IMG/VR virus record: IMGVR_UViG_3300006916_000041
Coordinates: 108,410 to 172,409 of that record
DNA: 64,000 nt
Origin: a virus
Direction: 5' to 3' (one strand)
The translations under genes were made by a program, and so were the position numbers. Position 1 is the stretch's first letter. Each line of letters starts with the position of its first letter. The notes under the pieces are model-generated. The model searched no databases and had not been told where the DNA came from. It saw only the letters and a list, made by a program, of their open reading frames with translations. Below, in pieces: positions 1-64,000 of the stretch.

Positions 1-137
1 GTCAACAATTTGATCAACCAATAAAGTTACAAGAAATTGGATGCGCTCATGCTAGAGCAGATTTCAGTGTTCCAGCTGAGGACAGAACTCCTGAACTAAC
101 ACTAAAAATGCCAGTCTGGAACGGAACAGAAACATGA
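1..137 (+). CDS. 3' end of an unidentified CDS (cut by window edge)
   Basis: An open frame runs from the left edge (first full codon at base 3) to a TGA at 135-137 and encodes about 44 residues. The stop overlaps the ATG of the next gene in an ATGA arrangement, which supports a real gene end and translational coupling. The visible tail contains HARADFSV and ends MPVWNGTET. I do not recognise a family from this fragment. Confidence 0.6.
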   Translation, partial: QQFDQPIKLQEIGCAHARADFSVPAEDRTPELTLKMPVWNGTET

Positions 138-376
138 ATTGGTTAATAGTGGTAGTGTTTGCTACAATGACAGGTGATGTATACATATTCACTGATCCTA
201 AATTTGATACACGTGAAGAATGTGTGGCATCTATTAAAGATCCAAACATGGTACCTGTGTACTCAAAAAAACTAGTAGAAGAGTATGGGCGTTTGTTGCC
301 AATTATAGGATTAAATTGTTTGCAAGAAGATGAAATCAAAAAAATAATAAAAGGTGTGAAAGAATCCAAAGCATGA
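134..376 (+). CDS. small protein with hydrophobic N-terminus, unknown
   Basis: Eighty residues. The first 12 or so (MNWLIVVVFATM) are hydrophobic and could act as a membrane anchor or signal peptide. Two cysteines follow (EECVAS and LNCLQ), then a lysine-rich tail. It is coupled by ATGA overlaps both to the preceding fragment and to the next small gene. The next gene has a similar layout (M-x-W hydrophobic start, acidic stretch, two cysteines), so the pair may be diverged tandem paralogues. Function unknown. An exported or envelope-directed role would fit but is inference. Confidence 0.65.
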   Translation: MNWLIVVVFATMTGDVYIFTDPKFDTREECVASIKDPNMVPVYSKKLVEEYGRLLPIIGLNCLQEDEIKKIIKGVKESKA

Positions 377-576
377 AGTGGATGTTAATTTATATCTTAA
401 TTAGCAATGGTGAACCAATGGCAATAAATGCATATGGTCCTCGACACACATTCGATGACATGTATGATTGTTTTCATGCTAGAGAAAGTCTAAGCGAAAA
501 GATAGGAACCGGGCAAGGGTATTTTGGAAATAACCAACAAGCTGTTTGTGTTCCAGTAGAATCTACCAACACTTAA
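373..576 (+). CDS. small protein, possible paralogue of the preceding gene
   Basis: Sixty-seven residues, starting at an ATG that overlaps the previous stop (ATGA). The N-terminus MKWMLIYILIS is hydrophobic as in the upstream gene, followed by GPRHTFDDMYDCFHARESL and a second cysteine near the C-terminus (AVCVPV). No family recognised. Order, coupling and layout suggest that the two small proteins are made together and share a location, perhaps the envelope. Confidence 0.6.
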   Translation: MKWMLIYILISNGEPMAINAYGPRHTFDDMYDCFHARESLSEKIGTGQGYFGNNQQAVCVPVESTNT

Positions 577-629
577 ACTCATAATTCTATACCGTTTTAA
601 CTAAATACATTAAAGCAGTAGAGAATGAA

Positions 630-941
630 ATGGCAAGACCAAAACCAAAAATACTAATGGAGTTTACAGATCCAAAAAGTTATCGCAGTGAACAAATACT
701 AGCAGCAGATGCAATCTATGCAGTGTTTCATGATAACAAGCCGATTAACCTAAGAAGCTTAAATAGTCTTGTAAACTTTCCAGGACCAAAATATAAAAAG
801 GTAAGTTTTAGCAACAGCGGGCATGCGTTTAATCTAGCAACTAGATTAAATAAATTGTTCAAAACAGACAAATTTACAGTGGTAAAACTGTTACAAGGCG
901 AAACAATAGTTGAAGACGATGGTGAACAAGGAATGGTATAA
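630..941 (+). CDS. hypothetical phage protein
   Basis: 103 residues, basic N-terminus (MARPKPK) and acidic C-terminus (VEDDGEQG). A purine-rich GAGAATGAA lies just before the ATG. The middle (LRSLNSLVNFPGPKYKKVSFSN) hints at a small DNA- or RNA-binding fold, but I cannot assign a family. The next gene begins inside its last codons in another frame, which suggests coupled translation. Confidence 0.6.
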   Translation: MARPKPKILMEFTDPKSYRSEQILAADAIYAVFHDNKPINLRSLNSLVNFPGPKYKKVSFSNSGHAFNLATRLNKLFKTDKFTVVKLLQGETIVEDDGEQGMV

Positions 942-1266
942 TCAAATATTGGCTCATGCACAACGTACCAAACCTGAAACCAAAATACAAGACCTTTTTA
1001 AAAATTACAGAAATAATCACGGGCTCAGCTTGACCAAGCTGGGCCTTCATGTAATATCCAGCATGGATATAGAACGTGAAGATTTTAATTTACCCAACAT
1101 AAAAATCACTCCTAGAGTAAGACTACTGCTGGACAGATACATGCAGTATCCCTATTACTTTGAAAAAAAGTGGTTGGTGTTGTTTAGCACAGAAGATCGC
1201 ATATTCTACAAGATGTACGGCAAAGACTGGGATAGTTTTGTAGAACACATGGAAGAAAATCTTTAA
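919..1266 (+). CDS. hypothetical phage protein
   Basis: About 115 residues from ATG 919; a TTG at 910 in the same frame would add three residues. I prefer the ATG. It overlaps the preceding gene by 23 bases. The segment LFKNYRNNHGLSLTKLGL resembles small proteins common in T4-like cyanophage-type genomes, whose role is unknown. The aromatic, basic C-terminal half (KMYGKDWDSFVEHMEENL) shows no catalytic motif. Confidence 0.65.
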   Translation: MVNKEWYNQILAHAQRTKPETKIQDLFKNYRNNHGLSLTKLGLHVISSMDIEREDFNLPNIKITPRVRLLLDRYMQYPYYFEKKWLVLFSTEDRIFYKMYGKDWDSFVEHMEENL

Positions 1267-1293
1267 AAAAGACAAAAAACTTGCAAAAAAAGG

Positions 1294-1322
1294 TTGACAA
1301 GTAAGACATCTTGCTGTATATT
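1294..1322 (+). promoter_or_regulatory. sigma70-like early promoter 1
   Basis: TTGACA at 1294-1299 and TATATT at 1317-1322 with a 17-base spacer, preceded by AAAAAGG. The same block (AAAAGG followed by TTGACA) is found in front of the next two genes. A message would start about 25 bases before the CDS at 1356, which has a GGAG ribosome site. Confidence 0.75.
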
Positions 1323-1355
1323 ATAAGTGTAAGTTAAGAAAAAACGGAGAAACAC

Positions 1356-1754
1356 ATGTTTGACCAAACAGTAAAATTTGAAGATGTTGACACTGATACA
1401 CTGTGCATTGAACACTTTGATGATATGCAACAAGAACTAGGCATGTCAACTGTTTGGAGCATGTGGGATGGCGGCACTATGTCCGCAGACCATGCTATCT
1501 TTACTCCCAAGCATCACCGAGTTGTTTATGAATTTGTGCGTGATGACGCTACTTCAGAAGAGATTTACGCAGACCTAGAAGATGGCGGTAAACGCTCAAT
1601 GGCGCAAGTTAGTTCTTTTGCAGTAGACGGAACAGTTAAAAGTTTATGGGCGGCTGCTGAAAGCTGCATCAAACAAAGCGGAACACATCATCAGTTCATT
1701 GAAGATTTTGAAGTCAATGAAGATGGAACACTAGAATTGATCACCGGCTCTTAA
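1356..1754 (+). CDS. acidic hypothetical protein with its own promoter
   Basis: 132 residues, strongly acidic, with GGAG seven bases before the ATG. The N-terminus (MFDQTVKFEDVDTD) and the WSMWDGGTM segment give no family match that I recognise. It has its own sigma70-like promoter and another follows straight after its stop, so it is probably a single-gene unit expressed early from host RNA polymerase. It precedes the MoxR/VWA pair and could be related to it in timing, but nothing in the sequence shows a functional link. Confidence 0.7.
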   Translation: MFDQTVKFEDVDTDTLCIEHFDDMQQELGMSTVWSMWDGGTMSADHAIFTPKHHRVVYEFVRDDATSEEIYADLEDGGKRSMAQVSSFAVDGTVKSLWAAAESCIKQSGTHHQFIEDFEVNEDGTLELITGS

Positions 1755-1758
1755 AAGG

Positions 1759-1786
1759 TTGACACAGACTTTTAAGATGCTACAAT
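1759..1786 (+). promoter_or_regulatory. sigma70-like early promoter 2
   Basis: TTGACA at 1759-1764 and TACAAT at 1781-1786 (16-base spacer), within the block TTAAAAGGTTGACA that recurs exactly at 2971-2984. It drives the MoxR-type gene at 1824. Downstream of the -10, ATTAGTATAG resembles ATAAGTATAG at promoter 3. Confidence 0.75.
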
Positions 1787-1823
1787 ATTAGTATAGTTAG
1801 AAACAAACCCAGGAGTATTAACT

Positions 1824-2921
1824 ATGTCTATGGAAACACAAACCCGTACAGTTACACTAAAAGAGCTTAAAAAGTATGCAATGCATAACTTTAAAAAGCA
1901 ACGTCCAATGTTTGTTTGGGGTCCTCCCGGCATTGGCAAATCTGAGACTTTTGAGCAGATCAAAGTCAGCTATGAAGAAAAAGGTCTTCGTGCTAAATTG
2001 ATCGATGCTCGTTTGGCACTGTGGGATCCTACAGATCTCAAAGGCTATCCTTACTTTGATCAGGAAGCAAACCGCATGCGTTTTAGTGTGCCAGATGAAT
2101 TGCCCACCGAAGATGATGCCAAAGAATATGATATTATTATCCTGTTCTTAGACGAACTCAACGGTGCGGCACCTGCTACACAGGCTGCGGCATATCAGTT
2201 GATTCTCAACCGTGCAATTGGCAAGTACAAGCTACCAGACAATGTTGTGATTGCGGCAGCTGGTAACCGAGACACTGACAAAGGTGTTACCTATCGCATG
2301 CCCAAGCCGTTAGCAAACCGCTTCCTACACTACGAAGTGCGTGTTGATTTTGACACTTGGTTTGACTGGGCTGTTAAAAACAACATTCACCCAGACGTAG
2401 TAGGTTACTTGCAAACCTTTAAAAATCACCTTTACAACTTTGATGCTGGCAGCAACGAGCGTTCGTTTGCTACACCACGCAGTTGGACCTTTGTGTCAGA
2501 AACACTGGATGATGTTGATGACTTTACCGAAGAGGAAATCACTGACATGGTGTCAGCTGGTATCGGTGAAGGACTTGCGCTACAGTTTAAAGCACACCGC
2601 GAAGTTAGTGGTCAGTTGCCTAACCCAACAGACATTTTGGATGGTAAGGTAAAAGACCTTAAAACAGACAACATCAGTGCAAAATATTCATTGACCACTG
2701 CACTGTGCTATGAACTTAAAACTGCTTTCGACAACGACGACAAGGGCAATGAAAAGTTTGATAACTTCCTTGAGTTTATGCAAAACAACTTCGAAAGCGA
2801 AATGGTTGTGATGGGTGCTACAGTTGCTCTTAGCAAATATGGTATCCGTCCAAAGTTCAATCAACTTAAAAACTACAAGCCATTCATTCAACAGTATGGC
2901 AAGTTGATTGAGCAAGCATAG
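1824..2921 (+). CDS. MoxR-like AAA+ ATPase
   Basis: 365 residues. Walker A is GPPGIGKS at residues 33-40, Walker B is ILFLDE near 106-111, a sensor-1-like AAGNRD lies near 145-150, and MPKPLANRF follows. This is the MoxR branch of AAA+ ATPases, which typically act as chaperones with a VWA-domain partner to assemble or activate complexes, often by metal insertion. The partner is the next gene. An AGGAG site lies eight bases before the ATG, and a TATG alternative is unlikely. It has its own early-type promoter and a terminator-like hairpin behind it. The phage role is unknown; remodelling a host or phage complex early in infection is inference. Confidence 0.9.
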   Translation: MSMETQTRTVTLKELKKYAMHNFKKQRPMFVWGPPGIGKSETFEQIKVSYEEKGLRAKLIDARLALWDPTDLKGYPYFDQEANRMRFSVPDELPTEDDAKEYDIIILFLDELNGAAPATQAAAYQLILNRAIGKYKLPDNVVIAAAGNRDTDKGVTYRMPKPLANRFLHYEVRVDFDTWFDWAVKNNIHPDVVGYLQTFKNHLYNFDAGSNERSFATPRSWTFVSETLDDVDDFTEEEITDMVSAGIGEGLALQFKAHREVSGQLPNPTDILDGKVKDLKTDNISAKYSLTTALCYELKTAFDNDDKGNEKFDNFLEFMQNNFESEMVVMGATVALSKYGIRPKFNQLKNYKPFIQQYGKLIEQA

Positions 2922-2940
2922 GCAACTATGCTCCTGGGAG

Positions 2941-2967
2941 ATAATAGGGCTGTAATGGCCCTATTAT
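2941..2967 (+). terminator. perfect 10-bp hairpin after the MoxR gene
   Basis: ATAATAGGGC (2941-2950), a 7-base loop, then the exact complement GCCCTATTAT (2958-2967), lying 20 bases past the MoxR stop and just before promoter 3. There is no clean T-run behind it (CATTTAAAAGG), so it may be a weak terminator or an RNA-end stabiliser. Confidence 0.6.
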
Positions 2968-2978
2968 CATTTAAAAGG

Positions 2979-3006
2979 TTGACATCTAGGCAAGATATGT
3001 TACTAT
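2979..3006 (+). promoter_or_regulatory. sigma70-like early promoter 3
   Basis: TTGACA at 2979-2984 and TACTAT at 3001-3006 (16-base spacer). The upstream TTAAAAGG and downstream AAGTATAG blocks match promoter 2. It serves the metallopeptidase-like/VWA gene at 3040. Confidence 0.75.
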
Positions 3007-3039
3007 ATAAGTATAGCAAAGAACACAGGAGTGATTCGC

Positions 3040-4299
3040 ATGTCAGAATTTGAAACCGCACACGATAAGCTAGTTGCCGCACGTATTAAGATGCTGTTTA
3101 ATCAGCCTTTCTTTGGTAACATTGCCTGTCGTTTGAAATTGGTAGATGCTACTGACGATGGTTGGTGTCCAACAGCCGCTACAGACGGTCGTCATTTTTA
3201 CTACAATCGAGACTTTGTTGACACACTTAGCGTTGGTCAAACTGTGTTTCTTGTGGGACATGAAATCGGACACTGCATTTACGAACACTTCCTGCGTGTA
3301 AACGGCAGAGATAAACAGTACTGGAACATGGCAGGTGACTACAAAATCAACGGTATGTTAGTACGTGAAAAAATTGGTGAGATTATCGACCAAGTAAAAA
3401 TTTGCTATGATGAAAAATACAATGACAACGAATGGTTCACTGAAAACGTATACGACGATTTGTACAACAATCAAGCACCTGTACAAGCTACACTAGATGT
3501 ACACTTGGACATGGAAGGTGAAGGTGAAGGCGAAGATGACAAGCCTGGTGCAGGTGGCGACCAAGGCAAAGATGGTAACCAAAAAGGCAAAGGTAAAAAG
3601 CCTACCATTAGTAAAGATGATGCCAAAGCTATCTCAGACGAAATGAAAAATGCAATTATCCAAGCGGCACAAACTGCTGGTGCTGGCAATGTTCCTGCTG
3701 AAATTGCACGTATGATCAGGGAGCTAACTGAACCTAAAATGGATTGGCGTCAGTATGTTCGTGTTACACTTGAAAGCAATTTGAGCAGTGACTTTACTTT
3801 TATGCGTCCTAATCGCAAAAGTCAGTTTAACAGTGTTGTTATTCCGGGCATGAAGAAAGATGAAAAAATTGACATTTGTATTGCACTGGATGCTAGCGGA
3901 TCTATCAGTCAACGAGACTGCACAGACTTCCTAAGTGAAGTACAAGGTATTATGGATCAGTTTGGCAGCTACAGAATTCGTATTTGGAGTTTTGATACTG
4001 CGGTGTATGCATACGATGAGTTCACTGACGACGACGGACGTAGCATTGAAGAGTATCAAATTGTTGGCGGAGGCGGCACAGACTTTATGTGCAACTGGCA
4101 CTTTATGGAAGAACAAGGCATAGAGCCTGATCAGTTTATTATGTTTACAGATGGTTATCCTTGGGATAGTTGGGGAATGCCAGACTACTGTGATACATTG
4201 TTCTTGATCAAGTATCCTGAATTTTGTGGTAAGCCTGGGCCTGCACCTTTTGGACAAACCGTTTATTATAACGAACAAGAACAGAAACAAGCGGCATAA
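3040..4299 (+). CDS. metallopeptidase-like protein with C-terminal VWA-like domain
   Basis: 419 residues from ATG 3040. A GTG at 3031 in the same frame lies inside the AGGAGTGAT ribosome site, so I reject it. HEIGH at residues 74-78, followed by an H in YEHFL, is an HExxH zinc site of the DUF2201 type (predicted metal-dependent peptidase). A low-complexity acidic/glycine/lysine linker covers about 158-190. The C-terminal part carries DASGS (284-288), the MIDAS motif of VWA domains, then GGGGTDF and MFTDGYPW. Family members usually pair with a MoxR ATPase, and one is immediately upstream. Whether proteolysis occurs is unknown; the VWA part probably binds the partner or a metal-bridged target. 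Confidence 0.88.
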   Translation: MSEFETAHDKLVAARIKMLFNQPFFGNIACRLKLVDATDDGWCPTAATDGRHFYYNRDFVDTLSVGQTVFLVGHEIGHCIYEHFLRVNGRDKQYWNMAGDYKINGMLVREKIGEIIDQVKICYDEKYNDNEWFTENVYDDLYNNQAPVQATLDVHLDMEGEGEGEDDKPGAGGDQGKDGNQKGKGKKPTISKDDAKAISDEMKNAIIQAAQTAGAGNVPAEIARMIRELTEPKMDWRQYVRVTLESNLSSDFTFMRPNRKSQFNSVVIPGMKKDEKIDICIALDASGSISQRDCTDFLSEVQGIMDQFGSYRIRIWSFDTAVYAYDEFTDDDGRSIEEYQIVGGGGTDFMCNWHFMEEQGIEPDQFIMFTDGYPWDSWGMPDYCDTLFLIKYPEFCGKPGPAPFGQTVYYNEQEQKQAA

Positions 4300-4303
4300 G
4301 TAA

Positions 4304-4585
4304 ATGCGTATAGTTGAACAAAAAAATAGTTTAAGCGAGGAGGATCTCGAATGGTTACGAGGAACTCCCACAATACAAAAAATGTTAAAACAAAGACTAA
4401 TAGTTGAGTTTGACACACCACCAGACATTGAAACAATAGATTTTAGTGGCACTAGAGGTTTTTATCTTATTAAAAACTTAGGTCACAAAATCTATCAATT
4501 TTGGTTTGAAGAGTCAAGAGACTATGAGGATTTTAGAGCCAATATATTGGCTTACAAGTTAAGTAGTACCAAAATCAAAGAATGA
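4304..4585 (+). CDS. hypothetical phage protein
   Basis: 93 residues, starting four bases after the VWA gene, so probably in its transcript. The N-terminal half (NSLSEEDLEWLRGTPTIQKML) looks like a helical segment; the rest (GTRGFYLIKNLGHKIYQFWFEES) is mixed. No family recognised. Its stop codon lies within the GATAAATA late-promoter candidate of the next unit. Confidence 0.6.
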   Translation: MRIVEQKNSLSEEDLEWLRGTPTIQKMLKQRLIVEFDTPPDIETIDFSGTRGFYLIKNLGHKIYQFWFEESRDYEDFRANILAYKLSSTKIKE

Positions 4586-4591
4586 TAAATA
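4584..4591 (+). promoter_or_regulatory. candidate T4-type late promoter (GATAAATA)
   Basis: GATAAATA at 4584-4591, 35 bases before the ATG at 4627, which has an AGGAG site. One of eleven NATAAATA octamers placed at gene or operon starts in this window. T4 late promoters use TATAAATA at -10. Confidence 0.45.
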
Positions 4592-4626
4592 ACTGCGTAT
4601 ATAATTCGTTACAATAGGAGTTTATA

Positions 4627-4887
4627 ATGAGCGAAGAAAATAATATTGAAGCAACTGCAACAGAAGCACCAGAAGCAAATGAACCCGTAGCACTAGGCGT
4701 AGCTGACCTACAAAATGCGGCACAAATTATCGATGCGGCTGTAACTAGAGGTGCTTTCAAAGCTAGTGAAGCTGCCGGCGTTGGCGCTGTCTACAATAAA
4801 ATTGTAGCTTTTGTACAACAAGTAGCTGAACAACAAGCCGCACAACAAGCCGCGGCAAACGAAACTGAAGCTGCCGCTTCAGAGTAA
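4627..4887 (+). CDS. small alanine-rich acidic phage protein
   Basis: 86 residues. The N-terminus is acidic and disordered, the core (LGVADLQNAAQIIDAAVTRG) is predicted helical, and the C-terminus is Ala/Gln/Glu-rich (VAEQQAAQQAAANETEAAA). It resembles a small conserved protein of T4-like marine phages with no known role. AGGAG seven bases before the ATG. Followed 11 bases later by the next gene in the same operon. Confidence 0.7.
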   Translation: MSEENNIEATATEAPEANEPVALGVADLQNAAQIIDAAVTRGAFKASEAAGVGAVYNKIVAFVQQVAEQQAAQQAAANETEAAASE

Positions 4888-4898
4888 GGAGAAATCCA

Positions 4899-5540
4899 AT
4901 GGCAAATCTAAAACATATAGGACAAGTAGCTAATACTGGTCTAAAATGTATTGTGGTCTTTAGAGAGATCTATGACGAAAATGGTAATGTAACAGATCCT
5001 AATCATTGTTTGATTGTGGAAACAGAACGTTTACCTGACATGGAGCATGACGATATAGTACGTGTTGTTGAAAGTGATTCTGGACAAAGTGCAAAACAAT
5101 TTTATGAGATTGCACACCGTAGCATGTTTAGTGATGGCATCAACATGCTCACTAAACTACACACCAGGGGTTATTTAAAAAAGTACCCAACAGATCAAAT
5201 TTTAATGACTCCCAATAGCAGTACCGCAGTTAAACTAAGCGAAGTTAACGAAGTTATTCGTAAACAATCAACTGGCATGAGCGAGCAAGACATTCAAAAC
5301 AGCATGGTCGATGACACTGACAGCGCACCTAGAAGTGCAACTACCAGTCGTCAAGCGCCTCCTCCGCCACAAACAGATTCAGGAGTAATGGACGATACAA
5401 CTATTGCACAAAATATGTTGGCACAAGCAGAAACATATGAAGCAGAAGTTAAACGCCTTCGAGAAGAAGCATATAGCATGGCGCCTGACTTGAAACCCAA
5501 GCGGGGCCGTAAAAAGGCTACTGCTGATGCCAATACATAA
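4899..5540 (+). CDS. conserved T4-like phage protein, unknown
   Basis: 213 residues behind a strong GGAG site. The globular N-terminal part (about 1-110; MANLKHIGQVANTG, LPDMEHDDI, LMTPN) is of a type I associate with marine T4-like phages. From about 130 it becomes a proline/serine-rich linker, then a charged helix (AEVKRLREEAYS) and a basic tail (PKRGRKK), which could bind nucleic acid or a partner. I cannot assign a function. The position upstream of nucleotide-metabolism genes suggests middle or late expression. Confidence 0.7.
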   Translation: MANLKHIGQVANTGLKCIVVFREIYDENGNVTDPNHCLIVETERLPDMEHDDIVRVVESDSGQSAKQFYEIAHRSMFSDGINMLTKLHTRGYLKKYPTDQILMTPNSSTAVKLSEVNEVIRKQSTGMSEQDIQNSMVDDTDSAPRSATTSRQAPPPPQTDSGVMDDTTIAQNMLAQAETYEAEVKRLREEAYSMAPDLKPKRGRKKATADANT

Positions 5541-5838
5541 GCGTGACAGAAACTTTCAAAAAATTGTAAGTGAATTAGAAATCAAAAGCGTACCAACTGA
5601 GTTTGTTCAACAGCTCACGTTGGTATGTGAAAACGGAGATCGAATCACGTTTGAAGATGAGACTATACAAACTTTCCAAGACGAAAAAGATTTTGTATCA
5701 GCTATGATTAAACTAGTAGAAGACAATGACGACTTACAAAGCAATATTGTAGATGTAGAAATTATTATCAATTACAAAAAACTAGAAGAAAACATTGGTA
5801 ATTTAACCAAACAGTTATTGGATGCAAAATCAAAATGA
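5527..5838 (+). CDS. hypothetical phage protein
   Basis: 103 residues, overlapping the previous gene by 14 bases and the DHFR gene by an ATGA, so embedded in the operon. Beta-rich middle (LTLVCENGDRITFEDETIQ) and an acidic C-terminal helix. No family recognised. Confidence 0.65.
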   Translation: MPIHKRDRNFQKIVSELEIKSVPTEFVQQLTLVCENGDRITFEDETIQTFQDEKDFVSAMIKLVEDNDDLQSNIVDVEIIINYKKLEENIGNLTKQLLDAKSK

Positions 5839-6314
5839 TCAGAGCTATACTAGCGTGTGACGAAGATTGGGGAATAGGCAAGGATAACAATCTTCCTTGG
5901 CCACATAATCCAGCAGATCTTCGCTGGTTTAAAGAAAACACCACAGGTGGTGTTATTGCTATGGGCAAGTCTACATGGGATAGTTTACCTATCAAACCAT
6001 TGCCCAATCGTAATAACATAGTTGTAACCAGCAGTACTGATGATTATAACGGCGGCGGCTATCATTATGTAAAATTTGATACTGCTAAAACAGAACTTGT
6101 TAACATGAACAAACTTCAAGACGTTTGGATTATCGGCGGCGCACAACTTGTTAACGGACTGTTATCTATCATTGATGAGATATGGTTAAGTCGTATTCCA
6201 GGGACATACGACTGTGACGTATTCCTCCCACGTAGCATTATTGAAACAACTTATAGCTTGTACAGTAGTGAACGTGAAGGAGACTTATGGATCGACAAGT
6301 GGAGACAAATATGA
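5835..6314 (+). CDS. folA: dihydrofolate reductase
   Basis: 159 residues, typical DHFR length. WGIGKDNNLPW (12-22) forms the Met20-loop region, PADLRWFKENT holds the substrate-binding acidic residue, MGKSTWDSLP and PLPNRNNIVVTS are the NADPH-binding signatures, and IIGGAQLV is the late glycine pair. It reduces dihydrofolate to tetrahydrofolate with NADPH, regenerating the cofactor consumed by the ThyA encoded three genes downstream. The start overlaps the upstream stop (ATGA). Phages commonly carry this gene with thyA to raise dTMP supply. Confidence 0.95.
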   Translation: MIRAILACDEDWGIGKDNNLPWPHNPADLRWFKENTTGGVIAMGKSTWDSLPIKPLPNRNNIVVTSSTDDYNGGGYHYVKFDTAKTELVNMNKLQDVWIIGGAQLVNGLLSIIDEIWLSRIPGTYDCDVFLPRSIIETTYSLYSSEREGDLWIDKWRQI

Positions 6315-6742
6315 AAATATTAATATTTGGACTACCAGGCAGTGGTAAAACTACACTAGCAAAACCTTTTTCAGAACTTATAGGCGGTGTACACTTAAAT
6401 GCTGATGCTGTAAGAAAACAATATGATGATTGGGACTTTACACCAACAGGACGCATACGACAAGCCCAACGTATGCGTCATTTAGCAGATGGAGTAGTAA
6501 TGGCTGGAAAAATAGCAGTAGCAGATTTTGTTGCACCTACTGACGCTGCACGAGCGGAATTTGACCCCGATTTTACTGTTTGGATGGACACAATCAATGA
6601 AGGTCGTTTTGAAGATACAAATAAAATGTTCGAACGTCCTTATAATGCATATATTGATTATCATGTAAGCAAATGGTTTGATGATACTCATGCACAATTA
6701 CTACCTGTTGTGCAAACTTGGATGGAGCGTAATAATGTTTGA
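6311..6742 (+). CDS. P-loop kinase of the CysC (adenylylsulfate kinase)-like type
   Basis: 143 residues from ATG 6311, which overlaps the DHFR stop as ATGA; an earlier in-frame start inside DHFR is unlikely. Walker A is GLPGSGKT at 7-14, LNADAVRKQYDDWDFT follows, and DFVAPTDAARAEF resembles the post-Walker-B region of APS kinases. Family chemistry is ATP-dependent phosphorylation, classically of adenosine 5'-phosphosulfate to give PAPS. Four sulfotransferase-like proteins in this window would need PAPS, which makes that role attractive, but the specificity is inference. It overlaps a nucleotidyltransferase gene by 8 bases. Confidence 0.8.
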   Translation: MKILIFGLPGSGKTTLAKPFSELIGGVHLNADAVRKQYDDWDFTPTGRIRQAQRMRHLADGVVMAGKIAVADFVAPTDAARAEFDPDFTVWMDTINEGRFEDTNKMFERPYNAYIDYHVSKWFDDTHAQLLPVVQTWMERNNV

Positions 6743-7145
6743 TTGGAAAAAGCCTACTGCACAAATGCTCGGACGTTGGCAACCTTGGCATGATGGTCAT
6801 ACAGAATTATTTAAAAAAGCACTAGCAGAAACTGGACAAGTTTGTATCATGGTACGTGATGTGGGAGGCATTATTGGCGAAGATGCTGGTGCCGGACGTA
6901 CAGTAACACAAGACGATAATCCATTCGAATGGAAGCAAGTTAGACAAAACATTATTGCAGGACTAAACAAAGCAGGGTATTTGATTGGTATAGATTACGA
7001 AATTATGAAAGTACCAAACATTGTTGATATTAGTTATGGACGTGGTGTTGGATACACATTTACTGAACATGATCTTGGAGAAGCAATTCACAACATCAGT
7101 GCTACAAAAATTAGAGCAAAGATGAGAGAGGAAGGCGAACTTTGA
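6735..7145 (+). CDS. small cytidylyltransferase-like nucleotidyltransferase
   Basis: 136 residues from ATG 6735. GRWQPWHDGH (13-22) is the N-terminal nucleotide-binding HxGH motif, here HDGH, and ISATKIRAKM near 121-130 is the C-terminal ISxTxIR signature of the HIGH nucleotidyltransferase superfamily (NMN adenylyltransferase, phosphopantetheine adenylyltransferase, cytidylyltransferases). The short length and the GRxQPxHxGH start resemble NadM-type enzymes most. Coupled to the CysC-like kinase before it and to thyA after it. The substrate is not determinable; NAD salvage or activation of a small acid are options. Confidence 0.82.
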   Translation: MFDWKKPTAQMLGRWQPWHDGHTELFKKALAETGQVCIMVRDVGGIIGEDAGAGRTVTQDDNPFEWKQVRQNIIAGLNKAGYLIGIDYEIMKVPNIVDISYGRGVGYTFTEHDLGEAIHNISATKIRAKMREEGEL

Positions 7146-7996
7146 AGCAGTATTTAGATGCACTTAAACATATCCTAGATAATGGAGAACAAGTAAGTGA
7201 TCGTACTGGAGTAGGTACAAAGAGCGTGTTTGGATATCAAATGCGCTTTGATTTACAAGAAGGTTTTCCTGCTGTTACAACAAAACGACTTGCATGGAAG
7301 AGTGTAGTAGGAGAACTGTTATGGTTCTTAGAAGGTAGCAGTGACGAACGCAGACTTGCTGAAATTACATTTGAAAAGCCCCGACGTGAACTAATTGATA
7401 AGAAAACTATCTGGACTGCTAATGCCGATAAACAAGGTATAGACTTGGGTTATCGTAACGACGACTTGGTTAAAGAACTTGGCCCTGTGTATGGAGTACA
7501 GTGGAGAGACTTTGGTGGTGTTGATCAAATCAAGTGGCTCATAAACGAAATTAAAAATAATCCAGACAGTAGACGCATTATACTAAGTGCATGGAATCCA
7601 ACTCAAGTTGACAAAATGGCACTTCCTCCTTGTCATACTATGGCACAGTTTAGAGTGACAAATAGTCGTTTAAGTTGTCAACTATACCAGCGTAGTGCTG
7701 ACATGTTCTTGGGCGTCCCATTTAACATTGCAAGTTACAGTTTGCTCACAGTTATACTAGCACACATATGTGATTTAGAACCGGGAGACTTTGTATGGAC
7801 AGGCGGAGATTGTCACATATACAACAATCATACGGAACAAGTAAAACAACAGATTGCTCGTAAACCCGACAAGTTGCCAGGTCTAGCAGTGCCACTGTTT
7901 CATGATTTAGAAACACTGCTAACATGCAAACCAAGTGAGTTTATTCTGGTAGAATACAACCCACAACCCAGTATTAAGGCACCAATGGCAGTATAA
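7142..7996 (+). CDS. thyA: thymidylate synthase ThyA
   Basis: 284 residues. The start is a TTG that overlaps the upstream TGA (TTGA). The substrate-binding arginine is in SDRTGVGT (R21), the catalytic cysteine is C164 in LPPCHTMAQF, and CQLYQRSADMFLG plus HIYNNHTEQ complete the dUMP and folate site. It methylates dUMP to dTMP using methylene-tetrahydrofolate, which becomes dihydrofolate and is recycled by the DHFR in this operon. It is the last gene of the plus-strand block and its stop lies within a terminator-like hairpin. Confidence 0.96.
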   Translation: MKQYLDALKHILDNGEQVSDRTGVGTKSVFGYQMRFDLQEGFPAVTTKRLAWKSVVGELLWFLEGSSDERRLAEITFEKPRRELIDKKTIWTANADKQGIDLGYRNDDLVKELGPVYGVQWRDFGGVDQIKWLINEIKNNPDSRRIILSAWNPTQVDKMALPPCHTMAQFRVTNSRLSCQLYQRSADMFLGVPFNIASYSLLTVILAHICDLEPGDFVWTGGDCHIYNNHTEQVKQQIARKPDKLPGLAVPLFHDLETLLTCKPSEFILVEYNPQPSIKAPMAV

Positions 7997-8018
7997 CAAG
8001 TACGTTATACTGCCATTG
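7983..8018 (+). terminator. perfect 15-bp hairpin ending the plus-strand block
   Basis: CAATGGCAGTATAAC (7983-7997), loop AAGTAC, and the exact complement (8004-8018). The left arm includes the thyA stop codon. It is followed by TAATTATAATATATTT on the plus strand, a poor but U-rich tail. It separates the plus-strand operon from the convergent minus-strand genes and may work from both sides. Confidence 0.75.
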
Positions 8019-8050
8019 TAATTATAATATATTTACTCTAATAAACGAAA

Positions 8051-8314
8051 TCAGATAGTTTCTTTTAAAACATCACTGGTGGTAAAATTTAATGCTGGTC
8101 CTGCTTCTTTTTCTGCTTTCAATGTAGCATGATCAGCTTCACTTGCAAAAATTTTTACGCAACGCACACTAGTAGGACTTGCTAGAGTAATAGATCCACT
8201 AGTAACCAATGGATTAGTTGTTCCGCAATTTCCGTGTTCTGCCTTCCACTCGTTTACACTAGCATATGTATTACCACTAGTTGTTGTAAGTATATTAGTT
8301 ACTCTATATGCCAT
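8051..8314 (-). CDS. hypothetical phage protein
   Basis: 87 residues from ATG 8314, behind AGGAG at seven bases; a GTG 18 bases earlier lies upstream of that site and is rejected. The protein is Ser/Thr-rich with AYRVTNILTTTSGNTY at the start and VKIFASEADHATLKAEKE later. It is the leftmost gene of the long minus-strand stretch and probably its own late unit, since AATAAATA lies at 8347-8354. Function unknown; a small structural protein would fit the composition but is a guess. Confidence 0.65.
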   Translation of the reverse strand: MAYRVTNILTTTSGNTYASVNEWKAEHGNCGTTNPLVTSGSITLASPTSVRCVKIFASEADHATLKAEKEAGPALNFTTSDVLKETI

Positions 8315-8346
8315 GTTGTTTTCTCCTGTCACATAATTTATAAGTG

Positions 8347-8354
8347 TATTTATT
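8347..8354 (-). promoter_or_regulatory. candidate late promoter (AATAAATA)
   Basis: Minus-strand AATAAATA, 32 bases before the ATG of the 8051-8314 gene and overlapping the stop of the gene before it. It belongs to the NATAAATA set. Confidence 0.45.
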
Positions 8355-8952
8355 AATAAAATCCAAATGCCCAGTATTTTTCTTTACACCACCAGCATGT
8401 TTTACAAGGTCTAGGCGCTGTTAAACTTTCACAGCTTACTGTTAAATCTGACAGTTCTTGCAACTGATGTTGTTTATATAGTTCAGCAACATAACGTTTA
8501 TCCTGGTTTATAAATGGCTGATAATGATAAATTCCGTTACGGCTCACACTGCGCCATTCTCTTGTAACATCTCTGGTTTCATCACGTCCTTCTGTTTGTA
8601 ACTCTGGAGGATTTGTTGTCATACCACTTAGTATTCCAGTAACATTATATTTTTCTACCAATTCTTTTGTTTGTTTTGCTCTTCCGCCTGCTTTTGCTGT
8701 TTCCCTGTCAGGAAGAAATCCTATACGATGCTCTATAATACGATTTGGAAAATTACTATCCAAATATTTTTTTATTTTTTCGACATTGTCTAAATTATAA
8801 TTTTGCATATGAGCGAAACAAATAGTACTCAGTACTATTTTACATTCTGGTTTATAATTCATTACTAAAAATGTAAGTAATGCACTATCTAATCCGCCAC
8901 TTAGTGTACTCAAATAAACACCTTCGTTTGGAATTAGGTCAATTTTTTCCAT
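8353..8952 (-). CDS. PP-loop ATP pyrophosphatase, QueC-like
   Basis: 199 residues. The PP-loop SGGLDS is at 18-23. Near the C-terminus CESLTAPRPCKTCWWC gives a four-cysteine zinc site of the kind seen in QueC (7-cyano-7-deazaguanine synthase). The superfamily adenylates a carboxyl or carbonyl before amination or thiolation. A second, shorter PP-loop protein lies at 13684. No QueD or GTP cyclohydrolase is in the window, so deazaguanine synthesis is unproven; a role in activating an acid within the modification cluster is equally possible. It overlaps the upstream gene by 19 bases. Confidence 0.8.
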   Translation of the reverse strand: MEKIDLIPNEGVYLSTLSGGLDSALLTFLVMNYKPECKIVLSTICFAHMQNYNLDNVEKIKKYLDSNFPNRIIEHRIGFLPDRETAKAGGRAKQTKELVEKYNVTGILSGMTTNPPELQTEGRDETRDVTREWRSVSRNGIYHYQPFINQDKRYVAELYKQHQLQELSDLTVSCESLTAPRPCKTCWWCKEKYWAFGFY

Positions 8953-10067
8953 AATTCTTCTCTACTATTTTTGTTTAGTTCAGAGCAAATTTTATCCATA
9001 GTAGCACCATTAAATGAAGTAACACAATGGTCACTACCATACCCAGCAATGTCAGGATTATATTCTGCTATTGTATTGAAAAAATCTAGTGCGCCTCGAT
9101 AACTTTGTTGACTGCTTCTGAGGATATTAGCTGGTAGTCGTTTTAAAGCACCGTTCCACCAAAAAGCACCTTTGCCTGTTAAGTCTAAACCAGCAAGGGT
9201 GTTGCGTAACATTTGATTATCGCCAAAATTACACACATTATAAGTATGTTGACACTGTTGATATCTGTGCCAATGTTCTGACCATTTATCACCAAAAGTA
9301 TCTTGTACATGTTGCCAAACATTTTTAGTTGCAGGACTAAAACTACGAAGTTTATGTATTCCGTTATATACTTCTAATAGTTCAAACTTCTCATACAAAT
9401 GATCTATCCAAGCATAAAAATTGTTTCCATCCCAATTTTCGATTGTGTACTTTCTTACTCGTAAACTCATAGGACTTACATCCAAGTGATGCACATTGGT
9501 ATTGTTGTCAAACGAGCTTAAATTTAACACATAATTTATATAGAATCCACTGCTCACAGTCATTACAAAATCTAGATGTTCGTGTGTTGGTTTTGGCCTG
9601 GGTATTTCATTATGAATTACGTAAGATATATTGCTATTTGCAACAACTGAATTCATAACGCTAGTATGAGTTGCCGAAAAACTATCATCAGTGCTTGGGT
9701 CTACACACGGAAAAGACACAGGCATTTCTAGTTTCCAGTCACTTTCTCCACGAGAATTATACACAGTCACATTATCATGAAGTTTAACTACACCAACGTT
9801 TGTACTTAAAACTTTTGTTCTTAAATTGCCTTCCCAATTTGCAGACCAACGATTATAATCAAAAATAACACCAGGCTTTAACTGTACTGTAACTTCGTAT
9901 TTGCTTAAATCCACTTTTGATATATCGTCTGTAATGATAAATTCATGTCCTCGGTCTTGTTCAAATCTATCAGCCATACAATAATCGTAATTTAATTGTG
10001 TATAGTTTTTGGCTACTTGATATCTCCAAGTATCAGTACCATTGTCTAATAATACTATTGCTATCAT
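8934..10067 (-). CDS. large hypothetical protein
   Basis: 377 residues, coupled by ATGA to the sulfotransferase-like gene upstream and overlapping the QueC-like gene downstream. MIAIVLLDNGTDTWRYQVAKNY at its start reads as a beta-strand and loop; the remainder is rich in His, Trp and Tyr with no catalytic motif I can name. It sits between a PP-loop enzyme and sulfotransferase-like proteins, suggesting an enzyme or scaffold of the same pathway. Unrecognised. Confidence 0.7.
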   Translation of the reverse strand: MIAIVLLDNGTDTWRYQVAKNYTQLNYDYCMADRFEQDRGHEFIITDDISKVDLSKYEVTVQLKPGVIFDYNRWSANWEGNLRTKVLSTNVGVVKLHDNVTVYNSRGESDWKLEMPVSFPCVDPSTDDSFSATHTSVMNSVVANSNISYVIHNEIPRPKPTHEHLDFVMTVSSGFYINYVLNLSSFDNNTNVHHLDVSPMSLRVRKYTIENWDGNNFYAWIDHLYEKFELLEVYNGIHKLRSFSPATKNVWQHVQDTFGDKWSEHWHRYQQCQHTYNVCNFGDNQMLRNTLAGLDLTGKGAFWWNGALKRLPANILRSSQQSYRGALDFFNTIAEYNPDIAGYGSDHCVTSFNGATMDKICSELNKNSREELWKKLT

Positions 10068-10780
10068 GTTAACCTCGGTTCAATATCTTCAAAATTATAG
10101 TATGCAAACTGTGTATCAAATGTTACATCTCTACTAGGATCCTTTTTGTAGAAAAAGTATCCTTCTAAACTCTTAATCCACTTATTGTTTTCGTCTGTTA
10201 TATTCCAGAACTCTCTCCAGTGTCTACTGGTCGCTGTATGTACGTGCAAGTCTTTTTTAAATATCCATTGTCTACAGTCTCGAAGTTCCTGTTTTATCAT
10301 TCGTTTTGCTGTCTCTTCGTCTTTGTAGTATGAATGATAGGTAGGATATGTAATATCAAAGCCGCCAGCACCAAACCATCCAGTGTAACACTGTTGTAAT
10401 GGTCTAAACACTACGATAATTTTACTGGTTGGAAAGGTTTCTGTAATCCAGTCTAATCGATTACTAATACAATGACTTTTAACAATACGGTATTGATCAT
10501 AATGAGGTTCAAACCAAGCACGATCTATCTCGTCTAGTATTTCTTGTTTGCTGCAACAACTTATATCATCCCAATAATTTCCAAATTCAAATCCCGGACC
10601 AAAGTAACTGCCCAAATGACTAGCACTGTTGAACTTTTCAGGGTGTATGTATTCACGTTCAGGACTTCTGTCATGTGTATTAATTTTTATTTTAGGAGTC
10701 ATACTAAGAACATTAGCTACTGCACTCCATTTACTTCCAGGTGCACCTGTAAGAAATATCAACTTACTTTCGTCGATCAT
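10064..10780 (-). CDS. sulfotransferase-like P-loop protein
   Basis: 238 residues. LTGAPGSKWSAVANVL (10-25) resembles the 5'-phosphosulfate loop of sulfotransferases, and YRIVKSHCISNRL followed by KIIVVFRPLQQCYTGWF resembles the 3'-phosphate-binding region (strand, then R and conserved hydroxyl/Trp). It would transfer a sulfuryl group from PAPS to a hydroxyl on a sugar, lipid or peptide. Overlaps neighbouring genes on both sides. The assignment rests on motifs only. Confidence 0.6.
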   Translation of the reverse strand: MIDESKLIFLTGAPGSKWSAVANVLSMTPKIKINTHDRSPEREYIHPEKFNSASHLGSYFGPGFEFGNYWDDISCCSKQEILDEIDRAWFEPHYDQYRIVKSHCISNRLDWITETFPTSKIIVVFRPLQQCYTGWFGAGGFDITYPTYHSYYKDEETAKRMIKQELRDCRQWIFKKDLHVHTATSRHWREFWNITDENNKWIKSLEGYFFYKKDPSRDVTFDTQFAYYNFEDIEPRLT

Positions 10781-11570
10781 CCAAATCTCCTATAAAATTT
10801 TTCATTAAATTGTAATCTTTTTTTGTAACAGTTAAAACTCTACTGTCATTGATACAACGTCTCTTTTCCATGTTATTCGAGATACGTTCTTTTGTGTATT
10901 TAACAAAGTCTCCGGTGTTACGATTTTCCCAAACATCTTGAACTGTGAAATTTTTACCTAATTTGTCTGCTAGTTCTTGCAAAAATTGACCATGTTTTGT
11001 TTGTTCACCGTTCATCCATTGATGTTTTAAATATCCTGGAAACTTTGCACTGGTATTCATATAGCGTTCAACAGTACTTGCAACATCACTAACAATGTTT
11101 ATTATTTTACTGTTAGGAAATATTTCTAATAACTCCATTGGTAAACTGTGACTGCAAAACAACAAGTAACAGTCAAACGATTGTGCACCAGATAGCAAGT
11201 ATTGAGGAGCAAAATGTTTGGTATAATATTCGTGCCAACAAGGTACAAAATCTTTTACATAATCATGTGTAGGTGGTAGCATTACCCCGTTAGGCATAAC
11301 ACGATTGAAATGGCGTCTAGACACCTTGCGTTCTCGAATACTTGTGTGTGATATATTCCACGGATGTACACCGTTATCGCTGTTACTGTACCAATGCACT
11401 TGCGGTAATGTACACAAAACTCTACCCACGGTGTGACCAAATGCACCTGGCTCAAAACTCACAAACAAATAATTTGTACGTTCAAATACGTCCGAGAAAG
11501 TAGTACATTTCGTTTTTTTGTTCAACAATATCTCCTGTTGCAAACCAATCATCATACACACATATGTCAC
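10764..11570 (-). CDS. sulfotransferase-like protein (weak), start uncertain
   Basis: Up to 268 residues. FVSFEPGAFGHTVGRVL occupies the place of a P-loop, and SKIINIVSDVASTVERYM resembles the 3'-phosphate-binding strand and helix of sulfotransferases. The assignment is weak. The long frame overlaps the ANL gene by 89 bases, which is unusual here. In-frame TTG codons at about 11525 or 11471 would shorten it to 253 or 235 residues and remove most of the overlap. It is coupled to the next sulfotransferase-like gene. Confidence 0.6.
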   Translation of the reverse strand: MTYVCMMIGLQQEILLNKKTKCTTFSDVFERTNYLFVSFEPGAFGHTVGRVLCTLPQVHWYSNSDNGVHPWNISHTSIRERKVSRRHFNRVMPNGVMLPPTHDYVKDFVPCWHEYYTKHFAPQYLLSGAQSFDCYLLFCSHSLPMELLEIFPNSKIINIVSDVASTVERYMNTSAKFPGYLKHQWMNGEQTKHGQFLQELADKLGKNFTVQDVWENRNTGDFVKYTKERISNNMEKRRCINDSRVLTVTKKDYNLMKNFIGDLDDRRK

Positions 11571-12165
11571 CTTTAACCCACAACTGTTTTGCTTCGATAG
11601 TTGTTTCGCACCAAGCAGTATCTCCCATAACAGTTTCGGTGAAGTTTACATGCATGCCAGGTTTAAAGGTTTTGTTAATAGCACAAGGACCTATCTCTGT
11701 CATTCCCCAATTGACAATAAATGTACAACCTTGATCAATAAAATTTTGTATTATTTTACTATCTACTCTGTCGCTACCACACATAACTGTGATGCCATTC
11801 AAATTTAATTTTTGAAAACTTTTTGTTTTAATTACAGCTCTGGCCATATCTGGTGTTAAATGACTGTGTGTATAATCTTGTATTTGTCTAGTCCAAGCAT
11901 ATGCGTTGAAAGGTTGTATTTCAATGTGTGCATCAACTTCATGTGCTGGCAGTGTTTGTGCTAGTAATCCTCCTGCATGTTTTAGTGTACACACTGTGAG
12001 TACTCTACTATTTTTATCGATTTGCTGGCATTCTCGAGCCGCACTGTTTGCAGCCCGAAGTTTTTCAACACTTTGCCAAATACGTTTAGGTTCGCCAGTT
12101 GTACCACTGGTTTGTAAAAAACAACCTTCAGTTAGTGTCTTTTTTAAAGTTTTTTTCAGTTCCAT
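11482..12165 (-). CDS. minimal ANL-type adenylate-forming enzyme
   Basis: 227 residues. LQTSGTTGEPKRI (17-29) is the AMP-binding loop, NWGMTEIG the adenine motif, and DDWFATGD the ribose-binding Asp motif, ending in YYFLGRI. The full family (acyl-CoA ligases, MenE, adenylation domains) has about 500 residues: here the N-terminal lead and the whole C-terminal swing domain with the catalytic lysine are missing. Full motifs in the right order argue for a purposely small enzyme rather than decay. It could activate a carboxylic acid as acyl-AMP for transfer by a partner protein. Confidence 0.8.
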   Translation of the reverse strand: MELKKTLKKTLTEGCFLQTSGTTGEPKRIWQSVEKLRAANSAARECQQIDKNSRVLTVCTLKHAGGLLAQTLPAHEVDAHIEIQPFNAYAWTRQIQDYTHSHLTPDMARAVIKTKSFQKLNLNGITVMCGSDRVDSKIIQNFIDQGCTFIVNWGMTEIGPCAINKTFKPGMHVNFTETVMGDTAWCETTIEAKQLWVKGDICVYDDWFATGDIVEQKNEMYYFLGRI

Positions 12166-12343
12166 CTGTAATCTTTTTTGCTAGTCTATACGGTGTAAAT
12201 GCAAACACCCAAGGTACAAATGCATGTATAGTGCCAGTTATAAAAACCAACAATGCTAAAAAATTATAATACATTGCATAACCCAAGTGACGAAAATAGC
12301 CACTACGAGCCTTTTTTAAATGTTTAAGGTCAAAATCCATCAT
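12128..12343 (-). CDS. small membrane protein, DUF6356-like
   Basis: 71 residues. SGYFRHLGYAMYYNFLALLVFITGTIHAFVPW includes one clear membrane helix and matches my memory of DUF6356 proteins (YxxH lead, helix, HAxxPxxF). Its first ATG overlaps the upstream stop (ATGA), and its C-terminus overlaps the ANL gene by 38 bases. Role unknown. It may place the neighbouring enzymes at the membrane. Confidence 0.65.
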   Translation of the reverse strand: MMDFDLKHLKKARSGYFRHLGYAMYYNFLALLVFITGTIHAFVPWVFAFTPYRLAKKITDGTEKNFKKDTN

Positions 12344-12858
12344 AAAATCCTTTTTCTTATTTCAAAATATCTGTCTACGTTCAATCTCCATATACTTTGC
12401 CAAGTGTGAAATATTTCTGCATCGCCCATATATTCCACCATACCTCCTTTAGCCATTACACTAAAACTACGATGTATTCGATTCATTCTTCCACTGGCAT
12501 CATTACTTACATTAGTAGTTATATATAATGCATGCCCGCCAGCAAACTCTATTTGTTTAGGTAACTGTTCACTGATACAATAACTTTGCATTTGGTATCT
12601 AGTAAGACTATTTATAGGGCGAGTTTCTAACTGTGCTCCTCTGAACAAACCACGATATCCATCTTCAAACTTGTGTATGCCACTTATACTAACTAGTTTA
12701 TCGTTAACACTTGTGCCATACCAAGCACCATTTTCTAAACACCAGTCCCATTTCATTGCTTTAAGACTGCTATTATTTTTAAATCCACGATTTTCACATT
12801 CGCTTATATAATCCATAACACTGTCGTCAGGTGTATAAAGTCTTTTAGTCTGGATCAT
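12340..12858 (-). CDS. hypothetical protein, possibly GNAT-like
   Basis: 172 residues. GTSVNDKLVSISGIHKFEDGY reads like the central beta-hairpin of a GNAT acyltransferase, and FRGAQLETRP follows, but the acetyl-CoA loop is not clear. It overlaps the upstream gene by 14 bases and the DUF6356-like gene by four. Treat the acyltransferase idea as tentative. Confidence 0.6.
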   Translation of the reverse strand: MIQTKRLYTPDDSVMDYISECENRGFKNNSSLKAMKWDWCLENGAWYGTSVNDKLVSISGIHKFEDGYRGLFRGAQLETRPINSLTRYQMQSYCISEQLPKQIEFAGGHALYITTNVSNDASGRMNRIHRSFSVMAKGGMVEYMGDAEIFHTWQSIWRLNVDRYFEIRKRIL

Positions 12859-13669
12859 AGTCTGTCAAGTCCATTGTTTGCATCATGCTGTCTTCTAATG
12901 AATCAGTTAGCTGATCGAAAAAGTTTTCGCGATAAAGATCTACTGAGTTATCTTTCAGTAACTGATAATTAGCATCTGCATAATTTTTAAAACTGATTTT
13001 ATCTAATTCGATGTTTAAGTATTCCTCTAACTTGGCTGTATTTGCATTATATACTAAATCTGCAATATCAAAATAAGTATATCCTTCTTCCTTTTTGAAC
13101 GACAGATTGCACTGTTGTTCGTAAATTTTAAAATAGCCTTTAATATATTCTCTGAGATTAAACTGACTATTGACCATAATATTATTATAATAACATAGAT
13201 ACTTCCATTTATGAAACTTTGTTATTAATTCCGTGCGAACAGGTTCTGGCGTGTCTTTGAGTTGTTGTAATCTTTCTTTATGAGGTTCTTCAAGTATCGA
13301 GTGACTTTTATAAATCCACATAGCATAACTTAGCTTTATAATGTCTGTATTTTTGGTGTACAATCTTACTAAATTAACATCATCATTGTTAAATTCGTTA
13401 AAGTGATAAGCAGGTCTGAAGCGATGTGTAGGCAGAACCAAGTCTTTATAATTATAAAATTTGTTTAATTTATCTACTACCTCTTTTGTAATATTATTTT
13501 TTGTAACTTTAACTTCCCAGCCAAAAATATCTTTAGTCAAGCAAGGCAGTTCGTATCTGTTAACACCATTGGGCTGTAACTTGATTTTATAATAACTTTC
13601 ATTTTTGTGTATCTGAGTGGCAACAAAATCGCCACTACAGCCTTGCGGATAACTCAATATTGTAATCAT
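12845..13669 (-). CDS. hypothetical protein with sulfotransferase-like N-terminus
   Basis: 274 residues. ITILSYPQGCSGDFVATQI (2-20) resembles the nucleotide loop of phage sulfotransferase-like proteins, and LVLPTHRFRP near 77-86 takes the place where an acceptor-site His is usual. The long charged helical rest shows no other motif. It is the first gene of a minus-strand run ending at 8934, starting 14 bases from a divergent plus-strand gene. Confidence 0.5.
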   Translation of the reverse strand: MITILSYPQGCSGDFVATQIHKNESYYKIKLQPNGVNRYELPCLTKDIFGWEVKVTKNNITKEVVDKLNKFYNYKDLVLPTHRFRPAYHFNEFNNDDVNLVRLYTKNTDIIKLSYAMWIYKSHSILEEPHKERLQQLKDTPEPVRTELITKFHKWKYLCYYNNIMVNSQFNLREYIKGYFKIYEQQCNLSFKKEEGYTYFDIADLVYNANTAKLEEYLNIELDKISFKNYADANYQLLKDNSVDLYRENFFDQLTDSLEDSMMQTMDLTDYDPD

Positions 13670-13670
13670 C

Positions 13671-13678
13671 TATAAATA
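13671..13678 (+). promoter_or_regulatory. T4-type late promoter TATAAATA, 5 nt before an ATG
   Basis: Exact TATAAATA at 13671-13678, then five bases, then ATG 13684. No ribosome site fits between. In T4 the late transcript starts about six bases past the octamer, so the message would begin at the ATG. The same five-base spacing is seen at 18802 and 22725. Confidence 0.6.
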
Positions 13679-13683
13679 CCTGT

Positions 13684-14244
13684 ATGAAAAAATCTTTACT
13701 GTTTAGTGGCGGTGTCGAAAGTACTTTACTATACTACGAATTACTAAAAAATGCAAGTGAAAACAATAGTCTAAATATATTTATTCTTGACAGAGACAAT
13801 AAGCCAATACAAAAAGCATTATCAGTTTACAACCTTATTAAAGATTCATTTGATGATACCGCAAGTACGTGTAATATTTTAGAAGTGCCTGAGGGACTTA
13901 ATAATACAAAACGAATGATGTGGGCAGTAAACGAACTAAGTACGTTATCGGATGAAATTTATTGGGGTATAAATGCATACTTTGATCACATAAAACCCAA
14001 TCAGCAAATTTTTAAAAATGTTGATGAAAAAATAAAAAGATATCCGCAACTTCGATTTCCTTATCTTAATTACACAAAAGATAAAATAATAGAAAAGTAT
14101 ATTAAATATAACATAGAATGGATACTTGAACATACGCATAGTTGTGGTTTACCCGAAAACCAACCGTGTGGTAATTGTTTTAACTGCCGAGAACGTGAAT
14201 ATGCTTATCAATTACAAGGTCTAGATTTACATAGAGGAATATAA
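13684..14244 (+). CDS. PP-loop protein, QueC-like, with SGGVES
   Basis: 186 residues. The PP-loop reads SGGVEST (8-14), with Glu where most members have Asp. The C-terminal cysteines C154, C162, C165 and C168 form a QueC-type zinc site. It would activate a substrate as an adenylate. The stop overlaps the start of the oxygenase gene (TAATG), so the pair is coupled. It lacks a ribosome site and follows a TATAAATA at five bases, suggesting a leaderless late message. Confidence 0.78.
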   Translation: MKKSLLFSGGVESTLLYYELLKNASENNSLNIFILDRDNKPIQKALSVYNLIKDSFDDTASTCNILEVPEGLNNTKRMMWAVNELSTLSDEIYWGINAYFDHIKPNQQIFKNVDEKIKRYPQLRFPYLNYTKDKIIEKYIKYNIEWILEHTHSCGLPENQPCGNCFNCREREYAYQLQGLDLHRGI

Positions 14245-14774
14245 TGCTAGTACAAAATATAGGAAAATATCCAAGATATAACGAACTAAAAACTTTTGTT
14301 ATGGACTTTTATAACGAGTATGATTTACACAATAGTGGACAATATGCTCTTCAAGGAAAAGATAAACACGACGGGCAATTCTGTTGTTTACGTCAAAAGT
14401 TCGGCGGAACGTTCACAGGACATGATGATCGTACACACAGCACCCTACTAGAAATATTCGAAGGTACTGAAATTGAAACGCTGTTTAACTGGTTAAGTGA
14501 TTATACTGTTTGCAGAAGTCGGATATTTGTACTAGGACAAGGAAATAAAAGTGAGTACGGTATCCACACAGATCCAACAAAAAGATTACATGTACCTATC
14601 GTAACCAATGAAAGCTGTGGATTTAATTTTTATGATGAGAATAAAAGTTTAGTTCATACTGATTTTTTATCAGCAGACGGAAGTGTGTATATTGTAGATA
14701 CTACTGTGTTTCATAATACACAGAATACCAACAACGAAGATCGTATTCATGTTGTGTGTAGTTACTATGATTAA
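14244..14774 (+). CDS. 2-oxoglutarate/Fe(II) oxygenase-like protein
   Basis: 176 residues. HTD (H108, D110) in YGIHTDPTKRLHVPI, with a distal His (H157) in VFHNTQNTNNEDR and Arg (R167), gives the HxD...H iron site and 2OG-binding Arg of the aspartyl/asparaginyl hydroxylase-like group. A hydroxylation of a peptide or small molecule is expected. The stop shares TTAA with the stop of the convergent radical SAM gene. Its last 23 bases are repeated at 15729-15751. Confidence 0.75.
   Translation: MLVQNIGKYPRYNELKTFVMDFYNEYDLHNSGQYALQGKDKHDGQFCCLRQKFGGTFTGHDDRTHSTLLEIFEGTEIETLFNWLSDYTVCRSRIFVLGQGNKSEYGIHTDPTKRLHVPIVTNESCGFNFYDENKSLVHTDFLSADGSVYIVDTTVFHNTQNTNNEDRIHVVCSYYD
14752..14774 (+). repeat. 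23-bp direct repeat, copy A
   Basis: TTGTGTG-T-AGTTACTATGATTAA, the coding end of the oxygenase gene (VCSYYD-stop). Copy B at 15729-15751 differs at one base (C for T). Together they bracket the radical SAM gene 14771-15721. Confidence 0.85.
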
Positions 14775-15721
14775 GGCTTAATTTTTTTAGTTGCTATTTC
14801 AGGTACACAAGCACATTTGTTAGCAATACACGGAGCAGGGTTATCCATTAGTGCAAAGTCTGGATCTCTGATATCACCAATTGGTTTATTAATTTCTCCC
14901 CAACAACGATATACTTTGTTTTCATGAATACGTATAAAATTAACGCCTGCCCAACATGTCCAGCCTTTAAAACTTAAATAAGGATTTGCTTTTGGAGCAA
15001 GTCCGTTAAGTTCATTTGCATGTAGTGCAATTGTTTTATCACCTGCAGTAACTTCTAACTGTTTACCGCCGCCAGAAGATATCTGATATTCTCTAATAGT
15101 GTCAAGCTGATCAGATGAATACTTCATTGCTGTTTGAACAGGGTATTTGTGATTTTTTGTTGGTCGTATTCTGCGGATTGTATATGGTATATTATTTGCT
15201 TTGTAATACTCTATTGATTCGATAACACTGTCTTCGTGTTGTGCATGATACATAACTTGTACTTGCATACCTTTTTTGCCACGATGTTCATTTATAAATT
15301 TCATTTTAGGCAAAAATATTTCGTTTTTTGCATGTTCAAAATGTTGACTAAATGTTATATCGCTAAACGACGGATAGATGTCAATGTAATATTGTGCTGT
15401 TCTGGAACCATTGGTAGTTAGATCAACAGGCAAATTTTTATCTGACAGAAACTTGCAAAGTATTTCAAACTCAGGATGTACTGTAGGTTCACCACCTGTA
15501 AAGTTTATTTTTAATTTATTACCAAACTTTTCAATCATCTTACTGATAGTATCAATGGTATACTTGATATCAGTGTGCGGACTAAAGTTGTCATGATTCA
15601 TGTCATGACAATAACTGCAATCATAATTACACCTTTTACCAACAAACCATTCAACATGCAACTCTTGATTACACACGTCAGGAAATCTTTTTACTTGCGT
15701 TATTTCTTCTAACTTTATCAT
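14771..15721 (-). CDS. radical SAM protein with C-terminal cysteine cluster
   Basis: 316 residues. CNYDCSYC (C31, C35, C38) binds the catalytic 4Fe-4S cluster, and FTGGEPTVHP (74-83) is the SAM-binding GGEP. C-terminal cysteines in GWTCWAG, YRCWGE, APCIANKCAC suggest a SPASM/twitch-type auxiliary cluster. Nearby are a QueC-like protein and a nitroreductase; QueE lacks such a C-terminal array, so I favour a peptide- or metabolite-modifying role. The gene is flanked by 23-bp direct repeats, which suggests insertion or segmental duplication. Confidence 0.88.
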   Translation of the reverse strand: MIKLEEITQVKRFPDVCNQELHVEWFVGKRCNYDCSYCHDMNHDNFSPHTDIKYTIDTISKMIEKFGNKLKINFTGGEPTVHPEFEILCKFLSDKNLPVDLTTNGSRTAQYYIDIYPSFSDITFSQHFEHAKNEIFLPKMKFINEHRGKKGMQVQVMYHAQHEDSVIESIEYYKANNIPYTIRRIRPTKNHKYPVQTAMKYSSDQLDTIREYQISSGGGKQLEVTAGDKTIALHANELNGLAPKANPYLSFKGWTCWAGVNFIRIHENKVYRCWGEINKPIGDIRDPDFALMDNPAPCIANKCACVPEIATKKIKP

Positions 15722-15728
15722 TGAATTA

Positions 15729-15751
15729 TTGTGTGCAGTTACTATGATTAA
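15729..15751 (+). repeat. 23-bp direct repeat, copy B
   Basis: Second copy of the oxygenase gene end (would read VCSYYD-stop on the plus strand), with no reading frame leading into it. It lies in the short gap before the radical SAM gene and overlaps the stop of the nitroreductase gene. Confidence 0.85.
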
Positions 15752-16386
15752 ACTCTAACTACTTTTAAAGGAACTTTTTTATGAGCTTCTACTTTTTCTC
15801 CTGTGAAGTGCTCTTCTCTGCGGTTTCTTGTATCATCTTTGATTCCGATACCCATCATTAAAATAGCATCTTCATCGTCTTGTAAATTTAAAATTTCCTT
15901 AACAGCTTCACCGTCAAAACATTTATTACATCCACAACGATAACCTAGCATACTTGCTGTGAGATTTGAAAATCCTGCAGCCACCCCAATTGCTTGATGC
16001 ATGTCCACATGTAAATTATAAAGACTTTCTTCATCCCATGCTCTAGTTTCATTGTTTCTGTAACTTTGATTTGTACTTACTACATCTGGATTTTTAACAA
16101 ATACCAATAGTAATTGACCTAGTACCTGCGGATTAAACCTTCCCTTTACAGTCTTAGTAGTTTGATAAATTCTTTCAATTGTAGATCTATCTTGTACAGC
16201 ATATACACTAAAAAAGTCTAGATTTTGTTTACTGGGTGCTTGTGTTGCTGCATGAATTAATAGTTCTACATCAGCCTCTGGCATTGTTTGTTCTAAATCA
16301 TAATTACGCTGACAGTGTTGTCCAACCAAGTGACTTTTTTTTAGTTTAGTCCTTAAACTATCTTTTTGGATTATAAGTTCTGTCAT
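15748..16386 (-). CDS. nitroreductase-family flavoprotein
   Basis: 212 residues from ATG 16386, with GAGAGA in front; a GTG 12 bases earlier is rejected. HCQRNYDLEQTMPEADVELLIHAATQAPSKQN carries the family's N-terminal R and SKQN FMN-binding residues, MHQAIGVAAGFSNL is the central helix, and ILMMGIGIKDDTRNRR the C-terminal FMN loop. It would be an NAD(P)H-dependent FMN oxidoreductase. A paralogue lies at 18842. In peptide natural-product clusters this family also dehydrogenates, which may matter here. A TATAAATA late promoter precedes it. Confidence 0.88.
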   Translation of the reverse strand: MTELIIQKDSLRTKLKKSHLVGQHCQRNYDLEQTMPEADVELLIHAATQAPSKQNLDFFSVYAVQDRSTIERIYQTTKTVKGRFNPQVLGQLLLVFVKNPDVVSTNQSYRNNETRAWDEESLYNLHVDMHQAIGVAAGFSNLTASMLGYRCGCNKCFDGEAVKEILNLQDDEDAILMMGIGIKDDTRNRREEHFTGEKVEAHKKVPLKVVRV

Positions 16387-16410
16387 ATTCTCTCTCACGT
16401 TTTATGTTAA

Positions 16411-16418
16411 TATTTATA
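16411..16418 (-). promoter_or_regulatory. T4-type late promoter TATAAATA
   Basis: Exact TATAAATA on the minus strand, 24 bases before the nitroreductase ATG, giving a normal leader with a GAGAGA ribosome site. Confidence 0.6.
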
Positions 16419-16422
16419 TATT

Positions 16423-17544
16423 TTATTTTTTTCTCTTGGGTATCTTACTATCAGCACTTGACACACATGCAGGTGTTGTGCAAATACGAGGTCCATCAAA
16501 TAATTTAAATCCTGTTTCAATATTACCTAGTGGAACATCATGACAACTGTAGCTACGCTTGATACTACCATCAGGTTCGCGTATAATAATTCCCTGAAAC
16601 CCACTGTTGCACATCCAACCTTCAAAGTTATTAAAGTTAAAAGCATTAAAACGTTCTGCCTGATCCATGTACCATTTTTTGCCATCACTGTCAGTGAACT
16701 CTACTTGCATGTGCCAGGGCACACTTTTATCGTTTTCACCTATTGCATAAGGCGGCAGTTCGAAACTAGGCCTTGGACGAGCTGCCCATTTACGCTTTGA
16801 CTCTGTATATGCCATTTGCGGCATACCGTTCCACAATCGCTGTAGCATTTCTTGTGTATAACCGTCCACGACTCTTGACGCCGTGGGGTCAGATTGGGGT
16901 TTGAGGGTAACGTTGATTCCTTGCTCGTGGAAGAAAAGAGCATTTTCCCAATCTCTTTCAAACCAGTCTGGAACCATGACCATGTTGATTGTAATTTGTA
17001 CATCGTGTTCTTGACAGAGAATCAACTTGTCTGCAAAGTCTTGCATTTTCTCTCGTGTATTTAAGTGTTCTGTGTGCAAACTAGCCGTTATACTTGCTCT
17101 ATGAAATGGTTTTGCACATTCTACATAATTTTCAAACCACTTCATGTTGCGGCTACAGTTTGATGTCATATGAATACTAGTATAATTAGTGTTAGGAACA
17201 TCACTGGCAAGATGCTCCAAAATATCCAAGTAACCAGGGTGGAAAGTAGGTTCTCCGCCACTGAGACTAAAGTGGAAACTATTAAATCCGTTCTCACGAG
17301 CTTGCCTCTTTATTTCGTCTACTGTTTTGAGACATAGTTCTGTAGGTCTATGATCTTTTCTGTCGCTTCTTGCGTAGGGCCAGCAATAACTACATTTGTA
17401 GTTGCAGAAGCGTCCCAGTAGCCAACTGACAGTAAACAAGTCTCTATATAAGAGTGTCCGTTGTCCAACTTGAACAATGTCATCATACGGGATTTTGGTA
17501 AAGTCATATTCACTCCATTTTAGATCTTCACTGGATTGTGCCAT
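16423..17544 (-). CDS. radical SAM protein
   Basis: 373 residues. CNYKCSYC (C47, C51, C54) and SLSGGEPTFHP (93-103). C-terminal cysteines in GWMCNSGF, YSCHDV, RICTTPACVSS fit a SPASM-like auxiliary site. It resembles 14771-15721 in layout. The start overlaps the small gene at 17528. Substrate unknown; an MTA/SAH nucleosidase lies two genes upstream in the same operon. Confidence 0.88.
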   Translation of the reverse strand: MAQSSEDLKWSEYDFTKIPYDDIVQVGQRTLLYRDLFTVSWLLGRFCNYKCSYCWPYARSDRKDHRPTELCLKTVDEIKRQARENGFNSFHFSLSGGEPTFHPGYLDILEHLASDVPNTNYTSIHMTSNCSRNMKWFENYVECAKPFHRASITASLHTEHLNTREKMQDFADKLILCQEHDVQITINMVMVPDWFERDWENALFFHEQGINVTLKPQSDPTASRVVDGYTQEMLQRLWNGMPQMAYTESKRKWAARPRPSFELPPYAIGENDKSVPWHMQVEFTDSDGKKWYMDQAERFNAFNFNNFEGWMCNSGFQGIIIREPDGSIKRSYSCHDVPLGNIETGFKLFDGPRICTTPACVSSADSKIPKRKK

Positions 17545-17683
17545 CTAATCTCATCTCCAAGTATTTAATTACCTGTTCTAACATTGTTTTCATTTCAGGA
17601 TCCAGTGTCTCTTCATACATGTTACGACACTCTTCTAGTTCTAGTTCGAATAGTTTTTCAACACTCCAAACTTTATATTCCAT
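17528..17683 (-). CDS. 51-residue linker gene, unknown
   Basis: MEYKVWSVEKLFELELEECRN..., acidic and helical. Its ATG lies inside the last codons of the nucleosidase gene (11-base overlap) and its stop inside the first codons of the radical SAM gene (17-base overlap), so it fills the gap between them exactly. Such a placement supports a real translated gene. It might be a small partner of the radical SAM enzyme (inference) or a degradation product of a longer gene. Confidence 0.55.
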   Translation of the reverse strand: MEYKVWSVEKLFELELEECRNMYEETLDPEMKTMLEQVIKYLEMRLDGTIQ

Positions 17684-18230
17684 TGTACACTTCCAAAAAC
17701 TCATCAGCACCATCAGCTACATTTTTAGCCCATTCATCAGCAGCATTTTCATCTGCCATGTCACTGATATATTTCCAACTTCTAAATGGTATACCATATT
17801 GTTTTGCAACATATGCCAGTGCCCATCCTTCCATGTCTACACAGTCTATATCAGCTCTAACAAACCACGGATCTGGCTCCGTTACAAAACTGTCACCCGT
17901 ACCACAGCGTACTTGCATAGTAGGTGCTGCTGTTTTTATATCTCCCACAGTGGGTTCACTGAACGGAATAGTACCTCTAGGTGCCTGAGGTTCAGCTTGC
18001 ATGTCACGCTGTACAAAGGTTCCTATTTCAGTCATTCCTTTTACCAGTGGATGAAGTCCTCCTGCTGTACCATAGTTTACAATCAAGTCTGGCTTGGTAC
18101 TTTTACATAGTGCTTGTGCTAGTGCAGTTGCAGCTTGAACTTTGCCCACACCTGTATAAATCACAGGACTAGCATGTGGTAATTTATTGTGCGGTAATTC
18201 CGCTTCCAGTGCTACACATAGTAATATCAT
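17673..18230 (-). CDS. 5'-methylthioadenosine/S-adenosylhomocysteine nucleosidase-like protein
   Basis: 185 residues, slightly short for MTAN (about 230). ALEAE at 7-11 places E11 at the general-acid position, NYGTAGGL is the phosphorylase-superfamily loop, VDMEGWALAYVA (M133, E134) the ribose-binding motif, and ISDMAD (D157) the catalytic Asp. MTAN hydrolyses MTA, SAH and also 5'-deoxyadenosine, the by-product of radical SAM turnover and an inhibitor of those enzymes. Its place in a cluster of 17 radical SAM genes suggests it keeps them turning over. Coupled to the SDR-like gene before it. Confidence 0.87.
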   Translation of the reverse strand: MILLCVALEAELPHNKLPHASPVIYTGVGKVQAATALAQALCKSTKPDLIVNYGTAGGLHPLVKGMTEIGTFVQRDMQAEPQAPRGTIPFSEPTVGDIKTAAPTMQVRCGTGDSFVTEPDPWFVRADIDCVDMEGWALAYVAKQYGIPFRSWKYISDMADENAADEWAKNVADGADEFLEVYNGI

Positions 18231-18796
18231 AGTTCATCCCTATACCACATAGAATCCTGCATGGGATCTATGCTTATTTCGTTTATATTAACATACTTTG
18301 GTTGATCTATCAACCACTTTATATAACCAGCAGCTTGATCTATATCCATGCAACGACGATCAGGATGCTTGTGCTGATTGTTGCTGAGTGTTCCAAAACT
18401 AATATAACTTATTTTTGGTTTGTTGCCCCACACACCACCAATAGCAAGTGTATTTGAATAATCACGCAGTGCTTTCTTTTCTGCATTGTAAAGCCATGCT
18501 TTGCCGTTCTTGACTCTGTCCGTGGTGCTACCTACAACTACTATATGTGCTTGTTTTTTGGCGTCTACAAGTGCCTTGTATACTGCATCTAGTAGCACAG
18601 TTTGTTGAAACTGCCATAGTGCAGCATTGACTATGATTACGTCACACAGAACAGCTAATTGTGCAAACTCTTGTCTACCTTGCTTGTTAGTGAGTTCATA
18701 TTCATTTCGACGGCTACAAAATGTTGCATCTGGATACATTTTATGCAATGCTTGCGCTAGTCCAAAGTTTGGATTTCCGCTTATTAATATTTTCAT
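18227..18796 (-). CDS. SDR-like NAD(P)-binding protein
   Basis: 189 residues. MKILISGNPNFGLAQALHK replaces the usual glycine-rich turn with GNPNFG; IIVNAALWQF takes the place of NAG/NNA; VVVGSTTDR supplies the Ser, and LYNAEKKALRDYSN the YxxxK pair. This is a short-chain dehydrogenase/reductase or NAD-dependent epimerase-like protein of the compact phage type. Substrate unknown. No ribosome site; AATAAATA ends five bases before the ATG. Confidence 0.75.
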   Translation of the reverse strand: MKILISGNPNFGLAQALHKMYPDATFCSRRNEYELTNKQGRQEFAQLAVLCDVIIVNAALWQFQQTVLLDAVYKALVDAKKQAHIVVVGSTTDRVKNGKAWLYNAEKKALRDYSNTLAIGGVWGNKPKISYISFGTLSNNQHKHPDRRCMDIDQAAGYIKWLIDQPKYVNINEISIDPMQDSMWYRDEL

Positions 18797-18801
18797 AATG
18801 A

Positions 18802-18809
18802 TATTTATT
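18802..18809 (-). promoter_or_regulatory. candidate late promoter AATAAATA, 5 nt before an ATG
   Basis: Minus-strand AATAAATA, five bases (TCATT), then the ATG of the SDR-like gene. Same geometry as at 13671 and 22725. Confidence 0.5.
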
Positions 18810-18813
18810 TTTT

Positions 18814-18821
18814 AATAAATA
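18814..18821 (+). promoter_or_regulatory. candidate late promoter AATAAATA (divergent)
   Basis: Plus-strand AATAAATA, 20 bases before ATG 18842, which has a GGAG site. With the minus-strand octamer at 18802 it forms a divergent pair in a 45-base gap. Confidence 0.5.
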
Positions 18822-18841
18822 CACATAGAAGGAGAACAAAA

Positions 18842-19486
18842 ATGTTTTTAACAGATGACGCAAACACCCATATTAAAAAAGCTGTAATTCGTAGCCAACA
18901 TGTTCAAAGAAATTGGGATCTTGAAAAGGAGATGCCACAAGACGATGTTGATCTTCTGGTACATGCGGCAACTAATTGCCCAAGTAAGCAAAACTTTAGA
19001 TTTTATGATTTGCATGTTATTCAAGATAGAGATACAATTGAAAGAATTTATTCTCACACCAAAGGCTTAGGAATAACTAATCCCGAAACAGGCAAAGCAG
19101 AGTTCACAACCAATAGTCAAGTATTAGCTCATACTCTATTTGTATTTACAGACACTGTCAGATCTGAAAGATACGTTCAAAAATGGAAAGAAGATGATTT
19201 TGCGATGGACTTTAACTGGAAACGTGATCAAGACATGGCTGTAGGAATTGCAGCTGGTTATATCAATGTAATCGCAAGTCAATTAGGTTACGGTACAGGT
19301 TGTTGTGCATGTTTCGAGTCTGACAAAGTTGTTGAAGAATTAGGTTTAAGTTCTAGCGAAACTCATGTTATACTTATGATGGGTGTAGGAATTAAAGGCA
19401 GCGATAAAAATCGTAGAATTCACCAAGAAACTGGTGTAATGATGCCAACACACACCAAAGAACCTATTAATGTAACTTACATATAG
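18842..19486 (+). CDS. nitroreductase-family flavoprotein, paralogue
   Basis: 214 residues. HVQRNWDLEKEMPQDDVDLLVHAATNCPSKQNFRFYD and ILMMGVGIKGSDKNRR correspond directly to the gene at 15748, so the two are paralogues. A Cys pair in TGCCACFESD matches CGCNKCFDG of the other copy and may be a metal or redox site. Strong AGGAG ribosome site. It is one of only four plus-strand genes in the 50-kb minus block and is flanked on both sides by late-promoter octamers. Confidence 0.88.
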   Translation: MFLTDDANTHIKKAVIRSQHVQRNWDLEKEMPQDDVDLLVHAATNCPSKQNFRFYDLHVIQDRDTIERIYSHTKGLGITNPETGKAEFTTNSQVLAHTLFVFTDTVRSERYVQKWKEDDFAMDFNWKRDQDMAVGIAAGYINVIASQLGYGTGCCACFESDKVVEELGLSSSETHVILMMGVGIKGSDKNRRIHQETGVMMPTHTKEPINVTYI

Positions 19487-19490
19487 AAAG

Positions 19491-20669
19491 TTACTCAACA
19501 ACATAATTATATACATCTGGCTCTATCAGGGCCAGATCTACTTTTCTTACTTTTTTGTAATAATCTACGTATTCTTTTAGTAAGTATTTTTTATCTTGAT
19601 TTTTTCCAACAGATGCAATAAGTTCTTCAAAACTTAATCCGTCAAATGTTAACTTTATACTATTTGAAAACTCTTGTGCTTCGATCAAGTACTTTACAAA
19701 ACTTTCATCTAATACACTAATACTAAATGCCATCGGTTCGTATATCTGACTTAGTTGCACGCCTACAGATTTGTTAGGAAAATCCAGTTTCATCTGATGT
19801 ATATATTCTAAATAGTTTTTTAGTTTTGTTATACCCAAACTATTAACAGTTAAATGAAATTGAATTCTATCTACAGAACTTTGGAAAAATTTGTTTAAAT
19901 TGCTTTTAAAATTATTCCAATCGGATCCATATCTGATAGCCTCACTTGTTTGTCCTATAGATTCATTACTAACACTCAATTGAAAATAAAGATTAGTGTG
20001 TTTATATTTTTCTTTCAAACTGTTTATTTCTTGTACATATTTGTCTATCATATTTTTAGGAGTATTGCAATTAGTAAACACATTGAGTAAAAATGATGTT
20101 TTATGATCAGTTGTTAATTTAAAATATTCATCTACTAGGGGTGTCAGATGATTATTCTTAAATAAGTCATTGAAAAACGGCTCACCGCCAAGCAATATAA
20201 GTTCTACTCTATCTACATCTTTTGCTCGTTCAGCTGCCTGTCTTAATGCACGATAGATGTAATCCAACGATTGTTGCAAAGTTGCATTATTAGGCTCAGC
20301 TTCAAGAGAACTAAGATGCTTGTATTCATCTGGTGCATTTTTTGCTTCAGCTTCCCATACACTACTTAAATTACCATAGCAATATCCACAGGCTAAGTTA
20401 CACGTATTATCTAGTGTAATTTCTATTTTAAAAATTTTATTTTTTGTATGAACTTCATTACCTTGATCACGCCAAGACCTAATACCTTGTTGTTCTGCAT
20501 TTTCACACATAAAACATTCTTCTGGAAAATCGCCACTGTCTAAAATATTAACAACTTGCTTGTGCCTGTCTATATTTTCGATAGGCATTTTCATCTTAGC
20601 ACACTTTCCCAATTTCTTTTCGTTTAGTCTTAGATGTAATTCCGAATGAACTCGCTCACAAAATTTCAT
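19491..20669 (-). CDS. radical SAM protein with partial N-terminal cysteine array
   Basis: 392 residues from ATG 20669, which has GAG eight bases before it; an ATG at 20687 is also in frame. EECFMC (C52, C55) precedes the core CNLACGYC (C90, C94, C97), and LILLGGEPFF is the SAM motif. It has the CxxC of the N-terminal twitch group but not an obvious CC pair, only single cysteines near C4 and C23. It overlaps the oxygenase gene upstream. Substrate unknown. Confidence 0.87.
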   Translation of the reverse strand: MKFCERVHSELHLRLNEKKLGKCAKMKMPIENIDRHKQVVNILDSGDFPEECFMCENAEQQGIRSWRDQGNEVHTKNKIFKIEITLDNTCNLACGYCYGNLSSVWEAEAKNAPDEYKHLSSLEAEPNNATLQQSLDYIYRALRQAAERAKDVDRVELILLGGEPFFNDLFKNNHLTPLVDEYFKLTTDHKTSFLLNVFTNCNTPKNMIDKYVQEINSLKEKYKHTNLYFQLSVSNESIGQTSEAIRYGSDWNNFKSNLNKFFQSSVDRIQFHLTVNSLGITKLKNYLEYIHQMKLDFPNKSVGVQLSQIYEPMAFSISVLDESFVKYLIEAQEFSNSIKLTFDGLSFEELIASVGKNQDKKYLLKEYVDYYKKVRKVDLALIEPDVYNYVVE

Positions 20670-21447
20670 TACAAAGCTCGTTTTCATGGTTGTGAATAGT
20701 TATAGTACCAAAGCCGACGATTGCTCTTTTATATTCGTTTGCTTTTTCATAACTAGCAGGTATAAACTTACTGCTTAAAAACCAGCTGCTACTGTGCCAT
20801 CTTGCAGGATCAAACAACATCATTGTACCTAATTTCCATTCATAAGCACTGTGTACTTTAAGTTCTGCAAACTCTGTCAGATATCCACTAGCAATTGGAT
20901 GATACTTTAAAACTTCAGGATCATAATGCCAAAACTTCCAATCGTTGCCTCTATAATGAACAACATCTTCTAAATTTTTCACATGACGCATTTCTCCATG
21001 TTTATAAATTAACTTACTGCCAGTAGTTTCCATTCTATCATAGTTCACAGTGTACGGAACACATCCTTTTGTGTTCCATTCCAGTGGGATAATAATACCT
21101 GCTGCAATTTTAATTGTGTGTGAATCTCTAGTGTCGGGTTCTTGAGGATGTGCGTATGTCTCAGATACATAATCAGTGTGCAACCCTGCTGGTTCTCCAC
21201 TGTGGAAATATTCCCAAGTCCAATCCATGCGGATCCCCATGCGAGAATCTAAAATGTTATTCAACTCTTCTATTCGCGATTTGTCTGGAATTTTAGCAAA
21301 TCTATTCAGATCATTGGCGCCTCTGATTTTGCAATCGCCTGTTTTAATCGCATCTTCTAAAGCTCGCTTGTGCCATTCAATATCTATATCAATTAGATGA
21401 CTGCCTGGTCCTATTTTACTGTCTGGATATACATAAAGTTTTTCCAT
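20656..21447 (-). CDS. 2OG/Fe(II) oxygenase-like protein
   Basis: 263 residues. GLHTDYV gives the HxD pair (H90, D92). The distal His is probably H218 in DPARWHSSSWF. The RMDWTWEYFHSGEPAGLHTDY stretch resembles phage hydroxylase proteins that keep the double-stranded beta-helix. It may hydroxylate a peptide or sugar. Behind AGGATAG. Its end overlaps the radical SAM start, suggesting joint production. Confidence 0.7.
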   Translation of the reverse strand: MEKLYVYPDSKIGPGSHLIDIDIEWHKRALEDAIKTGDCKIRGANDLNRFAKIPDKSRIEELNNILDSRMGIRMDWTWEYFHSGEPAGLHTDYVSETYAHPQEPDTRDSHTIKIAAGIIIPLEWNTKGCVPYTVNYDRMETTGSKLIYKHGEMRHVKNLEDVVHYRGNDWKFWHYDPEVLKYHPIASGYLTEFAELKVHSAYEWKLGTMMLFDPARWHSSSWFLSSKFIPASYEKANEYKRAIVGFGTITIHNHENELCNEIL

Positions 21448-22719
21448 TTAACTATCCTTTTGTTTTATGTAGCAAGATTTTGTAAAAAATTTAGGCTGAT
21501 TTAAATTTACACTATCTGCAAATACTAATGTATCTTTTTTAAGTTGCGAAACAACAAGATCTTGTCGAGCTGATCTATAGTCTTTACTGTATAATATACT
21601 AGATGGTTTATAATGAAAAATATTACTTAACCATAGTAGATCACACGACCCTTGACAAAAATCTGCAAAGCAACTTACATCATCTTTCATTATATCTATA
21701 TTTAAGAATTTTACAGTTACGCAAGTTCGAAATTCATTGAACCATTCGGCGAACTGTTGTTCACTTCCCCAAAACTGTACAAAATTATCCCAGGTATCAA
21801 AGTCATCAGCTACAACATCAAAGTCAGTATTTTGACTAATAAATTCGGGATAATTAGTGCCATCCCAATCTTTATAAATTTTTTCCATCATGTGTAAACT
21901 ATACTTGTCCCAATCAAAAAATAACAAATTGATCGTGTCGCTGTATCCACAATGTTTAATAACTTTCAAATGATTTAATCCTGCACTCACACTAGCAAAA
22001 TTGTCCAGCGGAGCATCGGGTAAATTTTCAAATTTTATACGCTCAGTGTTAAACATGTAATACTTTTGTTTAAAATTAAAATCTAATATATCTTGCATAT
22101 TGTCGTCATCTTCATACGGATAAGCATACATTTTACTGCGTCTTATTTTATCGTTAAAACTTTTTATTGTATATCCAGCATCTAAAAATGATTTTATGAA
22201 ATTATATCCTTGTTTTAAGTTTTTATATGTTTTTACTTTTTCTCCTGGAGCTATCCAAAACGGTGTATAGTTGTCATGATGATTGTCAGTTGATCTAACT
22301 GGAACTTCACAAGTTAGTTCGTCAGCCCAATGCCCGTATGTTGGACAACCTATTTGTCGCCACACATCTGCATTAAAATAAAAACATTGATTATGAAGTT
22401 CGTAATATCTTTCTTTTTTATCTAATATATGACCAACCAACACATCGTCGTCGGTGATATTTTCTACTAGCTTTTGAATAAACTGACCTGCTACTTCTAG
22501 ATCATTTCCAATATCAATTATTACAACATGCTTGTGAGTACTCCAATTTTCTACAAAATCTAGTGCAGATTCCATATATGTGAATGTCTTTGTTTTTGCA
22601 TATATGCCTATCTCTTTTTCCCAGTATTGCAAAAGATTCAAGCAATATGTTTCTGTATCTTTGTTTTTAATATACTCGGTATTATCTAGGAATATGAATA
22701 AATAATCATTAAGTAGCAT
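21448..22719 (-). CDS. large protein, glycosyltransferase-like N-terminus suspected
   Basis: 423 residues. The N-terminal half reads like a glycosyltransferase-like or sensor fold (HVVIIDIGNDLEV, VLVGHILDKKERYYELHNQ, FYFNADVWRQIGCPTYG). The C-terminal half (VSAGLNHLKVIKHCGYSDT, LLWLSNIFHYKPSS) is reminiscent of the end of a methyltransferase fold as in the gene at 30424. Neither match is firm. TATAAATA ends five bases before its ATG and no ribosome site is visible. It follows directly into the oxygenase gene. Confidence 0.6.
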   Translation of the reverse strand: MLLNDYLFIFLDNTEYIKNKDTETYCLNLLQYWEKEIGIYAKTKTFTYMESALDFVENWSTHKHVVIIDIGNDLEVAGQFIQKLVENITDDDVLVGHILDKKERYYELHNQCFYFNADVWRQIGCPTYGHWADELTCEVPVRSTDNHHDNYTPFWIAPGEKVKTYKNLKQGYNFIKSFLDAGYTIKSFNDKIRRSKMYAYPYEDDDNMQDILDFNFKQKYYMFNTERIKFENLPDAPLDNFASVSAGLNHLKVIKHCGYSDTINLLFFDWDKYSLHMMEKIYKDWDGTNYPEFISQNTDFDVVADDFDTWDNFVQFWGSEQQFAEWFNEFRTCVTVKFLNIDIMKDDVSCFADFCQGSCDLLWLSNIFHYKPSSILYSKDYRSARQDLVVSQLKKDTLVFADSVNLNQPKFFTKSCYIKQKDS

Positions 22720-22724
22720 GTTAA

Positions 22725-22732
22725 TATTTATA
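22725..22732 (-). promoter_or_regulatory. T4-type late promoter TATAAATA, 5 nt before an ATG
   Basis: Minus-strand TATAAATA, then TTAAC, then ATG 22719. No ribosome site. Third case of the five-base geometry. Confidence 0.55.
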
Positions 22733-22742
22733 TAGGAAAAAT

Positions 22743-23420
22743 ATGAAAGAGTTTATAGAAGAATTCAACTATCCTGCGATCATTGAAAAAGACAACAGCA
22801 TCACTGATGTAAAACAATTAACAAGAACAAACAATATTCCGTTTTTACCTATAACTGGATTTGAAAACGCAGACTGGGAAGCGATGTACAGAGAAGCAAA
22901 AAACTTGTCTAAGTTGTATGTACATCACAGATCAGGAGATAGCGAAGGCTGGCAGAGTTTGTGCATACACGGTCTGAGTAGTGTACACACTGACCATCAT
23001 CCATATTATGGATTTCCGGATAGAGAAACTGCTCCTTATCGCTGGACCGACATAGCAGATTGGTGTCCTACAATAACTAAATTTTTCAAACAAACATTTG
23101 ACTACACCGAGTATGCAAGAATAAGAATTATGAAATTATGTGCAGGAGGATATATTGCACCTCATCGTGATGTTGAAGACATAAATGAGGCACGATTAGG
23201 TCCGATAAACATCGCACTCAATAACCCAGAGCAGTGCAAGTTTTACATGAAAGACGTAGGCTATCTTCCATTCGAACAAGGAAGTGTTATAAAACTTAAC
23301 TTATTCAATAAACATTGTGTATACAATGACAGCGATGAAGATAGATATCACTTGATAGCGCACGGCAAAGCAGGATCATCTTGGCGTGATCGTATTTGGA
23401 ACAGCTACTTACAATTGTAA
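22743..23420 (+). CDS. aspartyl/asparaginyl beta-hydroxylase-like oxygenase
   Basis: 225 residues. YARIRIMKLCAGGYIAPHRD gives HRD (H141, D143); LGPINIALNNPEQCKFYM is the central strand pair; NKHCVYNDSDEDRYHLI supplies the distal His (H191) and the 2OG-binding Arg (R201). This is the AspH-like double-stranded beta-helix family, which hydroxylates Asp or Asn in proteins, although phage members are uncharacterised. AGGA lies seven bases before the ATG. The gene ends in a palindrome shared with the convergent gene. Confidence 0.85.
   Translation: MKEFIEEFNYPAIIEKDNSITDVKQLTRTNNIPFLPITGFENADWEAMYREAKNLSKLYVHHRSGDSEGWQSLCIHGLSSVHTDHHPYYGFPDRETAPYRWTDIADWCPTITKFFKQTFDYTEYARIRIMKLCAGGYIAPHRDVEDINEARLGPINIALNNPEQCKFYMKDVGYLPFEQGSVIKLNLFNKHCVYNDSDEDRYHLIAHGKAGSSWRDRIWNSYLQL
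23409..23420. repeat. palindromic shared gene end TTACAATTGTAA
   Basis: A 12-bp perfect palindrome. On the plus strand it codes the last residues and stop of the hydroxylase (LQL-stop). On the minus strand it codes LQL-stop for the frameshifted end of the radical SAM gene. Two convergent genes thus end in the same bases. Confidence 0.75.
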
Positions 23421-23591
23421 ATATTCAATGGTGTTTTTACCTAATACCTGTTTAGGCATTTGACGTTGTTCTAAAAACCATTTAACACTGCTTTTAGTTT
23501 TATCAATTAAATGCTGTTGATTGAGATCTTTATAATTATCTAGTACATATTCTATTGTAGTACAAGAATGTCTGTCGTTATTATTAAGTTT
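23409..23591 (-). pseudogene. out-of-frame C-terminus of the radical SAM gene 23552-24562
   Basis: Sixty sense codons in the -1 frame relative to the radical SAM gene: KLNNNDRHSCTTIEYVLDNY..., then KSSVKWFLEQRQMPKQVL, ending IEYLQL-stop. It has no start of its own and begins straight after a TAA in that frame, overlapping the last codons of the gene above it. Without it a 131-base gap would remain between two convergent genes that otherwise pack tightly. One missing base near 23583-23591 would explain it. It could also be an assembly error or a frameshift site. Confidence 0.7.
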
Positions 23592-24562
23592 TTAAGTGTA
23601 TCATACAATATAGACTCAGGCAATACTTTAAAGTCTAATTCGCTTCCTATAGGTTTTAAATCAAAATTAAAACTATAACTAGGAAACTGTTCGAATACTT
23701 GTATTATATCAGGCAAGTATTCAAAATTAAAAACAGTAACTAAATTATCTACATTTACAAATGAACTTTCGGGTTTGTTGTCTAATAGATATTGTGTATT
23801 TTTTAATGCTTTATCCCAGTTGTGTGGCCATCTAATAAAGTTATAGTTTTCGTTTATACTATCCAGACTAACAGTTACATTACTAGACTTCACTTTGTGT
23901 AAATTATCAATTATTTTTTTATTCATAACAGTAGCGTTAGTAGTAAACGTAAGTCCCATATCGTTACATGCACCGCTGTCAATGACTTTTCCTATTTCAT
24001 TCCAGTTTTCCGCTAGCAATGGCTCTCCACCAATTACTTTGAGTGTACCTACACGTCTATTGGCTATAAAGTCACTCACAACACGAGCTACGTCTACAGG
24101 CTTACCGTTTACTTCAGGACTATGACCCCACTTGCCTGGAAGTATTGTTTTGTCTGTAACGTTGCTTGTAATTTTTTCAATTAAACTACTGACTGTAGGA
24201 CTGCAAAATGGACATGCAAGATTACATGTATTACCTACTACTACATCTAATATATGATAATCCACTGCGTCATTTTTCTTCCAATGATACATAGGATTTA
24301 CACCTCCGCTACGTTCAGCAGTCTCGCACGGAACACACGCAGGATGAAAAGTTGTGTGCGTATTTTGCCAATCTATAAAATGATGCCTATTGTCGTGGTT
24401 TTCTAAATCTTCCCAACTGTTGCATTCTACCCACTGCTGATATTTTCTATCTATATTAAATCCATGCATATGACAACAAGGTCTTGATTTAAAATAAAGT
24501 TTATCGTTCTTTGTGGTAAACTCTACTCGCAGTGCCTTAGAAATCCACTCGCAGTTAACCAT
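23552..24562 (-). CDS. N-terminal-twitch radical SAM protein, C-terminus frameshifted
   Basis: 336 residues from ATG 24562, which has AAGGAT eight bases before it; an ATG at 24589 has none. The N-terminal array is C4, C29-C30, C76-x2-C79. The core is CNLACPFC (C113, C117, C120), and LKVIGGEPLL is the SAM motif. VSLDSINENYNFIRWPHNWDK carries the SxD...RxP.xW signature shared by its paralogues. The frame ends at 23552, about 50 residues short of where the -1 frame continues. It overlaps the upstream radical SAM gene by eight bases. Confidence 0.87.
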   Translation of the reverse strand: MVNCEWISKALRVEFTTKNDKLYFKSRPCCHMHGFNIDRKYQQWVECNSWEDLENHDNRHHFIDWQNTHTTFHPACVPCETAERSGGVNPMYHWKKNDAVDYHILDVVVGNTCNLACPFCSPTVSSLIEKITSNVTDKTILPGKWGHSPEVNGKPVDVARVVSDFIANRRVGTLKVIGGEPLLAENWNEIGKVIDSGACNDMGLTFTTNATVMNKKIIDNLHKVKSSNVTVSLDSINENYNFIRWPHNWDKALKNTQYLLDNKPESSFVNVDNLVTVFNFEYLPDIIQVFEQFPSYSFNFDLKPIGSELDFKVLPESILYDTLKNLIITTDILVLQ

Positions 24563-25898
24563 TAAACAAATCCTTGTATTGAGGAACAATATCTAGAATA
24601 TTTTGATTACGTATTTTGTCTAATTTTACAGTGTAACGAATAAATTCATCTAACCATTCTTCACTGTAATCTTCACTGAGCATAAACTTTTCCACACCAT
24701 CCAATAACTTAACAAAATTATTTTTAATATGGTCATTGTAATCAGTTGTTTGAATCCACTGCCTAAATGTATCATAGTGTGCAACAACCTGTTGTTTTAA
24801 TTGAGGAGGTAATACTTTTACATTGTAATATTTTGGACTGTGGCACATGTGATGTGTCACAATTGGTCTTGGACCAGTAACTGGATTATAACTGTCTAAT
24901 CCACTTTCTTCTAGTTTCCAGCGCATAAATTCAGGAAAATGAAATACGTTATATGGTGTAACTGTAAATGCGTACCATGCTTTTAAATTAACATCAGCTT
25001 GTTCTAAACGTTGCATATTTCTATAAACTGCTTGCCATTTTGCAGGAGTGCGCTGATAATCAAACACAGCACCAAATCCATCGATGCTAACGCCAATACG
25101 CACTTGTTTAAACTGTTCCCACAAATGAATGAGTTTGTCAGGCACCATTGTTAAATTGGTATTATATTCTAACCTAACTTTATTTGCACGACCACTAGCA
25201 ACCAAACGTTCTAAACTTTCTGTGTGTTCATCAATAATAAGAGGCTCTCCGCCTACAATATATATTTTTTTACTGTAAGGAGCATATTTTTCAAAGTTAT
25301 CCCAATACACATTGTTTTGCTGAAACCAATCATATTGATCTGTACTCCAACGACCTTTTGCATTTTTGACAAGTTGTATTTTCTCATGTGTATCCTTGTA
25401 GTGTGTTCTGTCATGTAATTTTACATAATCATCATACCAAGTATGACTGTCAGTAGGGCCGCACATTCTACATTTGAGATTGCAAAAGTTTCCATATCTG
25501 ATGTCAATAAATTCTATATCTTGTTTGCTTGTGTCTATTGTACCGTCTTGGTCTGTGAAACTTTGTACTTTTTCTAAACTCAAATCTCCAAACCATTTAC
25601 CCCAGTCTTCGTTTTCATATTCACGTCGACTGCGTATACCATTTAGTTCTTCTTGTCTACAGCGTTCACATTCTGGATGCCATTCGCCTTTCATCATTGA
25701 CTGACGAACTTGTTTTAGTAAAGGAGCATTACGAGCTTTGTTCCAATCATCTTTGCCAGCATTGTATGTTTCACCTGTTTCTTTTTTCATAATGCCACGC
25801 TGAGGACTATAGCTGTTTGTGTTACAACAGATACGCAAATCCCCATTGTTTCTCAGATTAATACTGTTCCAAGGTAGTGGACAAAATGTACAACTCAT
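24555..25898 (-). CDS. N-terminal-twitch radical SAM protein
   Basis: 447 residues. The N-terminal array is CTFC (C3, C6), CC (C24, C25) and CERC (C77, C80). The core CNLKCRMC is C139, C143, C146, with YIVGGEPLIIDEH. GVSIDGFGAVFDYQRTPAKW is the group signature. NCBI lists proteins of this layout as twitch domain-containing radical SAM proteins, without a known reaction. Coupled by ATGA to the B12-type radical SAM gene upstream. Confidence 0.9.
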   Translation of the reverse strand: MSCTFCPLPWNSINLRNNGDLRICCNTNSYSPQRGIMKKETGETYNAGKDDWNKARNAPLLKQVRQSMMKGEWHPECERCRQEELNGIRSRREYENEDWGKWFGDLSLEKVQSFTDQDGTIDTSKQDIEFIDIRYGNFCNLKCRMCGPTDSHTWYDDYVKLHDRTHYKDTHEKIQLVKNAKGRWSTDQYDWFQQNNVYWDNFEKYAPYSKKIYIVGGEPLIIDEHTESLERLVASGRANKVRLEYNTNLTMVPDKLIHLWEQFKQVRIGVSIDGFGAVFDYQRTPAKWQAVYRNMQRLEQADVNLKAWYAFTVTPYNVFHFPEFMRWKLEESGLDSYNPVTGPRPIVTHHMCHSPKYYNVKVLPPQLKQQVVAHYDTFRQWIQTTDYNDHIKNNFVKLLDGVEKFMLSEDYSEEWLDEFIRYTVKLDKIRNQNILDIVPQYKDLFNG

Positions 25899-27364
25899 TG
25901 GTTTTTCCTTGTATTAATATCTTCTTCAGCTCTTTTGACAGAAATAAGATCATCTCTTTTAGGTCTTGCATAATATTGTTCGTTTAAATCATCTACAAGT
26001 TTTCTAACTTCGTATAATCTTCGTTCTCTTACTTCCAATGAATTATCTTTCCATGTCCAGTCTATATGATCATTATAATGTGTGATGCCGTCTTTAAATT
26101 TTTTGTAAGCCACCATACCCGATCCTAAATGCATTATATTACCAAAACTAAATGATATGTACTCTGCATGTCCTCTTTCAAATAGCTTGCGTACAGTGTC
26201 TAATGTGTGCTGATGATGTTGTTCTGTTTCAGTTACATATCCTACAATCATTAAAAAGGTTTGATGAATTTCTAAATCTTTCAGTGTATCGAAACAAAAC
26301 CACATATCCTCGTCAGTAAATTTTTTACCCATTTCCCATCTAATATCTTCACAAAAACTTTCAACACCTATTTCTAGTCTTCCACATCCGCTAGCTTTCA
26401 TTAACACATAATCATCGTAAGTCATTTGGTGTTGACTTCTCACAATCCATTGACTACTCCACTCAATCTTCTCTTCATTTTTTTCATTATAATCTTTTAA
26501 AATATTGCATAAACTTCTAAAATGTTTCATGCTACCATTTATTAAACTGTCAGTAAAAAGAAACATATTTCTGTTATATTTTTCTGCACAATATATTATT
26601 TCATTGGCAATACTTTCTCCTGATCTAAAAATATACTTGGGCCAAATTTCATATACATTACAAAAATCACAGCGTTTAACGCATCCTCTACTACCAGTTA
26701 CATATATAGGTTTATAATCCACCGGAGGATTGTATATATCCCATTTAATATCGCTGTAATCTGGTAACGGAATACTTTCTAAATTTTCAAAAGGAACTTT
26801 GTATTTTTTTGTTTCAGATGTTTTGTATGTGTTTATTAGTTCAATGATAGCTTTTTCTCCATCACCTTCTACATAAAAGTCAACGAACTCATCATATTGT
26901 CCATAGAGTCTGATGATCCTCTCCATGTATCTTGGCAAGATACCAGTGCCTCCCCATACAATTATTATATCAGGATCGGCTTGTTTTATTAGTTTACTTA
27001 GATATATCGAACTACAATGACTGTATTCAGATAACAAACTTAATCCTACAAATTTTGGTTTTAATTCCAAAATTTCTTTAACTTTTTGTTTCCAAAATTC
27101 CTCGGATATTGGTACAAGTGTTTCAACAAACTTGGGATATCTATCTAAGAAAAATGCACTATCATCTTTCTCATAATAATGATACCCGAGCTCGCCTTCT
27201 AAGTTGTTTAGCCAGTTAAAAAACTCTATGTTTAAATCAATTATCAATGAACTAATATTGTGTTCATTCAAAACTGTTTTTAATAGTGCAGGTCCAACAC
27301 TGGGTGCTTCTACACTCATTTTAGGCATTGATAAAAAGACAAAATCAATCTCCGAGTTGCTCAT
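25895..27364 (-). CDS. cobalamin-binding-domain radical SAM protein
   Basis: 489 residues from ATG 27364. Residues 1 to about 180 resemble the B12-binding Rossmann domain (SVGPALLKTVLNEHNISSLIIDLN, FVGLSLLSEYSHC, IIVWGGTGILP). The core CVKRCDFC (C228, C232, C235) follows, then FTDSLINGS and GRLEIGVESF, typical of the MiaB/BchE-like class. Members methylate unactivated carbon or rearrange rings using methylcobalamin. The canonical DxHxxG of some B12 proteins is absent, as in several members of this class. It is the only member of this type among the 17. Confidence 0.88.
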   Translation of the reverse strand: MSNSEIDFVFLSMPKMSVEAPSVGPALLKTVLNEHNISSLIIDLNIEFFNWLNNLEGELGYHYYEKDDSAFFLDRYPKFVETLVPISEEFWKQKVKEILELKPKFVGLSLLSEYSHCSSIYLSKLIKQADPDIIIVWGGTGILPRYMERIIRLYGQYDEFVDFYVEGDGEKAIIELINTYKTSETKKYKVPFENLESIPLPDYSDIKWDIYNPPVDYKPIYVTGSRGCVKRCDFCNVYEIWPKYIFRSGESIANEIIYCAEKYNRNMFLFTDSLINGSMKHFRSLCNILKDYNEKNEEKIEWSSQWIVRSQHQMTYDDYVLMKASGCGRLEIGVESFCEDIRWEMGKKFTDEDMWFCFDTLKDLEIHQTFLMIVGYVTETEQHHQHTLDTVRKLFERGHAEYISFSFGNIMHLGSGMVAYKKFKDGITHYNDHIDWTWKDNSLEVRERRLYEVRKLVDDLNEQYYARPKRDDLISVKRAEEDINTRKNQ

Positions 27365-28754
27365 CAAAAATGTCCTTCATTTCTGGAAATGTTGCACTGA
27401 AACTATTGTTACGCTGGCGATCACACAGTGCTAAAAACTCTTGCATTTCTGGTAAACGTACACTCCAGTCTTCGCTTTCCATAAAACTTAGCATGCCTTC
27501 TAAACGTTTGATTCCATATTCAGCATTTCTCCAGGTATCGTAATCTACTTTGCCTTTGTGCCAACTAGGTATACTTAATTCCCAATTGTCTTCCCACCAT
27601 GGATAAAACTGTTCGTATTTTTCTCTACACTTTGCTTTAAACCAGTCTGGCAATACTTTTACATTTAAATGTGCTGGATGATAAACAAAGTGATAGTTAA
27701 TACCACCTGCACCAAATGGCCACATATTAATCTTGTTAAACTTTTGTTCTAATTTCCATTTAATGAAATCAGGCAAGTAATAAATGTTTAAGGCTTGTAC
27801 TGCACAAGCAACTGTGATTTCTACATTGTTACTAGTTTCTTTATCTAGTATGTGGAACACTTCTTCAGTGCGCTTCCATTCACTTGGATAACGTATATAA
27901 TCATTCATAGCATGTATGCTGTCTACACTATAGTGAAAACGTACAAGTTTGAATTCTCGCCATAGATCAAATAAATCCTCTCTCCATTCAACTCCATTTG
28001 AGTTGTAACGTAGTTCGAGATTTTTTGCGTGACCTTGACGTATACATTCTTCAAGTATTTTATAATGCTCCTCAATAATTAAACTTTCTCCTCCAGCAAA
28101 ATAAATTTGCTGCATGTTTGGAATTTGTTCATAAAACTGTTGCCAAAACGTGGGATTTTGTTTGTGCCAATTATAACTACTCCCGTTAATACTTCCTTTA
28201 TCACGCCACATTGTATTTTCTTTTAGCGTTTCATTTTGTATTTGAGGATGTATAGCACTCCAGTCTTTAACCCAACCTGAACTATCGTGTGGGCTACACA
28301 TCACACAAGCTAACTGACACTTTGTTCCAAAACGTAAATCAATATAAGTTAATTCAGGCGGAACTTCTCCGTCATCTGTGGTATTTTCTAATAAACGGTC
28401 AACATCAACACGCCGACTCCAATATCTTGTTTCCCACATACGTTTACTGTTGTGTCCAGCAGCTTCTTCTTTAAAACATTTAGCACAACTAGGAGGGATC
28501 TCACCATTGATCATCTGCTTGCGCACATTGCGCATGTATTTGCTGTTCCATGCTGTTTGAAAATCTGTTACATTTAAATTGTTGGGCTTGCCTTCATCGT
28601 CTTTGAGTACGCCAACCATACCTCCGTGTTGTTTATCATTTGTAGGACCCACACTACTAGCATTAGCCGTACAACATACTCTCATACTTCCGTCGGGTCG
28701 GGTGCTTAAATGTACCCATGGTAAGATACAAAATGTGTCACTTGGTTTTGTCAT
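27345..28754 (-). CDS. N-terminal-twitch radical SAM protein with GGES
   Basis: 469 residues. FCILPWVHLSTRPDG carries C9, then CC (C27, C28) and CAKC (C90, C93). The core is CQLACVMC (C146, C150, C153). The SAM motif reads GGES instead of GGEP. HYSVDSIHAMNDYIRYPSEW is the signature. Overlaps the B12-type gene by 20 bases and is coupled to the SPASM-type gene upstream, so at least five radical SAM proteins come from one message. Confidence 0.9.
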   Translation of the reverse strand: MTKPSDTFCILPWVHLSTRPDGSMRVCCTANASSVGPTNDKQHGGMVGVLKDDEGKPNNLNVTDFQTAWNSKYMRNVRKQMINGEIPPSCAKCFKEEAAGHNSKRMWETRYWSRRVDVDRLLENTTDDGEVPPELTYIDLRFGTKCQLACVMCSPHDSSGWVKDWSAIHPQIQNETLKENTMWRDKGSINGSSYNWHKQNPTFWQQFYEQIPNMQQIYFAGGESLIIEEHYKILEECIRQGHAKNLELRYNSNGVEWREDLFDLWREFKLVRFHYSVDSIHAMNDYIRYPSEWKRTEEVFHILDKETSNNVEITVACAVQALNIYYLPDFIKWKLEQKFNKINMWPFGAGGINYHFVYHPAHLNVKVLPDWFKAKCREKYEQFYPWWEDNWELSIPSWHKGKVDYDTWRNAEYGIKRLEGMLSFMESEDWSVRLPEMQEFLALCDRQRNNSFSATFPEMKDIFDEQLGD

Positions 28755-29833
28755 TTAAATTGCTCTGCAAATGGATCAAACTCAGTTCCGCACTTCATAG
28801 CACACACCCCTAGCTTTCCTTGAGCTACACTGTCGAATGTCCAACTATCACTAATACTACTTAGTAGTGATCCTTGCATCACTTTTTTGATACCATGCTC
28901 TATCACATTGATTGCTTGCTTGCTGCCAGCACGATCAATATGATCCCATATTTGTTCTACACGATAATCCTTGTGCCACCATTTGTACATGCGTCCGCCA
29001 GTCCAACAACAAGGCATTAGCAAGCCTTCTGCTGTAATAAAGATTTCTTTTTTCTCTACAGCTTTGCAGTTTATACTACACTTGTCATAATAATCTCGCA
29101 TACTGCCGTATGTTTTTTCAATTTCTTTTTGTTTTAACAATGCTAGGTTTTGATTTTCAACTTTAGTTGGTTTAGCAATTGCTTGTGTTTGTTCACCTTT
29201 TCGATTACGTGCTTGATGCACATCCTTTTGTTCACTTTTAGCAGTAAAGAAACGGCCTGACTTTTTAAGCTGGAACCGTTCCACACCCCAAGACTCTGCT
29301 AGTTCACGTGCTTCGTCGACTTGGTGTTCGTTGTGTCCAAACACAATGTAGTCCCAACGTGCTCTACCGCCAGCATCTATAAATGCTCGCATGTTGCGTT
29401 CTACGTTAGCCCAGACAACATTCTGCCTGTATAAATGATTAGTGTCACTAAGACCATCCACGCTGAAAATAACAGTGCCCATTCTACCAAAGACTTGGGC
29501 AAGTTCACGCCACCATGTTTCATCTTTTGCTCCTGCATTTGTATTCATACTCAACCACATTGTGGGGTTATGTTCTCTGAAGTATTTAAATATTTCCAAC
29601 GTGTCGTGTGCAACAATAGGATCACCCAAGTTACCACACATGTACATAGTCTCAAGTTGTTGAATAAAATCTGGTTCGAATATACGTTTGCAATCTTCTA
29701 AACTTAGTTCGGCATTAGTAATGTGACGATTGTCTGCTCCGCCATTTTCATTACGATCACACATCGGACATGCTGCTTGACAACGTTGTGTAATTTCTAA
29801 ATGAACCATTTTTATTTCTTCGTATGTATACAC
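28751..29833 (-). CDS. radical SAM/SPASM protein, CPMCDRN type
   Basis: 360 residues starting at GTG 29833, which shares one base with the upstream stop (TAGTG). Alignment with paralogues at 42109 and 43251 supports this start. CQAACPMC is C18, C22, C25. The SAM motif reads CGNLGDP instead of GGEP. C-terminal CSINCKAVEKKEIFI, LLMPCCWTG and CAMKC make a SPASM-like auxiliary site. IFSVDGLSDTNHLYRQNVVW is a group signature. Confidence 0.9.
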   Translation of the reverse strand: MYTYEEIKMVHLEITQRCQAACPMCDRNENGGADNRHITNAELSLEDCKRIFEPDFIQQLETMYMCGNLGDPIVAHDTLEIFKYFREHNPTMWLSMNTNAGAKDETWWRELAQVFGRMGTVIFSVDGLSDTNHLYRQNVVWANVERNMRAFIDAGGRARWDYIVFGHNEHQVDEARELAESWGVERFQLKKSGRFFTAKSEQKDVHQARNRKGEQTQAIAKPTKVENQNLALLKQKEIEKTYGSMRDYYDKCSINCKAVEKKEIFITAEGLLMPCCWTGGRMYKWWHKDYRVEQIWDHIDRAGSKQAINVIEHGIKKVMQGSLLSSISDSWTFDSVAQGKLGVCAMKCGTEFDPFAEQFK

Positions 29834-30195
29834 TAGTCGTTGTCCCAGTACATGGTGTTATGCTTTTGAAAAAAATATTCTCTTTCTACAGCTACCATAT
29901 CGTCATAACTAACACGATGCTGATTGTGTATGCCAGACTTGCTAATACTAACTCGTACATGAGGATCCGGTATACGTTCAGGCCTGGGCCCATGTTTTTT
30001 ATATTGTACAAACCAGCGACTACCTTCACATTCTATGTTATGCCCTTCGCTGTTTTTCCAATTACGCAGTAAATCTTCAAATATTTCTGAAAAAACATAA
30101 TAAGTAAGCGCATACACATCACTTACTTTAAAAGTTATTGAAACTTTGTTTTCTTTTTTGAAAAAATAAATTTTAATTGGTTTAGTAAACTTCAT
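29833..30195 (-). CDS. hypothetical phage protein
   Basis: 120 residues, basic. IKIYFFKKENKVSITFKVSD begins as beta-hairpin, and RVSISKSGIHNQHRVSYDDM follows. No family recognised. It shares one base with the radical SAM gene downstream (TAGTG), so it is in the same operon and probably belongs with it functionally. A GATAAATA octamer lies 18 bases before its ATG. Confidence 0.6.
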   Translation of the reverse strand: MKFTKPIKIYFFKKENKVSITFKVSDVYALTYYVFSEIFEDLLRNWKNSEGHNIECEGSRWFVQYKKHGPRPERIPDPHVRVSISKSGIHNQHRVSYDDMVAVEREYFFQKHNTMYWDND

Positions 30196-30212
30196 TAAAA
30201 TGCCTGTTAATA

Positions 30213-30437
30213 TTATTTATCGTATATTAGTTTAACATCTTTTCCTGGCCCATATCGACTAGGCAAATCACCATACTCACCAACATACCATTCAATAACT
30301 GCTTTATACCATAAATGACTGTCGTGATATGCAAGTTTATTAAACTTGTAGATGTTATTATTAGTTGCTTGCATTGTACTTAATGCACGAGCACTTTCTT
30401 TTTGCAATTCTCTTACTGATAAATCATTTATATCCAA
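30213..30437 (-). CDS. small hypothetical protein
   Basis: 74 residues: MDINDLSVRELQKESARALS, a helical start, then HLWYKAVIEWYVGEYGDLP. It overlaps the end of the tandem-repeat gene by 14 bases. Its last codons overlap a GATAAATA late-promoter candidate. No family recognised. Confidence 0.6.
   Translation of the reverse strand: MDINDLSVRELQKESARALSTMQATNNNIYKFNKLAYHDSHLWYKAVIEWYVGEYGDLPSRYGPGKDVKLIYDK
30214..30221 (-). promoter_or_regulatory. candidate late promoter (GATAAATA)
   Basis: Minus-strand GATAAATA, 18 bases before ATG 30195, overlapping the stop of the preceding gene. It would start the message running into the radical SAM genes at 29.8-23.4 kb. Confidence 0.45.
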
Positions 30438-31608
30438 TTAACATAAACCTCGTATATTTTGGTAGTTTTAATTTTCCACTGTATAACAGTTGGCTCATTG
30501 GAGCCATTTTTTTAAACTCTTGTACGTTACTTACACAATTTACATGCTCGTCAATTTCATAATAATTATTACTTTGTAATACTACTAATTTTCCTTTTGG
30601 TATTTTAGTATACCATTCTTTAAAATTAGTTATGTGTTCACAACTCGTATTAATAATTGTATCTGGCACGTCTGTAATTTCTTTACTCATACGATTGTTA
30701 GCATTACTCCAGAATTGCCAGGTGTGTTCGCTGTAATCTATATTGTGTATATCTTCTACCAGTGCTTTAAACTTCCACTTCTCCATAAACCAAGGCTTGT
30801 TAAACACTTCTGCAATATCTATTGTTGTAGGGTCGATATCAAAAGATCTAACTTTATCTACATTAACGTTACTCTCAAATAACATTGTAGCTAGTGTAGC
30901 ATACCATCCTGCACATAAGAAGACTGTGCCTAGTTCTACATCAAGATCTTTTAGTTTACTTACTAACCAAAGTTTACTTTCAAGTTGACCTCTACTAAAG
31001 CAATCTGGATCTATACTTTTGTTATTAACAAAGAAGTTTTTAAATGCTGCTGTAAACTGTGTGTCTACGTATTGTTCTAATAGCCCCCAAAGTTTCCATG
31101 TATTATTATTTGTAATAAGTTTACGTAAATCATCGTTACCTAGTAACTTAAAAATACTGCGAATGTTTTTGTTTACAATGGCAGTTCTGTATAAGTGTAT
31201 AGTTTCGTCATCTTCAGGAAATAGTCTGAACAAACTGTACAAGTTTTCTTCTAACATAGCTCGTCGAAGATCGTCAACGTGCCAACTGTCTTGATGTTCC
31301 AATAACCTAAACAAACTATTTAAATTTTTTTCAACAACAGTTTTTCGAATGTCTGTTAAGTTAGTAATGTTTAACTTAGCTTCCTTTAATACTCTGAATA
31401 CACTGTGCCAATTTTCGTCAACAACTGCTCGACGTAGTTCTTGGTTTTCTTCACACAGTCTGAAAATACTGCTAAGATCACGGTCCACTACTGCACGTCT
31501 TAGATCACTGAGTTCAGATATGTCTGGATATAGTATTTCAAAACGATCTAACAATTCGTGCAGGGGTAGAGGAAAATCTTTTTCATCGTCATTATCAATC
31601 TTCATCAT
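30424..31608 (-). CDS. tandem-repeat protein fused to methyltransferase-like domain
   Basis: 394 residues. From about 35 to 190 there are six copies of a 21-33-residue unit with the pattern LRRAVVxxNLxSIFRLL. The C-terminal half reads like a class I methyltransferase: GTVFLCAGWYATLATMLF (motif I region), VRSFDIDPTTIDIAE, then DTIINTSCEHITNFKEWY and GKLVVLQSNNY. The repeats may bind a protein or nucleic-acid partner. SAM-dependent methylation is probable but the acceptor is unknown. Overlaps the glycosyltransferase-like gene upstream by 14 bases. Confidence 0.72.
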   Translation of the reverse strand: MMKIDNDDEKDFPLPLHELLDRFEILYPDISELSDLRRAVVDRDLSSIFRLCEENQELRRAVVDENWHSVFRVLKEAKLNITNLTDIRKTVVEKNLNSLFRLLEHQDSWHVDDLRRAMLEENLYSLFRLFPEDDETIHLYRTAIVNKNIRSIFKLLGNDDLRKLITNNNTWKLWGLLEQYVDTQFTAAFKNFFVNNKSIDPDCFSRGQLESKLWLVSKLKDLDVELGTVFLCAGWYATLATMLFESNVNVDKVRSFDIDPTTIDIAEVFNKPWFMEKWKFKALVEDIHNIDYSEHTWQFWSNANNRMSKEITDVPDTIINTSCEHITNFKEWYTKIPKGKLVVLQSNNYYEIDEHVNCVSNVQEFKKMAPMSQLLYSGKLKLPKYTRFMLIGYK

Positions 31609-32314
31609 CTTTCAAAGACTCTTCATACTGTTCACGCAACCAGTCAAAGTCATTAATAAGTTTTAATACTTTGTCATTTTTGCGATAGTGTGTACCAAAG
31701 TCCCGTCCCTGATTTGCTCCCATTATACTGTAATCACCGTACGGTCTATCTTTGCCTCTAGTACACCAAATATTCAGTCTATATTCATTATCTATATTAT
31801 CGCCATTTGGAATAATACTACTTGCAAGTTTTGTACATTCTCTGAATGCGCTTTTCCAAGTTTCAAAAGGATTGGTATTGAATGCAGTAACATTACTGAT
31901 TTGAAACTGCGGAACAAAAGGACAACCTAATGTAGTAGTCATATCAACATTCCAAGTCTTGGCTTCTAACATTTGTTTGCGAGGAAACAGTTTCACGCCA
32001 CCATATCCGTACAATAGATCATTTACAGGATTTCTACTGCGCCAGGTATATATACAATCAGTTTGGGGGAAATGATCGTATTCCAATTGATTACTTTTAG
32101 GAATAAAATCAAATTTAAATGTTTCTTCGATAACAGCATCAGCATCTACTACATAAAAATGATTTGTTTCTGCGATCCTAGCTGCGGCTTGGTGAGCATC
32201 AAAAATACCTTTAACACCTTCAACACGCTTTGCGTGAGGTGCAAATAACTGTAAAATTTCAAAATTTTCATCAGCTGTTTCTTCATAATAGCTGATTTGA
32301 ATAACGTCTAACAT
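31595..32314 (-). CDS. glycosyltransferase-like protein (GT-A type, DxD)
   Basis: 239 residues. YYEETADENFEILQLFAPHAKRVEGVKGIFDAHQAAARIAETNHFYVVDADAVI includes DAD (57-59), the metal/nucleotide-sugar motif. LLYGYGGVKLFPRKQM and FRECTKLAS are shared with the gene at 54093, a clear paralogue. It would transfer a sugar, perhaps to a virion protein or a cell-surface glycan. A sigma70-like promoter and an AATAAATA octamer lie just before it. Confidence 0.75.
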   Translation of the reverse strand: MLDVIQISYYEETADENFEILQLFAPHAKRVEGVKGIFDAHQAAARIAETNHFYVVDADAVIEETFKFDFIPKSNQLEYDHFPQTDCIYTWRSRNPVNDLLYGYGGVKLFPRKQMLEAKTWNVDMTTTLGCPFVPQFQISNVTAFNTNPFETWKSAFRECTKLASSIIPNGDNIDNEYRLNIWCTRGKDRPYGDYSIMGANQGRDFGTHYRKNDKVLKLINDFDWLREQYEESLKDDED

Positions 32315-32339
32315 ACTGATATTTTATCCTTGTAGAACA

Positions 32340-32368
32340 ATTATAACTGCTGCATCAATCAAAGTCAA
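32340..32368 (-). promoter_or_regulatory. sigma70-like promoter for the 32314 gene
   Basis: On the minus strand TTGACT (32368-32363), a 17-base spacer, then TATAAT (32345-32340), 26 bases before ATG 32314. It could start transcription of the left half of the minus block independently of the tail genes. Confidence 0.7.
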
Positions 32369-32382
32369 GCAGTAACTTGTGT

Positions 32383-32390
32383 TATTTATT
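32383..32390 (-). promoter_or_regulatory. candidate late promoter (AATAAATA)
   Basis: Minus-strand AATAAATA overlapping the stop of the small membrane protein gene, 15 bases upstream of the sigma70-like promoter. The two would give early/middle and late starts for the same genes. Confidence 0.4.
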
Positions 32391-32631
32391 GAATTATATA
32401 CGTATATATTAACAGCGGAATAATGATAAAAAATTGCGGTAAAAAGTTAAGAAGTATGCTTTTCTCTCGCCATTGCCAGCCGCAGTAGCACCATCCTGCT
32501 GCTCCCAACAGTTGAGCAAGTGAATTCCAAGGTGTTATACCCAAGGTGTGCAAGACCATCGCAACAAGAATGGTCACTGCACTAGCATACTTTATGTATG
32601 TAACTGTTTTATATTGATATTCTGTTGTCAT
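32386..32631 (-). CDS. small integral membrane protein, DUF6552-like
   Basis: 81 residues with two or three membrane helices (YIKYASAVTILVAMVLHTLG; LAQLLGAAGWCYCGW; FLPQFFIIIPLLIYTYI). TPWN and W-x-W-R-E-K-S around the second helix recall DUF6552 proteins. It is too short and in the wrong place for TctB (about 150 residues, four helices), even though tctC and tctA lie nearby. Overlaps the oxygenase gene by 23 bases. Confidence 0.65.
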   Translation of the reverse strand: MTTEYQYKTVTYIKYASAVTILVAMVLHTLGITPWNSLAQLLGAAGWCYCGWQWREKSILLNFLPQFFIIIPLLIYTYIIQ

Positions 32632-33274
32632 ATGTGCTAAAAAGTCTCAGTGTATTTTCTGTTGCCACACCTGTAACCAACAGTGTGCAACGTGGGCCAT
32701 GACCTGCGTTTGCTGTACAGTGCGGTGTGTTGTACCAGTCAAAGCTATAAATCTCACCTGCACGATAATGTGTATGAACAAAGTTACCATATTGAATAAA
32801 ATGACCAGGTTCCCAGTCGTTCAACATAACCATGAAACGATATACTTTATGAGGTTCGTCTTCATGCCACTTTTCTAATTTGTCAATGTGTAAGTTCCAG
32901 ACTTGACCAGGAAACTGTACATGTACTCTGCTTTGTATTTGTTGTTTGTCACCTGGCAACAAATGTAGCGCATCTGTCATTTTTTGAAATATTGGAAGTA
33001 AGTTGTACTCTAAATTAGTTAGTGCTAAGTCTTTATTTGCACCACTGCGTTCTAAATCATATTCTTCTGCTTCAATATCTTTGCTTGTACCGTCAATAGG
33101 ATTACGTGTGCGCCATGTAATCTCTTTGCTGTTTTCAATTGTTTGTTGTAATTCTTGTTGCCAATCACCAACAAAGCGACCAATATAACGCATGTTATCA
33201 TATGCAGGGTCGCTCTTAAATGCATCAAAGTGATAGTTTGTTCTTGACTTAACTTTATCCCAATTGCTTTCCAT
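32609..33274 (-). CDS. 2OG/Fe(II) oxygenase, AspH-like
   Basis: 221 residues from ATG 33274, behind GAAGGA; earlier in-frame TTG/ATG codons at 33319-33314 have no ribosome site. NLHIDKLEKW gives HxD (H129, D131). FDWYNTPHCTANAGHGPRCTLLVTG gives the distal His (H185) and Arg (R195). VYRFMVMLNDWEPGHFIQYG is the strand pair between them. Expected to hydroxylate a protein or small molecule. It follows tctC after a hairpin. Confidence 0.8.
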   Translation of the reverse strand: MESNWDKVKSRTNYHFDAFKSDPAYDNMRYIGRFVGDWQQELQQTIENSKEITWRTRNPIDGTSKDIEAEEYDLERSGANKDLALTNLEYNLLPIFQKMTDALHLLPGDKQQIQSRVHVQFPGQVWNLHIDKLEKWHEDEPHKVYRFMVMLNDWEPGHFIQYGNFVHTHYRAGEIYSFDWYNTPHCTANAGHGPRCTLLVTGVATENTLRLFSTYDNRISI

Positions 33275-33292
33275 ATTAATTCCTTCAGAAGG

Positions 33293-33318
33293 TGATGGGA
33301 GAGTTTTCCATCCCATCA
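33293..33318 (-). terminator. 8-bp hairpin between tctC and the oxygenase gene
   Basis: TGATGGGA (33293-33300) and TCCCATCA (33311-33318) with a 10-base loop. No U-run on the minus strand (ACCTTCTG follows), so it is more likely a processing or partial attenuation hairpin than a full terminator. Confidence 0.35.
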
Positions 33319-33328
33319 ATACTTATGT

Positions 33329-34390
33329 TTATTTTACTAGGTTTGCTTTATAGACTGATTTAAGTCCTAGTGCTTCTTTATTAAACTTTACTAGGTTTTG
33401 AAGTGCATCTTCTGTAATAAATGTCATCAAGCGATCACGTATTGCATCACCACGCTCACCAATAAACCACTCATACTTGCCATTTTTTGCTTCAATAGCA
33501 GCCATTGACTCTGGGTCATTTGCCATAGCTGTCATTGCTGCAACCAAACGGTCACGTAGTTCTGGGTTTCCTTTGTTGATCCAAATTGCCTTTTGTAGTC
33601 CATCACGGAAACTTTTAACTAGCTTGTATGCATCATAAAACTCACCGCTTGGTGCAACACCCCAACGTGCTTCAAAGATTTGCTCAACTTGATAGCCTGC
33701 TGGATAGTTTGTGTCATCCACGTGATTGCCTGTCTCTGGATCTAGTAGACCATGATGGAACCAAAGTTCTGCATTTTCATCCGGTTCAACGTGTTTTTGA
33801 TATGTTGCTGGATTTTCACGAGTGCCGTTTAAGTCACCTCGTTTAAATGCCAATCTACGTTCTGCTCCGCTCATACCTTTTACCCAAGTTACTTTGTCTT
33901 GAAAACAAGCAATATACTCATCTACTGACTTGTCCGGACCACATAGCATTAGTGTCATTGCAAATGCTTCTGGTACCATACCTGAACCTGCTGGAAAACG
34001 TGGTGCTGACATATCGTCGCCAATACGCTTGCCTGCGATAATGTTCAGGTTCATAAGACCAATACTATCATACTCTGCATAGTTGTAGTCTACTTCCTCT
34101 TGTAAGAAACTTACACCATTACCACCATGCGAAACAACGATTGTGTTTTCGTCAAAACGTAGTTCATTGTGGAATTTGTTTATACCTGGAATATCACGTG
34201 CTCCTGGAATAAGACGTAGAACAATACGCTCACCTAGATGTTTTTCCAATTCTTTAGTAATAATTTCTGCCCATACTGTTGTACCTTGTCCTGCTTTTTG
34301 CGGAACAACAAGTGTGATATCTGCAAATGCTGCGCTTGCAGTCATTGCTAGTGTTGCTATTGCAACTCTAAATATATTTTTGATTTTCAT
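33329..34390 (-). CDS. tctC: TctC-like tripartite tricarboxylate transporter binding protein
   Basis: 353 residues from ATG 34390. The signal peptide MKIKNIFRVAIATLAMTASA ends AFA|DITL. ITLVVPQKAGQGTTVWAEI is the start of the mature solute-binding fold of the TctC (Bug) family, which delivers carboxylates in the periplasm to TctA/TctB. TIVVSHGGNGVSF and the later WVKGMSGAERRLAFKRGDLN fit the family. A phage gene for a host-envelope transporter implies uptake of an organic acid during infection. It follows tctA by 10 bases. Confidence 0.87.
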   Translation of the reverse strand: MKIKNIFRVAIATLAMTASAAFADITLVVPQKAGQGTTVWAEIITKELEKHLGERIVLRLIPGARDIPGINKFHNELRFDENTIVVSHGGNGVSFLQEEVDYNYAEYDSIGLMNLNIIAGKRIGDDMSAPRFPAGSGMVPEAFAMTLMLCGPDKSVDEYIACFQDKVTWVKGMSGAERRLAFKRGDLNGTRENPATYQKHVEPDENAELWFHHGLLDPETGNHVDDTNYPAGYQVEQIFEARWGVAPSGEFYDAYKLVKSFRDGLQKAIWINKGNPELRDRLVAAMTAMANDPESMAAIEAKNGKYEWFIGERGDAIRDRLMTFITEDALQNLVKFNKEALGLKSVYKANLVK

Positions 34391-34400
34391 TTTTTTTCTC

Positions 34401-35864
34401 CTATACAAAATCAATCTTTGCTTTATTAAAAAATAACCCCCAAACAAGTGCTAGTAGTGTAAGCACCATAAAGGTTAATGGCAATGGTCTGAATAATAAG
34501 TCTTCCCAACCATAGCCAAATGTATTAAACTGTACCCAGCTTGCTTCTAATCGAGCACTTAATATAAATCCAATTAGAAAACTAACTCTACTGAATTTAA
34601 GATATTTCATAACAATACCAACGCCCATACAGATCATCAACATGATGTAATCATCTAGTAGTCCTGTGTATTGTGTTGAGCTCCATACTAAACTTGCCAA
34701 TATAGGCCAAAAGTAGAACTTAAATGGCAAATTTGTAATGTAAACAGCATATTTGATAAAAGCATAACTGATTGGTAAAATTAAAATTAATGCCCACAAA
34801 TAACTGCTCAATAGTGTATCAAAAAACTTTTGATCAGTTAGCACATCTGGTGTACCTAATTCAAGACCAACATACATCAATAGTCCCATAACAATCACTT
34901 CAAACGGTGCTCCTGGAATGCCAAATAACACTGTTGGAACATATGAAGTTGCCTTTTGTGCATTGTTAGCGCCTTCGCAGCCAATAACACCTCTGACATT
35001 TCCTTGACCAACTGGATAATCTTCTGTGTTGTTGGATTTACGTGCTACTGCCACAGTTTGCGAATAACTAAACCAATCTGCAATAGCGCCTCCGATACCT
35101 GGTATGAGACCAATAAAAGCACCGATAAATCCCCCTCTTAGTCCATCCCATTTGTATCTCCATGTATCTCTGACACCTTGTATTAATTGTGATACAATTA
35201 CACCATTTGTTAGTTTTATCTTTTCTGCTTGCATACGATATGCGCTTAAAAGTTCCGGAAACGCTAGTACACCTGCCATAACTGGAATCATTTGTACACC
35301 TGCTCCAAGATAATCCCATCCCATGGTCCATCTATCAGCAGCGGTGTTTGGATCCATGCCTATGTGTCCTACAAGTACACCAGCAATCAGTGCCAAAAAT
35401 CCTCTGAACCAATATCTACTAGAAATAAAAATAACACAGGTCATGGCAAAAATTAAGAAACTGAACATTTCAACTGTGCCAAAATACAATACAATCTGTG
35501 TATACCATGGAAGGAATAAAAACACCAACAATCCCCAAATCAATCCATTTATCCAACTTGTTGACAGTGCTGCACTCAGTGCTCTAGCTGCTTCACCCCT
35601 GCGGCTCATAGGAAAACCATCTACCATAGTAGCGGCTGCTCCACCTGCCCCTGGTATGTTCATAACCACACCACAAAAGCTATCTCCTATACTGCTGGTA
35701 ACAACAATTGCTGTGGTAAACACAACCAACATATAAGGATCATGAAAGTATCCAACAAAACTATAAACAGCAATCAATCCTGTGGTAGCGCCAGCCACTG
35801 GAATAAGCCCTACAAAAAATCCGTAGAGTACACCTAATAACAATACAACAATGTAATGGTCCAT
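34401..35864 (-). CDS. tctA: TctA-like large permease of a tripartite tricarboxylate transporter
   Basis: 487 residues, normal length, about 11-12 membrane segments. LGVLYGFFVGLIPVAGATTG, FCGVVMNIPGAGGAAATMVDGFPM and IGLIPGIGGAIADWFSYS are the conserved glycine/proline-rich TctA loops. It is the channel subunit of a secondary importer for tri- or dicarboxylates. The normal third gene, tctB, is absent, so host TctB or none is used. The start codon follows a GC-rich hairpin and has no clear ribosome site. Integrity of all loops argues against decay. Confidence 0.9.
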   Translation of the reverse strand: MDHYIVVLLLGVLYGFFVGLIPVAGATTGLIAVYSFVGYFHDPYMLVVFTTAIVVTSSIGDSFCGVVMNIPGAGGAAATMVDGFPMSRRGEAARALSAALSTSWINGLIWGLLVFLFLPWYTQIVLYFGTVEMFSFLIFAMTCVIFISSRYWFRGFLALIAGVLVGHIGMDPNTAADRWTMGWDYLGAGVQMIPVMAGVLAFPELLSAYRMQAEKIKLTNGVIVSQLIQGVRDTWRYKWDGLRGGFIGAFIGLIPGIGGAIADWFSYSQTVAVARKSNNTEDYPVGQGNVRGVIGCEGANNAQKATSYVPTVLFGIPGAPFEVIVMGLLMYVGLELGTPDVLTDQKFFDTLLSSYLWALILILPISYAFIKYAVYITNLPFKFYFWPILASLVWSSTQYTGLLDDYIMLMICMGVGIVMKYLKFSRVSFLIGFILSARLEASWVQFNTFGYGWEDLLFRPLPLTFMVLTLLALVWGLFFNKAKIDFV

Positions 35865-35871
35865 AGCAAAT

Positions 35872-35893
35872 CGCCGCGGGGAAGCCCACGACG
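35872..35893 (-). promoter_or_regulatory. GC-rich hairpin in front of tctA
   Basis: On the minus strand CGTCGTGGG (35893-35885), loop CTTC, CCCGCGGCG (35880-35872): nine pairs, two of them G-U. The G-U pairs would be C/A mismatches on the other strand, so the fold fits the tctA-side RNA. It ends eight bases before the tctA ATG, where a ribosome site should be. It is strikingly GC-rich for this genome. It may be a translational control element or part of a larger riboswitch-like leader (35865-35964). Confidence 0.55.
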
Positions 35894-35964
35894 CCTTTCA
35901 TAATTTTTTGGGGGATTGTATTACTGAACTTCTTTACATTCGAGCGTTAGTAATAACTATGTGT

Positions 35965-36669
35965 TTATTTAGTCCGCCACACAAAATACATTCTGTTTCT
36001 GTGAGTATCAGTTCTAATATCAAGTATATCAACACCAAGTTGATCTGCACAGTTTACAATAAAATTTGAATCCCAAGGATAAAAACTAATCCATTTACTG
36101 TGATCTTTACCTTCCTCGGGTCTATCGTCTTCGTCGTGTGCTAGTCCTGGATTAGCACGAAAGAACATCACTGCACCTGGGTTACACAAACTCACAGCAT
36201 GTTCGAGTTCAGCAAAAATTTTATCTGTGCTGCCAAAGTTAATGCTACCCAATGCTAGTGTTGCATCAAACTTTTCTTGAGGATGATAGTCCAATAACTT
36301 TACTTGATAATCTGCTGCACTGTTGTAAGGATCAATACCTACTAGATTGTCAATTTTACCTTTGAATTCATGATATCCGCAACCAATGTCTAACACACGT
36401 CTTGGCTTTAAATTGTTTACTTCATCAATTAATTTTAGACCACTGTACTTGTATTTTTTTATTTCGCCTTGCCAATAGTTACTAAAGTAGTTGCTCAATA
36501 CTCTATCGTCAATCCTGTCAACTAATTCGCCAATGGTGTTGTATGTTACATTTTCTACATCCACACCAAATGTTCCTCTGATAGCTTGCCTCAGTGTTTG
36601 AGGTTGTCGCAGTAATTGAGGACTTGTATGAATTAATTGTTCGAGTTTGTATAGTATTTTGTGATTCAT
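35965..36669 (-). CDS. class I SAM-dependent methyltransferase
   Basis: 234 residues. VLDIGCGYHEF (92-102) is motif I, LVGIDPYNS motif II, FDATLALGSINFGS motif IV. The N-terminal 70 residues are helical and charged. It may methylate a sugar or other small molecule in the surface block. It lies between the small 38-residue gene and tctA, 100 bases before tctA. Confidence 0.83.
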   Translation of the reverse strand: MNHKILYKLEQLIHTSPQLLRQPQTLRQAIRGTFGVDVENVTYNTIGELVDRIDDRVLSNYFSNYWQGEIKKYKYSGLKLIDEVNNLKPRRVLDIGCGYHEFKGKIDNLVGIDPYNSAADYQVKLLDYHPQEKFDATLALGSINFGSTDKIFAELEHAVSLCNPGAVMFFRANPGLAHDEDDRPEEGKDHSKWISFYPWDSNFIVNCADQLGVDILDIRTDTHRNRMYFVWRTK

Positions 36670-36705
36670 ATTTTATTATATAGCTTTTAGTTTACGTTGT
36701 CAAGA

Positions 36706-36822
36706 CTACTCGTAAATAAAAGGATCTCTTTTGCGTAATTCTTCTATTCTTTTTTTCATGCGCTTTTTTTCTTGATAGTAATCCCAAGGCCACATAAAGA
36801 AATTTCTTAGTCGGGTAAGCAT
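36706..36822 (-). CDS. 38-residue conserved-looking small protein
   Basis: MLTRLRNFFMWPWDYYQEKK..., then KKRIEELRKRDPFIYE-stop. The ATG lies in the last codons of the carbamoyltransferase gene (16-base overlap). The protein is amphipathic and very basic with an aromatic MWPWDYY core and a clean C-terminal DPFIY. I associate WPWDYY/DPFIY mini-proteins with marine T4-like phages, without a known function. It fills the gap between two genes. Confidence 0.65.
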   Translation of the reverse strand: MLTRLRNFFMWPWDYYQEKKRMKKRIEELRKRDPFIYE

Positions 36823-38294
36823 ACTTCAACTCTATATTTTTTAGTCCAACGCTCTGCGTCTTGTCTAGTATTTACTAGAGGTTCGCCTCGAACATTGAGG
36901 CTAGTGTTCAACAACATCGGACAGCCTGTTTCAGCATACCAACGTTCTAGTAATTTCCTAATACCATGTTCACTGCCAGCAGGCACCGTTTGCACTCTAC
37001 TGGTGTTGTCATAGTGTATGATAGCAGGAAACTGTTCGGGCTTTTTACACTTGGCTACGTATTGCATAAAGTCTCCTACTCTGCCTTCAAAATAATCTTG
37101 TGCATGTTCTTCAAGTATCACAGGAGCAAACGGTCTGAATGCTTCTCTGTGTTTGATTGTGTTTACAAGGTCCTTAACATCACTTCCACGGGGATCAGCA
37201 AGAATACTACGGTTGCCAAGAGCCCTAGGGCCAAACTCAGCCCTACCAGATGCCACGGCTGTAATTTTTCTAGTGTGTAATTGTTCAAGTACTTTTTCAA
37301 CGGGGTACTCTCCTTCTATGTTATGTCCAAGGAAAGCGTGATCCATGTACATAAATTCTTTTTTATGTGCTAATACACATCCTATTGCACTGCCCGCATC
37401 ACCTGGGTTAGCTGGTACATGCACATTGGTAAAAAACTCTCCTGCTAGTGGATTTGCAACACAGTTAAGTGCGCAACCTCCTACCAGTATTATGTTACTG
37501 TACTTACCTTCTGTCATATGGTATACACTGCGACATAATTCAACAAATATTTCTTCGTATATACGCTGCACAGCCGCAGCGATGTCTGCATAGTCTTGAG
37601 GAGTGTTTAGATCAGATCTCCAATCTAAGCAACCTCTGTGACAGTTCTGTTTAAATGTTGTATATGGAAACAAACTTGTGGGCAGACCATCTATAAAATC
37701 ATTTTTTATATCTTCATATAATCTATCAGGATCACCTATTGCAGCCATACCCATGAGTATATACTCATGCTCTTGTGGCTTGAGTCCTATACGCTGTGTC
37801 ATAGCACTGTACCATATGCCTATGCTTTCTGGATAACGCTGACTCAACAGTTTGCGTAGCTTCCCGTCACTGCCTTCCCATATGCTAACAGTTTCCCATT
37901 CGCCTATGCTGTCAATTACTAGTATCAGTGCATCGTGCCAAGGACCTGTGTAGTATCCATATGCTGCATGACTCAAATGATGACTAGTTGTAGCACATTT
38001 AGGAGCGTTATTGATGAATTTGCGTATATATGTAGTAGGAGATTCTTTGCGTAGTAGTGTGTATTGTCCAGCACTAAACTGACGTGTCTTTTTAAGCAAA
38101 GGTCGTTCATAAAAATAGATTTTGTCAGGTTTGCCGTACAAATCAACAGCTTCTTCTATTAGTAAACTGTTCAAGTGTTTGTCATTCTTGATTCTACTGT
38201 AGCGTTCACTGTGTGCTGCAAATTCCAATCCCGTTTCACTAAACACAGCCAAACTAGCATCATGACTCATGCCAGTCCATCCCCAAGTAATCAT
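36807..38294 (-). CDS. carbamoyltransferase, NodU/CmcH family
   Basis: 495 residues. The N-terminal HDAS (11-14) and HHLSHAAYGYY near 102-112 belong to the TsaD/Kae1-like domain, ILVIDSIGEWET and ILVGGCALNCVAN to the ATPase core, and GRAEFGPRALGNRSILADPR to the C-terminal YrdC-like part. It carbamoylates a hydroxyl using carbamoyl phosphate and ATP, often on a sugar. Common in marine phages and usually linked to surface or virion glycan modification. Coupled to the GDPD-like gene. Confidence 0.9.
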   Translation of the reverse strand: MITWGWTGMSHDASLAVFSETGLEFAAHSERYSRIKNDKHLNSLLIEEAVDLYGKPDKIYFYERPLLKKTRQFSAGQYTLLRKESPTTYIRKFINNAPKCATTSHHLSHAAYGYYTGPWHDALILVIDSIGEWETVSIWEGSDGKLRKLLSQRYPESIGIWYSAMTQRIGLKPQEHEYILMGMAAIGDPDRLYEDIKNDFIDGLPTSLFPYTTFKQNCHRGCLDWRSDLNTPQDYADIAAAVQRIYEEIFVELCRSVYHMTEGKYSNIILVGGCALNCVANPLAGEFFTNVHVPANPGDAGSAIGCVLAHKKEFMYMDHAFLGHNIEGEYPVEKVLEQLHTRKITAVASGRAEFGPRALGNRSILADPRGSDVKDLVNTIKHREAFRPFAPVILEEHAQDYFEGRVGDFMQYVAKCKKPEQFPAIIHYDNTSRVQTVPAGSEHGIRKLLERWYAETGCPMLLNTSLNVRGEPLVNTRQDAERWTKKYRVEVCLPD

Positions 38295-38719
38295 TTTTTA
38301 TCTCCACACACACCGTATATACCTGTTGTATCTTCTGGTAAGGGTATATCTTCTAAGTCTAACCAAACTGCTCGTTTGTGTCTAGGAAAATTTCCTGGGT
38401 AACACCATATGTGTCCGTCGTTGGTTAGTGTAACTGTATCTGTATCATGCCAAAAGCAACGTGTACGCATGTCTAACAGCATTTGTAGTGCGTCTAAATC
38501 TTTTGCATGACACCACACACCAGGCTCTTGTAAAAATCCCGTGTTGGCAATTTGCAGCGGTTCGTCGTGTCCTAGGTATAGCAACCCACGATGTGCTCGT
38601 ACATCTACTTCAACGTCATAACCTTTGTCGTAGTACGCAAACTCTACGTAGTCCTTGGTGTTCTCCCATGCAGGTTGTACGCCTTGCCAGTTACCTCTGT
38701 GTGCTATGAATTTAACCAT
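38291..38719 (-). CDS. GDPD-like (PLC-like phosphodiesterase) short protein
   Basis: 142 residues. FIAHRGNWQG (5-14) has the catalytic His/Arg, PAWENT the Glu, and YDVEVDVRAHRG the acid pair; YLGHDEPL brings a second His. The family hydrolyses glycerophosphodiesters, but members have about 240 residues, so this is a half-length form common in phages. Substrate unknown. Overlaps the nucleotidyltransferase gene upstream by 16 bases. Confidence 0.78.
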   Translation of the reverse strand: MVKFIAHRGNWQGVQPAWENTKDYVEFAYYDKGYDVEVDVRAHRGLLYLGHDEPLQIANTGFLQEPGVWCHAKDLDALQMLLDMRTRCFWHDTDTVTLTNDGHIWCYPGNFPRHKRAVWLDLEDIPLPEDTTGIYGVCGDKK

Positions 38720-39399
38720 AAATCTAAATCCTCCGGTGTACCAACTCCATACATGTGTTCGATAGGAACTCGTACTACACGCCCTCCAACAGCAATAGTT
38801 TGGTTGTATGTTGGTGCAAGATAAAATTCGCCATTTACACGTTCATTGTTTGCGATCATTTGGTTGGCACTGTTCTTAAATGTTTTCCATTGGCTCCAGT
38901 AGTAGTGTCCACTTGTAGCATGTGTACTAATAGGATTTTTTTCTGCTACTTCCACAACTATGTCGTTTTCTGTTCTAGCATAACTCCATTTAGGATCACG
39001 CTCTGGACATTCAAAAGTCATAATAACTCCATCGTTGTGCATTTGTTCAGTGAACAAACTGCTATCCCAATCAATAAACTGATCACAGTTTGTAACAAAC
39101 ATTGCATCCTCTGAATTCATATAAGGATCTGCTGTTAACACACTACAGGCTGCACCTTGTGTTAGCGCATCAAGTTCAACAACATGTGCATGGGGATAGT
39201 AATCACGTATACCATCTGCTATGTTATGCTCTTTTCTAGTAATAAAAATATGATTGTCAAACTCTAAGTCAACGCTTTCTACTGCTCGTACAAACATTGG
39301 CTTGCCACGTACATCTATTAGTGGTTTTGGAACAGTATAGCCTTGTTCACGAAAGCGACTGCCTTCGCCTGCCATTGGCATTATTAAATTAAAATTCAT
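38704..39399 (-). CDS. sugar-phosphate nucleotidyltransferase
   Basis: 231 residues. LIMPMAGEGSRFREQGYTVPKPLI: GEGSRF (11-16) is the NTP-binding loop and K25 in PKPL the conserved lysine. VTNCDQFIDWD gives the metal Asp. The family makes NDP-sugars from NTP and sugar 1-phosphate. It would supply the glycosyltransferases in this window. Behind GAGG. With the GDPD-like and carbamoyltransferase genes it forms a compact three-gene unit. Confidence 0.88.
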   Translation of the reverse strand: MNFNLIMPMAGEGSRFREQGYTVPKPLIDVRGKPMFVRAVESVDLEFDNHIFITRKEHNIADGIRDYYPHAHVVELDALTQGAACSVLTADPYMNSEDAMFVTNCDQFIDWDSSLFTEQMHNDGVIMTFECPERDPKWSYARTENDIVVEVAEKNPISTHATSGHYYWSQWKTFKNSANQMIANNERVNGEFYLAPTYNQTIAVGGRVVRVPIEHMYGVGTPEDLDLWLNS

Positions 39400-39413
39400 A
39401 AATTTACCTCTTA

Positions 39414-40505
39414 TTATCTCTGTTTATATACAGATAAGTTACCTAGATATACCTTAGGGTGGTTAAAAATATCATCCTTTAATATGTTCAAAAATAAATT
39501 AAACTCAGGATGTTCAATTTTCCATATAGCATGTTCATCAAATTGTTTCTTATCCCATGTGTTCCAATCATTTAATTTAGAAAAATGGATACTAGAAGCA
39601 TTGTCAAAATTTTCTAAGATCAGCTCGATGTACGTTTTCATTTCTTTGTAATTGTCTTTCTGAACAACGAAATCAAAGTGTATATTAAAATTGGAAATTT
39701 CTTTTGAACGCTCATTTAAATATCTACAGTTTTCTATCAATAATTCCCAATTGCCGCCTAGTCTTGTTTTATTTTCATATGTTTCTTTGGTCCCTGCATC
39801 AAAACTAATTCTGCAATTGTGTAAATTGTGTTGTATTTTTTCTAACTTCTTCCACATTTTTGATGTGAACATTACTCCGTTTGTATTCAAATTAATAATC
39901 AAGTTGGGGAAATCATGTCCATTTATATTTTCTAACATTTCTCTGTATATTACACTAGCAAAAGGATCACCACTTCCAGTTACATATATTTCAAATTTTC
40001 TATCAGTGGGTGTTTTTAAAAAAATTTCACAAATCTTATCATTTATTTTTTTCTTCTGAATATACTCAGCTGATTCTCTACTTAATAGTATCTTTTCTAA
40101 CCTACAACTAGGGCAGTAAAGATTACAACTCCTATCTTCACTAAAATGTATCGATGTAGGCATTTCTTCTAAGATAACTTTGTTTTTTTTAATAGCATCT
40201 TTAGAATAATCTGTTAAAAAACGATCGTTGTTAATGTCTTCAAGTAACGGCAACGAGTCAGACACTATATATGGACAAAGATCATGATTACAATAGCACC
40301 AATCTCCTGTATACACTTGATTTCTCAAATTTTGAGACACTTCTCCGTTCCATATTTCTTGAAAGTCATCTGTTAAAATATTTCCTATTTTTTCTGGTAA
40401 CCACGCAGGACAACATATCCAACATGAACCATCAGTTGATATTTCTAGAAAACTAAAAAGTTTATGACAGTACTTGTTTTTAGTGTTGTTGACTAGATTT
40501 TTCAT
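39414..40505 (-). CDS. radical SAM protein with N-terminal cysteine array
   Basis: 363 residues. N-terminal C13, C28, CC (C31, C32), CYC (C70, C72) and C77 suggest an auxiliary cluster in front of the core CNLYCPSC (C127, C131, C134). The SAM motif reads TGSGDP, unlike the GGEP of most paralogues. RISFDAGTKETYENKTRLGGNW is the signature region. It ends the right-hand radical SAM block. Coupled by ATGA to the unknown gene upstream. Confidence 0.87.
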   Translation of the reverse strand: MKNLVNNTKNKYCHKLFSFLEISTDGSCWICCPAWLPEKIGNILTDDFQEIWNGEVSQNLRNQVYTGDWCYCNHDLCPYIVSDSLPLLEDINNDRFLTDYSKDAIKKNKVILEEMPTSIHFSEDRSCNLYCPSCRLEKILLSRESAEYIQKKKINDKICEIFLKTPTDRKFEIYVTGSGDPFASVIYREMLENINGHDFPNLIINLNTNGVMFTSKMWKKLEKIQHNLHNCRISFDAGTKETYENKTRLGGNWELLIENCRYLNERSKEISNFNIHFDFVVQKDNYKEMKTYIELILENFDNASSIHFSKLNDWNTWDKKQFDEHAIWKIEHPEFNLFLNILKDDIFNHPKVYLGNLSVYKQR

Positions 40506-41353
40506 GTGTGTTTTAATACTAGAGTATTATTTCCATTTTGATTAAAATTTTTAATTATATTATAACCTATCAACTGATTATCATTGCTTTTATTCTTAGC
40601 AATAGAAACATACGGTCCCCAACAAGGTACATTGTGTTTATCACATTCATCGACAAAAGAATCAACACACGGCTCTTGTTTTGCAGATCCATTTAGTTCG
40701 ATAGTATCAACTAAATTTTGATAATGACTTATTTCTGGATGATCAACTTTTCCGGAGATCCTATATTTCTCATACTGCGGACGACCAATGTCGTAAAATG
40801 GTATAGCTATCGAATCTTTGATAAATCCGGTGTCTTCTGGTTTAATTTTGTATTCATTCAATGATGACGTATCTTTATATAATTTGATATTATGCAAATA
40901 AAAAAATTGATATAAAAATTCTATTTTATGTACTGCCGTATTGATATGCGAATAATCAATTGATTTACTGCGAAGTTTCAAGTTTATTATATCATATATT
41001 TCTTTAGTGTCTTGATCAAATATAGGAAGATGCATTTCTAAAGATTGCTTTGTTATATGTGCCCACTGCTCATGTGTACGTTGCAAGAAAGCAGTATCAT
41101 AAATTGTCGAAAGTTCATAATGCCATTTATCTGGAAGGTTTTCAGTTACTGAAATACTGTTAACTTCTTCAAGTATATTGTTAAGATAAGATGTGACCTC
41201 TAACCATTTATTATAATGACTATTAATTGCGTGTTCATTGAAATTTAATATTATTTCATTTGAACTGTTAAATGCCCAACTAACCCACCTATCAACAAAA
41301 TTTGTATTATAGTAATCCAAATCAACTTCATTATTATTAAAACTTAGTATCAT
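40502..41353 (-). CDS. unknown protein, family shared with 44353-45420
   Basis: 283 residues, mostly helical, rich in His, Tyr and Asn. SHINTAVHKIEFLYQFFYLHN aligns with LNHFCHEIEALERAYESLN of the gene at 44353, and FYDIGRPQYEKYRIS may match its later FGEIRIHYSQIG. Both genes sit directly beside radical SAM genes. It might be a substrate, carrier or structural partner (inference). No catalytic motif seen. Confidence 0.6.
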   Translation of the reverse strand: MILSFNNNEVDLDYYNTNFVDRWVSWAFNSSNEIILNFNEHAINSHYNKWLEVTSYLNNILEEVNSISVTENLPDKWHYELSTIYDTAFLQRTHEQWAHITKQSLEMHLPIFDQDTKEIYDIINLKLRSKSIDYSHINTAVHKIEFLYQFFYLHNIKLYKDTSSLNEYKIKPEDTGFIKDSIAIPFYDIGRPQYEKYRISGKVDHPEISHYQNLVDTIELNGSAKQEPCVDSFVDECDKHNVPCWGPYVSIAKNKSNDNQLIGYNIIKNFNQNGNNTLVLKHT

Positions 41354-42112
41354 TTAATTCTCCACAACATGACTTACAAAAATCTCAAAATTTGATGTTG
41401 TCATGTATTCCCAAACTTTCCCATTAAACTCCTTATATTCTTTATTATAATATAGTCCGTTAAACGGCTGAGTTTTGTAATTTGTTTCTATAATGGTTTC
41501 TAAATGATTTTGTAAATAGTCCGACTTATCTTTTGTTTTACATATTATAGTTTCTTTTTGACTAAAGCACAAGGGATACGCATATCCCTTTTCTATTAGA
41601 TTAATAACTAACATTATTCTTTCTAATCCACAATTAACCCTAGTGTCATCTATTATTATTACTGCATCATCTGTCAGATTTTTTTCTATTAGTTGAACAA
41701 CATCATTGAAATTTATTACACAATCAATTCTCATTACAGATATGTTATTTTTATACTTTTCATTGAAACTATCTGATTTAATTAACATTGATATATCATT
41801 GTCATATATATCACTTATTTTTACATCTGAATACTGTTTTTCAATGAAAGATTTAAGTTGAATTTTGTTAATTGGCCAATCATAATTCTCAGACGAAAAA
41901 TTAGAATCAATCCAGTTGAAGTTTTCTACTAATATCCATTCACAATTTTTAACGTTAAGCTCGGTCTGAACTCTAGTCCAGCCGCCTGAGCCTGCTCCTA
42001 GTTCTAGTATTTTTATATTTTTATCTCTTGATAGTTCATGTAATATGATACTTTGAACTATCATATCATTTAATTCTGCCATAACTTGACATTTTTTAAT
42101 TAAGTTTGTCAT
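41354..42112 (-). CDS. class I SAM-dependent methyltransferase
   Basis: 252 residues. ILELGAGSGGWTRVQTEL (35-52) is motif I, CEWILVENFNW motif II, AVIIIDDTRVN the motif IV region. It directly joins the unknown helical gene and is coupled by ATGA to a SPASM-type radical SAM gene, so it may act on the same product. Acceptor unknown. Confidence 0.82.
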   Translation of the reverse strand: MTNLIKKCQVMAELNDMIVQSIILHELSRDKNIKILELGAGSGGWTRVQTELNVKNCEWILVENFNWIDSNFSSENYDWPINKIQLKSFIEKQYSDVKISDIYDNDISMLIKSDSFNEKYKNNISVMRIDCVINFNDVVQLIEKNLTDDAVIIIDDTRVNCGLERIMLVINLIEKGYAYPLCFSQKETIICKTKDKSDYLQNHLETIIETNYKTQPFNGLYYNKEYKEFNGKVWEYMTTSNFEIFVSHVVEN

Positions 42113-43254
42113 ATATATAAAATATCCCTAGGGCTTTTATTCTTTAAACACATCGATGTACATGTAGTAAGTCTTCCGTTACAATGTGAAAGTTCCCATA
42201 ATTTTTCTATCTTAGATAAAAAATCTGTTTCTAATATTTGTTTTACAGTATAATTTTTAGCATTTGTTTTTTCTAAATCAATGTTTTTTTCTAACCATTT
42301 ATTATATTGTACATTATTTAAATCAAGTGATACATTCTGGCTTCCTATTCCTAAAAAACAACAAGGATGAACATTTCCGTTACTATCAATATAAATTTCT
42401 TTATTGTTTTTTGTCATGCATGATATTTCTGTGCCATCTAAATCAACAAAACGTTCGCCGTGTTCTTTTAATACCAATTCAGTAAACTTATTATTATTAT
42501 CCAGTCTCCACTCATATGATTCCATTGGCAGTGTATCTACATGTTTTGTATTTTTTTCGTTTGTAAAAATATCATTATTAAAATTTTTGTCGGACGATTG
42601 TTCAATGAAATAATCTATATCTCCTTTTTTGTCTAAGACTCTCATTGCTGAAAAACCCTGTAATGGAGTGTCAAACCCAAAAGGTCTTTTAAATCGTATG
42701 GCAGAAAAACCCATTTTTTCAGAAAGTTCTCTTGCTTCGTCAATTTGATGTTGGTTGTGTTTAAAAATTAAAAATTCCCAAACTGCATTGCCGCCGCCAT
42801 CAATGAAAGACTGCATGTTTTCTTTTAATCTTTCCCAAATTACACCACGCCTGTATATATGATTTGTATCTTCTAATCCATCTACACTAAAGGTAACTGA
42901 TAATTTTGGATTTATTGATCCAAGTCGCTTCCACCATTCAGGCGATCTTATTCCTCCGTTTGTATGAATACTAATTAATAGATTTGGATTTTGCATTTTT
43001 AAATATTCTAATATATCTGGTATTTCTTTGCAAAAAATTGGATCTCCATAATTTCCGCACATCAAAATTTTATCAAGTTGTTTACTTGTTTCTTCATTAA
43101 ATATTTTAACAAAATCATCATAACTCATGGTTCTTGTTATTAATCCAGGCACTGTATATCCACCGTCGACATTTCTTGGACATACAGGACATGCTGCATT
43201 ACATGCACTGCTTAATTCTATGTGTATTGTTTTTAACTCTTCAAATTTAATCAT
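42109..43254 (-). CDS. radical SAM/SPASM protein, CPVCPRN type (copy 1)
   Basis: 381 residues. CNAACPVC is C18, C22, C25. The SAM motif reads CGNYGDP. C-terminal ISCMTKNNKEIYIDS, VHPCCFLG and CTSMC form a SPASM-like site. Paralogue of the next gene with stretches of identical DNA (35 identical bases at 42746-42780 and 43858-43892), which indicates a fairly recent tandem duplication. Also related to 28751-29833. Confidence 0.9.
   Translation of the reverse strand: MIKFEELKTIHIELSSACNAACPVCPRNVDGGYTVPGLITRTMSYDDFVKIFNEETSKQLDKILMCGNYGDPIFCKEIPDILEYLKMQNPNLLISIHTNGGIRSPEWWKRLGSINPKLSVTFSVDGLEDTNHIYRRGVIWERLKENMQSFIDGGGNAVWEFLIFKHNQHQIDEARELSEKMGFSAIRFKRPFGFDTPLQGFSAMRVLDKKGDIDYFIEQSSDKNFNNDIFTNEKNTKHVDTLPMESYEWRLDNNNKFTELVLKEHGERFVDLDGTEISCMTKNNKEIYIDSNGNVHPCCFLGIGSQNVSLDLNNVQYNKWLEKNIDLEKTNAKNYTVKQILETDFLSKIEKLWELSHCNGRLTTCTSMCLKNKSPRDILYI
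42746..42780 (-). repeat. 35-bp block identical to 43858-43892
   Basis: The same 35 bases occur in both tandem SPASM genes, coding the WEFLIFKHNQHQ segment. Part of wider DNA similarity between the copies (for example TTCTTGGACATACAGGACAT near both gene starts). Confidence 0.85.
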
Positions 43255-44360
43255 GATTCTATACGAAGACCTTTTCTTAAATTATTTTTCATTGAGCACA
43301 TTGTAGCACATGTATAAAATTTACTATCCGTGTCCCATGTTTGTTTTATCTTTTTAAAATAATCGGATTCTATAATTTGTTTCAATGAATATTTTTTTGC
43401 ATTTATATTATCAATTCCGATATTTTCTTGTAGCCATTTCACAAATTGCAGTTCCTCTGGATCGTGTAGTACGTCAGACTGACCGCCAAAACCAAACCAG
43501 CAACACGGAAATACATTATATAATGCATCTATATATATTTCTTTTTGTTTTATAGCATGACAGTTTATTTTATTGTCCCAGGACCTACTATTTATATGTG
43601 CATTTTTAGATTTTATTTTTGTAGTAATATATTTGTTATATTCACAATCATGTTTTACTAAATCTATTTTCTCACTGTCAAACGGCTTATTTACAAAATC
43701 ATCATCACCTGGCATTACGAAATATTCAAATTTTCCGTCATTGTCAATGACATTTATTGCAGGAACTGAAGTAAGTGGATTATTAAATCCATATGGTCGC
43801 TTGGGAATAAATTCAACAAATCCAAGTTCATCGGCATACTCTTTAGCTCGGTCAGTCTGATGTTGGTTGTGTTTAAAAATTAAAAATTCCCAACGAGCTA
43901 TGCCGCCAGCATTTATATATGCAGCAACATTAGTCATAAGTTTATTCCAATTAACATTACGTCTATATATGTGGTTAGTATCTTCTAAACCATCGATACT
44001 AAAAATAACATTTGTGTCATATGAAGCTAGTTGCTGCCACCAGTCTGGATTTCGTAAACCTCCATTTGTATGAATTATGATGTTTACTGTTTTATTATGA
44101 GTTCTTATGTATTCTAAAATTTTATTAAGGTCCTGGCACGACATAGGATCACCGTATCTACCAACCAATAAAATTTGAGTTAGCTTACTTATAAATTCTG
44201 GGTCAAAAATATCTAAGAAATCATCAAAAGTAAATGTATTGTGTTTAATATACGGCTGGTCATATCCACCCATTACATTTCTTGGACATACAGGACATGC
44301 TGCATTGCACAGTGTACTTAATTCTACATGTATTTTTTTGATTTCATTATAATTAAACAT
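43251..44360 (-). CDS. radical SAM/SPASM protein, CPVCPRN type (copy 2)
   Basis: 369 residues. CNAACPVC at C18, C22, C25; the SAM motif reads GRYGDP. IFSIDGLEDTNHIYRRNVNW, INCHAIKQKEIYIDA, VFPCCWFG and CATMCS match copy 1 segment by segment. Coupled by ATGA to copy 1 and overlapping the unknown gene upstream by eight bases. Confidence 0.9.
   Translation of the reverse strand: MFNYNEIKKIHVELSTLCNAACPVCPRNVMGGYDQPYIKHNTFTFDDFLDIFDPEFISKLTQILLVGRYGDPMSCQDLNKILEYIRTHNKTVNIIIHTNGGLRNPDWWQQLASYDTNVIFSIDGLEDTNHIYRRNVNWNKLMTNVAAYINAGGIARWEFLIFKHNQHQTDRAKEYADELGFVEFIPKRPYGFNNPLTSVPAINVIDNDGKFEYFVMPGDDDFVNKPFDSEKIDLVKHDCEYNKYITTKIKSKNAHINSRSWDNKINCHAIKQKEIYIDALYNVFPCCWFGFGGQSDVLHDPEELQFVKWLQENIGIDNINAKKYSLKQIIESDYFKKIKQTWDTDSKFYTCATMCSMKNNLRKGLRIES
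43858..43892 (-). repeat. 35-bp block identical to 42746-42780
   Basis: Second member of the pair, in copy 2, 1112 bases from the first, which is the length of one gene unit. Confidence 0.85.
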
Positions 44361-45420
44361 GCTCTTTTACTGTTTCAACATAGAGCTTTTTCTTTTCAGA
44401 TTCATAAAGATCTCGCCATGTATAATCGTACCGTTTGCGCCCAATTTCTTCAGTATCATCATAAAGTGCAATTTCCCATAAGTCATCAAATTGATACAAT
44501 TGTTTCATAATATCAATGTCTTCCATATCAGGAAAATTATCTCTGTTAATTTCTCCGAAAAAACATTGACCCAGGGCAAGTGATTTATCTTTCATATTTA
44601 TCTGACCTTCCATTAACCATGTTTGAAATTTATCCCACACTGTATGATCTTGGTCAGGTATAATATTAAAAACAATATCAAATTCACCACTTAAATAACG
44701 GTGACCTGTAATATTTTCATCGTAAATATCTCCATCTTCATCAAAAAATACTTCCCAATGAGTTTTTCCAATTTGACTATAGTGAATTCGAATCTCACCA
44801 AATTTTGGCCAACGATATTCAAAATAATCCCAGTCGCCTTCCTCAAGACTCATGTCGTGGCGTATCGGCGGATACATTGGAAGAATGAGACTTGTATTAG
44901 TAGAAGGTTGTTCACTATTAAGTGATTCATATGCACGTTCAAGTGCTTCTATTTCATGACAAAAGTGATTTAATTGTCTAACACTGTATTTACGAGGTTC
45001 ATCAAACATTTTATACCATTCACTGATATTCCAAACTTGGCCTTGTAATATTTCAAAATGATGATGAATAGCATTCATTTTTTCTCTTGTTATAGAATCA
45101 GGACTAAACCACAGATCAATAAAATAGTCATAATTGTTTTCTTTACAATGTGAGTTGATTTGATGAATATGGAAATTAAGTTCATCGCAGAGATATTTAA
45201 AATCTCTATTATTTGAACTATCAGTGTTTACCCATCCATGAAACATAAAATTCTTTTCAATGACACTTTTATTATCTTCAGATAGATAATCTTCTAATAG
45301 ATAGTTTGCCCACTTTTGCGCTACTGGTATATCTTTGATATCAAAATACACAGGTTGTGTATCTCCAGTAATACTGTTTCTCATAAGAATTTCTAATTTT
45401 TTAATTGTTTTTTTTGTCAT
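44353..45420 (-). CDS. unknown protein, family shared with 40502-41353
   Basis: 355 residues. KMNAIHHHFEILQGQVWNISEWY and SVRQLNHFCHEIEALERAYE are helical and His-rich. LILPMYPPIRHDMSLEEGDWDYFEYRW and WEVFFDEDGDIYDENITGHRYLSGEFDIVF are beta-like. It is longer than its relative at 40502 and may be the complete form. I recall similar proteins in marine T4-like genomes near radical SAM genes, but no function. The 51-base gap before it holds TATAAT at 45440-45435 on its strand, without a good -35. Confidence 0.65.
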   Translation of the reverse strand: MTKKTIKKLEILMRNSITGDTQPVYFDIKDIPVAQKWANYLLEDYLSEDNKSVIEKNFMFHGWVNTDSSNNRDFKYLCDELNFHIHQINSHCKENNYDYFIDLWFSPDSITREKMNAIHHHFEILQGQVWNISEWYKMFDEPRKYSVRQLNHFCHEIEALERAYESLNSEQPSTNTSLILPMYPPIRHDMSLEEGDWDYFEYRWPKFGEIRIHYSQIGKTHWEVFFDEDGDIYDENITGHRYLSGEFDIVFNIIPDQDHTVWDKFQTWLMEGQINMKDKSLALGQCFFGEINRDNFPDMEDIDIMKQLYQFDDLWEIALYDDTEEIGRKRYDYTWRDLYESEKKKLYVETVKEHV

Positions 45421-45471
45421 TTTACTTTCTTTCTATTATAAAGTTTGTAATCTTAATTCTAATCTTAACTT

Positions 45472-46683
45472 TTATTTCTCTGTTATTTCTGACAATGGAT
45501 AAAAAGAAAAATAGTCAATTTTTCTTCTTTGTGACATTGCTTTCCAATATGAAAAAAATTGCGAATCAGGAACACATGTACCAGTACGTTGATACATATT
45601 ATCTAAATGCTGATGTACTTGTTTTACTTTAAATTTGTTTACACCATCTACTGTATTTATGATATCATTAAATACTTGTTTAATTTTTTTAATATCTACT
45701 AATTTAGTAGGACAATAAGACAAATCTGTAAATCCGTTCTGTACATTGTTCAATGAGAAATTCCAGGTTTTTGTGTAGTCATCTTTTCCAAGTATATCAA
45801 AACACCATAATAAAAACTCATCAAAATTAGAGAAGCTAAACAAACTAAATGTTGTTGTTATGTATAGATGGTCTACCTGAGATTTTACTGCACGTAAATT
45901 ATTTTCAAACGTGTGGAAATCTAGATGATATCTTACAGCTTCAGCACGCTCGTGAATATCTTCGATACTAACACTGAGATTCCATTCAAATATATCTTTA
46001 GTAGCATTTATTGTCAACAATAATTTTTTTAACAGTGCTGGTTTACAATTTAAATTTGTTGTTATCATCAATACCGGCTTGTTTTCGAAGTGTCCGCATA
46101 TTTGACTCAAATATGAGATAATGTCATATGTGTCTGTGATCAGAAGAGGCTCTCCTCCTAGTAAATTAAATATTAGTTTTCTATCTTTATCAAAACCTCC
46201 AATATAGTTTTTCAAATTTTCTAATATTTGTTGTTTCCAGTTTTGGTCAATCGTATTCTTTACAGGTTGTCCCAATTCTTTTGCCCACATTGTACTACTC
46301 CAAGGCCCACAATATATACATGCAAGATCACAGCTATTTCCGATGTCTAAATCAATGTAAGAAGTTCGAGATATTGTTTTTAATTGTGGTTTTACATTTG
46401 TAATATATTGATCATCCCATATATTCCATACTTTTTTAATATTATCTGGCGCTGTGTCAATACACCACTGGCAGTTAGGAGGAAGTTGATTGTCATCAAG
46501 GCTTATTTTTCTGTTTAAAATATTTTGTTCGTGAAAATCAAACACACGTTCTTTTAGTGTGTCGATTTCCTCAAATGATATAGGTTGAGCAGTTTGCTTA
46601 CAACAATGCTGAAAAGTTTGTTTTTGGAAATTAATGTTTAAGTCAGTCCACATTTTGCTGCACACATTGTACTTAGAATCCAT
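45472..46683 (-). CDS. N-terminal-twitch radical SAM protein
   Basis: 403 residues. N-terminal array C8, CC (C27, C28), CQWC (C71, C74). Core CDLACIYC is C118, C122, C125, with FNLLGGEPLLI. NLSVSIEDIHERAEAVRYHLDF is the signature region. It starts two bases after the previous gene's stop, so it is in one operon with the genes to 54103. Confidence 0.9.
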   Translation of the reverse strand: MDSKYNVCSKMWTDLNINFQKQTFQHCCKQTAQPISFEEIDTLKERVFDFHEQNILNRKISLDDNQLPPNCQWCIDTAPDNIKKVWNIWDDQYITNVKPQLKTISRTSYIDLDIGNSCDLACIYCGPWSSTMWAKELGQPVKNTIDQNWKQQILENLKNYIGGFDKDRKLIFNLLGGEPLLITDTYDIISYLSQICGHFENKPVLMITTNLNCKPALLKKLLLTINATKDIFEWNLSVSIEDIHERAEAVRYHLDFHTFENNLRAVKSQVDHLYITTTFSLFSFSNFDEFLLWCFDILGKDDYTKTWNFSLNNVQNGFTDLSYCPTKLVDIKKIKQVFNDIINTVDGVNKFKVKQVHQHLDNMYQRTGTCVPDSQFFSYWKAMSQRRKIDYFSFYPLSEITEK

Positions 46684-46685
46684 CT

Positions 46686-47879
46686 CTATTCTTCTCCAGA
46701 TATAAATTTTTTAACAGAACTATAAGGCATAATGTCTGCATAACTAACACCTCTGAACTTATCTCTAGATGTAGTGTTTTTAATAAATATTTCTTTCCAC
46801 ATTTTATCTACCGGTCTGTTAAGTTCTTGTTGAAAATAACGATAATCAATATTTTTATCTACAGTTGTAAAATCATCTCGCCAACCTTGCTTAATTTCTT
46901 CAAGAATTTCTGTCTTAGCTTCATTTGGTAACAATCCTGCACTTAATTCATCTTCGTTTACCATATTAAACCATACATCAATATCATGCTGTGTATAAAA
47001 CTCTAAACTTTTAATAATATTTTGTATACTGTATGCACTTACTGTATACGAAATACCTATCCAGGCAATTTTATTATCAAGTTGAAACTGTTTAGCCTTT
47101 AAAAGATTTTCTTTAAACACATCCCACTTGGCTGGAAATCTATTGTACTCAAAAGTTTCTTCAATACCATCTGCACTATACAAAATACTTACACGCTTAA
47201 ACTTACTAAAATATTCATTGAAATATTCATCGTTGTGTATACTTCCATTTGTTGCATAATTTAAACTCATATCTGCACTTTTGCCAGAATCAATCAAATG
47301 TTGCAAAAATTCCCATTGTTTTTTAATAAGCCAAGGTTCACCGCCATAAAAGTCAAAATGTTTTGTTTTATGTGTTTTTTCAATAATGTGTTTCCAAACA
47401 TCTTCGTTTTTATACCAATGATACAAGTGATGTATTTTATCAAATTTTTCGTTCAAATGCGGCAGTATTTGTGCATTCTCAGATGCTATTAAACTACTAC
47501 TTGTAGTATTACAAATAACACATTTTTGATTGCAAAGATTACTTAATTTTAAGTCTACACTAATTAAGTCAGTATTATCAACAGTTGACGTAATAAAACT
47601 TTTATACTGCTGATTTTTTCTTATGCGTAAACTAAGAACGTTTACATTTTCTTCTTTCCAACATTTATTACACCCGCTTGGGTTATCACCTGCTAGTAAT
47701 TGTTGTCTCAAGATTTGCATTTCCTGACTGTTCATATAATCGTCGATACTGTCGGTGCTAATATTAAATTCTTGTCCTTTGGAATTTTTGAAGCCGCCAG
47801 AATAAACACAACAAGGGCGCATTCGACCTTCGTTATTAATTTCTAAACCAATCCAAGGCATTATACAATAATTTTTCAT
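46686..47879 (-). CDS. N-terminal-twitch radical SAM protein
   Basis: 397 residues. YCIMPWIGLEINNEGRMRPCC: C5 and CC (C23, C24); CNKC (C70, C73); core CNQKCVIC (C116, C120, C123); FDFYGGEPWLI. SILYSADGIEETFEYNRFPAKW carries the group signature. Coupled by ATGA to the next radical SAM gene upstream. Confidence 0.91.
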   Translation of the reverse strand: MKNYCIMPWIGLEINNEGRMRPCCVYSGGFKNSKGQEFNISTDSIDDYMNSQEMQILRQQLLAGDNPSGCNKCWKEENVNVLSLRIRKNQQYKSFITSTVDNTDLISVDLKLSNLCNQKCVICNTTSSSLIASENAQILPHLNEKFDKIHHLYHWYKNEDVWKHIIEKTHKTKHFDFYGGEPWLIKKQWEFLQHLIDSGKSADMSLNYATNGSIHNDEYFNEYFSKFKRVSILYSADGIEETFEYNRFPAKWDVFKENLLKAKQFQLDNKIAWIGISYTVSAYSIQNIIKSLEFYTQHDIDVWFNMVNEDELSAGLLPNEAKTEILEEIKQGWRDDFTTVDKNIDYRYFQQELNRPVDKMWKEIFIKNTTSRDKFRGVSYADIMPYSSVKKFISGEE

Positions 47880-49189
47880 AATTTATTTACACCAAAATAT
47901 TTTTTAAGCACATCTTCGATATGTGGCAATGATTTTTTCCAGTCGAGATTTCCAGTAATGTCGTACGTGTTTAGTCTTTTCAACAGACTTTTCATGTTGT
48001 TGTCAATTTTCTGCGAATCAATATCTAAACTCATTTCAATTCTATTAAGAACTTCACTGGGTCGATTAATATATGCATCGTCTATATCAGGATTATTTAA
48101 GATCCATGCAATATAATCTTGATATACTTCTATTAGATGTTGTTTATACTCTGTTGGCATAAAATACAAATTCATGAATTCAGGTGTCATAATATAGTTC
48201 ATTGAACTATTTGGATATTCGAGCCAGTTGTTTTCGATACAATATTTGTCAAACTCAGGAAACTTTTCAACATTAAGAATTCCAATTGTAGGGCTAGGTG
48301 TAATTGTAACATGCGGTGCTTTTTCTTTAATTTCGTTAAAATTATTTTTAAAATCTTCCCATACTAAGTTTGTTCTTATGTATTCAACGGTATCTTCCAT
48401 ACCATCAATACTTGCTCCTATATATACATTTGGAAAATTTTTCCAAACATCAACTAAATTCCTTCCTTTATACTTTAGTGTAGTTAAATTAGTGTTGTAT
48501 TTGATACTACAATTAATATTTCCTATCTCTATCAAGCGATCCAGTATCTTTAAATGTTCAGGATATAATACAGGCTCACCGCCAGCAAAATATATTTCCT
48601 TAACGTAAGGAAGATATTCTTCTATTTTATCAAAACAATCACTGTGTATAAATTTCTGTGGTGTTCGTGTAAATCCATAAACCTTTATTTCCTCTTCGTA
48701 CCAACTACTGCTCAGACCATGTCCACACATGCGACATTTTAAATTACAGATATTGCCAAACCTGATATCTAAATAGCGTATTTTTACATCTTCGATACTA
48801 CCATCATCGTTTGTAGAATTGATGTATTCTTCCCATTCAGATTCATCGATGAAAAAGTCATTGAACCATTTTCTCATCGAACTATCTTTAATTTCGATAC
48901 TAGTTTTTTCTCTGTCGTAACATCTATCACAACCTCTGTCTTTTTCGCCAGTCATCATTTTCAGTCGAAGTTCTTTAAAACTATTGTTGTTTAAAATATC
49001 AGTTACTGATTCCGATTCATCTATATTTCCAAATCTTTTTGGATCTTCTCTATAGACTCCATAATCCCAAATACAACATGGTTGCACATTTCCGTCGGGG
49101 CGAGAATGTAGATGTATCCACGGAGCAGCACAAAAGCTACCATTATTTTTTAATTGTTTTATTTTTTCATTTTTTATATTATGTTTCAT
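47876..49189 (-). CDS. N-terminal-twitch radical SAM protein
   Basis: 437 residues. FCAAPWIHLHSRPDGNVQPCC: C20, CC (C38, C39); CDRC (C87, C90); core CNLKCRMC (C148, C152, C155); YFAGGEPVLYPE. IGASIDGMEDTVEYIRTNLVW is the signature. Its core motif is identical to that of the gene at 24555, the closest cross-block match. Overlaps the sulfotransferase gene by 11 bases. Confidence 0.91.
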   Translation of the reverse strand: MKHNIKNEKIKQLKNNGSFCAAPWIHLHSRPDGNVQPCCIWDYGVYREDPKRFGNIDESESVTDILNNNSFKELRLKMMTGEKDRGCDRCYDREKTSIEIKDSSMRKWFNDFFIDESEWEEYINSTNDDGSIEDVKIRYLDIRFGNICNLKCRMCGHGLSSSWYEEEIKVYGFTRTPQKFIHSDCFDKIEEYLPYVKEIYFAGGEPVLYPEHLKILDRLIEIGNINCSIKYNTNLTTLKYKGRNLVDVWKNFPNVYIGASIDGMEDTVEYIRTNLVWEDFKNNFNEIKEKAPHVTITPSPTIGILNVEKFPEFDKYCIENNWLEYPNSSMNYIMTPEFMNLYFMPTEYKQHLIEVYQDYIAWILNNPDIDDAYINRPSEVLNRIEMSLDIDSQKIDNNMKSLLKRLNTYDITGNLDWKKSLPHIEDVLKKYFGVNKL

Positions 49190-49964
49190 TTATTTTCATA
49201 ATTTCATTACTTTTATTTAAGATATATCCATCATATTTACATAAATTTTTTCTGACCTCTGATTTTATTAAATCTACAACTTCATCATAATTTTTCACAG
49301 TATTTTTTTTATCTTTGCTAGGAACAATATTAATCATATTGTCATCAATTTCAAAATTACTAGATATTTTCATATCTTCAAGTATTTGGGGTCCACTTTT
49401 TCCTAAAATAGAATCTTCATAATATAAGATTTCATGACATGGAATGTTAAATTTATTTTCTATTAACATAATATGATCTCGTACTGAAATTTCCGTTATA
49501 AAGCGAATCGTTTTATCATCTATTATATATATGTTTTCATCTTGCGATTTTGCTTTTTCTGTATACCATAAACCTTGAATTTTTGAAATACAATGACTCA
49601 AAATATTCTCAACGATATTCTTTCTTACAAGAAATATATTATACATATCCTCTGTTTTTTGTAAATACGTGTCTATCAACGTTTTATCGATAAGTTCTAA
49701 ATCATATATATTTGGAATTTGTGTTTTTATAATACATTTTTCGGCAAACATCAAATCATCTAATCTATTGTAGATATATTTACTCATTTTTTCAAAATCC
49801 GAAAAATCATCATTGAATGCATACCTAAGATTTAAAAATTCTGTAGGAAATTTATTAAACGGAGGCGGTCTTCCTATATCCGTGCCACCAATTAACACAT
49901 GATACAGATAACTAGACCCAGAACGCGGTTGTGAAATTATTTGTATTTTTTTCTGATTTATCAT
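49179..49964 (-). CDS. sulfotransferase
   Basis: 261 residues. ISQPRSGSSYLYHVL (10-24) is the 5'-phosphosulfate loop, and MYNIFLVRKNIVENILSHCIS the 3'-phosphate-binding strand and helix with its Arg and Ser. This is the best sulfotransferase match in the window. It lies between two radical SAM genes with overlaps on both sides, so sulfation probably belongs to the same pathway. PAPS could come from the host or from the CysC-like kinase at 6311. Confidence 0.85.
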   Translation of the reverse strand: MINQKKIQIISQPRSGSSYLYHVLIGGTDIGRPPPFNKFPTEFLNLRYAFNDDFSDFEKMSKYIYNRLDDLMFAEKCIIKTQIPNIYDLELIDKTLIDTYLQKTEDMYNIFLVRKNIVENILSHCISKIQGLWYTEKAKSQDENIYIIDDKTIRFITEISVRDHIMLIENKFNIPCHEILYYEDSILGKSGPQILEDMKISSNFEIDDNMINIVPSKDKKNTVKNYDEVVDLIKSEVRKNLCKYDGYILNKSNEIMKINET

Positions 49965-51067
49965 AACATACTTTCTATTTTTGAAATATATTCTTTATAG
50001 TCTAGTCTTTTAAAGTTTTTTGTAAATTCTAATCTCGTTTTTAATTTTTTGAACTCCATTGGGTCAAAAATTGACATTTCTATATTTTTTCTCACATGGT
50101 CATCAAATATACCAAAATAGTTGTTATCTAAAATTTTTTGCTTAATATCATTATTAATAACATTAAAGGAGTAGTATTTTGGATATTTTACAAATGTTAT
50201 TACTGGAGTATAAAATTCATTTTTTATTAACCACTCTGATAGTTCATTTAAATAAAAAAGGTTTAATACACTAATAGTTACGTGAATGTTAATATTTAAA
50301 TTCTTGTTTGTTTTTTTTAAATCTATCAAATCTGATATATTTTTATTAACTGTTTTCCATTTTGCGTTTGTTCTTATATATTCAAATGGAAGTCCAATCG
50401 CATCTATACTCAACCCGAAAGTTAACTTATTGACAGTATCTAAGTTATTTTTATAGTAATATTTTTTTACAGATAAACTACCATTGGTCGAATAGTAAAT
50501 TTCACAATTTTTATTTTCTTTCAAAACTTTTTTTAATATATCTTGATGTAAATTATCAAATAATGGTTCACCCCCCAGAAATTCTACTAGTTTAACATGG
50601 GACATATCTTCCTTTTTGATTTCTTCGAAGTTGCTATATTTTTTTACTACGGAAGATATTTTTTCGGTCTGATATAATTCGCTGTATTTTTCTTCTTCTC
50701 TTATTAATTGAAAAGTTGCTTCTGGAACACATGTCCTACAAGCGAGATTACAAATATTACCAGTTGATAATGATAGATATAATAAAGAATTATATTCGGA
50801 ATCTTTTTCATATTGTTTTCTATTTTGTTTAATTCTAAGACTTTCAATATTTTTCTTTTCTACATCCCAACATTTTTGACATTGGATTGGACGGTTTCCA
50901 TTGTTCAATTGAACCCTTATTGTTTTATGTTCATCAGAATTTAATAGTCGATTAAATGATTTATATTTCTGACCTAATTTCATATGACAACAGCTACTAC
51001 CATTTTCTTGATGAAATCCATGAAATGCAAGCATACAATATGTATCAGAATCCCTATTAGGTTTCAT
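49961..51067 (-). CDS. N-terminal-twitch radical SAM protein
   Basis: 368 residues, the shortest of its group. YCMLAFHGFHQENGSSCCHMK: C11, CC (C26, C27); CQKC (C63, C66); core CNLACRTC (C106, C110, C113); VEFLGGEPLFD. GLSIDAIGLPFEYIRTNAKW is the signature. Very AT-rich even for this genome. Overlaps the next gene upstream by 11 bases. Confidence 0.9.
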   Translation of the reverse strand: MKPNRDSDTYCMLAFHGFHQENGSSCCHMKLGQKYKSFNRLLNSDEHKTIRVQLNNGNRPIQCQKCWDVEKKNIESLRIKQNRKQYEKDSEYNSLLYLSLSTGNICNLACRTCVPEATFQLIREEEKYSELYQTEKISSVVKKYSNFEEIKKEDMSHVKLVEFLGGEPLFDNLHQDILKKVLKENKNCEIYYSTNGSLSVKKYYYKNNLDTVNKLTFGLSIDAIGLPFEYIRTNAKWKTVNKNISDLIDLKKTNKNLNINIHVTISVLNLFYLNELSEWLIKNEFYTPVITFVKYPKYYSFNVINNDIKQKILDNNYFGIFDDHVRKNIEMSIFDPMEFKKLKTRLEFTKNFKRLDYKEYISKIESML

Positions 51068-52529
51068 TAATTAATCCATTTTTTACAGCATCAGCTTTAA
51101 CTTCATTGAAAATATCACTACCCCACTCAACCGCATTTGCTTCTATTGCATGTGGTACGTGATTTTTGTTTTCATTATCTGACAAACTCAAATACCAGTT
51201 TATCAAATCCCCCCAATCTGAAAATGCCTTTTCAAATAACTTGTTTCTTCTAATATCATATTGATTATAAAAGTTGAAAAAATCATTTTGTCTTACTTGT
51301 AGGTCACTGACTTTTTTTACACTGTGTCCTTCATTAACCTCACGAATATAACTAATTGTTCTAGTCATTCCGTCGACTTCATGAACTCCCATATATTGTT
51401 TATTTTGTTCTAACCATTTTTCATAATAGTCTGCTCTTTCGTTACGAATGTTTTCTGGAAGTGTAGTAATACTTTGAAAACTTGGAAAGCGCAAAATATT
51501 ATAACTTAAATAAATATTTTTTCCTGTTTTTTCTTTTAACTTAAATACTTCCTCGTGAAACTTATCTAAACTACCTAGACATAAAGCATTTAATGTTAGC
51601 ATAATATGAAATCCAGATAACTCTCCTTCTGTTAGCAATCTTTCCATATTAGCATACCATTCATCCCAGATTAAACCATCCCTAATATACTCTGCTTGAA
51701 TACCAAAACTTTCATTACTAGTATATATATCTAAATTTTTAATGAACTTACTACATTGTATAAGTCTATCTAGTTTATCTTTTTTTATACCTAGATTAGT
51801 ATTTACTGCTAATCTTACATCGCAATCTGGATTCTTTTCAAACCAATCTACCAATTTCCAGAAATCATTACTCACAGTAGCTTCACCGCCTGTAACCCTT
51901 AGTTCTTTTAAACTATATTGTAAATCACTTTCCCACCATTTCCAAAATGCATCAATATATGGATTTTCTTTATTTGCTGGTCCATATGGTTGTGCCCAAT
52001 TACCTTCTGTGCCAAATGCACCCCAGCCATCACTTAGTAAGTCTTGGTAAGGTCCATTTTTCTTTACATCGTGTGACCATGTTGTACTGAAACCAGCATT
52101 ACAGTAACTACAAGCAAAGTTACAGTTATTATCAAACGCTATTTCTAAGTTTATTGGATTAAAACTTTGTCTCCAGTTAGCGTCAAATGCTTCTTGAAGT
52201 TTATTATCTTCATAAATTTTACTTTTGTAAACTCTGTCACTTACTAAATTTTGATCTAAATTTTCTATCTTCCAGCAATACTCACATTCTCGAGTTTGCT
52301 TTCCTTCTTGCATTTCTTTTCTTACTAATTTTTTATAGGTAGTATTGTGCAATGCACTAGGATCTCGTTTAACTTCTTCGGGATCAATTTTATGAGGAGG
52401 CGGATGATGACAACTAGTAGTTGCGCCATGCCCTAGCCATATTGTAGCATTATACCATTTTGCTCCACAAAACGTAGCACTCTTTGTGTCTAATATATTT
52501 TTTTTATATTCTAAAGAATCACTTTTCAT
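51057..52529 (-). CDS. N-terminal-twitch radical SAM protein, CHHP subtype (1)
   Basis: 490 residues. FCGAKW (C21), then CHHPPPHKID (C40, H41, H42) where most paralogues have CC; CEYC (C82, C85); core CNFACSYC (C136, C140, C143). The SAM motif reads TGGEA. YTSNESFGIQAEYIRDGLIW is the signature. The CHH in place of CC is shared only with the next gene upstream, and it may change cluster ligation to Cys/His. Confidence 0.9.
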   Translation of the reverse strand: MKSDSLEYKKNILDTKSATFCGAKWYNATIWLGHGATTSCHHPPPHKIDPEEVKRDPSALHNTTYKKLVRKEMQEGKQTRECEYCWKIENLDQNLVSDRVYKSKIYEDNKLQEAFDANWRQSFNPINLEIAFDNNCNFACSYCNAGFSTTWSHDVKKNGPYQDLLSDGWGAFGTEGNWAQPYGPANKENPYIDAFWKWWESDLQYSLKELRVTGGEATVSNDFWKLVDWFEKNPDCDVRLAVNTNLGIKKDKLDRLIQCSKFIKNLDIYTSNESFGIQAEYIRDGLIWDEWYANMERLLTEGELSGFHIMLTLNALCLGSLDKFHEEVFKLKEKTGKNIYLSYNILRFPSFQSITTLPENIRNERADYYEKWLEQNKQYMGVHEVDGMTRTISYIREVNEGHSVKKVSDLQVRQNDFFNFYNQYDIRRNKLFEKAFSDWGDLINWYLSLSDNENKNHVPHAIEANAVEWGSDIFNEVKADAVKNGLINET

Positions 52530-54091
52530 TCAAAACTCTCTTTTGCTAACTTACAAACTTCAAAGAAATTTTTCATTTCAGGATATACTTTAAGAAAATC
52601 TGTTCCTCTGCGTTTATCCATTTCATTGATGTAATCATAAAATTTAGCTCTACCTTCTCTAATATCGTCATGCCCTTCACGCTCAGGTCTCGTTTTTTGA
52701 TTATAATAAGCACGGTGCATAACAATACGTTTTAATTTTTCAACTTCTACATTTAAAAAACCTATTTCTGTATTCCATACACTGCTAGGATTATTATCAC
52801 TCATGTATTTAATTGTCGGTAACAAATAGTTCGTAAGTAAATCTTCAGAGCAAAAATGAACATCCATCCACTCAGGCCATCTCAAATACGGAATATCTAG
52901 ACTAACTGTAATAGTGTGCGATCGATTACGTTCTCTATGAGCTATAATTTGATCCATTGTTCCGTCAGAGTTATCATATCCTGTAGCACTTAAAATAACA
53001 GTTTCACTAGTGTCATTTGGAGTATATTTTCTTTTAAGATTAAGAACCCATTCTAGCATCGGTTTAAAACTAGTAATACTTAATATATTAAATGCAGACA
53101 TTATAGAAAGTCTGATATTATCCATTTCAGCGATTTGTTCTGCACGAATCTTTAAAAGATTAAAGTTTAAACCAGTTCTAGCATATTCTGCACGTTCGCC
53201 CCAGCCTTCTAAACTAGTATAAACAGTAATTTTTTTAACAACTTCCTTATCTCTCATTTCAGTTAATAGTAAAACAAACTCGTTCCATAACTTGTCAGGA
53301 ACACTAAGATTACTGTTAATAGAAAATTCCATTTCGGTATTTGGATTTTCTATCAAGTATTTCATAGTTTTAAAAGTTTCTTTACTCATAAGCGGTTCGC
53401 CGCCTGTAATACGATAATGTTTTAAATGCTTACTAGCTTCAGGAAACCATTTCCAAAATGCATCAATGTATGGATTAAACTCTCTATTTTTAAATGTTAA
53501 TTTTTCGAGATCATGATGTGCATGTACTATTTCTTCTTCTGTACTATCTTTTAAAAGTTCAATCGGACCATGTTGTTTTAATTCTTCTACCCATTTACTA
53601 CTAAATTCAGGACCACAGTATGTGCATTTCATATTACAAACATTGCTAAAACTTACTTCTAAATAGCTTGGATATATATCTTCATCGCCAGTTAAACTAA
53701 CAATATCGTCATGATCTTCGAAAGCCCAATACTCTAAACTTTTAATAAATCTATCACTTTTACCGCCGTCATCTTCTACTCGCCAGCAGTAATCGCACTC
53801 TGCCGGACGTTCGTCACTAAGCATTTGTTTTCTAGCTTGTTTAAGATGATTTGTATTAAAAAGTGCATGAGGATTTTGTTGAATTTCATCTAAAGGAATT
53901 TTATGAGGAGCTGGATGATGACAAGCATGTGTCATACCTGTGCCTAGATGTAATGTAACTTGTTTAAATTTAGCTAAACACATCCCACATCCTGTATTGT
54001 CGAGCAGAGATTTCATATTCCAAATATTATTATCGTTGTGTTCTAGTACACCATTGGAAAATCTATTCCAATTTAAATCGTCTTTTTTCAT
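52526..54091 (-). CDS. N-terminal-twitch radical SAM protein, CHHP subtype (2)
   Basis: 521 residues from ATG 54091, behind GAGGAA; a TTG four codons earlier is rejected. CGMC (C35, C38), CHHPAPHKI (C57, H58, H59), CDYC (C99, C102), core CNMKCTYC (C152, C156, C159), RITGGEPLMSKE. TSLEGWGERAEYARTGLNF is the signature. It is the largest radical SAM protein here and the first in the block after the glycosyltransferase-like gene. Coupled by ATGA to its CHHP partner. Confidence 0.9.
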   Translation of the reverse strand: MKKDDLNWNRFSNGVLEHNDNNIWNMKSLLDNTGCGMCLAKFKQVTLHLGTGMTHACHHPAPHKIPLDEIQQNPHALFNTNHLKQARKQMLSDERPAECDYCWRVEDDGGKSDRFIKSLEYWAFEDHDDIVSLTGDEDIYPSYLEVSFSNVCNMKCTYCGPEFSSKWVEELKQHGPIELLKDSTEEEIVHAHHDLEKLTFKNREFNPYIDAFWKWFPEASKHLKHYRITGGEPLMSKETFKTMKYLIENPNTEMEFSINSNLSVPDKLWNEFVLLLTEMRDKEVVKKITVYTSLEGWGERAEYARTGLNFNLLKIRAEQIAEMDNIRLSIMSAFNILSITSFKPMLEWVLNLKRKYTPNDTSETVILSATGYDNSDGTMDQIIAHRERNRSHTITVSLDIPYLRWPEWMDVHFCSEDLLTNYLLPTIKYMSDNNPSSVWNTEIGFLNVEVEKLKRIVMHRAYYNQKTRPEREGHDDIREGRAKFYDYINEMDKRRGTDFLKVYPEMKNFFEVCKLAKESFE

Positions 54092-54092
54092 A

Positions 54093-55076
54093 TTATTCCT
54101 CAACTGAATCTTTAACTTGATCTTCTCGAATTTGCGGGCCTAATCGACTGGGATTACGATATACTGTTTTCCAAAAACGACTGCCAGCTATACCGACATC
54201 AGCAATTTCTAAATCAAGTTTTCCTCTGAGATCATCTCCTAATCTCACGATTTCTTGTTTAAGTTTAGTGCTATCCCACTGCATACCTGTGCGTGGACAC
54301 AATTGATCTCCGCCTTCAAATTTAGGAGCAAGTTCTTGATTGAAATAGTTGCTGAGCCAATCAAAATCTCTAACATTTTTCCAATCCCATTCATGACGCA
54401 GTATATTAGTCATGTGACATCCAAGTCTGGCACCGTAAATAGCCCATAATCCGTTCTCAACATCTTCGCCAACTGTCATCCATACCATTAAACGTCTGTA
54501 GTTTTCTCTAAAAATTTGTTTAAGTTTCTCAGGAGGAACAACATCGCCGTTTTCTAATCCCATTTTAACACCTTCGCGGAAACCAGCTCTCCATGCTTGT
54601 AATGGGCTGCCATTATTGTATACCCAACTATACCAGTTATTCATTTGAATATACTGTATGTTCCAACAAAAGTCAACTTGTGCCCGTTTGTCTGTTGCAG
54701 GTGCAGCTTCGTGTGTACGCATACTGTTAACAACATCAACTGGCCACATTTTAATACCGCCGTTGCCATATACTAATCCGTTTACAACGTTCTTTGCTGC
54801 AAAACTAATAACATGACTGGGAGCAATTTTGTCCATGTCCAGTTCGACATTAAAGAAATCGTCGTTAACAATATTATCAGCATCTACAGTAATAAAGCGT
54901 TCAGTTTCACTCAATGCTGCCGCAGCTTTGTGTGCAGCATCGCTGCCCCAGACGCCGTGACTGCGTTTGGCCCACGGACACTTTTCTAATAGATCTGCAT
55001 AGTTTTCATCTGCGTTAGGTTCGTCATAACTGATGTATACTATGTCAAATTCGTTAATACTTACCAGATTCGACAT
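54093..55076 (-). CDS. glycosyltransferase-like protein (DxD), paralogue of 31595
   Basis: 327 residues. YISYDEPNADENYADLLEKCPWAKRSHGVWGSDAAHKAAAALSE, then ITVDADNIV with DAD (65-67). GLVYGNGGIKMWPVDV and AWRAGFREGVKM match the 239-residue gene at 31595 segment by segment. The C-terminal 90 residues are extra. Expected to be a GT-A-type sugar transferase. Ends one base before the first radical SAM gene of the block. Confidence 0.78.
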   Translation of the reverse strand: MSNLVSINEFDIVYISYDEPNADENYADLLEKCPWAKRSHGVWGSDAAHKAAAALSETERFITVDADNIVNDDFFNVELDMDKIAPSHVISFAAKNVVNGLVYGNGGIKMWPVDVVNSMRTHEAAPATDKRAQVDFCWNIQYIQMNNWYSWVYNNGSPLQAWRAGFREGVKMGLENGDVVPPEKLKQIFRENYRRLMVWMTVGEDVENGLWAIYGARLGCHMTNILRHEWDWKNVRDFDWLSNYFNQELAPKFEGGDQLCPRTGMQWDSTKLKQEIVRLGDDLRGKLDLEIADVGIAGSRFWKTVYRNPSRLGPQIREDQVKDSVEE

Positions 55077-56070
55077 ATTCTATTTCCTCAAATTTAAAAT
55101 TTATGTTCTTGCCTTGTTCTCCCACTAATATTTTACAAGTGGCAGGATCCACTTGAGTTTGTACAATATACTCCTGATGATTTCCTATTTTATCAATGGG
55201 TATTATAATCCTATCCAACAGCTGATTGGGATTATTTCCGGTTAGATATAAACGTAAATCATTGTAGATTTTATATTCGTGTGGATTTTCAAAGTTACTG
55301 CGTATAATCCAACCCTGTGTACTAGGACTTACGCTAAAAATCGCATCATCGTCATAATCTTTATTTTGAATGTATATGTGTTTTCTCTTTTTATTGTTTC
55401 TGAGTTCATTTTCAATGAACTGATGTTTTATTTTTAATCCATAGGTTTTAAACACTCGTTTAGTATATATATCAATATCTCCGAGTTGTACTTTAGTTCT
55501 AAGTCTGCTGAGATCAAATAGTTGAGCTTTGTTTGTTACTAAATCAATGGGGTTTATTGATATTGTTTGATATAGTATATTTGGGTTATTTTTACGAGTT
55601 ATATAAAATTTTAAATCATCAAAACCGTGAGTGTTCTCAATATGTACTGCACTATTTCCTTTGTTTCCGGTAATTTTATAAAATAGCTCTTCGCTTATAT
55701 AAACTTGAATTTTATAATCACTTAGATAAGCTACAATATTAATATCTTGATCTGATGATAACGATGACTCAGATACCTTACTAAGATATTCTTCTGCTTT
55801 TTTAAGTCTTAGATAATTATCTCTCAGTACTATTTTATAACTTTGTGTTTGATAATCTTCGGCTACAACATATTTTTTAAGACTTTTAGTACCTGTCATC
55901 AAGTCTTTTACAGTTGGGTCTGTAGTTAGAAGATAAGGGTACTCTATATTGTTTTGCTTTTTACTAGCAATTGATATTATATTTCCGTGCCACTCGTCGA
56001 AATAAACATAGAAACTATGCGTAGTGTTCGAGTCTGGTTTTTCTTGAATTAAAAGTTTGTTTAAGCTCAT
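55054..56070 (-). CDS. hypothetical protein, beta-rich
   Basis: 338 residues. Alternating hydrophobic/charged strands (HSFYVYFDEWHGNIISIASKK; DLKFYITRKNNPNILYQTISIN; IIRSNFENPHEYKIYNDLRLYL) suggest repeated beta domains, as in a structural or carbohydrate-binding protein. Overlaps the GT8-like gene upstream by 56 bases, unusual even here; no alternative ATG nearby removes it. Role unknown. Placement among glycosyltransferases next to the tail genes suggests a virion component or its modifier. Confidence 0.65.
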   Translation of the reverse strand: MSLNKLLIQEKPDSNTTHSFYVYFDEWHGNIISIASKKQNNIEYPYLLTTDPTVKDLMTGTKSLKKYVVAEDYQTQSYKIVLRDNYLRLKKAEEYLSKVSESSLSSDQDINIVAYLSDYKIQVYISEELFYKITGNKGNSAVHIENTHGFDDLKFYITRKNNPNILYQTISINPIDLVTNKAQLFDLSRLRTKVQLGDIDIYTKRVFKTYGLKIKHQFIENELRNNKKRKHIYIQNKDYDDDAIFSVSPSTQGWIIRSNFENPHEYKIYNDLRLYLTGNNPNQLLDRIIIPIDKIGNHQEYIVQTQVDPATCKILVGEQGKNINFKFEEIEYVESGKY

Positions 56071-56896
56071 TGATTATTTCTTTTGTTAGGAAATTTTCAT
56101 CTCTGTAATGAACAATTCCATTGGATATAGTACTGTTTTCTATAATTATTTCTTGTTTATTTGTGTACCAATTATTCAATGAATCTGTCCAGTTATCGGA
56201 CAGATCAGTTGTCCATAAATTCTGAGAAGAAACAGACAAATCGTAAAAATTATTAATAACAACATTTGTTTCATTGTTTATATCTAAACAATGTGTAACT
56301 AAATTGCACAGTATATTTTTATCAAATGTGTCTGGCTTTATATCGTTAAAAAAGATACTGTATACTTGTCTCCAATTTTGAAAAATTGGATCAGCCATTT
56401 TAAACCAAGCTAATGCCTCGTCACTTGTGTTATAATAAAACAATTGATTATAATTTTGAGGCAATTGGTATTTTTGTTCAATTTCAAAATCAGATATTTT
56501 TTGCGTTAATCCGTTTCTAAAATTTCTAGCTATGCTGGTCATACCTATGTCGACATTTGCAAATTGATCCCAAAGTAGACCGACATCAACATTTAAGAAT
56601 AAACTATCTGCATCAACATAAATCGTTTCATCAAATGGTGTACAGTGTGCTAATTGCCAAAAGTTACTGCCATGATATCCGTCTGCATGTCCGGTATTAC
56701 CAAATGGAAGTTCAACAATATAATCAAATGCATCAAAATAATTTTTATCCACTAGATCACTTTTATCCTTGTCTACTACTAGACAAACTTCTGCTTCTGG
56801 ATCACAATTTTTAATACTCAGAGAAAGTGCATAACTGTATTTTACTCGATCCGCATCGGTATCTATACCAATTGTGATAAATCCTCGTTTACTCAT
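56015..56896 (-). CDS. glycosyltransferase, GT8-like
   Basis: 293 residues. FITIGIDTDADRVKYSYALSLSIKNCDPEAEVCLVVD is a nucleotide-sugar-binding Rossmann start, and ETIYVDADSLFLN carries DAD (95-97). GYHGSNFWQLAHCTPFDE precedes it. The fold matches retaining GT-A enzymes such as GT8. It may glycosylate a tail protein or the host surface. Overlaps the related gene upstream by eight bases. Confidence 0.82.
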   Translation of the reverse strand: MSKRGFITIGIDTDADRVKYSYALSLSIKNCDPEAEVCLVVDKDKSDLVDKNYFDAFDYIVELPFGNTGHADGYHGSNFWQLAHCTPFDETIYVDADSLFLNVDVGLLWDQFANVDIGMTSIARNFRNGLTQKISDFEIEQKYQLPQNYNQLFYYNTSDEALAWFKMADPIFQNWRQVYSIFFNDIKPDTFDKNILCNLVTHCLDINNETNVVINNFYDLSVSSQNLWTTDLSDNWTDSLNNWYTNKQEIIIENSTISNGIVHYRDENFLTKEIINELKQTFNSRKTRLEHYA

Positions 56897-57806
56897 AAAT
56901 TGCTTCCTGTAATTTTTTTATAATTGTCGAAGAGTGCCTACTTAATGCACGTTTGTTCATAGCATGTAGATTAGTGTCTATGTTTTTAGTTAGTATATTT
57001 TTCCACTGCTCTTTTCTGTCGTGACTGAGTAATACCCAACTGTTGATGTCTTGTATTTCTACTACATCATCTTTTTGATCCATGTTTACTAGAGGTACAC
57101 CTAAAAAATCGTGAATGAAGTTATTTTCATTGAAACCATTCATAATATGTGCAGCAATACTCACACAAAAATCAGTTCTGAACAGTGCTGGAGGAAACTG
57201 ATAAAGCAGATGATAATAGTCCCAATTGTCTTTTACATGAGTCCATAAATCAAAAAACATTTTGCTTTCTTCACTTTGATCAAAGTAAACAACTGTGCTC
57301 CACCAATGATTGACTCCGCCGTCACTTAGTGTAATTTCGTTTAAATATGGCAACTGATGCTCTAGGTAACGTGCAGTTCTATGCATTGAAACTGGGATAT
57401 CTGTATCAAATATATAATCGTAAAAATTGTTTTTAATAATATAATCAGTATCTATCAACAGTGTTTTTTCAAACGGAGTATATGAAAAAACTTGATCTTT
57501 ATTGTTGTTATAAAACGGAGCAGTAAATTCTGTCCATGGACTATCAAAATGTCTACGTGGATTGTTAACTGGTTGATCTTCAGTTATAACAACATGATCA
57601 AAGCATGCACTATGCCATTTAGAATCAACACTGTCTTTTAACCAACCGTAGGTTCCTTCATCTGTAATTAGACAAATGTTTTTGTTTTCCATGTGTGCTT
57701 TTACGTAACCAGCTGCTATGTGTGCGAATTGTACGTAATCCAACTGATCATTGTTGTAAGCAAACATGCAAATGCCTGATTCTTCTTGTTTTACACTGTC
57801 AGACAT
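56889..57806 (-). CDS. glycosyltransferase-like protein, related to 56015
   Basis: 305 residues from ATG 57806, which overlaps the previous stop (GGTAATG); an upstream TTG is rejected. GICMFAYNNDQLDYVQFAHIAAGYVKAHM starts the fold; FEKTLLIDTDYII holds DTD (119-121). GGVNHWWSTVVYFDQSEES is the acceptor-side region. Similar in plan to the neighbouring GT8-like protein. The two could form a heteromer or act in sequence. Confidence 0.75.
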   Translation of the reverse strand: MSDSVKQEESGICMFAYNNDQLDYVQFAHIAAGYVKAHMENKNICLITDEGTYGWLKDSVDSKWHSACFDHVVITEDQPVNNPRRHFDSPWTEFTAPFYNNNKDQVFSYTPFEKTLLIDTDYIIKNNFYDYIFDTDIPVSMHRTARYLEHQLPYLNEITLSDGGVNHWWSTVVYFDQSEESKMFFDLWTHVKDNWDYYHLLYQFPPALFRTDFCVSIAAHIMNGFNENNFIHDFLGVPLVNMDQKDDVVEIQDINSWVLLSHDRKEQWKNILTKNIDTNLHAMNKRALSRHSSTIIKKLQEAIYE

Positions 57807-58153
57807 TACCAATCCATTATTTGTTTTATACTACGAGCACGTTTGATTTTATCCATTTGAACTTTGTATTCATTGCTAGCCTGTTGATAAGCATCAATCA
57901 AAGTAGTTTGAAATTCTTGTAAATTTTCAATTTCGACAGGATTATCTTTGGTATCAACAACTATAGCTGATTGTTTACCATTAGTGATAAGTGCATTTAC
58001 AAACGAAATTAAAGTTTCATTAGCTAAGAAACTACCTCCTTTGTAGTGTAAATTTTGCAGTACTTGCATACGGCTTCTAATATTACGTTTTTGATTACTA
58101 AGTGTTGCACGATAATTTGCAAATTCGAGGGCTTTCTCGAGTCTCTCATCCAT
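57806..58153 (-). CDS. small conserved T4-like phage protein
   Basis: 115 residues: MDERLEKALEFANYRATLSNQ, LHYKGGSFLANETLISFVNALI, and a charged helical C-terminus IKRARSIKQIMDW. I associate this start (MDERxEKALEF) with small proteins conserved in marine T4-like phages next to the tail genes, role unknown. Behind AGGAG and a sigma70-like promoter, plus a CATAAATA octamer. Confidence 0.72.
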   Translation of the reverse strand: MDERLEKALEFANYRATLSNQKRNIRSRMQVLQNLHYKGGSFLANETLISFVNALITNGKQSAIVVDTKDNPVEIENLQEFQTTLIDAYQQASNEYKVQMDKIKRARSIKQIMDW

Positions 58154-58181
58154 AATGAGTTTCTCCTTATAATTATATGCT

Positions 58182-58211
58182 ACTATAACTTATTTATGTG
58201 GTTTTTGTCAA
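58182..58211 (-). promoter_or_regulatory. sigma70-like promoter for the 58153 gene
   Basis: On the minus strand TTGACA (58211-58206), an 18-base spacer, TATAGT (58187-58182), 29 bases before the ATG. It would allow the glycosyltransferase and radical SAM genes to be transcribed apart from the tail genes. Confidence 0.6.
58191..58198 (-). promoter_or_regulatory. candidate late promoter (CATAAATA)
   Basis: Minus-strand CATAAATA inside the spacer of the sigma70-like promoter, 37 bases before ATG 58153. Weakest of the octamers because the first base differs, but its placement fits the set. Confidence 0.35.
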
Positions 58212-58219
58212 CAGTTTTT

Positions 58220-59410
58220 TTAGTTGTCGTCTGCTGTATTGAAGTTGTCAATGATATCAAATTGAGGATCAGGAGTAACATCAAATTCGCTTTGATTCAA
58301 TGTTAGAACATCAGGCATAAGATAATTACAAGTTGCTTCTATTGTACCATCTACAGTTTGATTCAAAGTAGTATTGTCTAGTACAACTTTAAAATGGACT
58401 TCGGCTCCGTTGTTAGCCCATTTTCCATAAACTTTAAGATATCTAGCTGCATAACCACTATAGCTGGTAATCGGAACAATGTAAACAGGTGATCCAGGAC
58501 AAGAACCTGAATATCCATATCCATATCCATATCCACTAGTAGTATTACTTACAAATATACCTGGCGTACTGCTCCCATATCCGTATCCGTATCCGTATCC
58601 ATAACCGGTATTTGCATTTATTGTTACACCTGCACTAGTAAACAGCAAGCCTGCATCATCTACTATACCGTCTGCGTCACTGCCATCACCGTAACGATCT
58701 GTCAGATCATAAAAACCTTTGCCAGCACTATTACCTGCTGTGGTATAACCTTCACTTTGATACATTGTATTCCAATCAAATACTAATGTACCAACTTCGT
58801 TGATAATATCAGCCCAGTTAAAATATCCAGCTGTACACCCACTGCTCATTTCTAAAAATAGCTGTAGCTGTCCACCGCCATTAAAAAAGTGTCTTGCATG
58901 TGTATAATCATTAAATATAAATTTATGTTCACCTGTTAGATTGTTAGTCCACGGCATTATCCTTCTGTATAATGCTCCACTCAGTGGCGTAGACGGTAAT
59001 AAACTAGCATCAGCAGGATCTACATATGCATGATTATCATTAACAAGTATACTATTATTAAATTTAGTTTCGATTAAATTAAGATCTTCTGCTCTTACTA
59101 GTGTATTTGCTGTAACTCCAGTTCTGCCAATTGGAATTGCAAATACCAATATACTATCTGTTACATTAATATGATCAATACTAACATTAGTATGATCTAC
59201 CATTGTTTGTAATCTATCAGCAGTAATAAGTGTGCCTTGCGCTAGCGCATCGTCGATATTAACAGCACCCCATCCGAATTTATGTGTAGCTTTTCTATTA
59301 GCATCTGTCACTAGTGCAGATGGATATTTGTCGCCAAAGATTTTGTTGACAACTTCTGCTACTGCGTTATAGTGTGCTGCTTCGGCTAATTGGCCCACTG
59401 TTTGCGGCAT
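58220..59410 (-). CDS. tail/fibre structural protein with Gly-Tyr repeats
   Basis: 396 residues. The N-terminal PQTVGQLAEAAHYNAVAEVVNKIFGD and the later ITADRLQTMVDHTNV resemble structural proteins of marine T4-like phages. Two Gly-Tyr runs lie at 269-279 and 293-300, separated by 13 residues. The C-terminal part (SGYAARYLKVYGKWANNGAEVHFKVVL) is beta-rich. It would be a late virion protein, probably on the tail or baseplate. Tyr-rich repeats next to a large oxidative/radical enzyme cluster make it a possible modification target (inference). It overlaps the next gene by one base (TAATG). Confidence 0.75.
   Translation of the reverse strand: MPQTVGQLAEAAHYNAVAEVVNKIFGDKYPSALVTDANRKATHKFGWGAVNIDDALAQGTLITADRLQTMVDHTNVSIDHINVTDSILVFAIPIGRTGVTANTLVRAEDLNLIETKFNNSILVNDNHAYVDPADASLLPSTPLSGALYRRIMPWTNNLTGEHKFIFNDYTHARHFFNGGGQLQLFLEMSSGCTAGYFNWADIINEVGTLVFDWNTMYQSEGYTTAGNSAGKGFYDLTDRYGDGSDADGIVDDAGLLFTSAGVTINANTGYGYGYGYGYGSSTPGIFVSNTTSGYGYGYGYSGSCPGSPVYIVPITSYSGYAARYLKVYGKWANNGAEVHFKVVLDNTTLNQTVDGTIEATCNYLMPDVLTLNQSEFDVTPDPQFDIIDNFNTADDN
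58511..58606 (-). repeat. hexanucleotide repeats coding (Gly-Tyr)n
   Basis: Two runs of a 6-bp unit (plus strand ATATCC or GTATCC), at 58511-58534 and 58574-58606. Nearly identical units make copy-number change by slippage likely, so the Gly-Tyr length may vary among strains. Confidence 0.8.
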
Positions 59411-60324
59411 TACTTAGCTCCTACTACTACTTCAATTGTGCCAGATTCTTCTGTATTCTTGGATTCTAGTGCTCTGCCGATGATTTCTTGCCAATTTACT
59501 CCCATGCCATCTGGGGCTACCATTGCATGTCCTGGAGTATTGCTTGAAACCAATCTCTGTCCTTTGGCTACTATGCCAACAACTTTGCAAGGAACACGCC
59601 CTGCTAGTGCTACAAATGGATGAGTAGCATCAGTGCCTGCAGCACTGTTCATTTCAAACCCTGGTGCAGTTGATACTATGCCAAAAACATCTGTATCACC
59701 TGCTTGTAGAGTTTGTGTAATTTCGTGTGTTCCGCCTAATCTAACTACTGTTCCTGCTTCGTATTCTTGATCTGCTGCATATCGTTCTGCAAGGTCAGCA
59801 TACTCTGCACTGGTAGCAGTACCTCTGAACTTGTAATCAGTTGTGGTATTCATATTGATGCCAGCTTGAATAACCGGAAACTGAGTACTAAGTGCAGTAA
59901 CACCGTCTTCTAAAAATTCTGTTGCTGCTGGTGTCCATGCTGTAGTATCATCTACAATAATACTAACAATATTGTCATCCACTATAGTTTCGATAGTCCA
60001 GTGATATACTCCAAGTGTATCTAATCTTTGTCTATACTCGATACGTGTAGTTCCAGCTGGCGCACCAATTGTATACCATTGTCCATCGTACAACATCAAT
60101 CGACTTGTACTTGTATCGTACCAAAGTTGTCCTTCAGTTGGATTGTTTGGCGCTGTACCGTTGGCAAAGTTTTCCAACAAATGCAACATGTTTTCGTTTA
60201 GGATTTCACCAAATCTTGTGTAGTTTTTACCAATCAAGGTCAGACTTGTACTGGTATCTGCTGTACCGTCGTTTACTACTATTGGTGATTTTCCTGGATC
60301 TGAATAATCTATTGTATATGGCAT
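59410..60324 (-). CDS. T4-like virion structural protein
   Basis: 304 residues. SLTLIGKNYTRFGEILNENMLHLLENFANGTAP and QLWYDTSTSRLMLYDG form an N-terminal module frequent in marine T4-like tail proteins. The C-terminal half (YADLAERYAADQEYEAGTVVRLGG, FGIVSTAPGF, VALAGRVPCKVVGIVAKGQRLV) recalls fibre-end or self-cleaving chaperone modules, without a visible Ser/Lys pair. Overlaps the Gly-Tyr protein gene. Confidence 0.8.
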   Translation of the reverse strand: MPYTIDYSDPGKSPIVVNDGTADTSTSLTLIGKNYTRFGEILNENMLHLLENFANGTAPNNPTEGQLWYDTSTSRLMLYDGQWYTIGAPAGTTRIEYRQRLDTLGVYHWTIETIVDDNIVSIIVDDTTAWTPAATEFLEDGVTALSTQFPVIQAGINMNTTTDYKFRGTATSAEYADLAERYAADQEYEAGTVVRLGGTHEITQTLQAGDTDVFGIVSTAPGFEMNSAAGTDATHPFVALAGRVPCKVVGIVAKGQRLVSSNTPGHAMVAPDGMGVNWQEIIGRALESKNTEESGTIEVVVGAK

Positions 60325-60336
60325 CTTATTTTCCTA

Positions 60337-60936
60337 TTATAAGTCCGCGAACGAACTTCTTATCCTTAGAGTGTATACTACTTGAATTTTTCTGTTTGCG
60401 CTTTTTTGCACCGGGTGAAAAACCACATGAGTCAACAAATCGTTGTTGGCTGTATATAAAGCTAGTTCATCAAACACATATGTACCATTCATATCGGTAC
60501 CCGTGTCTGTTGCATCTTGTCCCACTGGAATTGCATAATCCAATGTACAAGTTGTGATCACATCACTGTAATTATTTGGACTAGTATGACTTGCTACTAC
60601 TTGATTGTCTGTTGAACTTGTAATAGCATCATCAACTGTCTGACTGTGTGTTTCATTGTATAGTGCTCCACTAGCACTGTTGGTATTAGTTGCTTTGTAT
60701 GTAACTGCACCCAAGCCATCAATGCTAGTACCGCCGTTACCAAAACGCATGGTACTAATTTCATAAGTACTGGTGCTGCCACTAGCGTTGGCCAACAAAT
60801 TAGCAATTGCTATACTCATGTTTTCATAGTTCACTGCATTGCGTCTGCGAACAAATACTTCGCCTGAATCAGGATCCCAAATTTTAATATGTCCTTCGAC
60901 GCCTATCAGTGGTGTTTCAAATTGTTCTAAACTCAT
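60337..60936 (-). CDS. virion structural protein
   Basis: 199 residues from ATG 60936 (GGAATAAAG before it). A start 60 bases earlier would lie upstream of the TATAAATA promoter and is rejected. MSLEQFETPLIGVEGHIKIWDPDSGEVFVRRRNAVNYENMS is a module common in marine T4-like tail genes. Ser/Thr/Asn-rich middle and a beta-strand end (RKIQVVYTLRIRSSF). Probably a tail or fibre component. Confidence 0.78.
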   Translation of the reverse strand: MSLEQFETPLIGVEGHIKIWDPDSGEVFVRRRNAVNYENMSIAIANLLANASGSTSTYEISTMRFGNGGTSIDGLGAVTYKATNTNSASGALYNETHSQTVDDAITSSTDNQVVASHTSPNNYSDVITTCTLDYAIPVGQDATDTGTDMNGTYVFDELALYTANNDLLTHVVFHPVQKSANRKIQVVYTLRIRSSFADL

Positions 60937-60955
60937 AGCTTTATTCCATTTGTAG

Positions 60956-60963
60956 TATTTATA
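60956..60963 (-). promoter_or_regulatory. T4-type late promoter TATAAATA
   Basis: Exact minus-strand TATAAATA, 19 bases before ATG 60936, containing the stop of the upstream large structural gene. It starts the last tail genes and possibly the whole leftward block. Confidence 0.65.
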
Positions 60964-63900
60964 TCGATCCTTGCCCTGCATTTCTAATGAAAGCATGTTC
61001 AGGCGAAATTCCTGGAGATCCAGGATCTGCTAGGCTTACACCACTGTCGTTATAAGCCATTCTTAAATTATCTCCGTAATCACTGAACCTAGCAAGTGTT
61101 GGTATTTGTTCATTTGCTTCTACAACTGTAGTGCCGCTAAGATGCAGTTGTGCGCTTGTGCTGTTGGTTCCACGCTTGCAATACAACAAGTTAGTTGCAC
61201 TTTTAGCGCCATATTCAACACGCTCGCTGCCTATCCAAACAACTCCGTAGTCAGCTAGTGCGGCTGTACTCAACACCCCAATAGTTGTGTCTGTTGCACC
61301 TATACTAGCAGTGATTTCAGTTTTTCTTGTATCTTCAATCACTGTGCTTGTTTGTAAATTATTAGGATGATACAAGTTCATTCTGAATGATCTAGTTTCA
61401 GCATCAACTGTATTTCCTGTGGTATTAGTTTGTACAAGTATACTAACATTCTCACTGTAGTCAACTGGGTAAAGTTCTTCTCCCCATCCCTCTTCGTGTG
61501 GTTGGTCAAATTCATTACCATTATAGATGTATTCTATATCATTGTCAACAGTTGTGAATTCCATACCGTCAGTATGATCAGGCTCACTAGTAAAGTCTCC
61601 GCCTAGCAATAGTGTGTCACCTTCCCAATCTCTTGTGGTGTGATCATTGTAAAGCATGGTAATGATACTTCTTCTATCTTCTTCGTCAATTTCAATCTGT
61701 GTTGCTTCACCGTGTGTAACTTTTTCCAGTCCGCTGTGTAGTTTGGTATGGAAAGGTTTAATATCATGAAAGAAATCTTCTACCACACTTGCATCGTAAC
61801 GCTTGAAGTGCTGTTGTGTTAACAACAGTGGATGCTCTACTTCCAGTTTCACATAACTGGTTTTAAATGCAAAGTCATCTGTTGTGTTCTGCACCACAGC
61901 TTCATGCAAACAATTAAACCAAAGTTCATTGTATTTTGCTAGATGTGTTCCAACAAATACTTTTGTTCTCAGATTATCAAACAATTTTCCAATTACATCG
62001 CTGCTTCCACTGTCAAATGGCATAATATCAAAACCACTAGCATCCCATCCATGACCAAACTTGCTTTGGTTCCATGTTTCTTCTGTAATCTGTATTGTGG
62101 CTTTTTCTTTCCAAACCATTGTGCTTGTACCATTGTTGTAGTAGTGTATTTCTGGTCTGTTGATACCATCTGCATGCACCACAGTTCTTACTTTTACATA
62201 AGTTCCATCAGGTTCGTCAATGAGATCTATCAAGTCTTGCTGTGTAGCTACTGTTTTGTCTGCAACAATCGAACTGTCGTAACCACTGGCACTCCAGTCG
62301 ACCCAGTTCCAGTATGGTTTGGTATCATAAGTAACTGTTCCTAGTACGAAAGTATAGTTAAATGTGCTTTCCCAATTTTGTATTTCATCAATAACATTGA
62401 TTGTACTCAACAGTTCATTTACTTTGTAAACCCAGTTCTGTCTAGCATCGACTAGATTTCTATACAAGCTCTGTCTTGGTCTTACAAGATGACCATATCT
62501 GTTGTATGGGTGTAAATCTAAATCTGGAACAGGTTGACCACGCCACACATCAATATCATCTTCAGCAGTCTCTGGAGGCAAATCGTAATCATAAATTTTA
62601 ACCCAATGACTCATATCTGTATCCAAGCTAGGTTGTTGATTTTGATTAGGACCATTTTGTGTTCCGTTTGCAAGACTGATATAAAAGTCACTGCCTTCCT
62701 GAACCACTTGATTTGGCTGATATACTGTAGTATTTGACCAGGTAGTGTATGTGTATCTTTGTTTATAGTTGTTAAATCCTACTAAACTATCACGCATTTT
62801 TATGTGTAAGTATTCTGGTATAGCCACGCTTGGATCATTTTCAGCAAGCATAGTCCATTCATTCATAGGTTCACTATTGCTGGTGTAAATTTGGTTTACT
62901 TGAGCAACACTGTCTCGAGTAACATACTTGTCGACATTGGTCAAGAACAACACATTGCTTCCGCTGGCAGCTGCCCAACTCAAATCAAAACCTTCTGGAT
63001 TTTGTAGTATTGTACTCAATTGTAGTGTATTGTAATTTCTTTGTCCTTCATATGAACTTTTGTTTTTAACCCAGAAATAATATTCAGTTTCGTTTCTGTT
63101 TGTTCTGCGATTGTAATAGGTGTTTTCACTCCAAAAATACACATCATCACCGTCAACTGTTTCTTTGTATGCTTCACCACTGGCAGTTACACCTCTGATC
63201 TTAGTTCCTTGATCTACTAGTGTACTCCATTGTTCAGGTAGTACAGGACTGCGAGTCCATTCATATATGTCGATACTAGCACCATCAAAAAGTCTACCCC
63301 AGTTGTTTTGTTGATATTCAATACTACCTTGTTCATAATTTAGATAAACTGCGGTGTTAAGATTCCACCACCGCTTGCCTACTTGTGCTGCACCCCATGC
63401 ATTTGAATCAGCTTGTTCACCTTCGATGGTATTGTAATTATAGTTTGCAACGTCTGCTGTAATCAAGTAATCTATTTCACTGCGAATAAATCCAAGTACG
63501 ATTCCTTTGGCTGGATCCCAGGTTTCTAGTTGGGCAATAGTGCTTTTACGTTTAGCATCATATATTTTAACATTTTCAATAAGATCATTTCTTGCTTGTC
63601 CGCCTTGTGTTCTTACTGCTTTGAGTTCACTAACACTATGACCGCCACCATCTGTCCAAGTTCCTGTGTACTTGTAAACTGCTGGTTTACCTGTGCCATC
63701 ATTGTCTACAAAAATATAAATTGGACTTTGCTGATTGTTTTGTCTAAGTCCACTAAAGTTGTACTTGTATACTCCATTTTGTTGAGCATTGATGTTGTTG
63801 TCTAATTGAGATTTACTAGAGAATCTCACATTTCTCAAAGGATAGATATTACCAGTTCCGCCTTCTTGTTCGATATATTCATCTATATAAAATTTTTGTG

Positions 63901-64000
63901 TATTAGCACTGTCAACCTTAGTAACACGATGTATACCGTCGATGTTAGGAACAGTTGTACTACCTCTGATTAACACATAGTCACCTTCTACTAGATTGTG
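60959..64000 (-). CDS. large tail/baseplate structural protein (5' end outside window)
   Basis: At least 1013 residues. The frame is open to the right edge (HNLVEGDYVLIRGS...). Repeated YIYVDNDGTGKPAVYKYTG-like and Trp/Tyr-rich segments, then LRTKVFVGTHLAKYNELWFN, FHDIKPFHTKLHSGLE and an immunoglobulin-like or fibre end (IGATDTTIGVLSTAALADYG). This is typical of very large structural proteins in marine T4-like phages. A GTG at 63976 is not a likely start because the frame continues. Exact role (fibre hinge, baseplate arm) not determinable. Confidence 0.8.
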   Translation of the reverse strand, partial: HNLVEGDYVLIRGSTTVPNIDGIHRVTKVDSANTQKFYIDEYIEQEGGTGNIYPLRNVRFSSKSQLDNNINAQQNGVYKYNFSGLRQNNQQSPIYIFVDNDGTGKPAVYKYTGTWTDGGGHSVSELKAVRTQGGQARNDLIENVKIYDAKRKSTIAQLETWDPAKGIVLGFIRSEIDYLITADVANYNYNTIEGEQADSNAWGAAQVGKRWWNLNTAVYLNYEQGSIEYQQNNWGRLFDGASIDIYEWTRSPVLPEQWSTLVDQGTKIRGVTASGEAYKETVDGDDVYFWSENTYYNRRTNRNETEYYFWVKNKSSYEGQRNYNTLQLSTILQNPEGFDLSWAAASGSNVLFLTNVDKYVTRDSVAQVNQIYTSNSEPMNEWTMLAENDPSVAIPEYLHIKMRDSLVGFNNYKQRYTYTTWSNTTVYQPNQVVQEGSDFYISLANGTQNGPNQNQQPSLDTDMSHWVKIYDYDLPPETAEDDIDVWRGQPVPDLDLHPYNRYGHLVRPRQSLYRNLVDARQNWVYKVNELLSTINVIDEIQNWESTFNYTFVLGTVTYDTKPYWNWVDWSASGYDSSIVADKTVATQQDLIDLIDEPDGTYVKVRTVVHADGINRPEIHYYNNGTSTMVWKEKATIQITEETWNQSKFGHGWDASGFDIMPFDSGSSDVIGKLFDNLRTKVFVGTHLAKYNELWFNCLHEAVVQNTTDDFAFKTSYVKLEVEHPLLLTQQHFKRYDASVVEDFFHDIKPFHTKLHSGLEKVTHGEATQIEIDEEDRRSIITMLYNDHTTRDWEGDTLLLGGDFTSEPDHTDGMEFTTVDNDIEYIYNGNEFDQPHEEGWGEELYPVDYSENVSILVQTNTTGNTVDAETRSFRMNLYHPNNLQTSTVIEDTRKTEITASIGATDTTIGVLSTAALADYGVVWIGSERVEYGAKSATNLLYCKRGTNSTSAQLHLSGTTVVEANEQIPTLARFSDYGDNLRMAYNDSGVSLADPGSPGISPEHAFIRNAGQGSI

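Follow-up and report, generated by a model that had tools for sequence, protein, structure and literature searches.

Ligands of an auxiliary cluster precede the core of the radical SAM enzyme in LipA and in the MiaB-type methylthiotransferases, whose motifs and folds differ and are not those of a twitch domain. In the classical SPASM/twitch enzymes, the auxiliary domain is C-terminal to the core (PMC9012708). The twitch topology, as seen in SkfB, consists of a hairpin, a short helix, a long helix and a CxxC pair, and in the twitch of BtrN four cysteines bind a [4Fe–4S] cluster (PMC6231123). An N-terminal placement has been modeled as the NCBIfam family NF033640 ("N_Twi_rSAM," twitch domain-containing radical SAM protein; curated cut-off 170 bits), and a phrase search of open-access full texts, outside which most subscription journals lie, found no paper on an N-terminal twitch or SPASM domain in radical SAM enzymes. 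Radical SAM genes are also known from phages: pelagimyophages carry radical SAM cassettes inside the host-recognition region (PMC7029224), and for the 183 kb T4-like marine virus TARA_ERS488813_N000010, 12 genes for radical SAM enzymes are reported together with an A-type Fe–S carrier (PMC5332604).

We analyzed a stretch of 64,000 nucleotides (hereafter the window), bases 108410–172409 of a 172,409-base IMG/VR virus record. The host of this large virus is bacterial. The window contains 17 radical SAM ORFs, all running on the minus strand, and this island adjoins virion protein genes; each of the proteins has the CxxxCxxC motif and a match to PF04055 scoring over or near the cut-off. TARA_ERS488813_N000010 resembles our record in size, in its many radical SAM genes and in the A-type carrier, but has 12 radical SAM genes to the 17 ORFs found here; the likeness to T4-like viruses is one of gene content and size only.

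A cysteine array before the radical SAM core

Eleven of the 17 ORFs have a four-cysteine array ahead of the core (Table 1), the number counted in an earlier note made from the sequence, and its residue numbers for 27345 and 47876 proved exact. The remaining six have cysteines after the core, and inspection of their pre-core segments revealed no array. The first spacing is exactly x18 in nine of the eleven proteins, the exceptions being 23552 (x25) and 49961 (x15). The note had also described ten full arrays and a partial one in 19491; the count is right, but the partial member is 39414. The array of 19491 (C10-x18-C29-x28-C58-x2-C61) is complete in its four cysteines and lacks the CC doublet alone, and 39414 (C13-x18-C32-x39-C72-x4-C77) has no CxxC. 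Because a chromosomal homologue (L164:13376–14551) has an altered array with the identical spacings C-x18-C-x39-C-x4-C, the 39414 array appears to be a variant and not a product of decay, which suggests selection. The pattern exceeds chance expectation: shuffled pre-core segments reproduced it at P = 0.002–0.06 per protein, values that are not independent among eleven paralogues.

Scanning the viral contigs located 145 loci, and the ORFs there together with those of the window yielded 348 full-length homologues for alignment. The alignment showed the four array cysteines to be as invariant as those of the SAM cluster: the first cysteine, the CxxC pair and the three SAM-cluster cysteines are present in all 348 homologues (with one ambiguous residue), and at the CC position one cysteine is always kept and the other can be S or A. 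MAFFT, run separately on 110 sequences that included 19491 and 23552, recovered the same invariant positions. A search of the 348 homologues for a C-terminal cysteine column found none with more than 24% cysteine after the core. A scan of the genome contigs with 27345 matched one contig and a scan with 24555 matched none.

Table 1. The radical SAM (rSAM) ORFs of the island, with positions in the window and predicted types
ORF	Strand	Predicted type	Cysteines	Array position	Basis and remarks
14771..15721	-	rSAM, post-core cysteines	256, 273, 298, 303, 305		Contrast case
16423..17544	-	rSAM, post-core cysteines			Third cassette member
19491..20687	-	Diverged N-twitch rSAM	C10/C29/C58-C61	20505-20660	No CC doublet; NF033640 119 bits, below cut-off
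23552..24589	-	Diverged N-twitch rSAM	C13/C38-39/C85-C88	24326-24553	NF033640 128 bits, below cut-off
24555..25898	-	N-twitch rSAM	C6/C24-25/C77-C80	25659-25883	NF033640 373 bits
25895..27367	-	B12-type rSAM, no array			Contrast case; sub-cut-off Pfam match to a B12-binding domain
27345..28754	-	N-twitch rSAM	C9/C27-28/C90-C93	28476-28730	CxxxCxxC core 28296-28319; NF033640 419 bits; Pfam SPASM residues 9-93; 72-90% identity, nearly all of 65 viral loci
28751..29833	-	Conventional rSAM, array post-core	252, 256, 275-276, 344, 348		Partner of 27345
39414..40505	-	Most diverged N-twitch rSAM	C13/C31-32/C72-x4-C77 + C70	40275-40469	Pfam SPASM residues 13-70, E 6.7e-8; NF033640 60 bits; spacing as in chromosomal L164:13376-14551
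42109..43254	-	Conventional rSAM	C-terminal C-x18-CC...CxxxC		
43251..44360	-	Conventional rSAM	C-terminal C-x18-CC...CxxxC		
45472..46683	-	Diverged N-twitch rSAM	C8/C27-28/C71-C74	46462-46662	NF033640 131 bits, below cut-off, spans 3-392 of 398
46686..47879	-	N-twitch rSAM	C5/C23-24/C70-C73	47661-47867	NF033640 284 bits; Pfam SPASM residues 5-74
47876..49189	-	N-twitch rSAM	C20/C38-39/C87-C90	48920-49132	NF033640 362 bits; Pfam SPASM residues 20-91
49961..51067	-	N-twitch rSAM	C11/C26-27/C63-C66	50870-51037	NF033640 210 bits
51057..52529	-	N-twitch rSAM, CHH type	C21/C40/C82-C85	52275-52469	NF033640 287 bits
52526..54103	-	N-twitch rSAM, CHH type	C42/C61/C103-C106	53786-53980	NF033640 307 bits

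Homology of the N-terminal domain to the BtrN twitch

The array is invariant and homologous to the C-terminal twitch of BtrN. A profile built from 53 N-terminal domains and compared with the PDB matched BtrN residues 163–244 (E 2.4e-4), with the four array cysteines in register with C169, C187, C232 and C235 (residue numbers derived by counting along the HMMER alignment). Among the radical SAM entries of the PDB, the profile finds BtrN only, over its C-terminal twitch, and the remaining matches were zinc fingers with E of at least 0.07; a PDB search with the whole 47876 sequence gave no match. Pfam SPASM (PF13186) matched the N termini of 27345, 46686, 47876 and 39414. An AlphaFold2 model of the 47876 N-terminal domain alone (pLDDT 90.6) shows a hairpin, a short helix, a long helix and a final cysteine pair (CxxC), and Foldseek ranks BtrN 4m7s first among its structural matches (probability 0.99, TMq 0.55), with a weak E-value (0.098). 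The nearest solved folds to the full-length model (pLDDT 92.8, pTM 0.91) are the SPASM/twitch enzymes CteB, anSME, BlsE, SkfB and MoaA. The permuted twitch of the earlier note is thus supported by NF033640, by Pfam SPASM, by the BtrN profile match and by the predicted fold. We regard it as very probable that the eleven proteins are radical SAM enzymes in which a twitch, the auxiliary-cluster half of the SPASM domain, stands before the TIM-barrel core.

With BtrN, a twitch radical SAM dehydrogenase (4M7S/4M7T), the proteins would thus share both the register of the cysteines and the predicted succession of hairpin, short helix, longer helix and cysteine pair, but the BtrN twitch follows the core whereas theirs precedes it, and the first ligand spacing is x17 in BtrN against x18 in most of them. 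In none of the eleven does the array have the classical C-terminal placement. The SPASM-domain enzymes anSME, CteB, PqqE and SuiB have in common with them the first half of the SPASM motif, in line with the PF13186 matches; in contrast to these enzymes, the proteins of the island lack a C-terminal array and the seven-cysteine motif of the two-cluster SPASM domains (CX9-15GX4C-gap-CX2CX5CX3C-gap-C), having four invariant cysteines before the core, sufficient for one auxiliary cluster.

Both placements of the array occur within this one island. In 28751, 42109 and 43251 a C-x18-CC...CxxxC pattern follows the core, its columns being 99–100% cysteine among 106 homologues, and when the profile of this C-terminal domain was compared with that of the N-terminal one, the hairpin aligned (E 4.7e-5, probability 68%). 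The best NCBIfam matches of 25895, the enzyme of B12 type, were to the families of the PhpK P-methyltransferase and of the RiPP C-methyltransferases, neither of which reached its cut-off.

Family spread and the three-enzyme cassette

Seven proteins of the window pass the NF033640 cut-off and are matched end to end (210–419 bits); 19491, 23552, 45472 and 39414 score below it (60–131 bits) and are diverged relatives, not members. The domain order of the family is that of the window proteins, from which 39414 differs by C-x4-C in place of CxxC. The novelty that the earlier note implied for this architecture does not hold, as a curated family model exists and the order is widespread in bacteria. 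A phage-specific order was likewise rejected, because 55 of 192 cellular genomes, all from one phylum, that of an Oligoflexia metagenome-assembled genome, have NF033640 matches over the cut-off, often in several adjacent genes. The N-terminal twitch architecture is thus already known as a protein family and is common in bacteria; its best PDB match, BtrN, is not a member of that family. On the chromosomal stretch L164, the genes at 13376 and 2644 both carry N-terminal arrays. One cellular open frame, 1004 aa long (G077:C28:4820–7672), has two NF033640 matches and is possibly a tandem enzyme of this kind.

In a relabeled and resampled tree of the core sequences, a branch supported at 88/91 separates the N-twitch group from the rest, which is compatible with the N-terminal order having arisen once. 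An earlier core tree, with poorer labels and one unrelated radical SAM protein, was not clean and needed five label changes, so that one origin is a candidate reading.

The three enzymes 16423, 28751 and 27345 form a cassette common to many virus contigs and bacterial chromosomes. At the 65 viral loci with 27345 homologues, these are usually accompanied by homologues of 28751, 30213, 30424 and 31595, and in most by one of 16423. Homologues of 16423 (59–67% identity) were found in 12 of the 192 chromosomes, and in 11 of these the gene lies about 4 kb or less from a top-scoring 27345-like N_Twi gene. The chromosomal stretches L165, L166 and L168 have homologues of all three enzymes, and L165 and L166 additionally have homologues of 30424 and of the 31595/54093 type. 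Genes for a nucleotidyltransferase, a GDP-mannose dehydratase-like protein, a DegT aminotransferase and a GT2 glycosyltransferase are found a few kb from the cassette in L168, and GT2 and FAD oxidoreductase genes near that in L166; of the six chromosomal stretches, only some have such sugar genes close to the cassette.

The phage island also encodes a carbamoyltransferase, a nucleotidyltransferase and further tailoring genes. A tailoring pathway of mixed character is suggested by two nitroreductase-family proteins (window 15748–16398 and 18842–19486), together with a protein at 22743 that resembles Asp/Asn hydroxylases and a fragment of AMP-binding type at 11482. Within the island, a 74-aa ORF (30213–30437) without a Pfam match is mostly 60–80% conserved and lies close to the 28751 homologue in 57 of the 65 viral loci, and a large membrane protein (34401), by eye similar to TctA of the tripartite tricarboxylate transporters, lies with a neighbor at 33329–35864. 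At 58220–59410, adjoining the virion genes, there is a predicted protein with repeated GYGYGYGY tracts near its C terminus.

Proposed chemistry and alternative readings

As the homologous BtrN twitch gives four cysteines to a [4Fe–4S] cluster, we infer that the first cysteine, one cysteine from the CC/CHH position and both cysteines of CxxC would together fully ligate one [4Fe–4S] cluster; the auxiliary cluster of the earlier note is in this way supported by homology, with the cluster type assigned by analogy. By the chemistry of BtrN and SuiB (PMC9012708), the 5'-deoxyadenosyl radical would take a hydrogen from the substrate and leave a substrate radical, whose electron the fully ligated auxiliary cluster would accept. 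The outcome, in line with the proposal for BtrN, would be a net oxidation by two electrons. Unlike that of MoaA, the auxiliary cluster would not bind substrate, since with four cysteine ligands every iron is occupied.

Zinc sites often contain CxxC pairs, and the CxxC end of the domain has weak zinc-finger matches in the PDB (E 0.07 and 0.58), as a purely structural, zinc-ribbon-like array would lead one to expect. The sole significant solved match, however, is the BtrN twitch, an Fe–S-binding domain whose four cysteines align in register, and the four Pfam SPASM matches and the fold of the domain model likewise oppose zinc, which we consider very improbable. Nor do we find it probable that the most diverged members, 19491, 23552, 39414 and 45472, retain the array as an inherited remnant without a cluster: all four score below the NF033640 cut-off and 39414 has its last cysteine pair altered, but each has kept the four cysteines, and the recurrence of the exact 39414 spacing in a chromosomal homologue suggests that it is selected.

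As substrates we tentatively propose sugars, or intermediates of a surface glycan that are sugar-linked: the cassette is shared with bacterial chromosomes, where in some cases sugar-nucleotide and glycosyltransferase genes are nearby, and the closest solved domain belongs to an aminocyclitol dehydrogenase. The main rival to this surface-glycan role is the maturation of peptides or proteins, RiPP-like or acting on phage structural proteins, which would leave the role of the auxiliary cluster unchanged. For most of the SPASM/twitch enzymes that PMC9012708 lists, the target is a peptide, the folds nearest to the 47876 model include CteB and SkfB, the 74-aa ORF is conserved near 28751, and the island adjoins virion protein genes. 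Against this stand the sugar genes near some chromosomal cassettes, a nonexhaustive search that found no RRE-like domain or precursor peptide, and the chromosomal cassettes themselves, in which the 74-aa ORF was not recognized among ORFs listed only from 90 aa. We see maturation as possible, if rather unlikely. With sugars as the substrates, the phage would remodel surface glycans, those of the host or its own. That the cassette, one N-terminal-twitch enzyme and two with post-core cysteines, performs an undescribed surface-glycan modification, captured by phages and expanded to alter host or virion surfaces, is a speculative extension that we hold to be doubtful.

Whatever the substrate, the N-terminal twitch makes it possible to ask cleanly whether an auxiliary cluster functions with its domain on the opposite end of the core, a question for which the highly conserved 27345 family (72–90% identity across many virus contigs) is a sensible first target. 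The supply of Fe–S clusters also counts for the auxiliary-cluster explanation: the same virus record encodes an A-type carrier (PF01521; G000:C1:37852–38142), outside the window. A search of this record for NifU_N/IscU gave no match; a related virus record of 383 kb has one.
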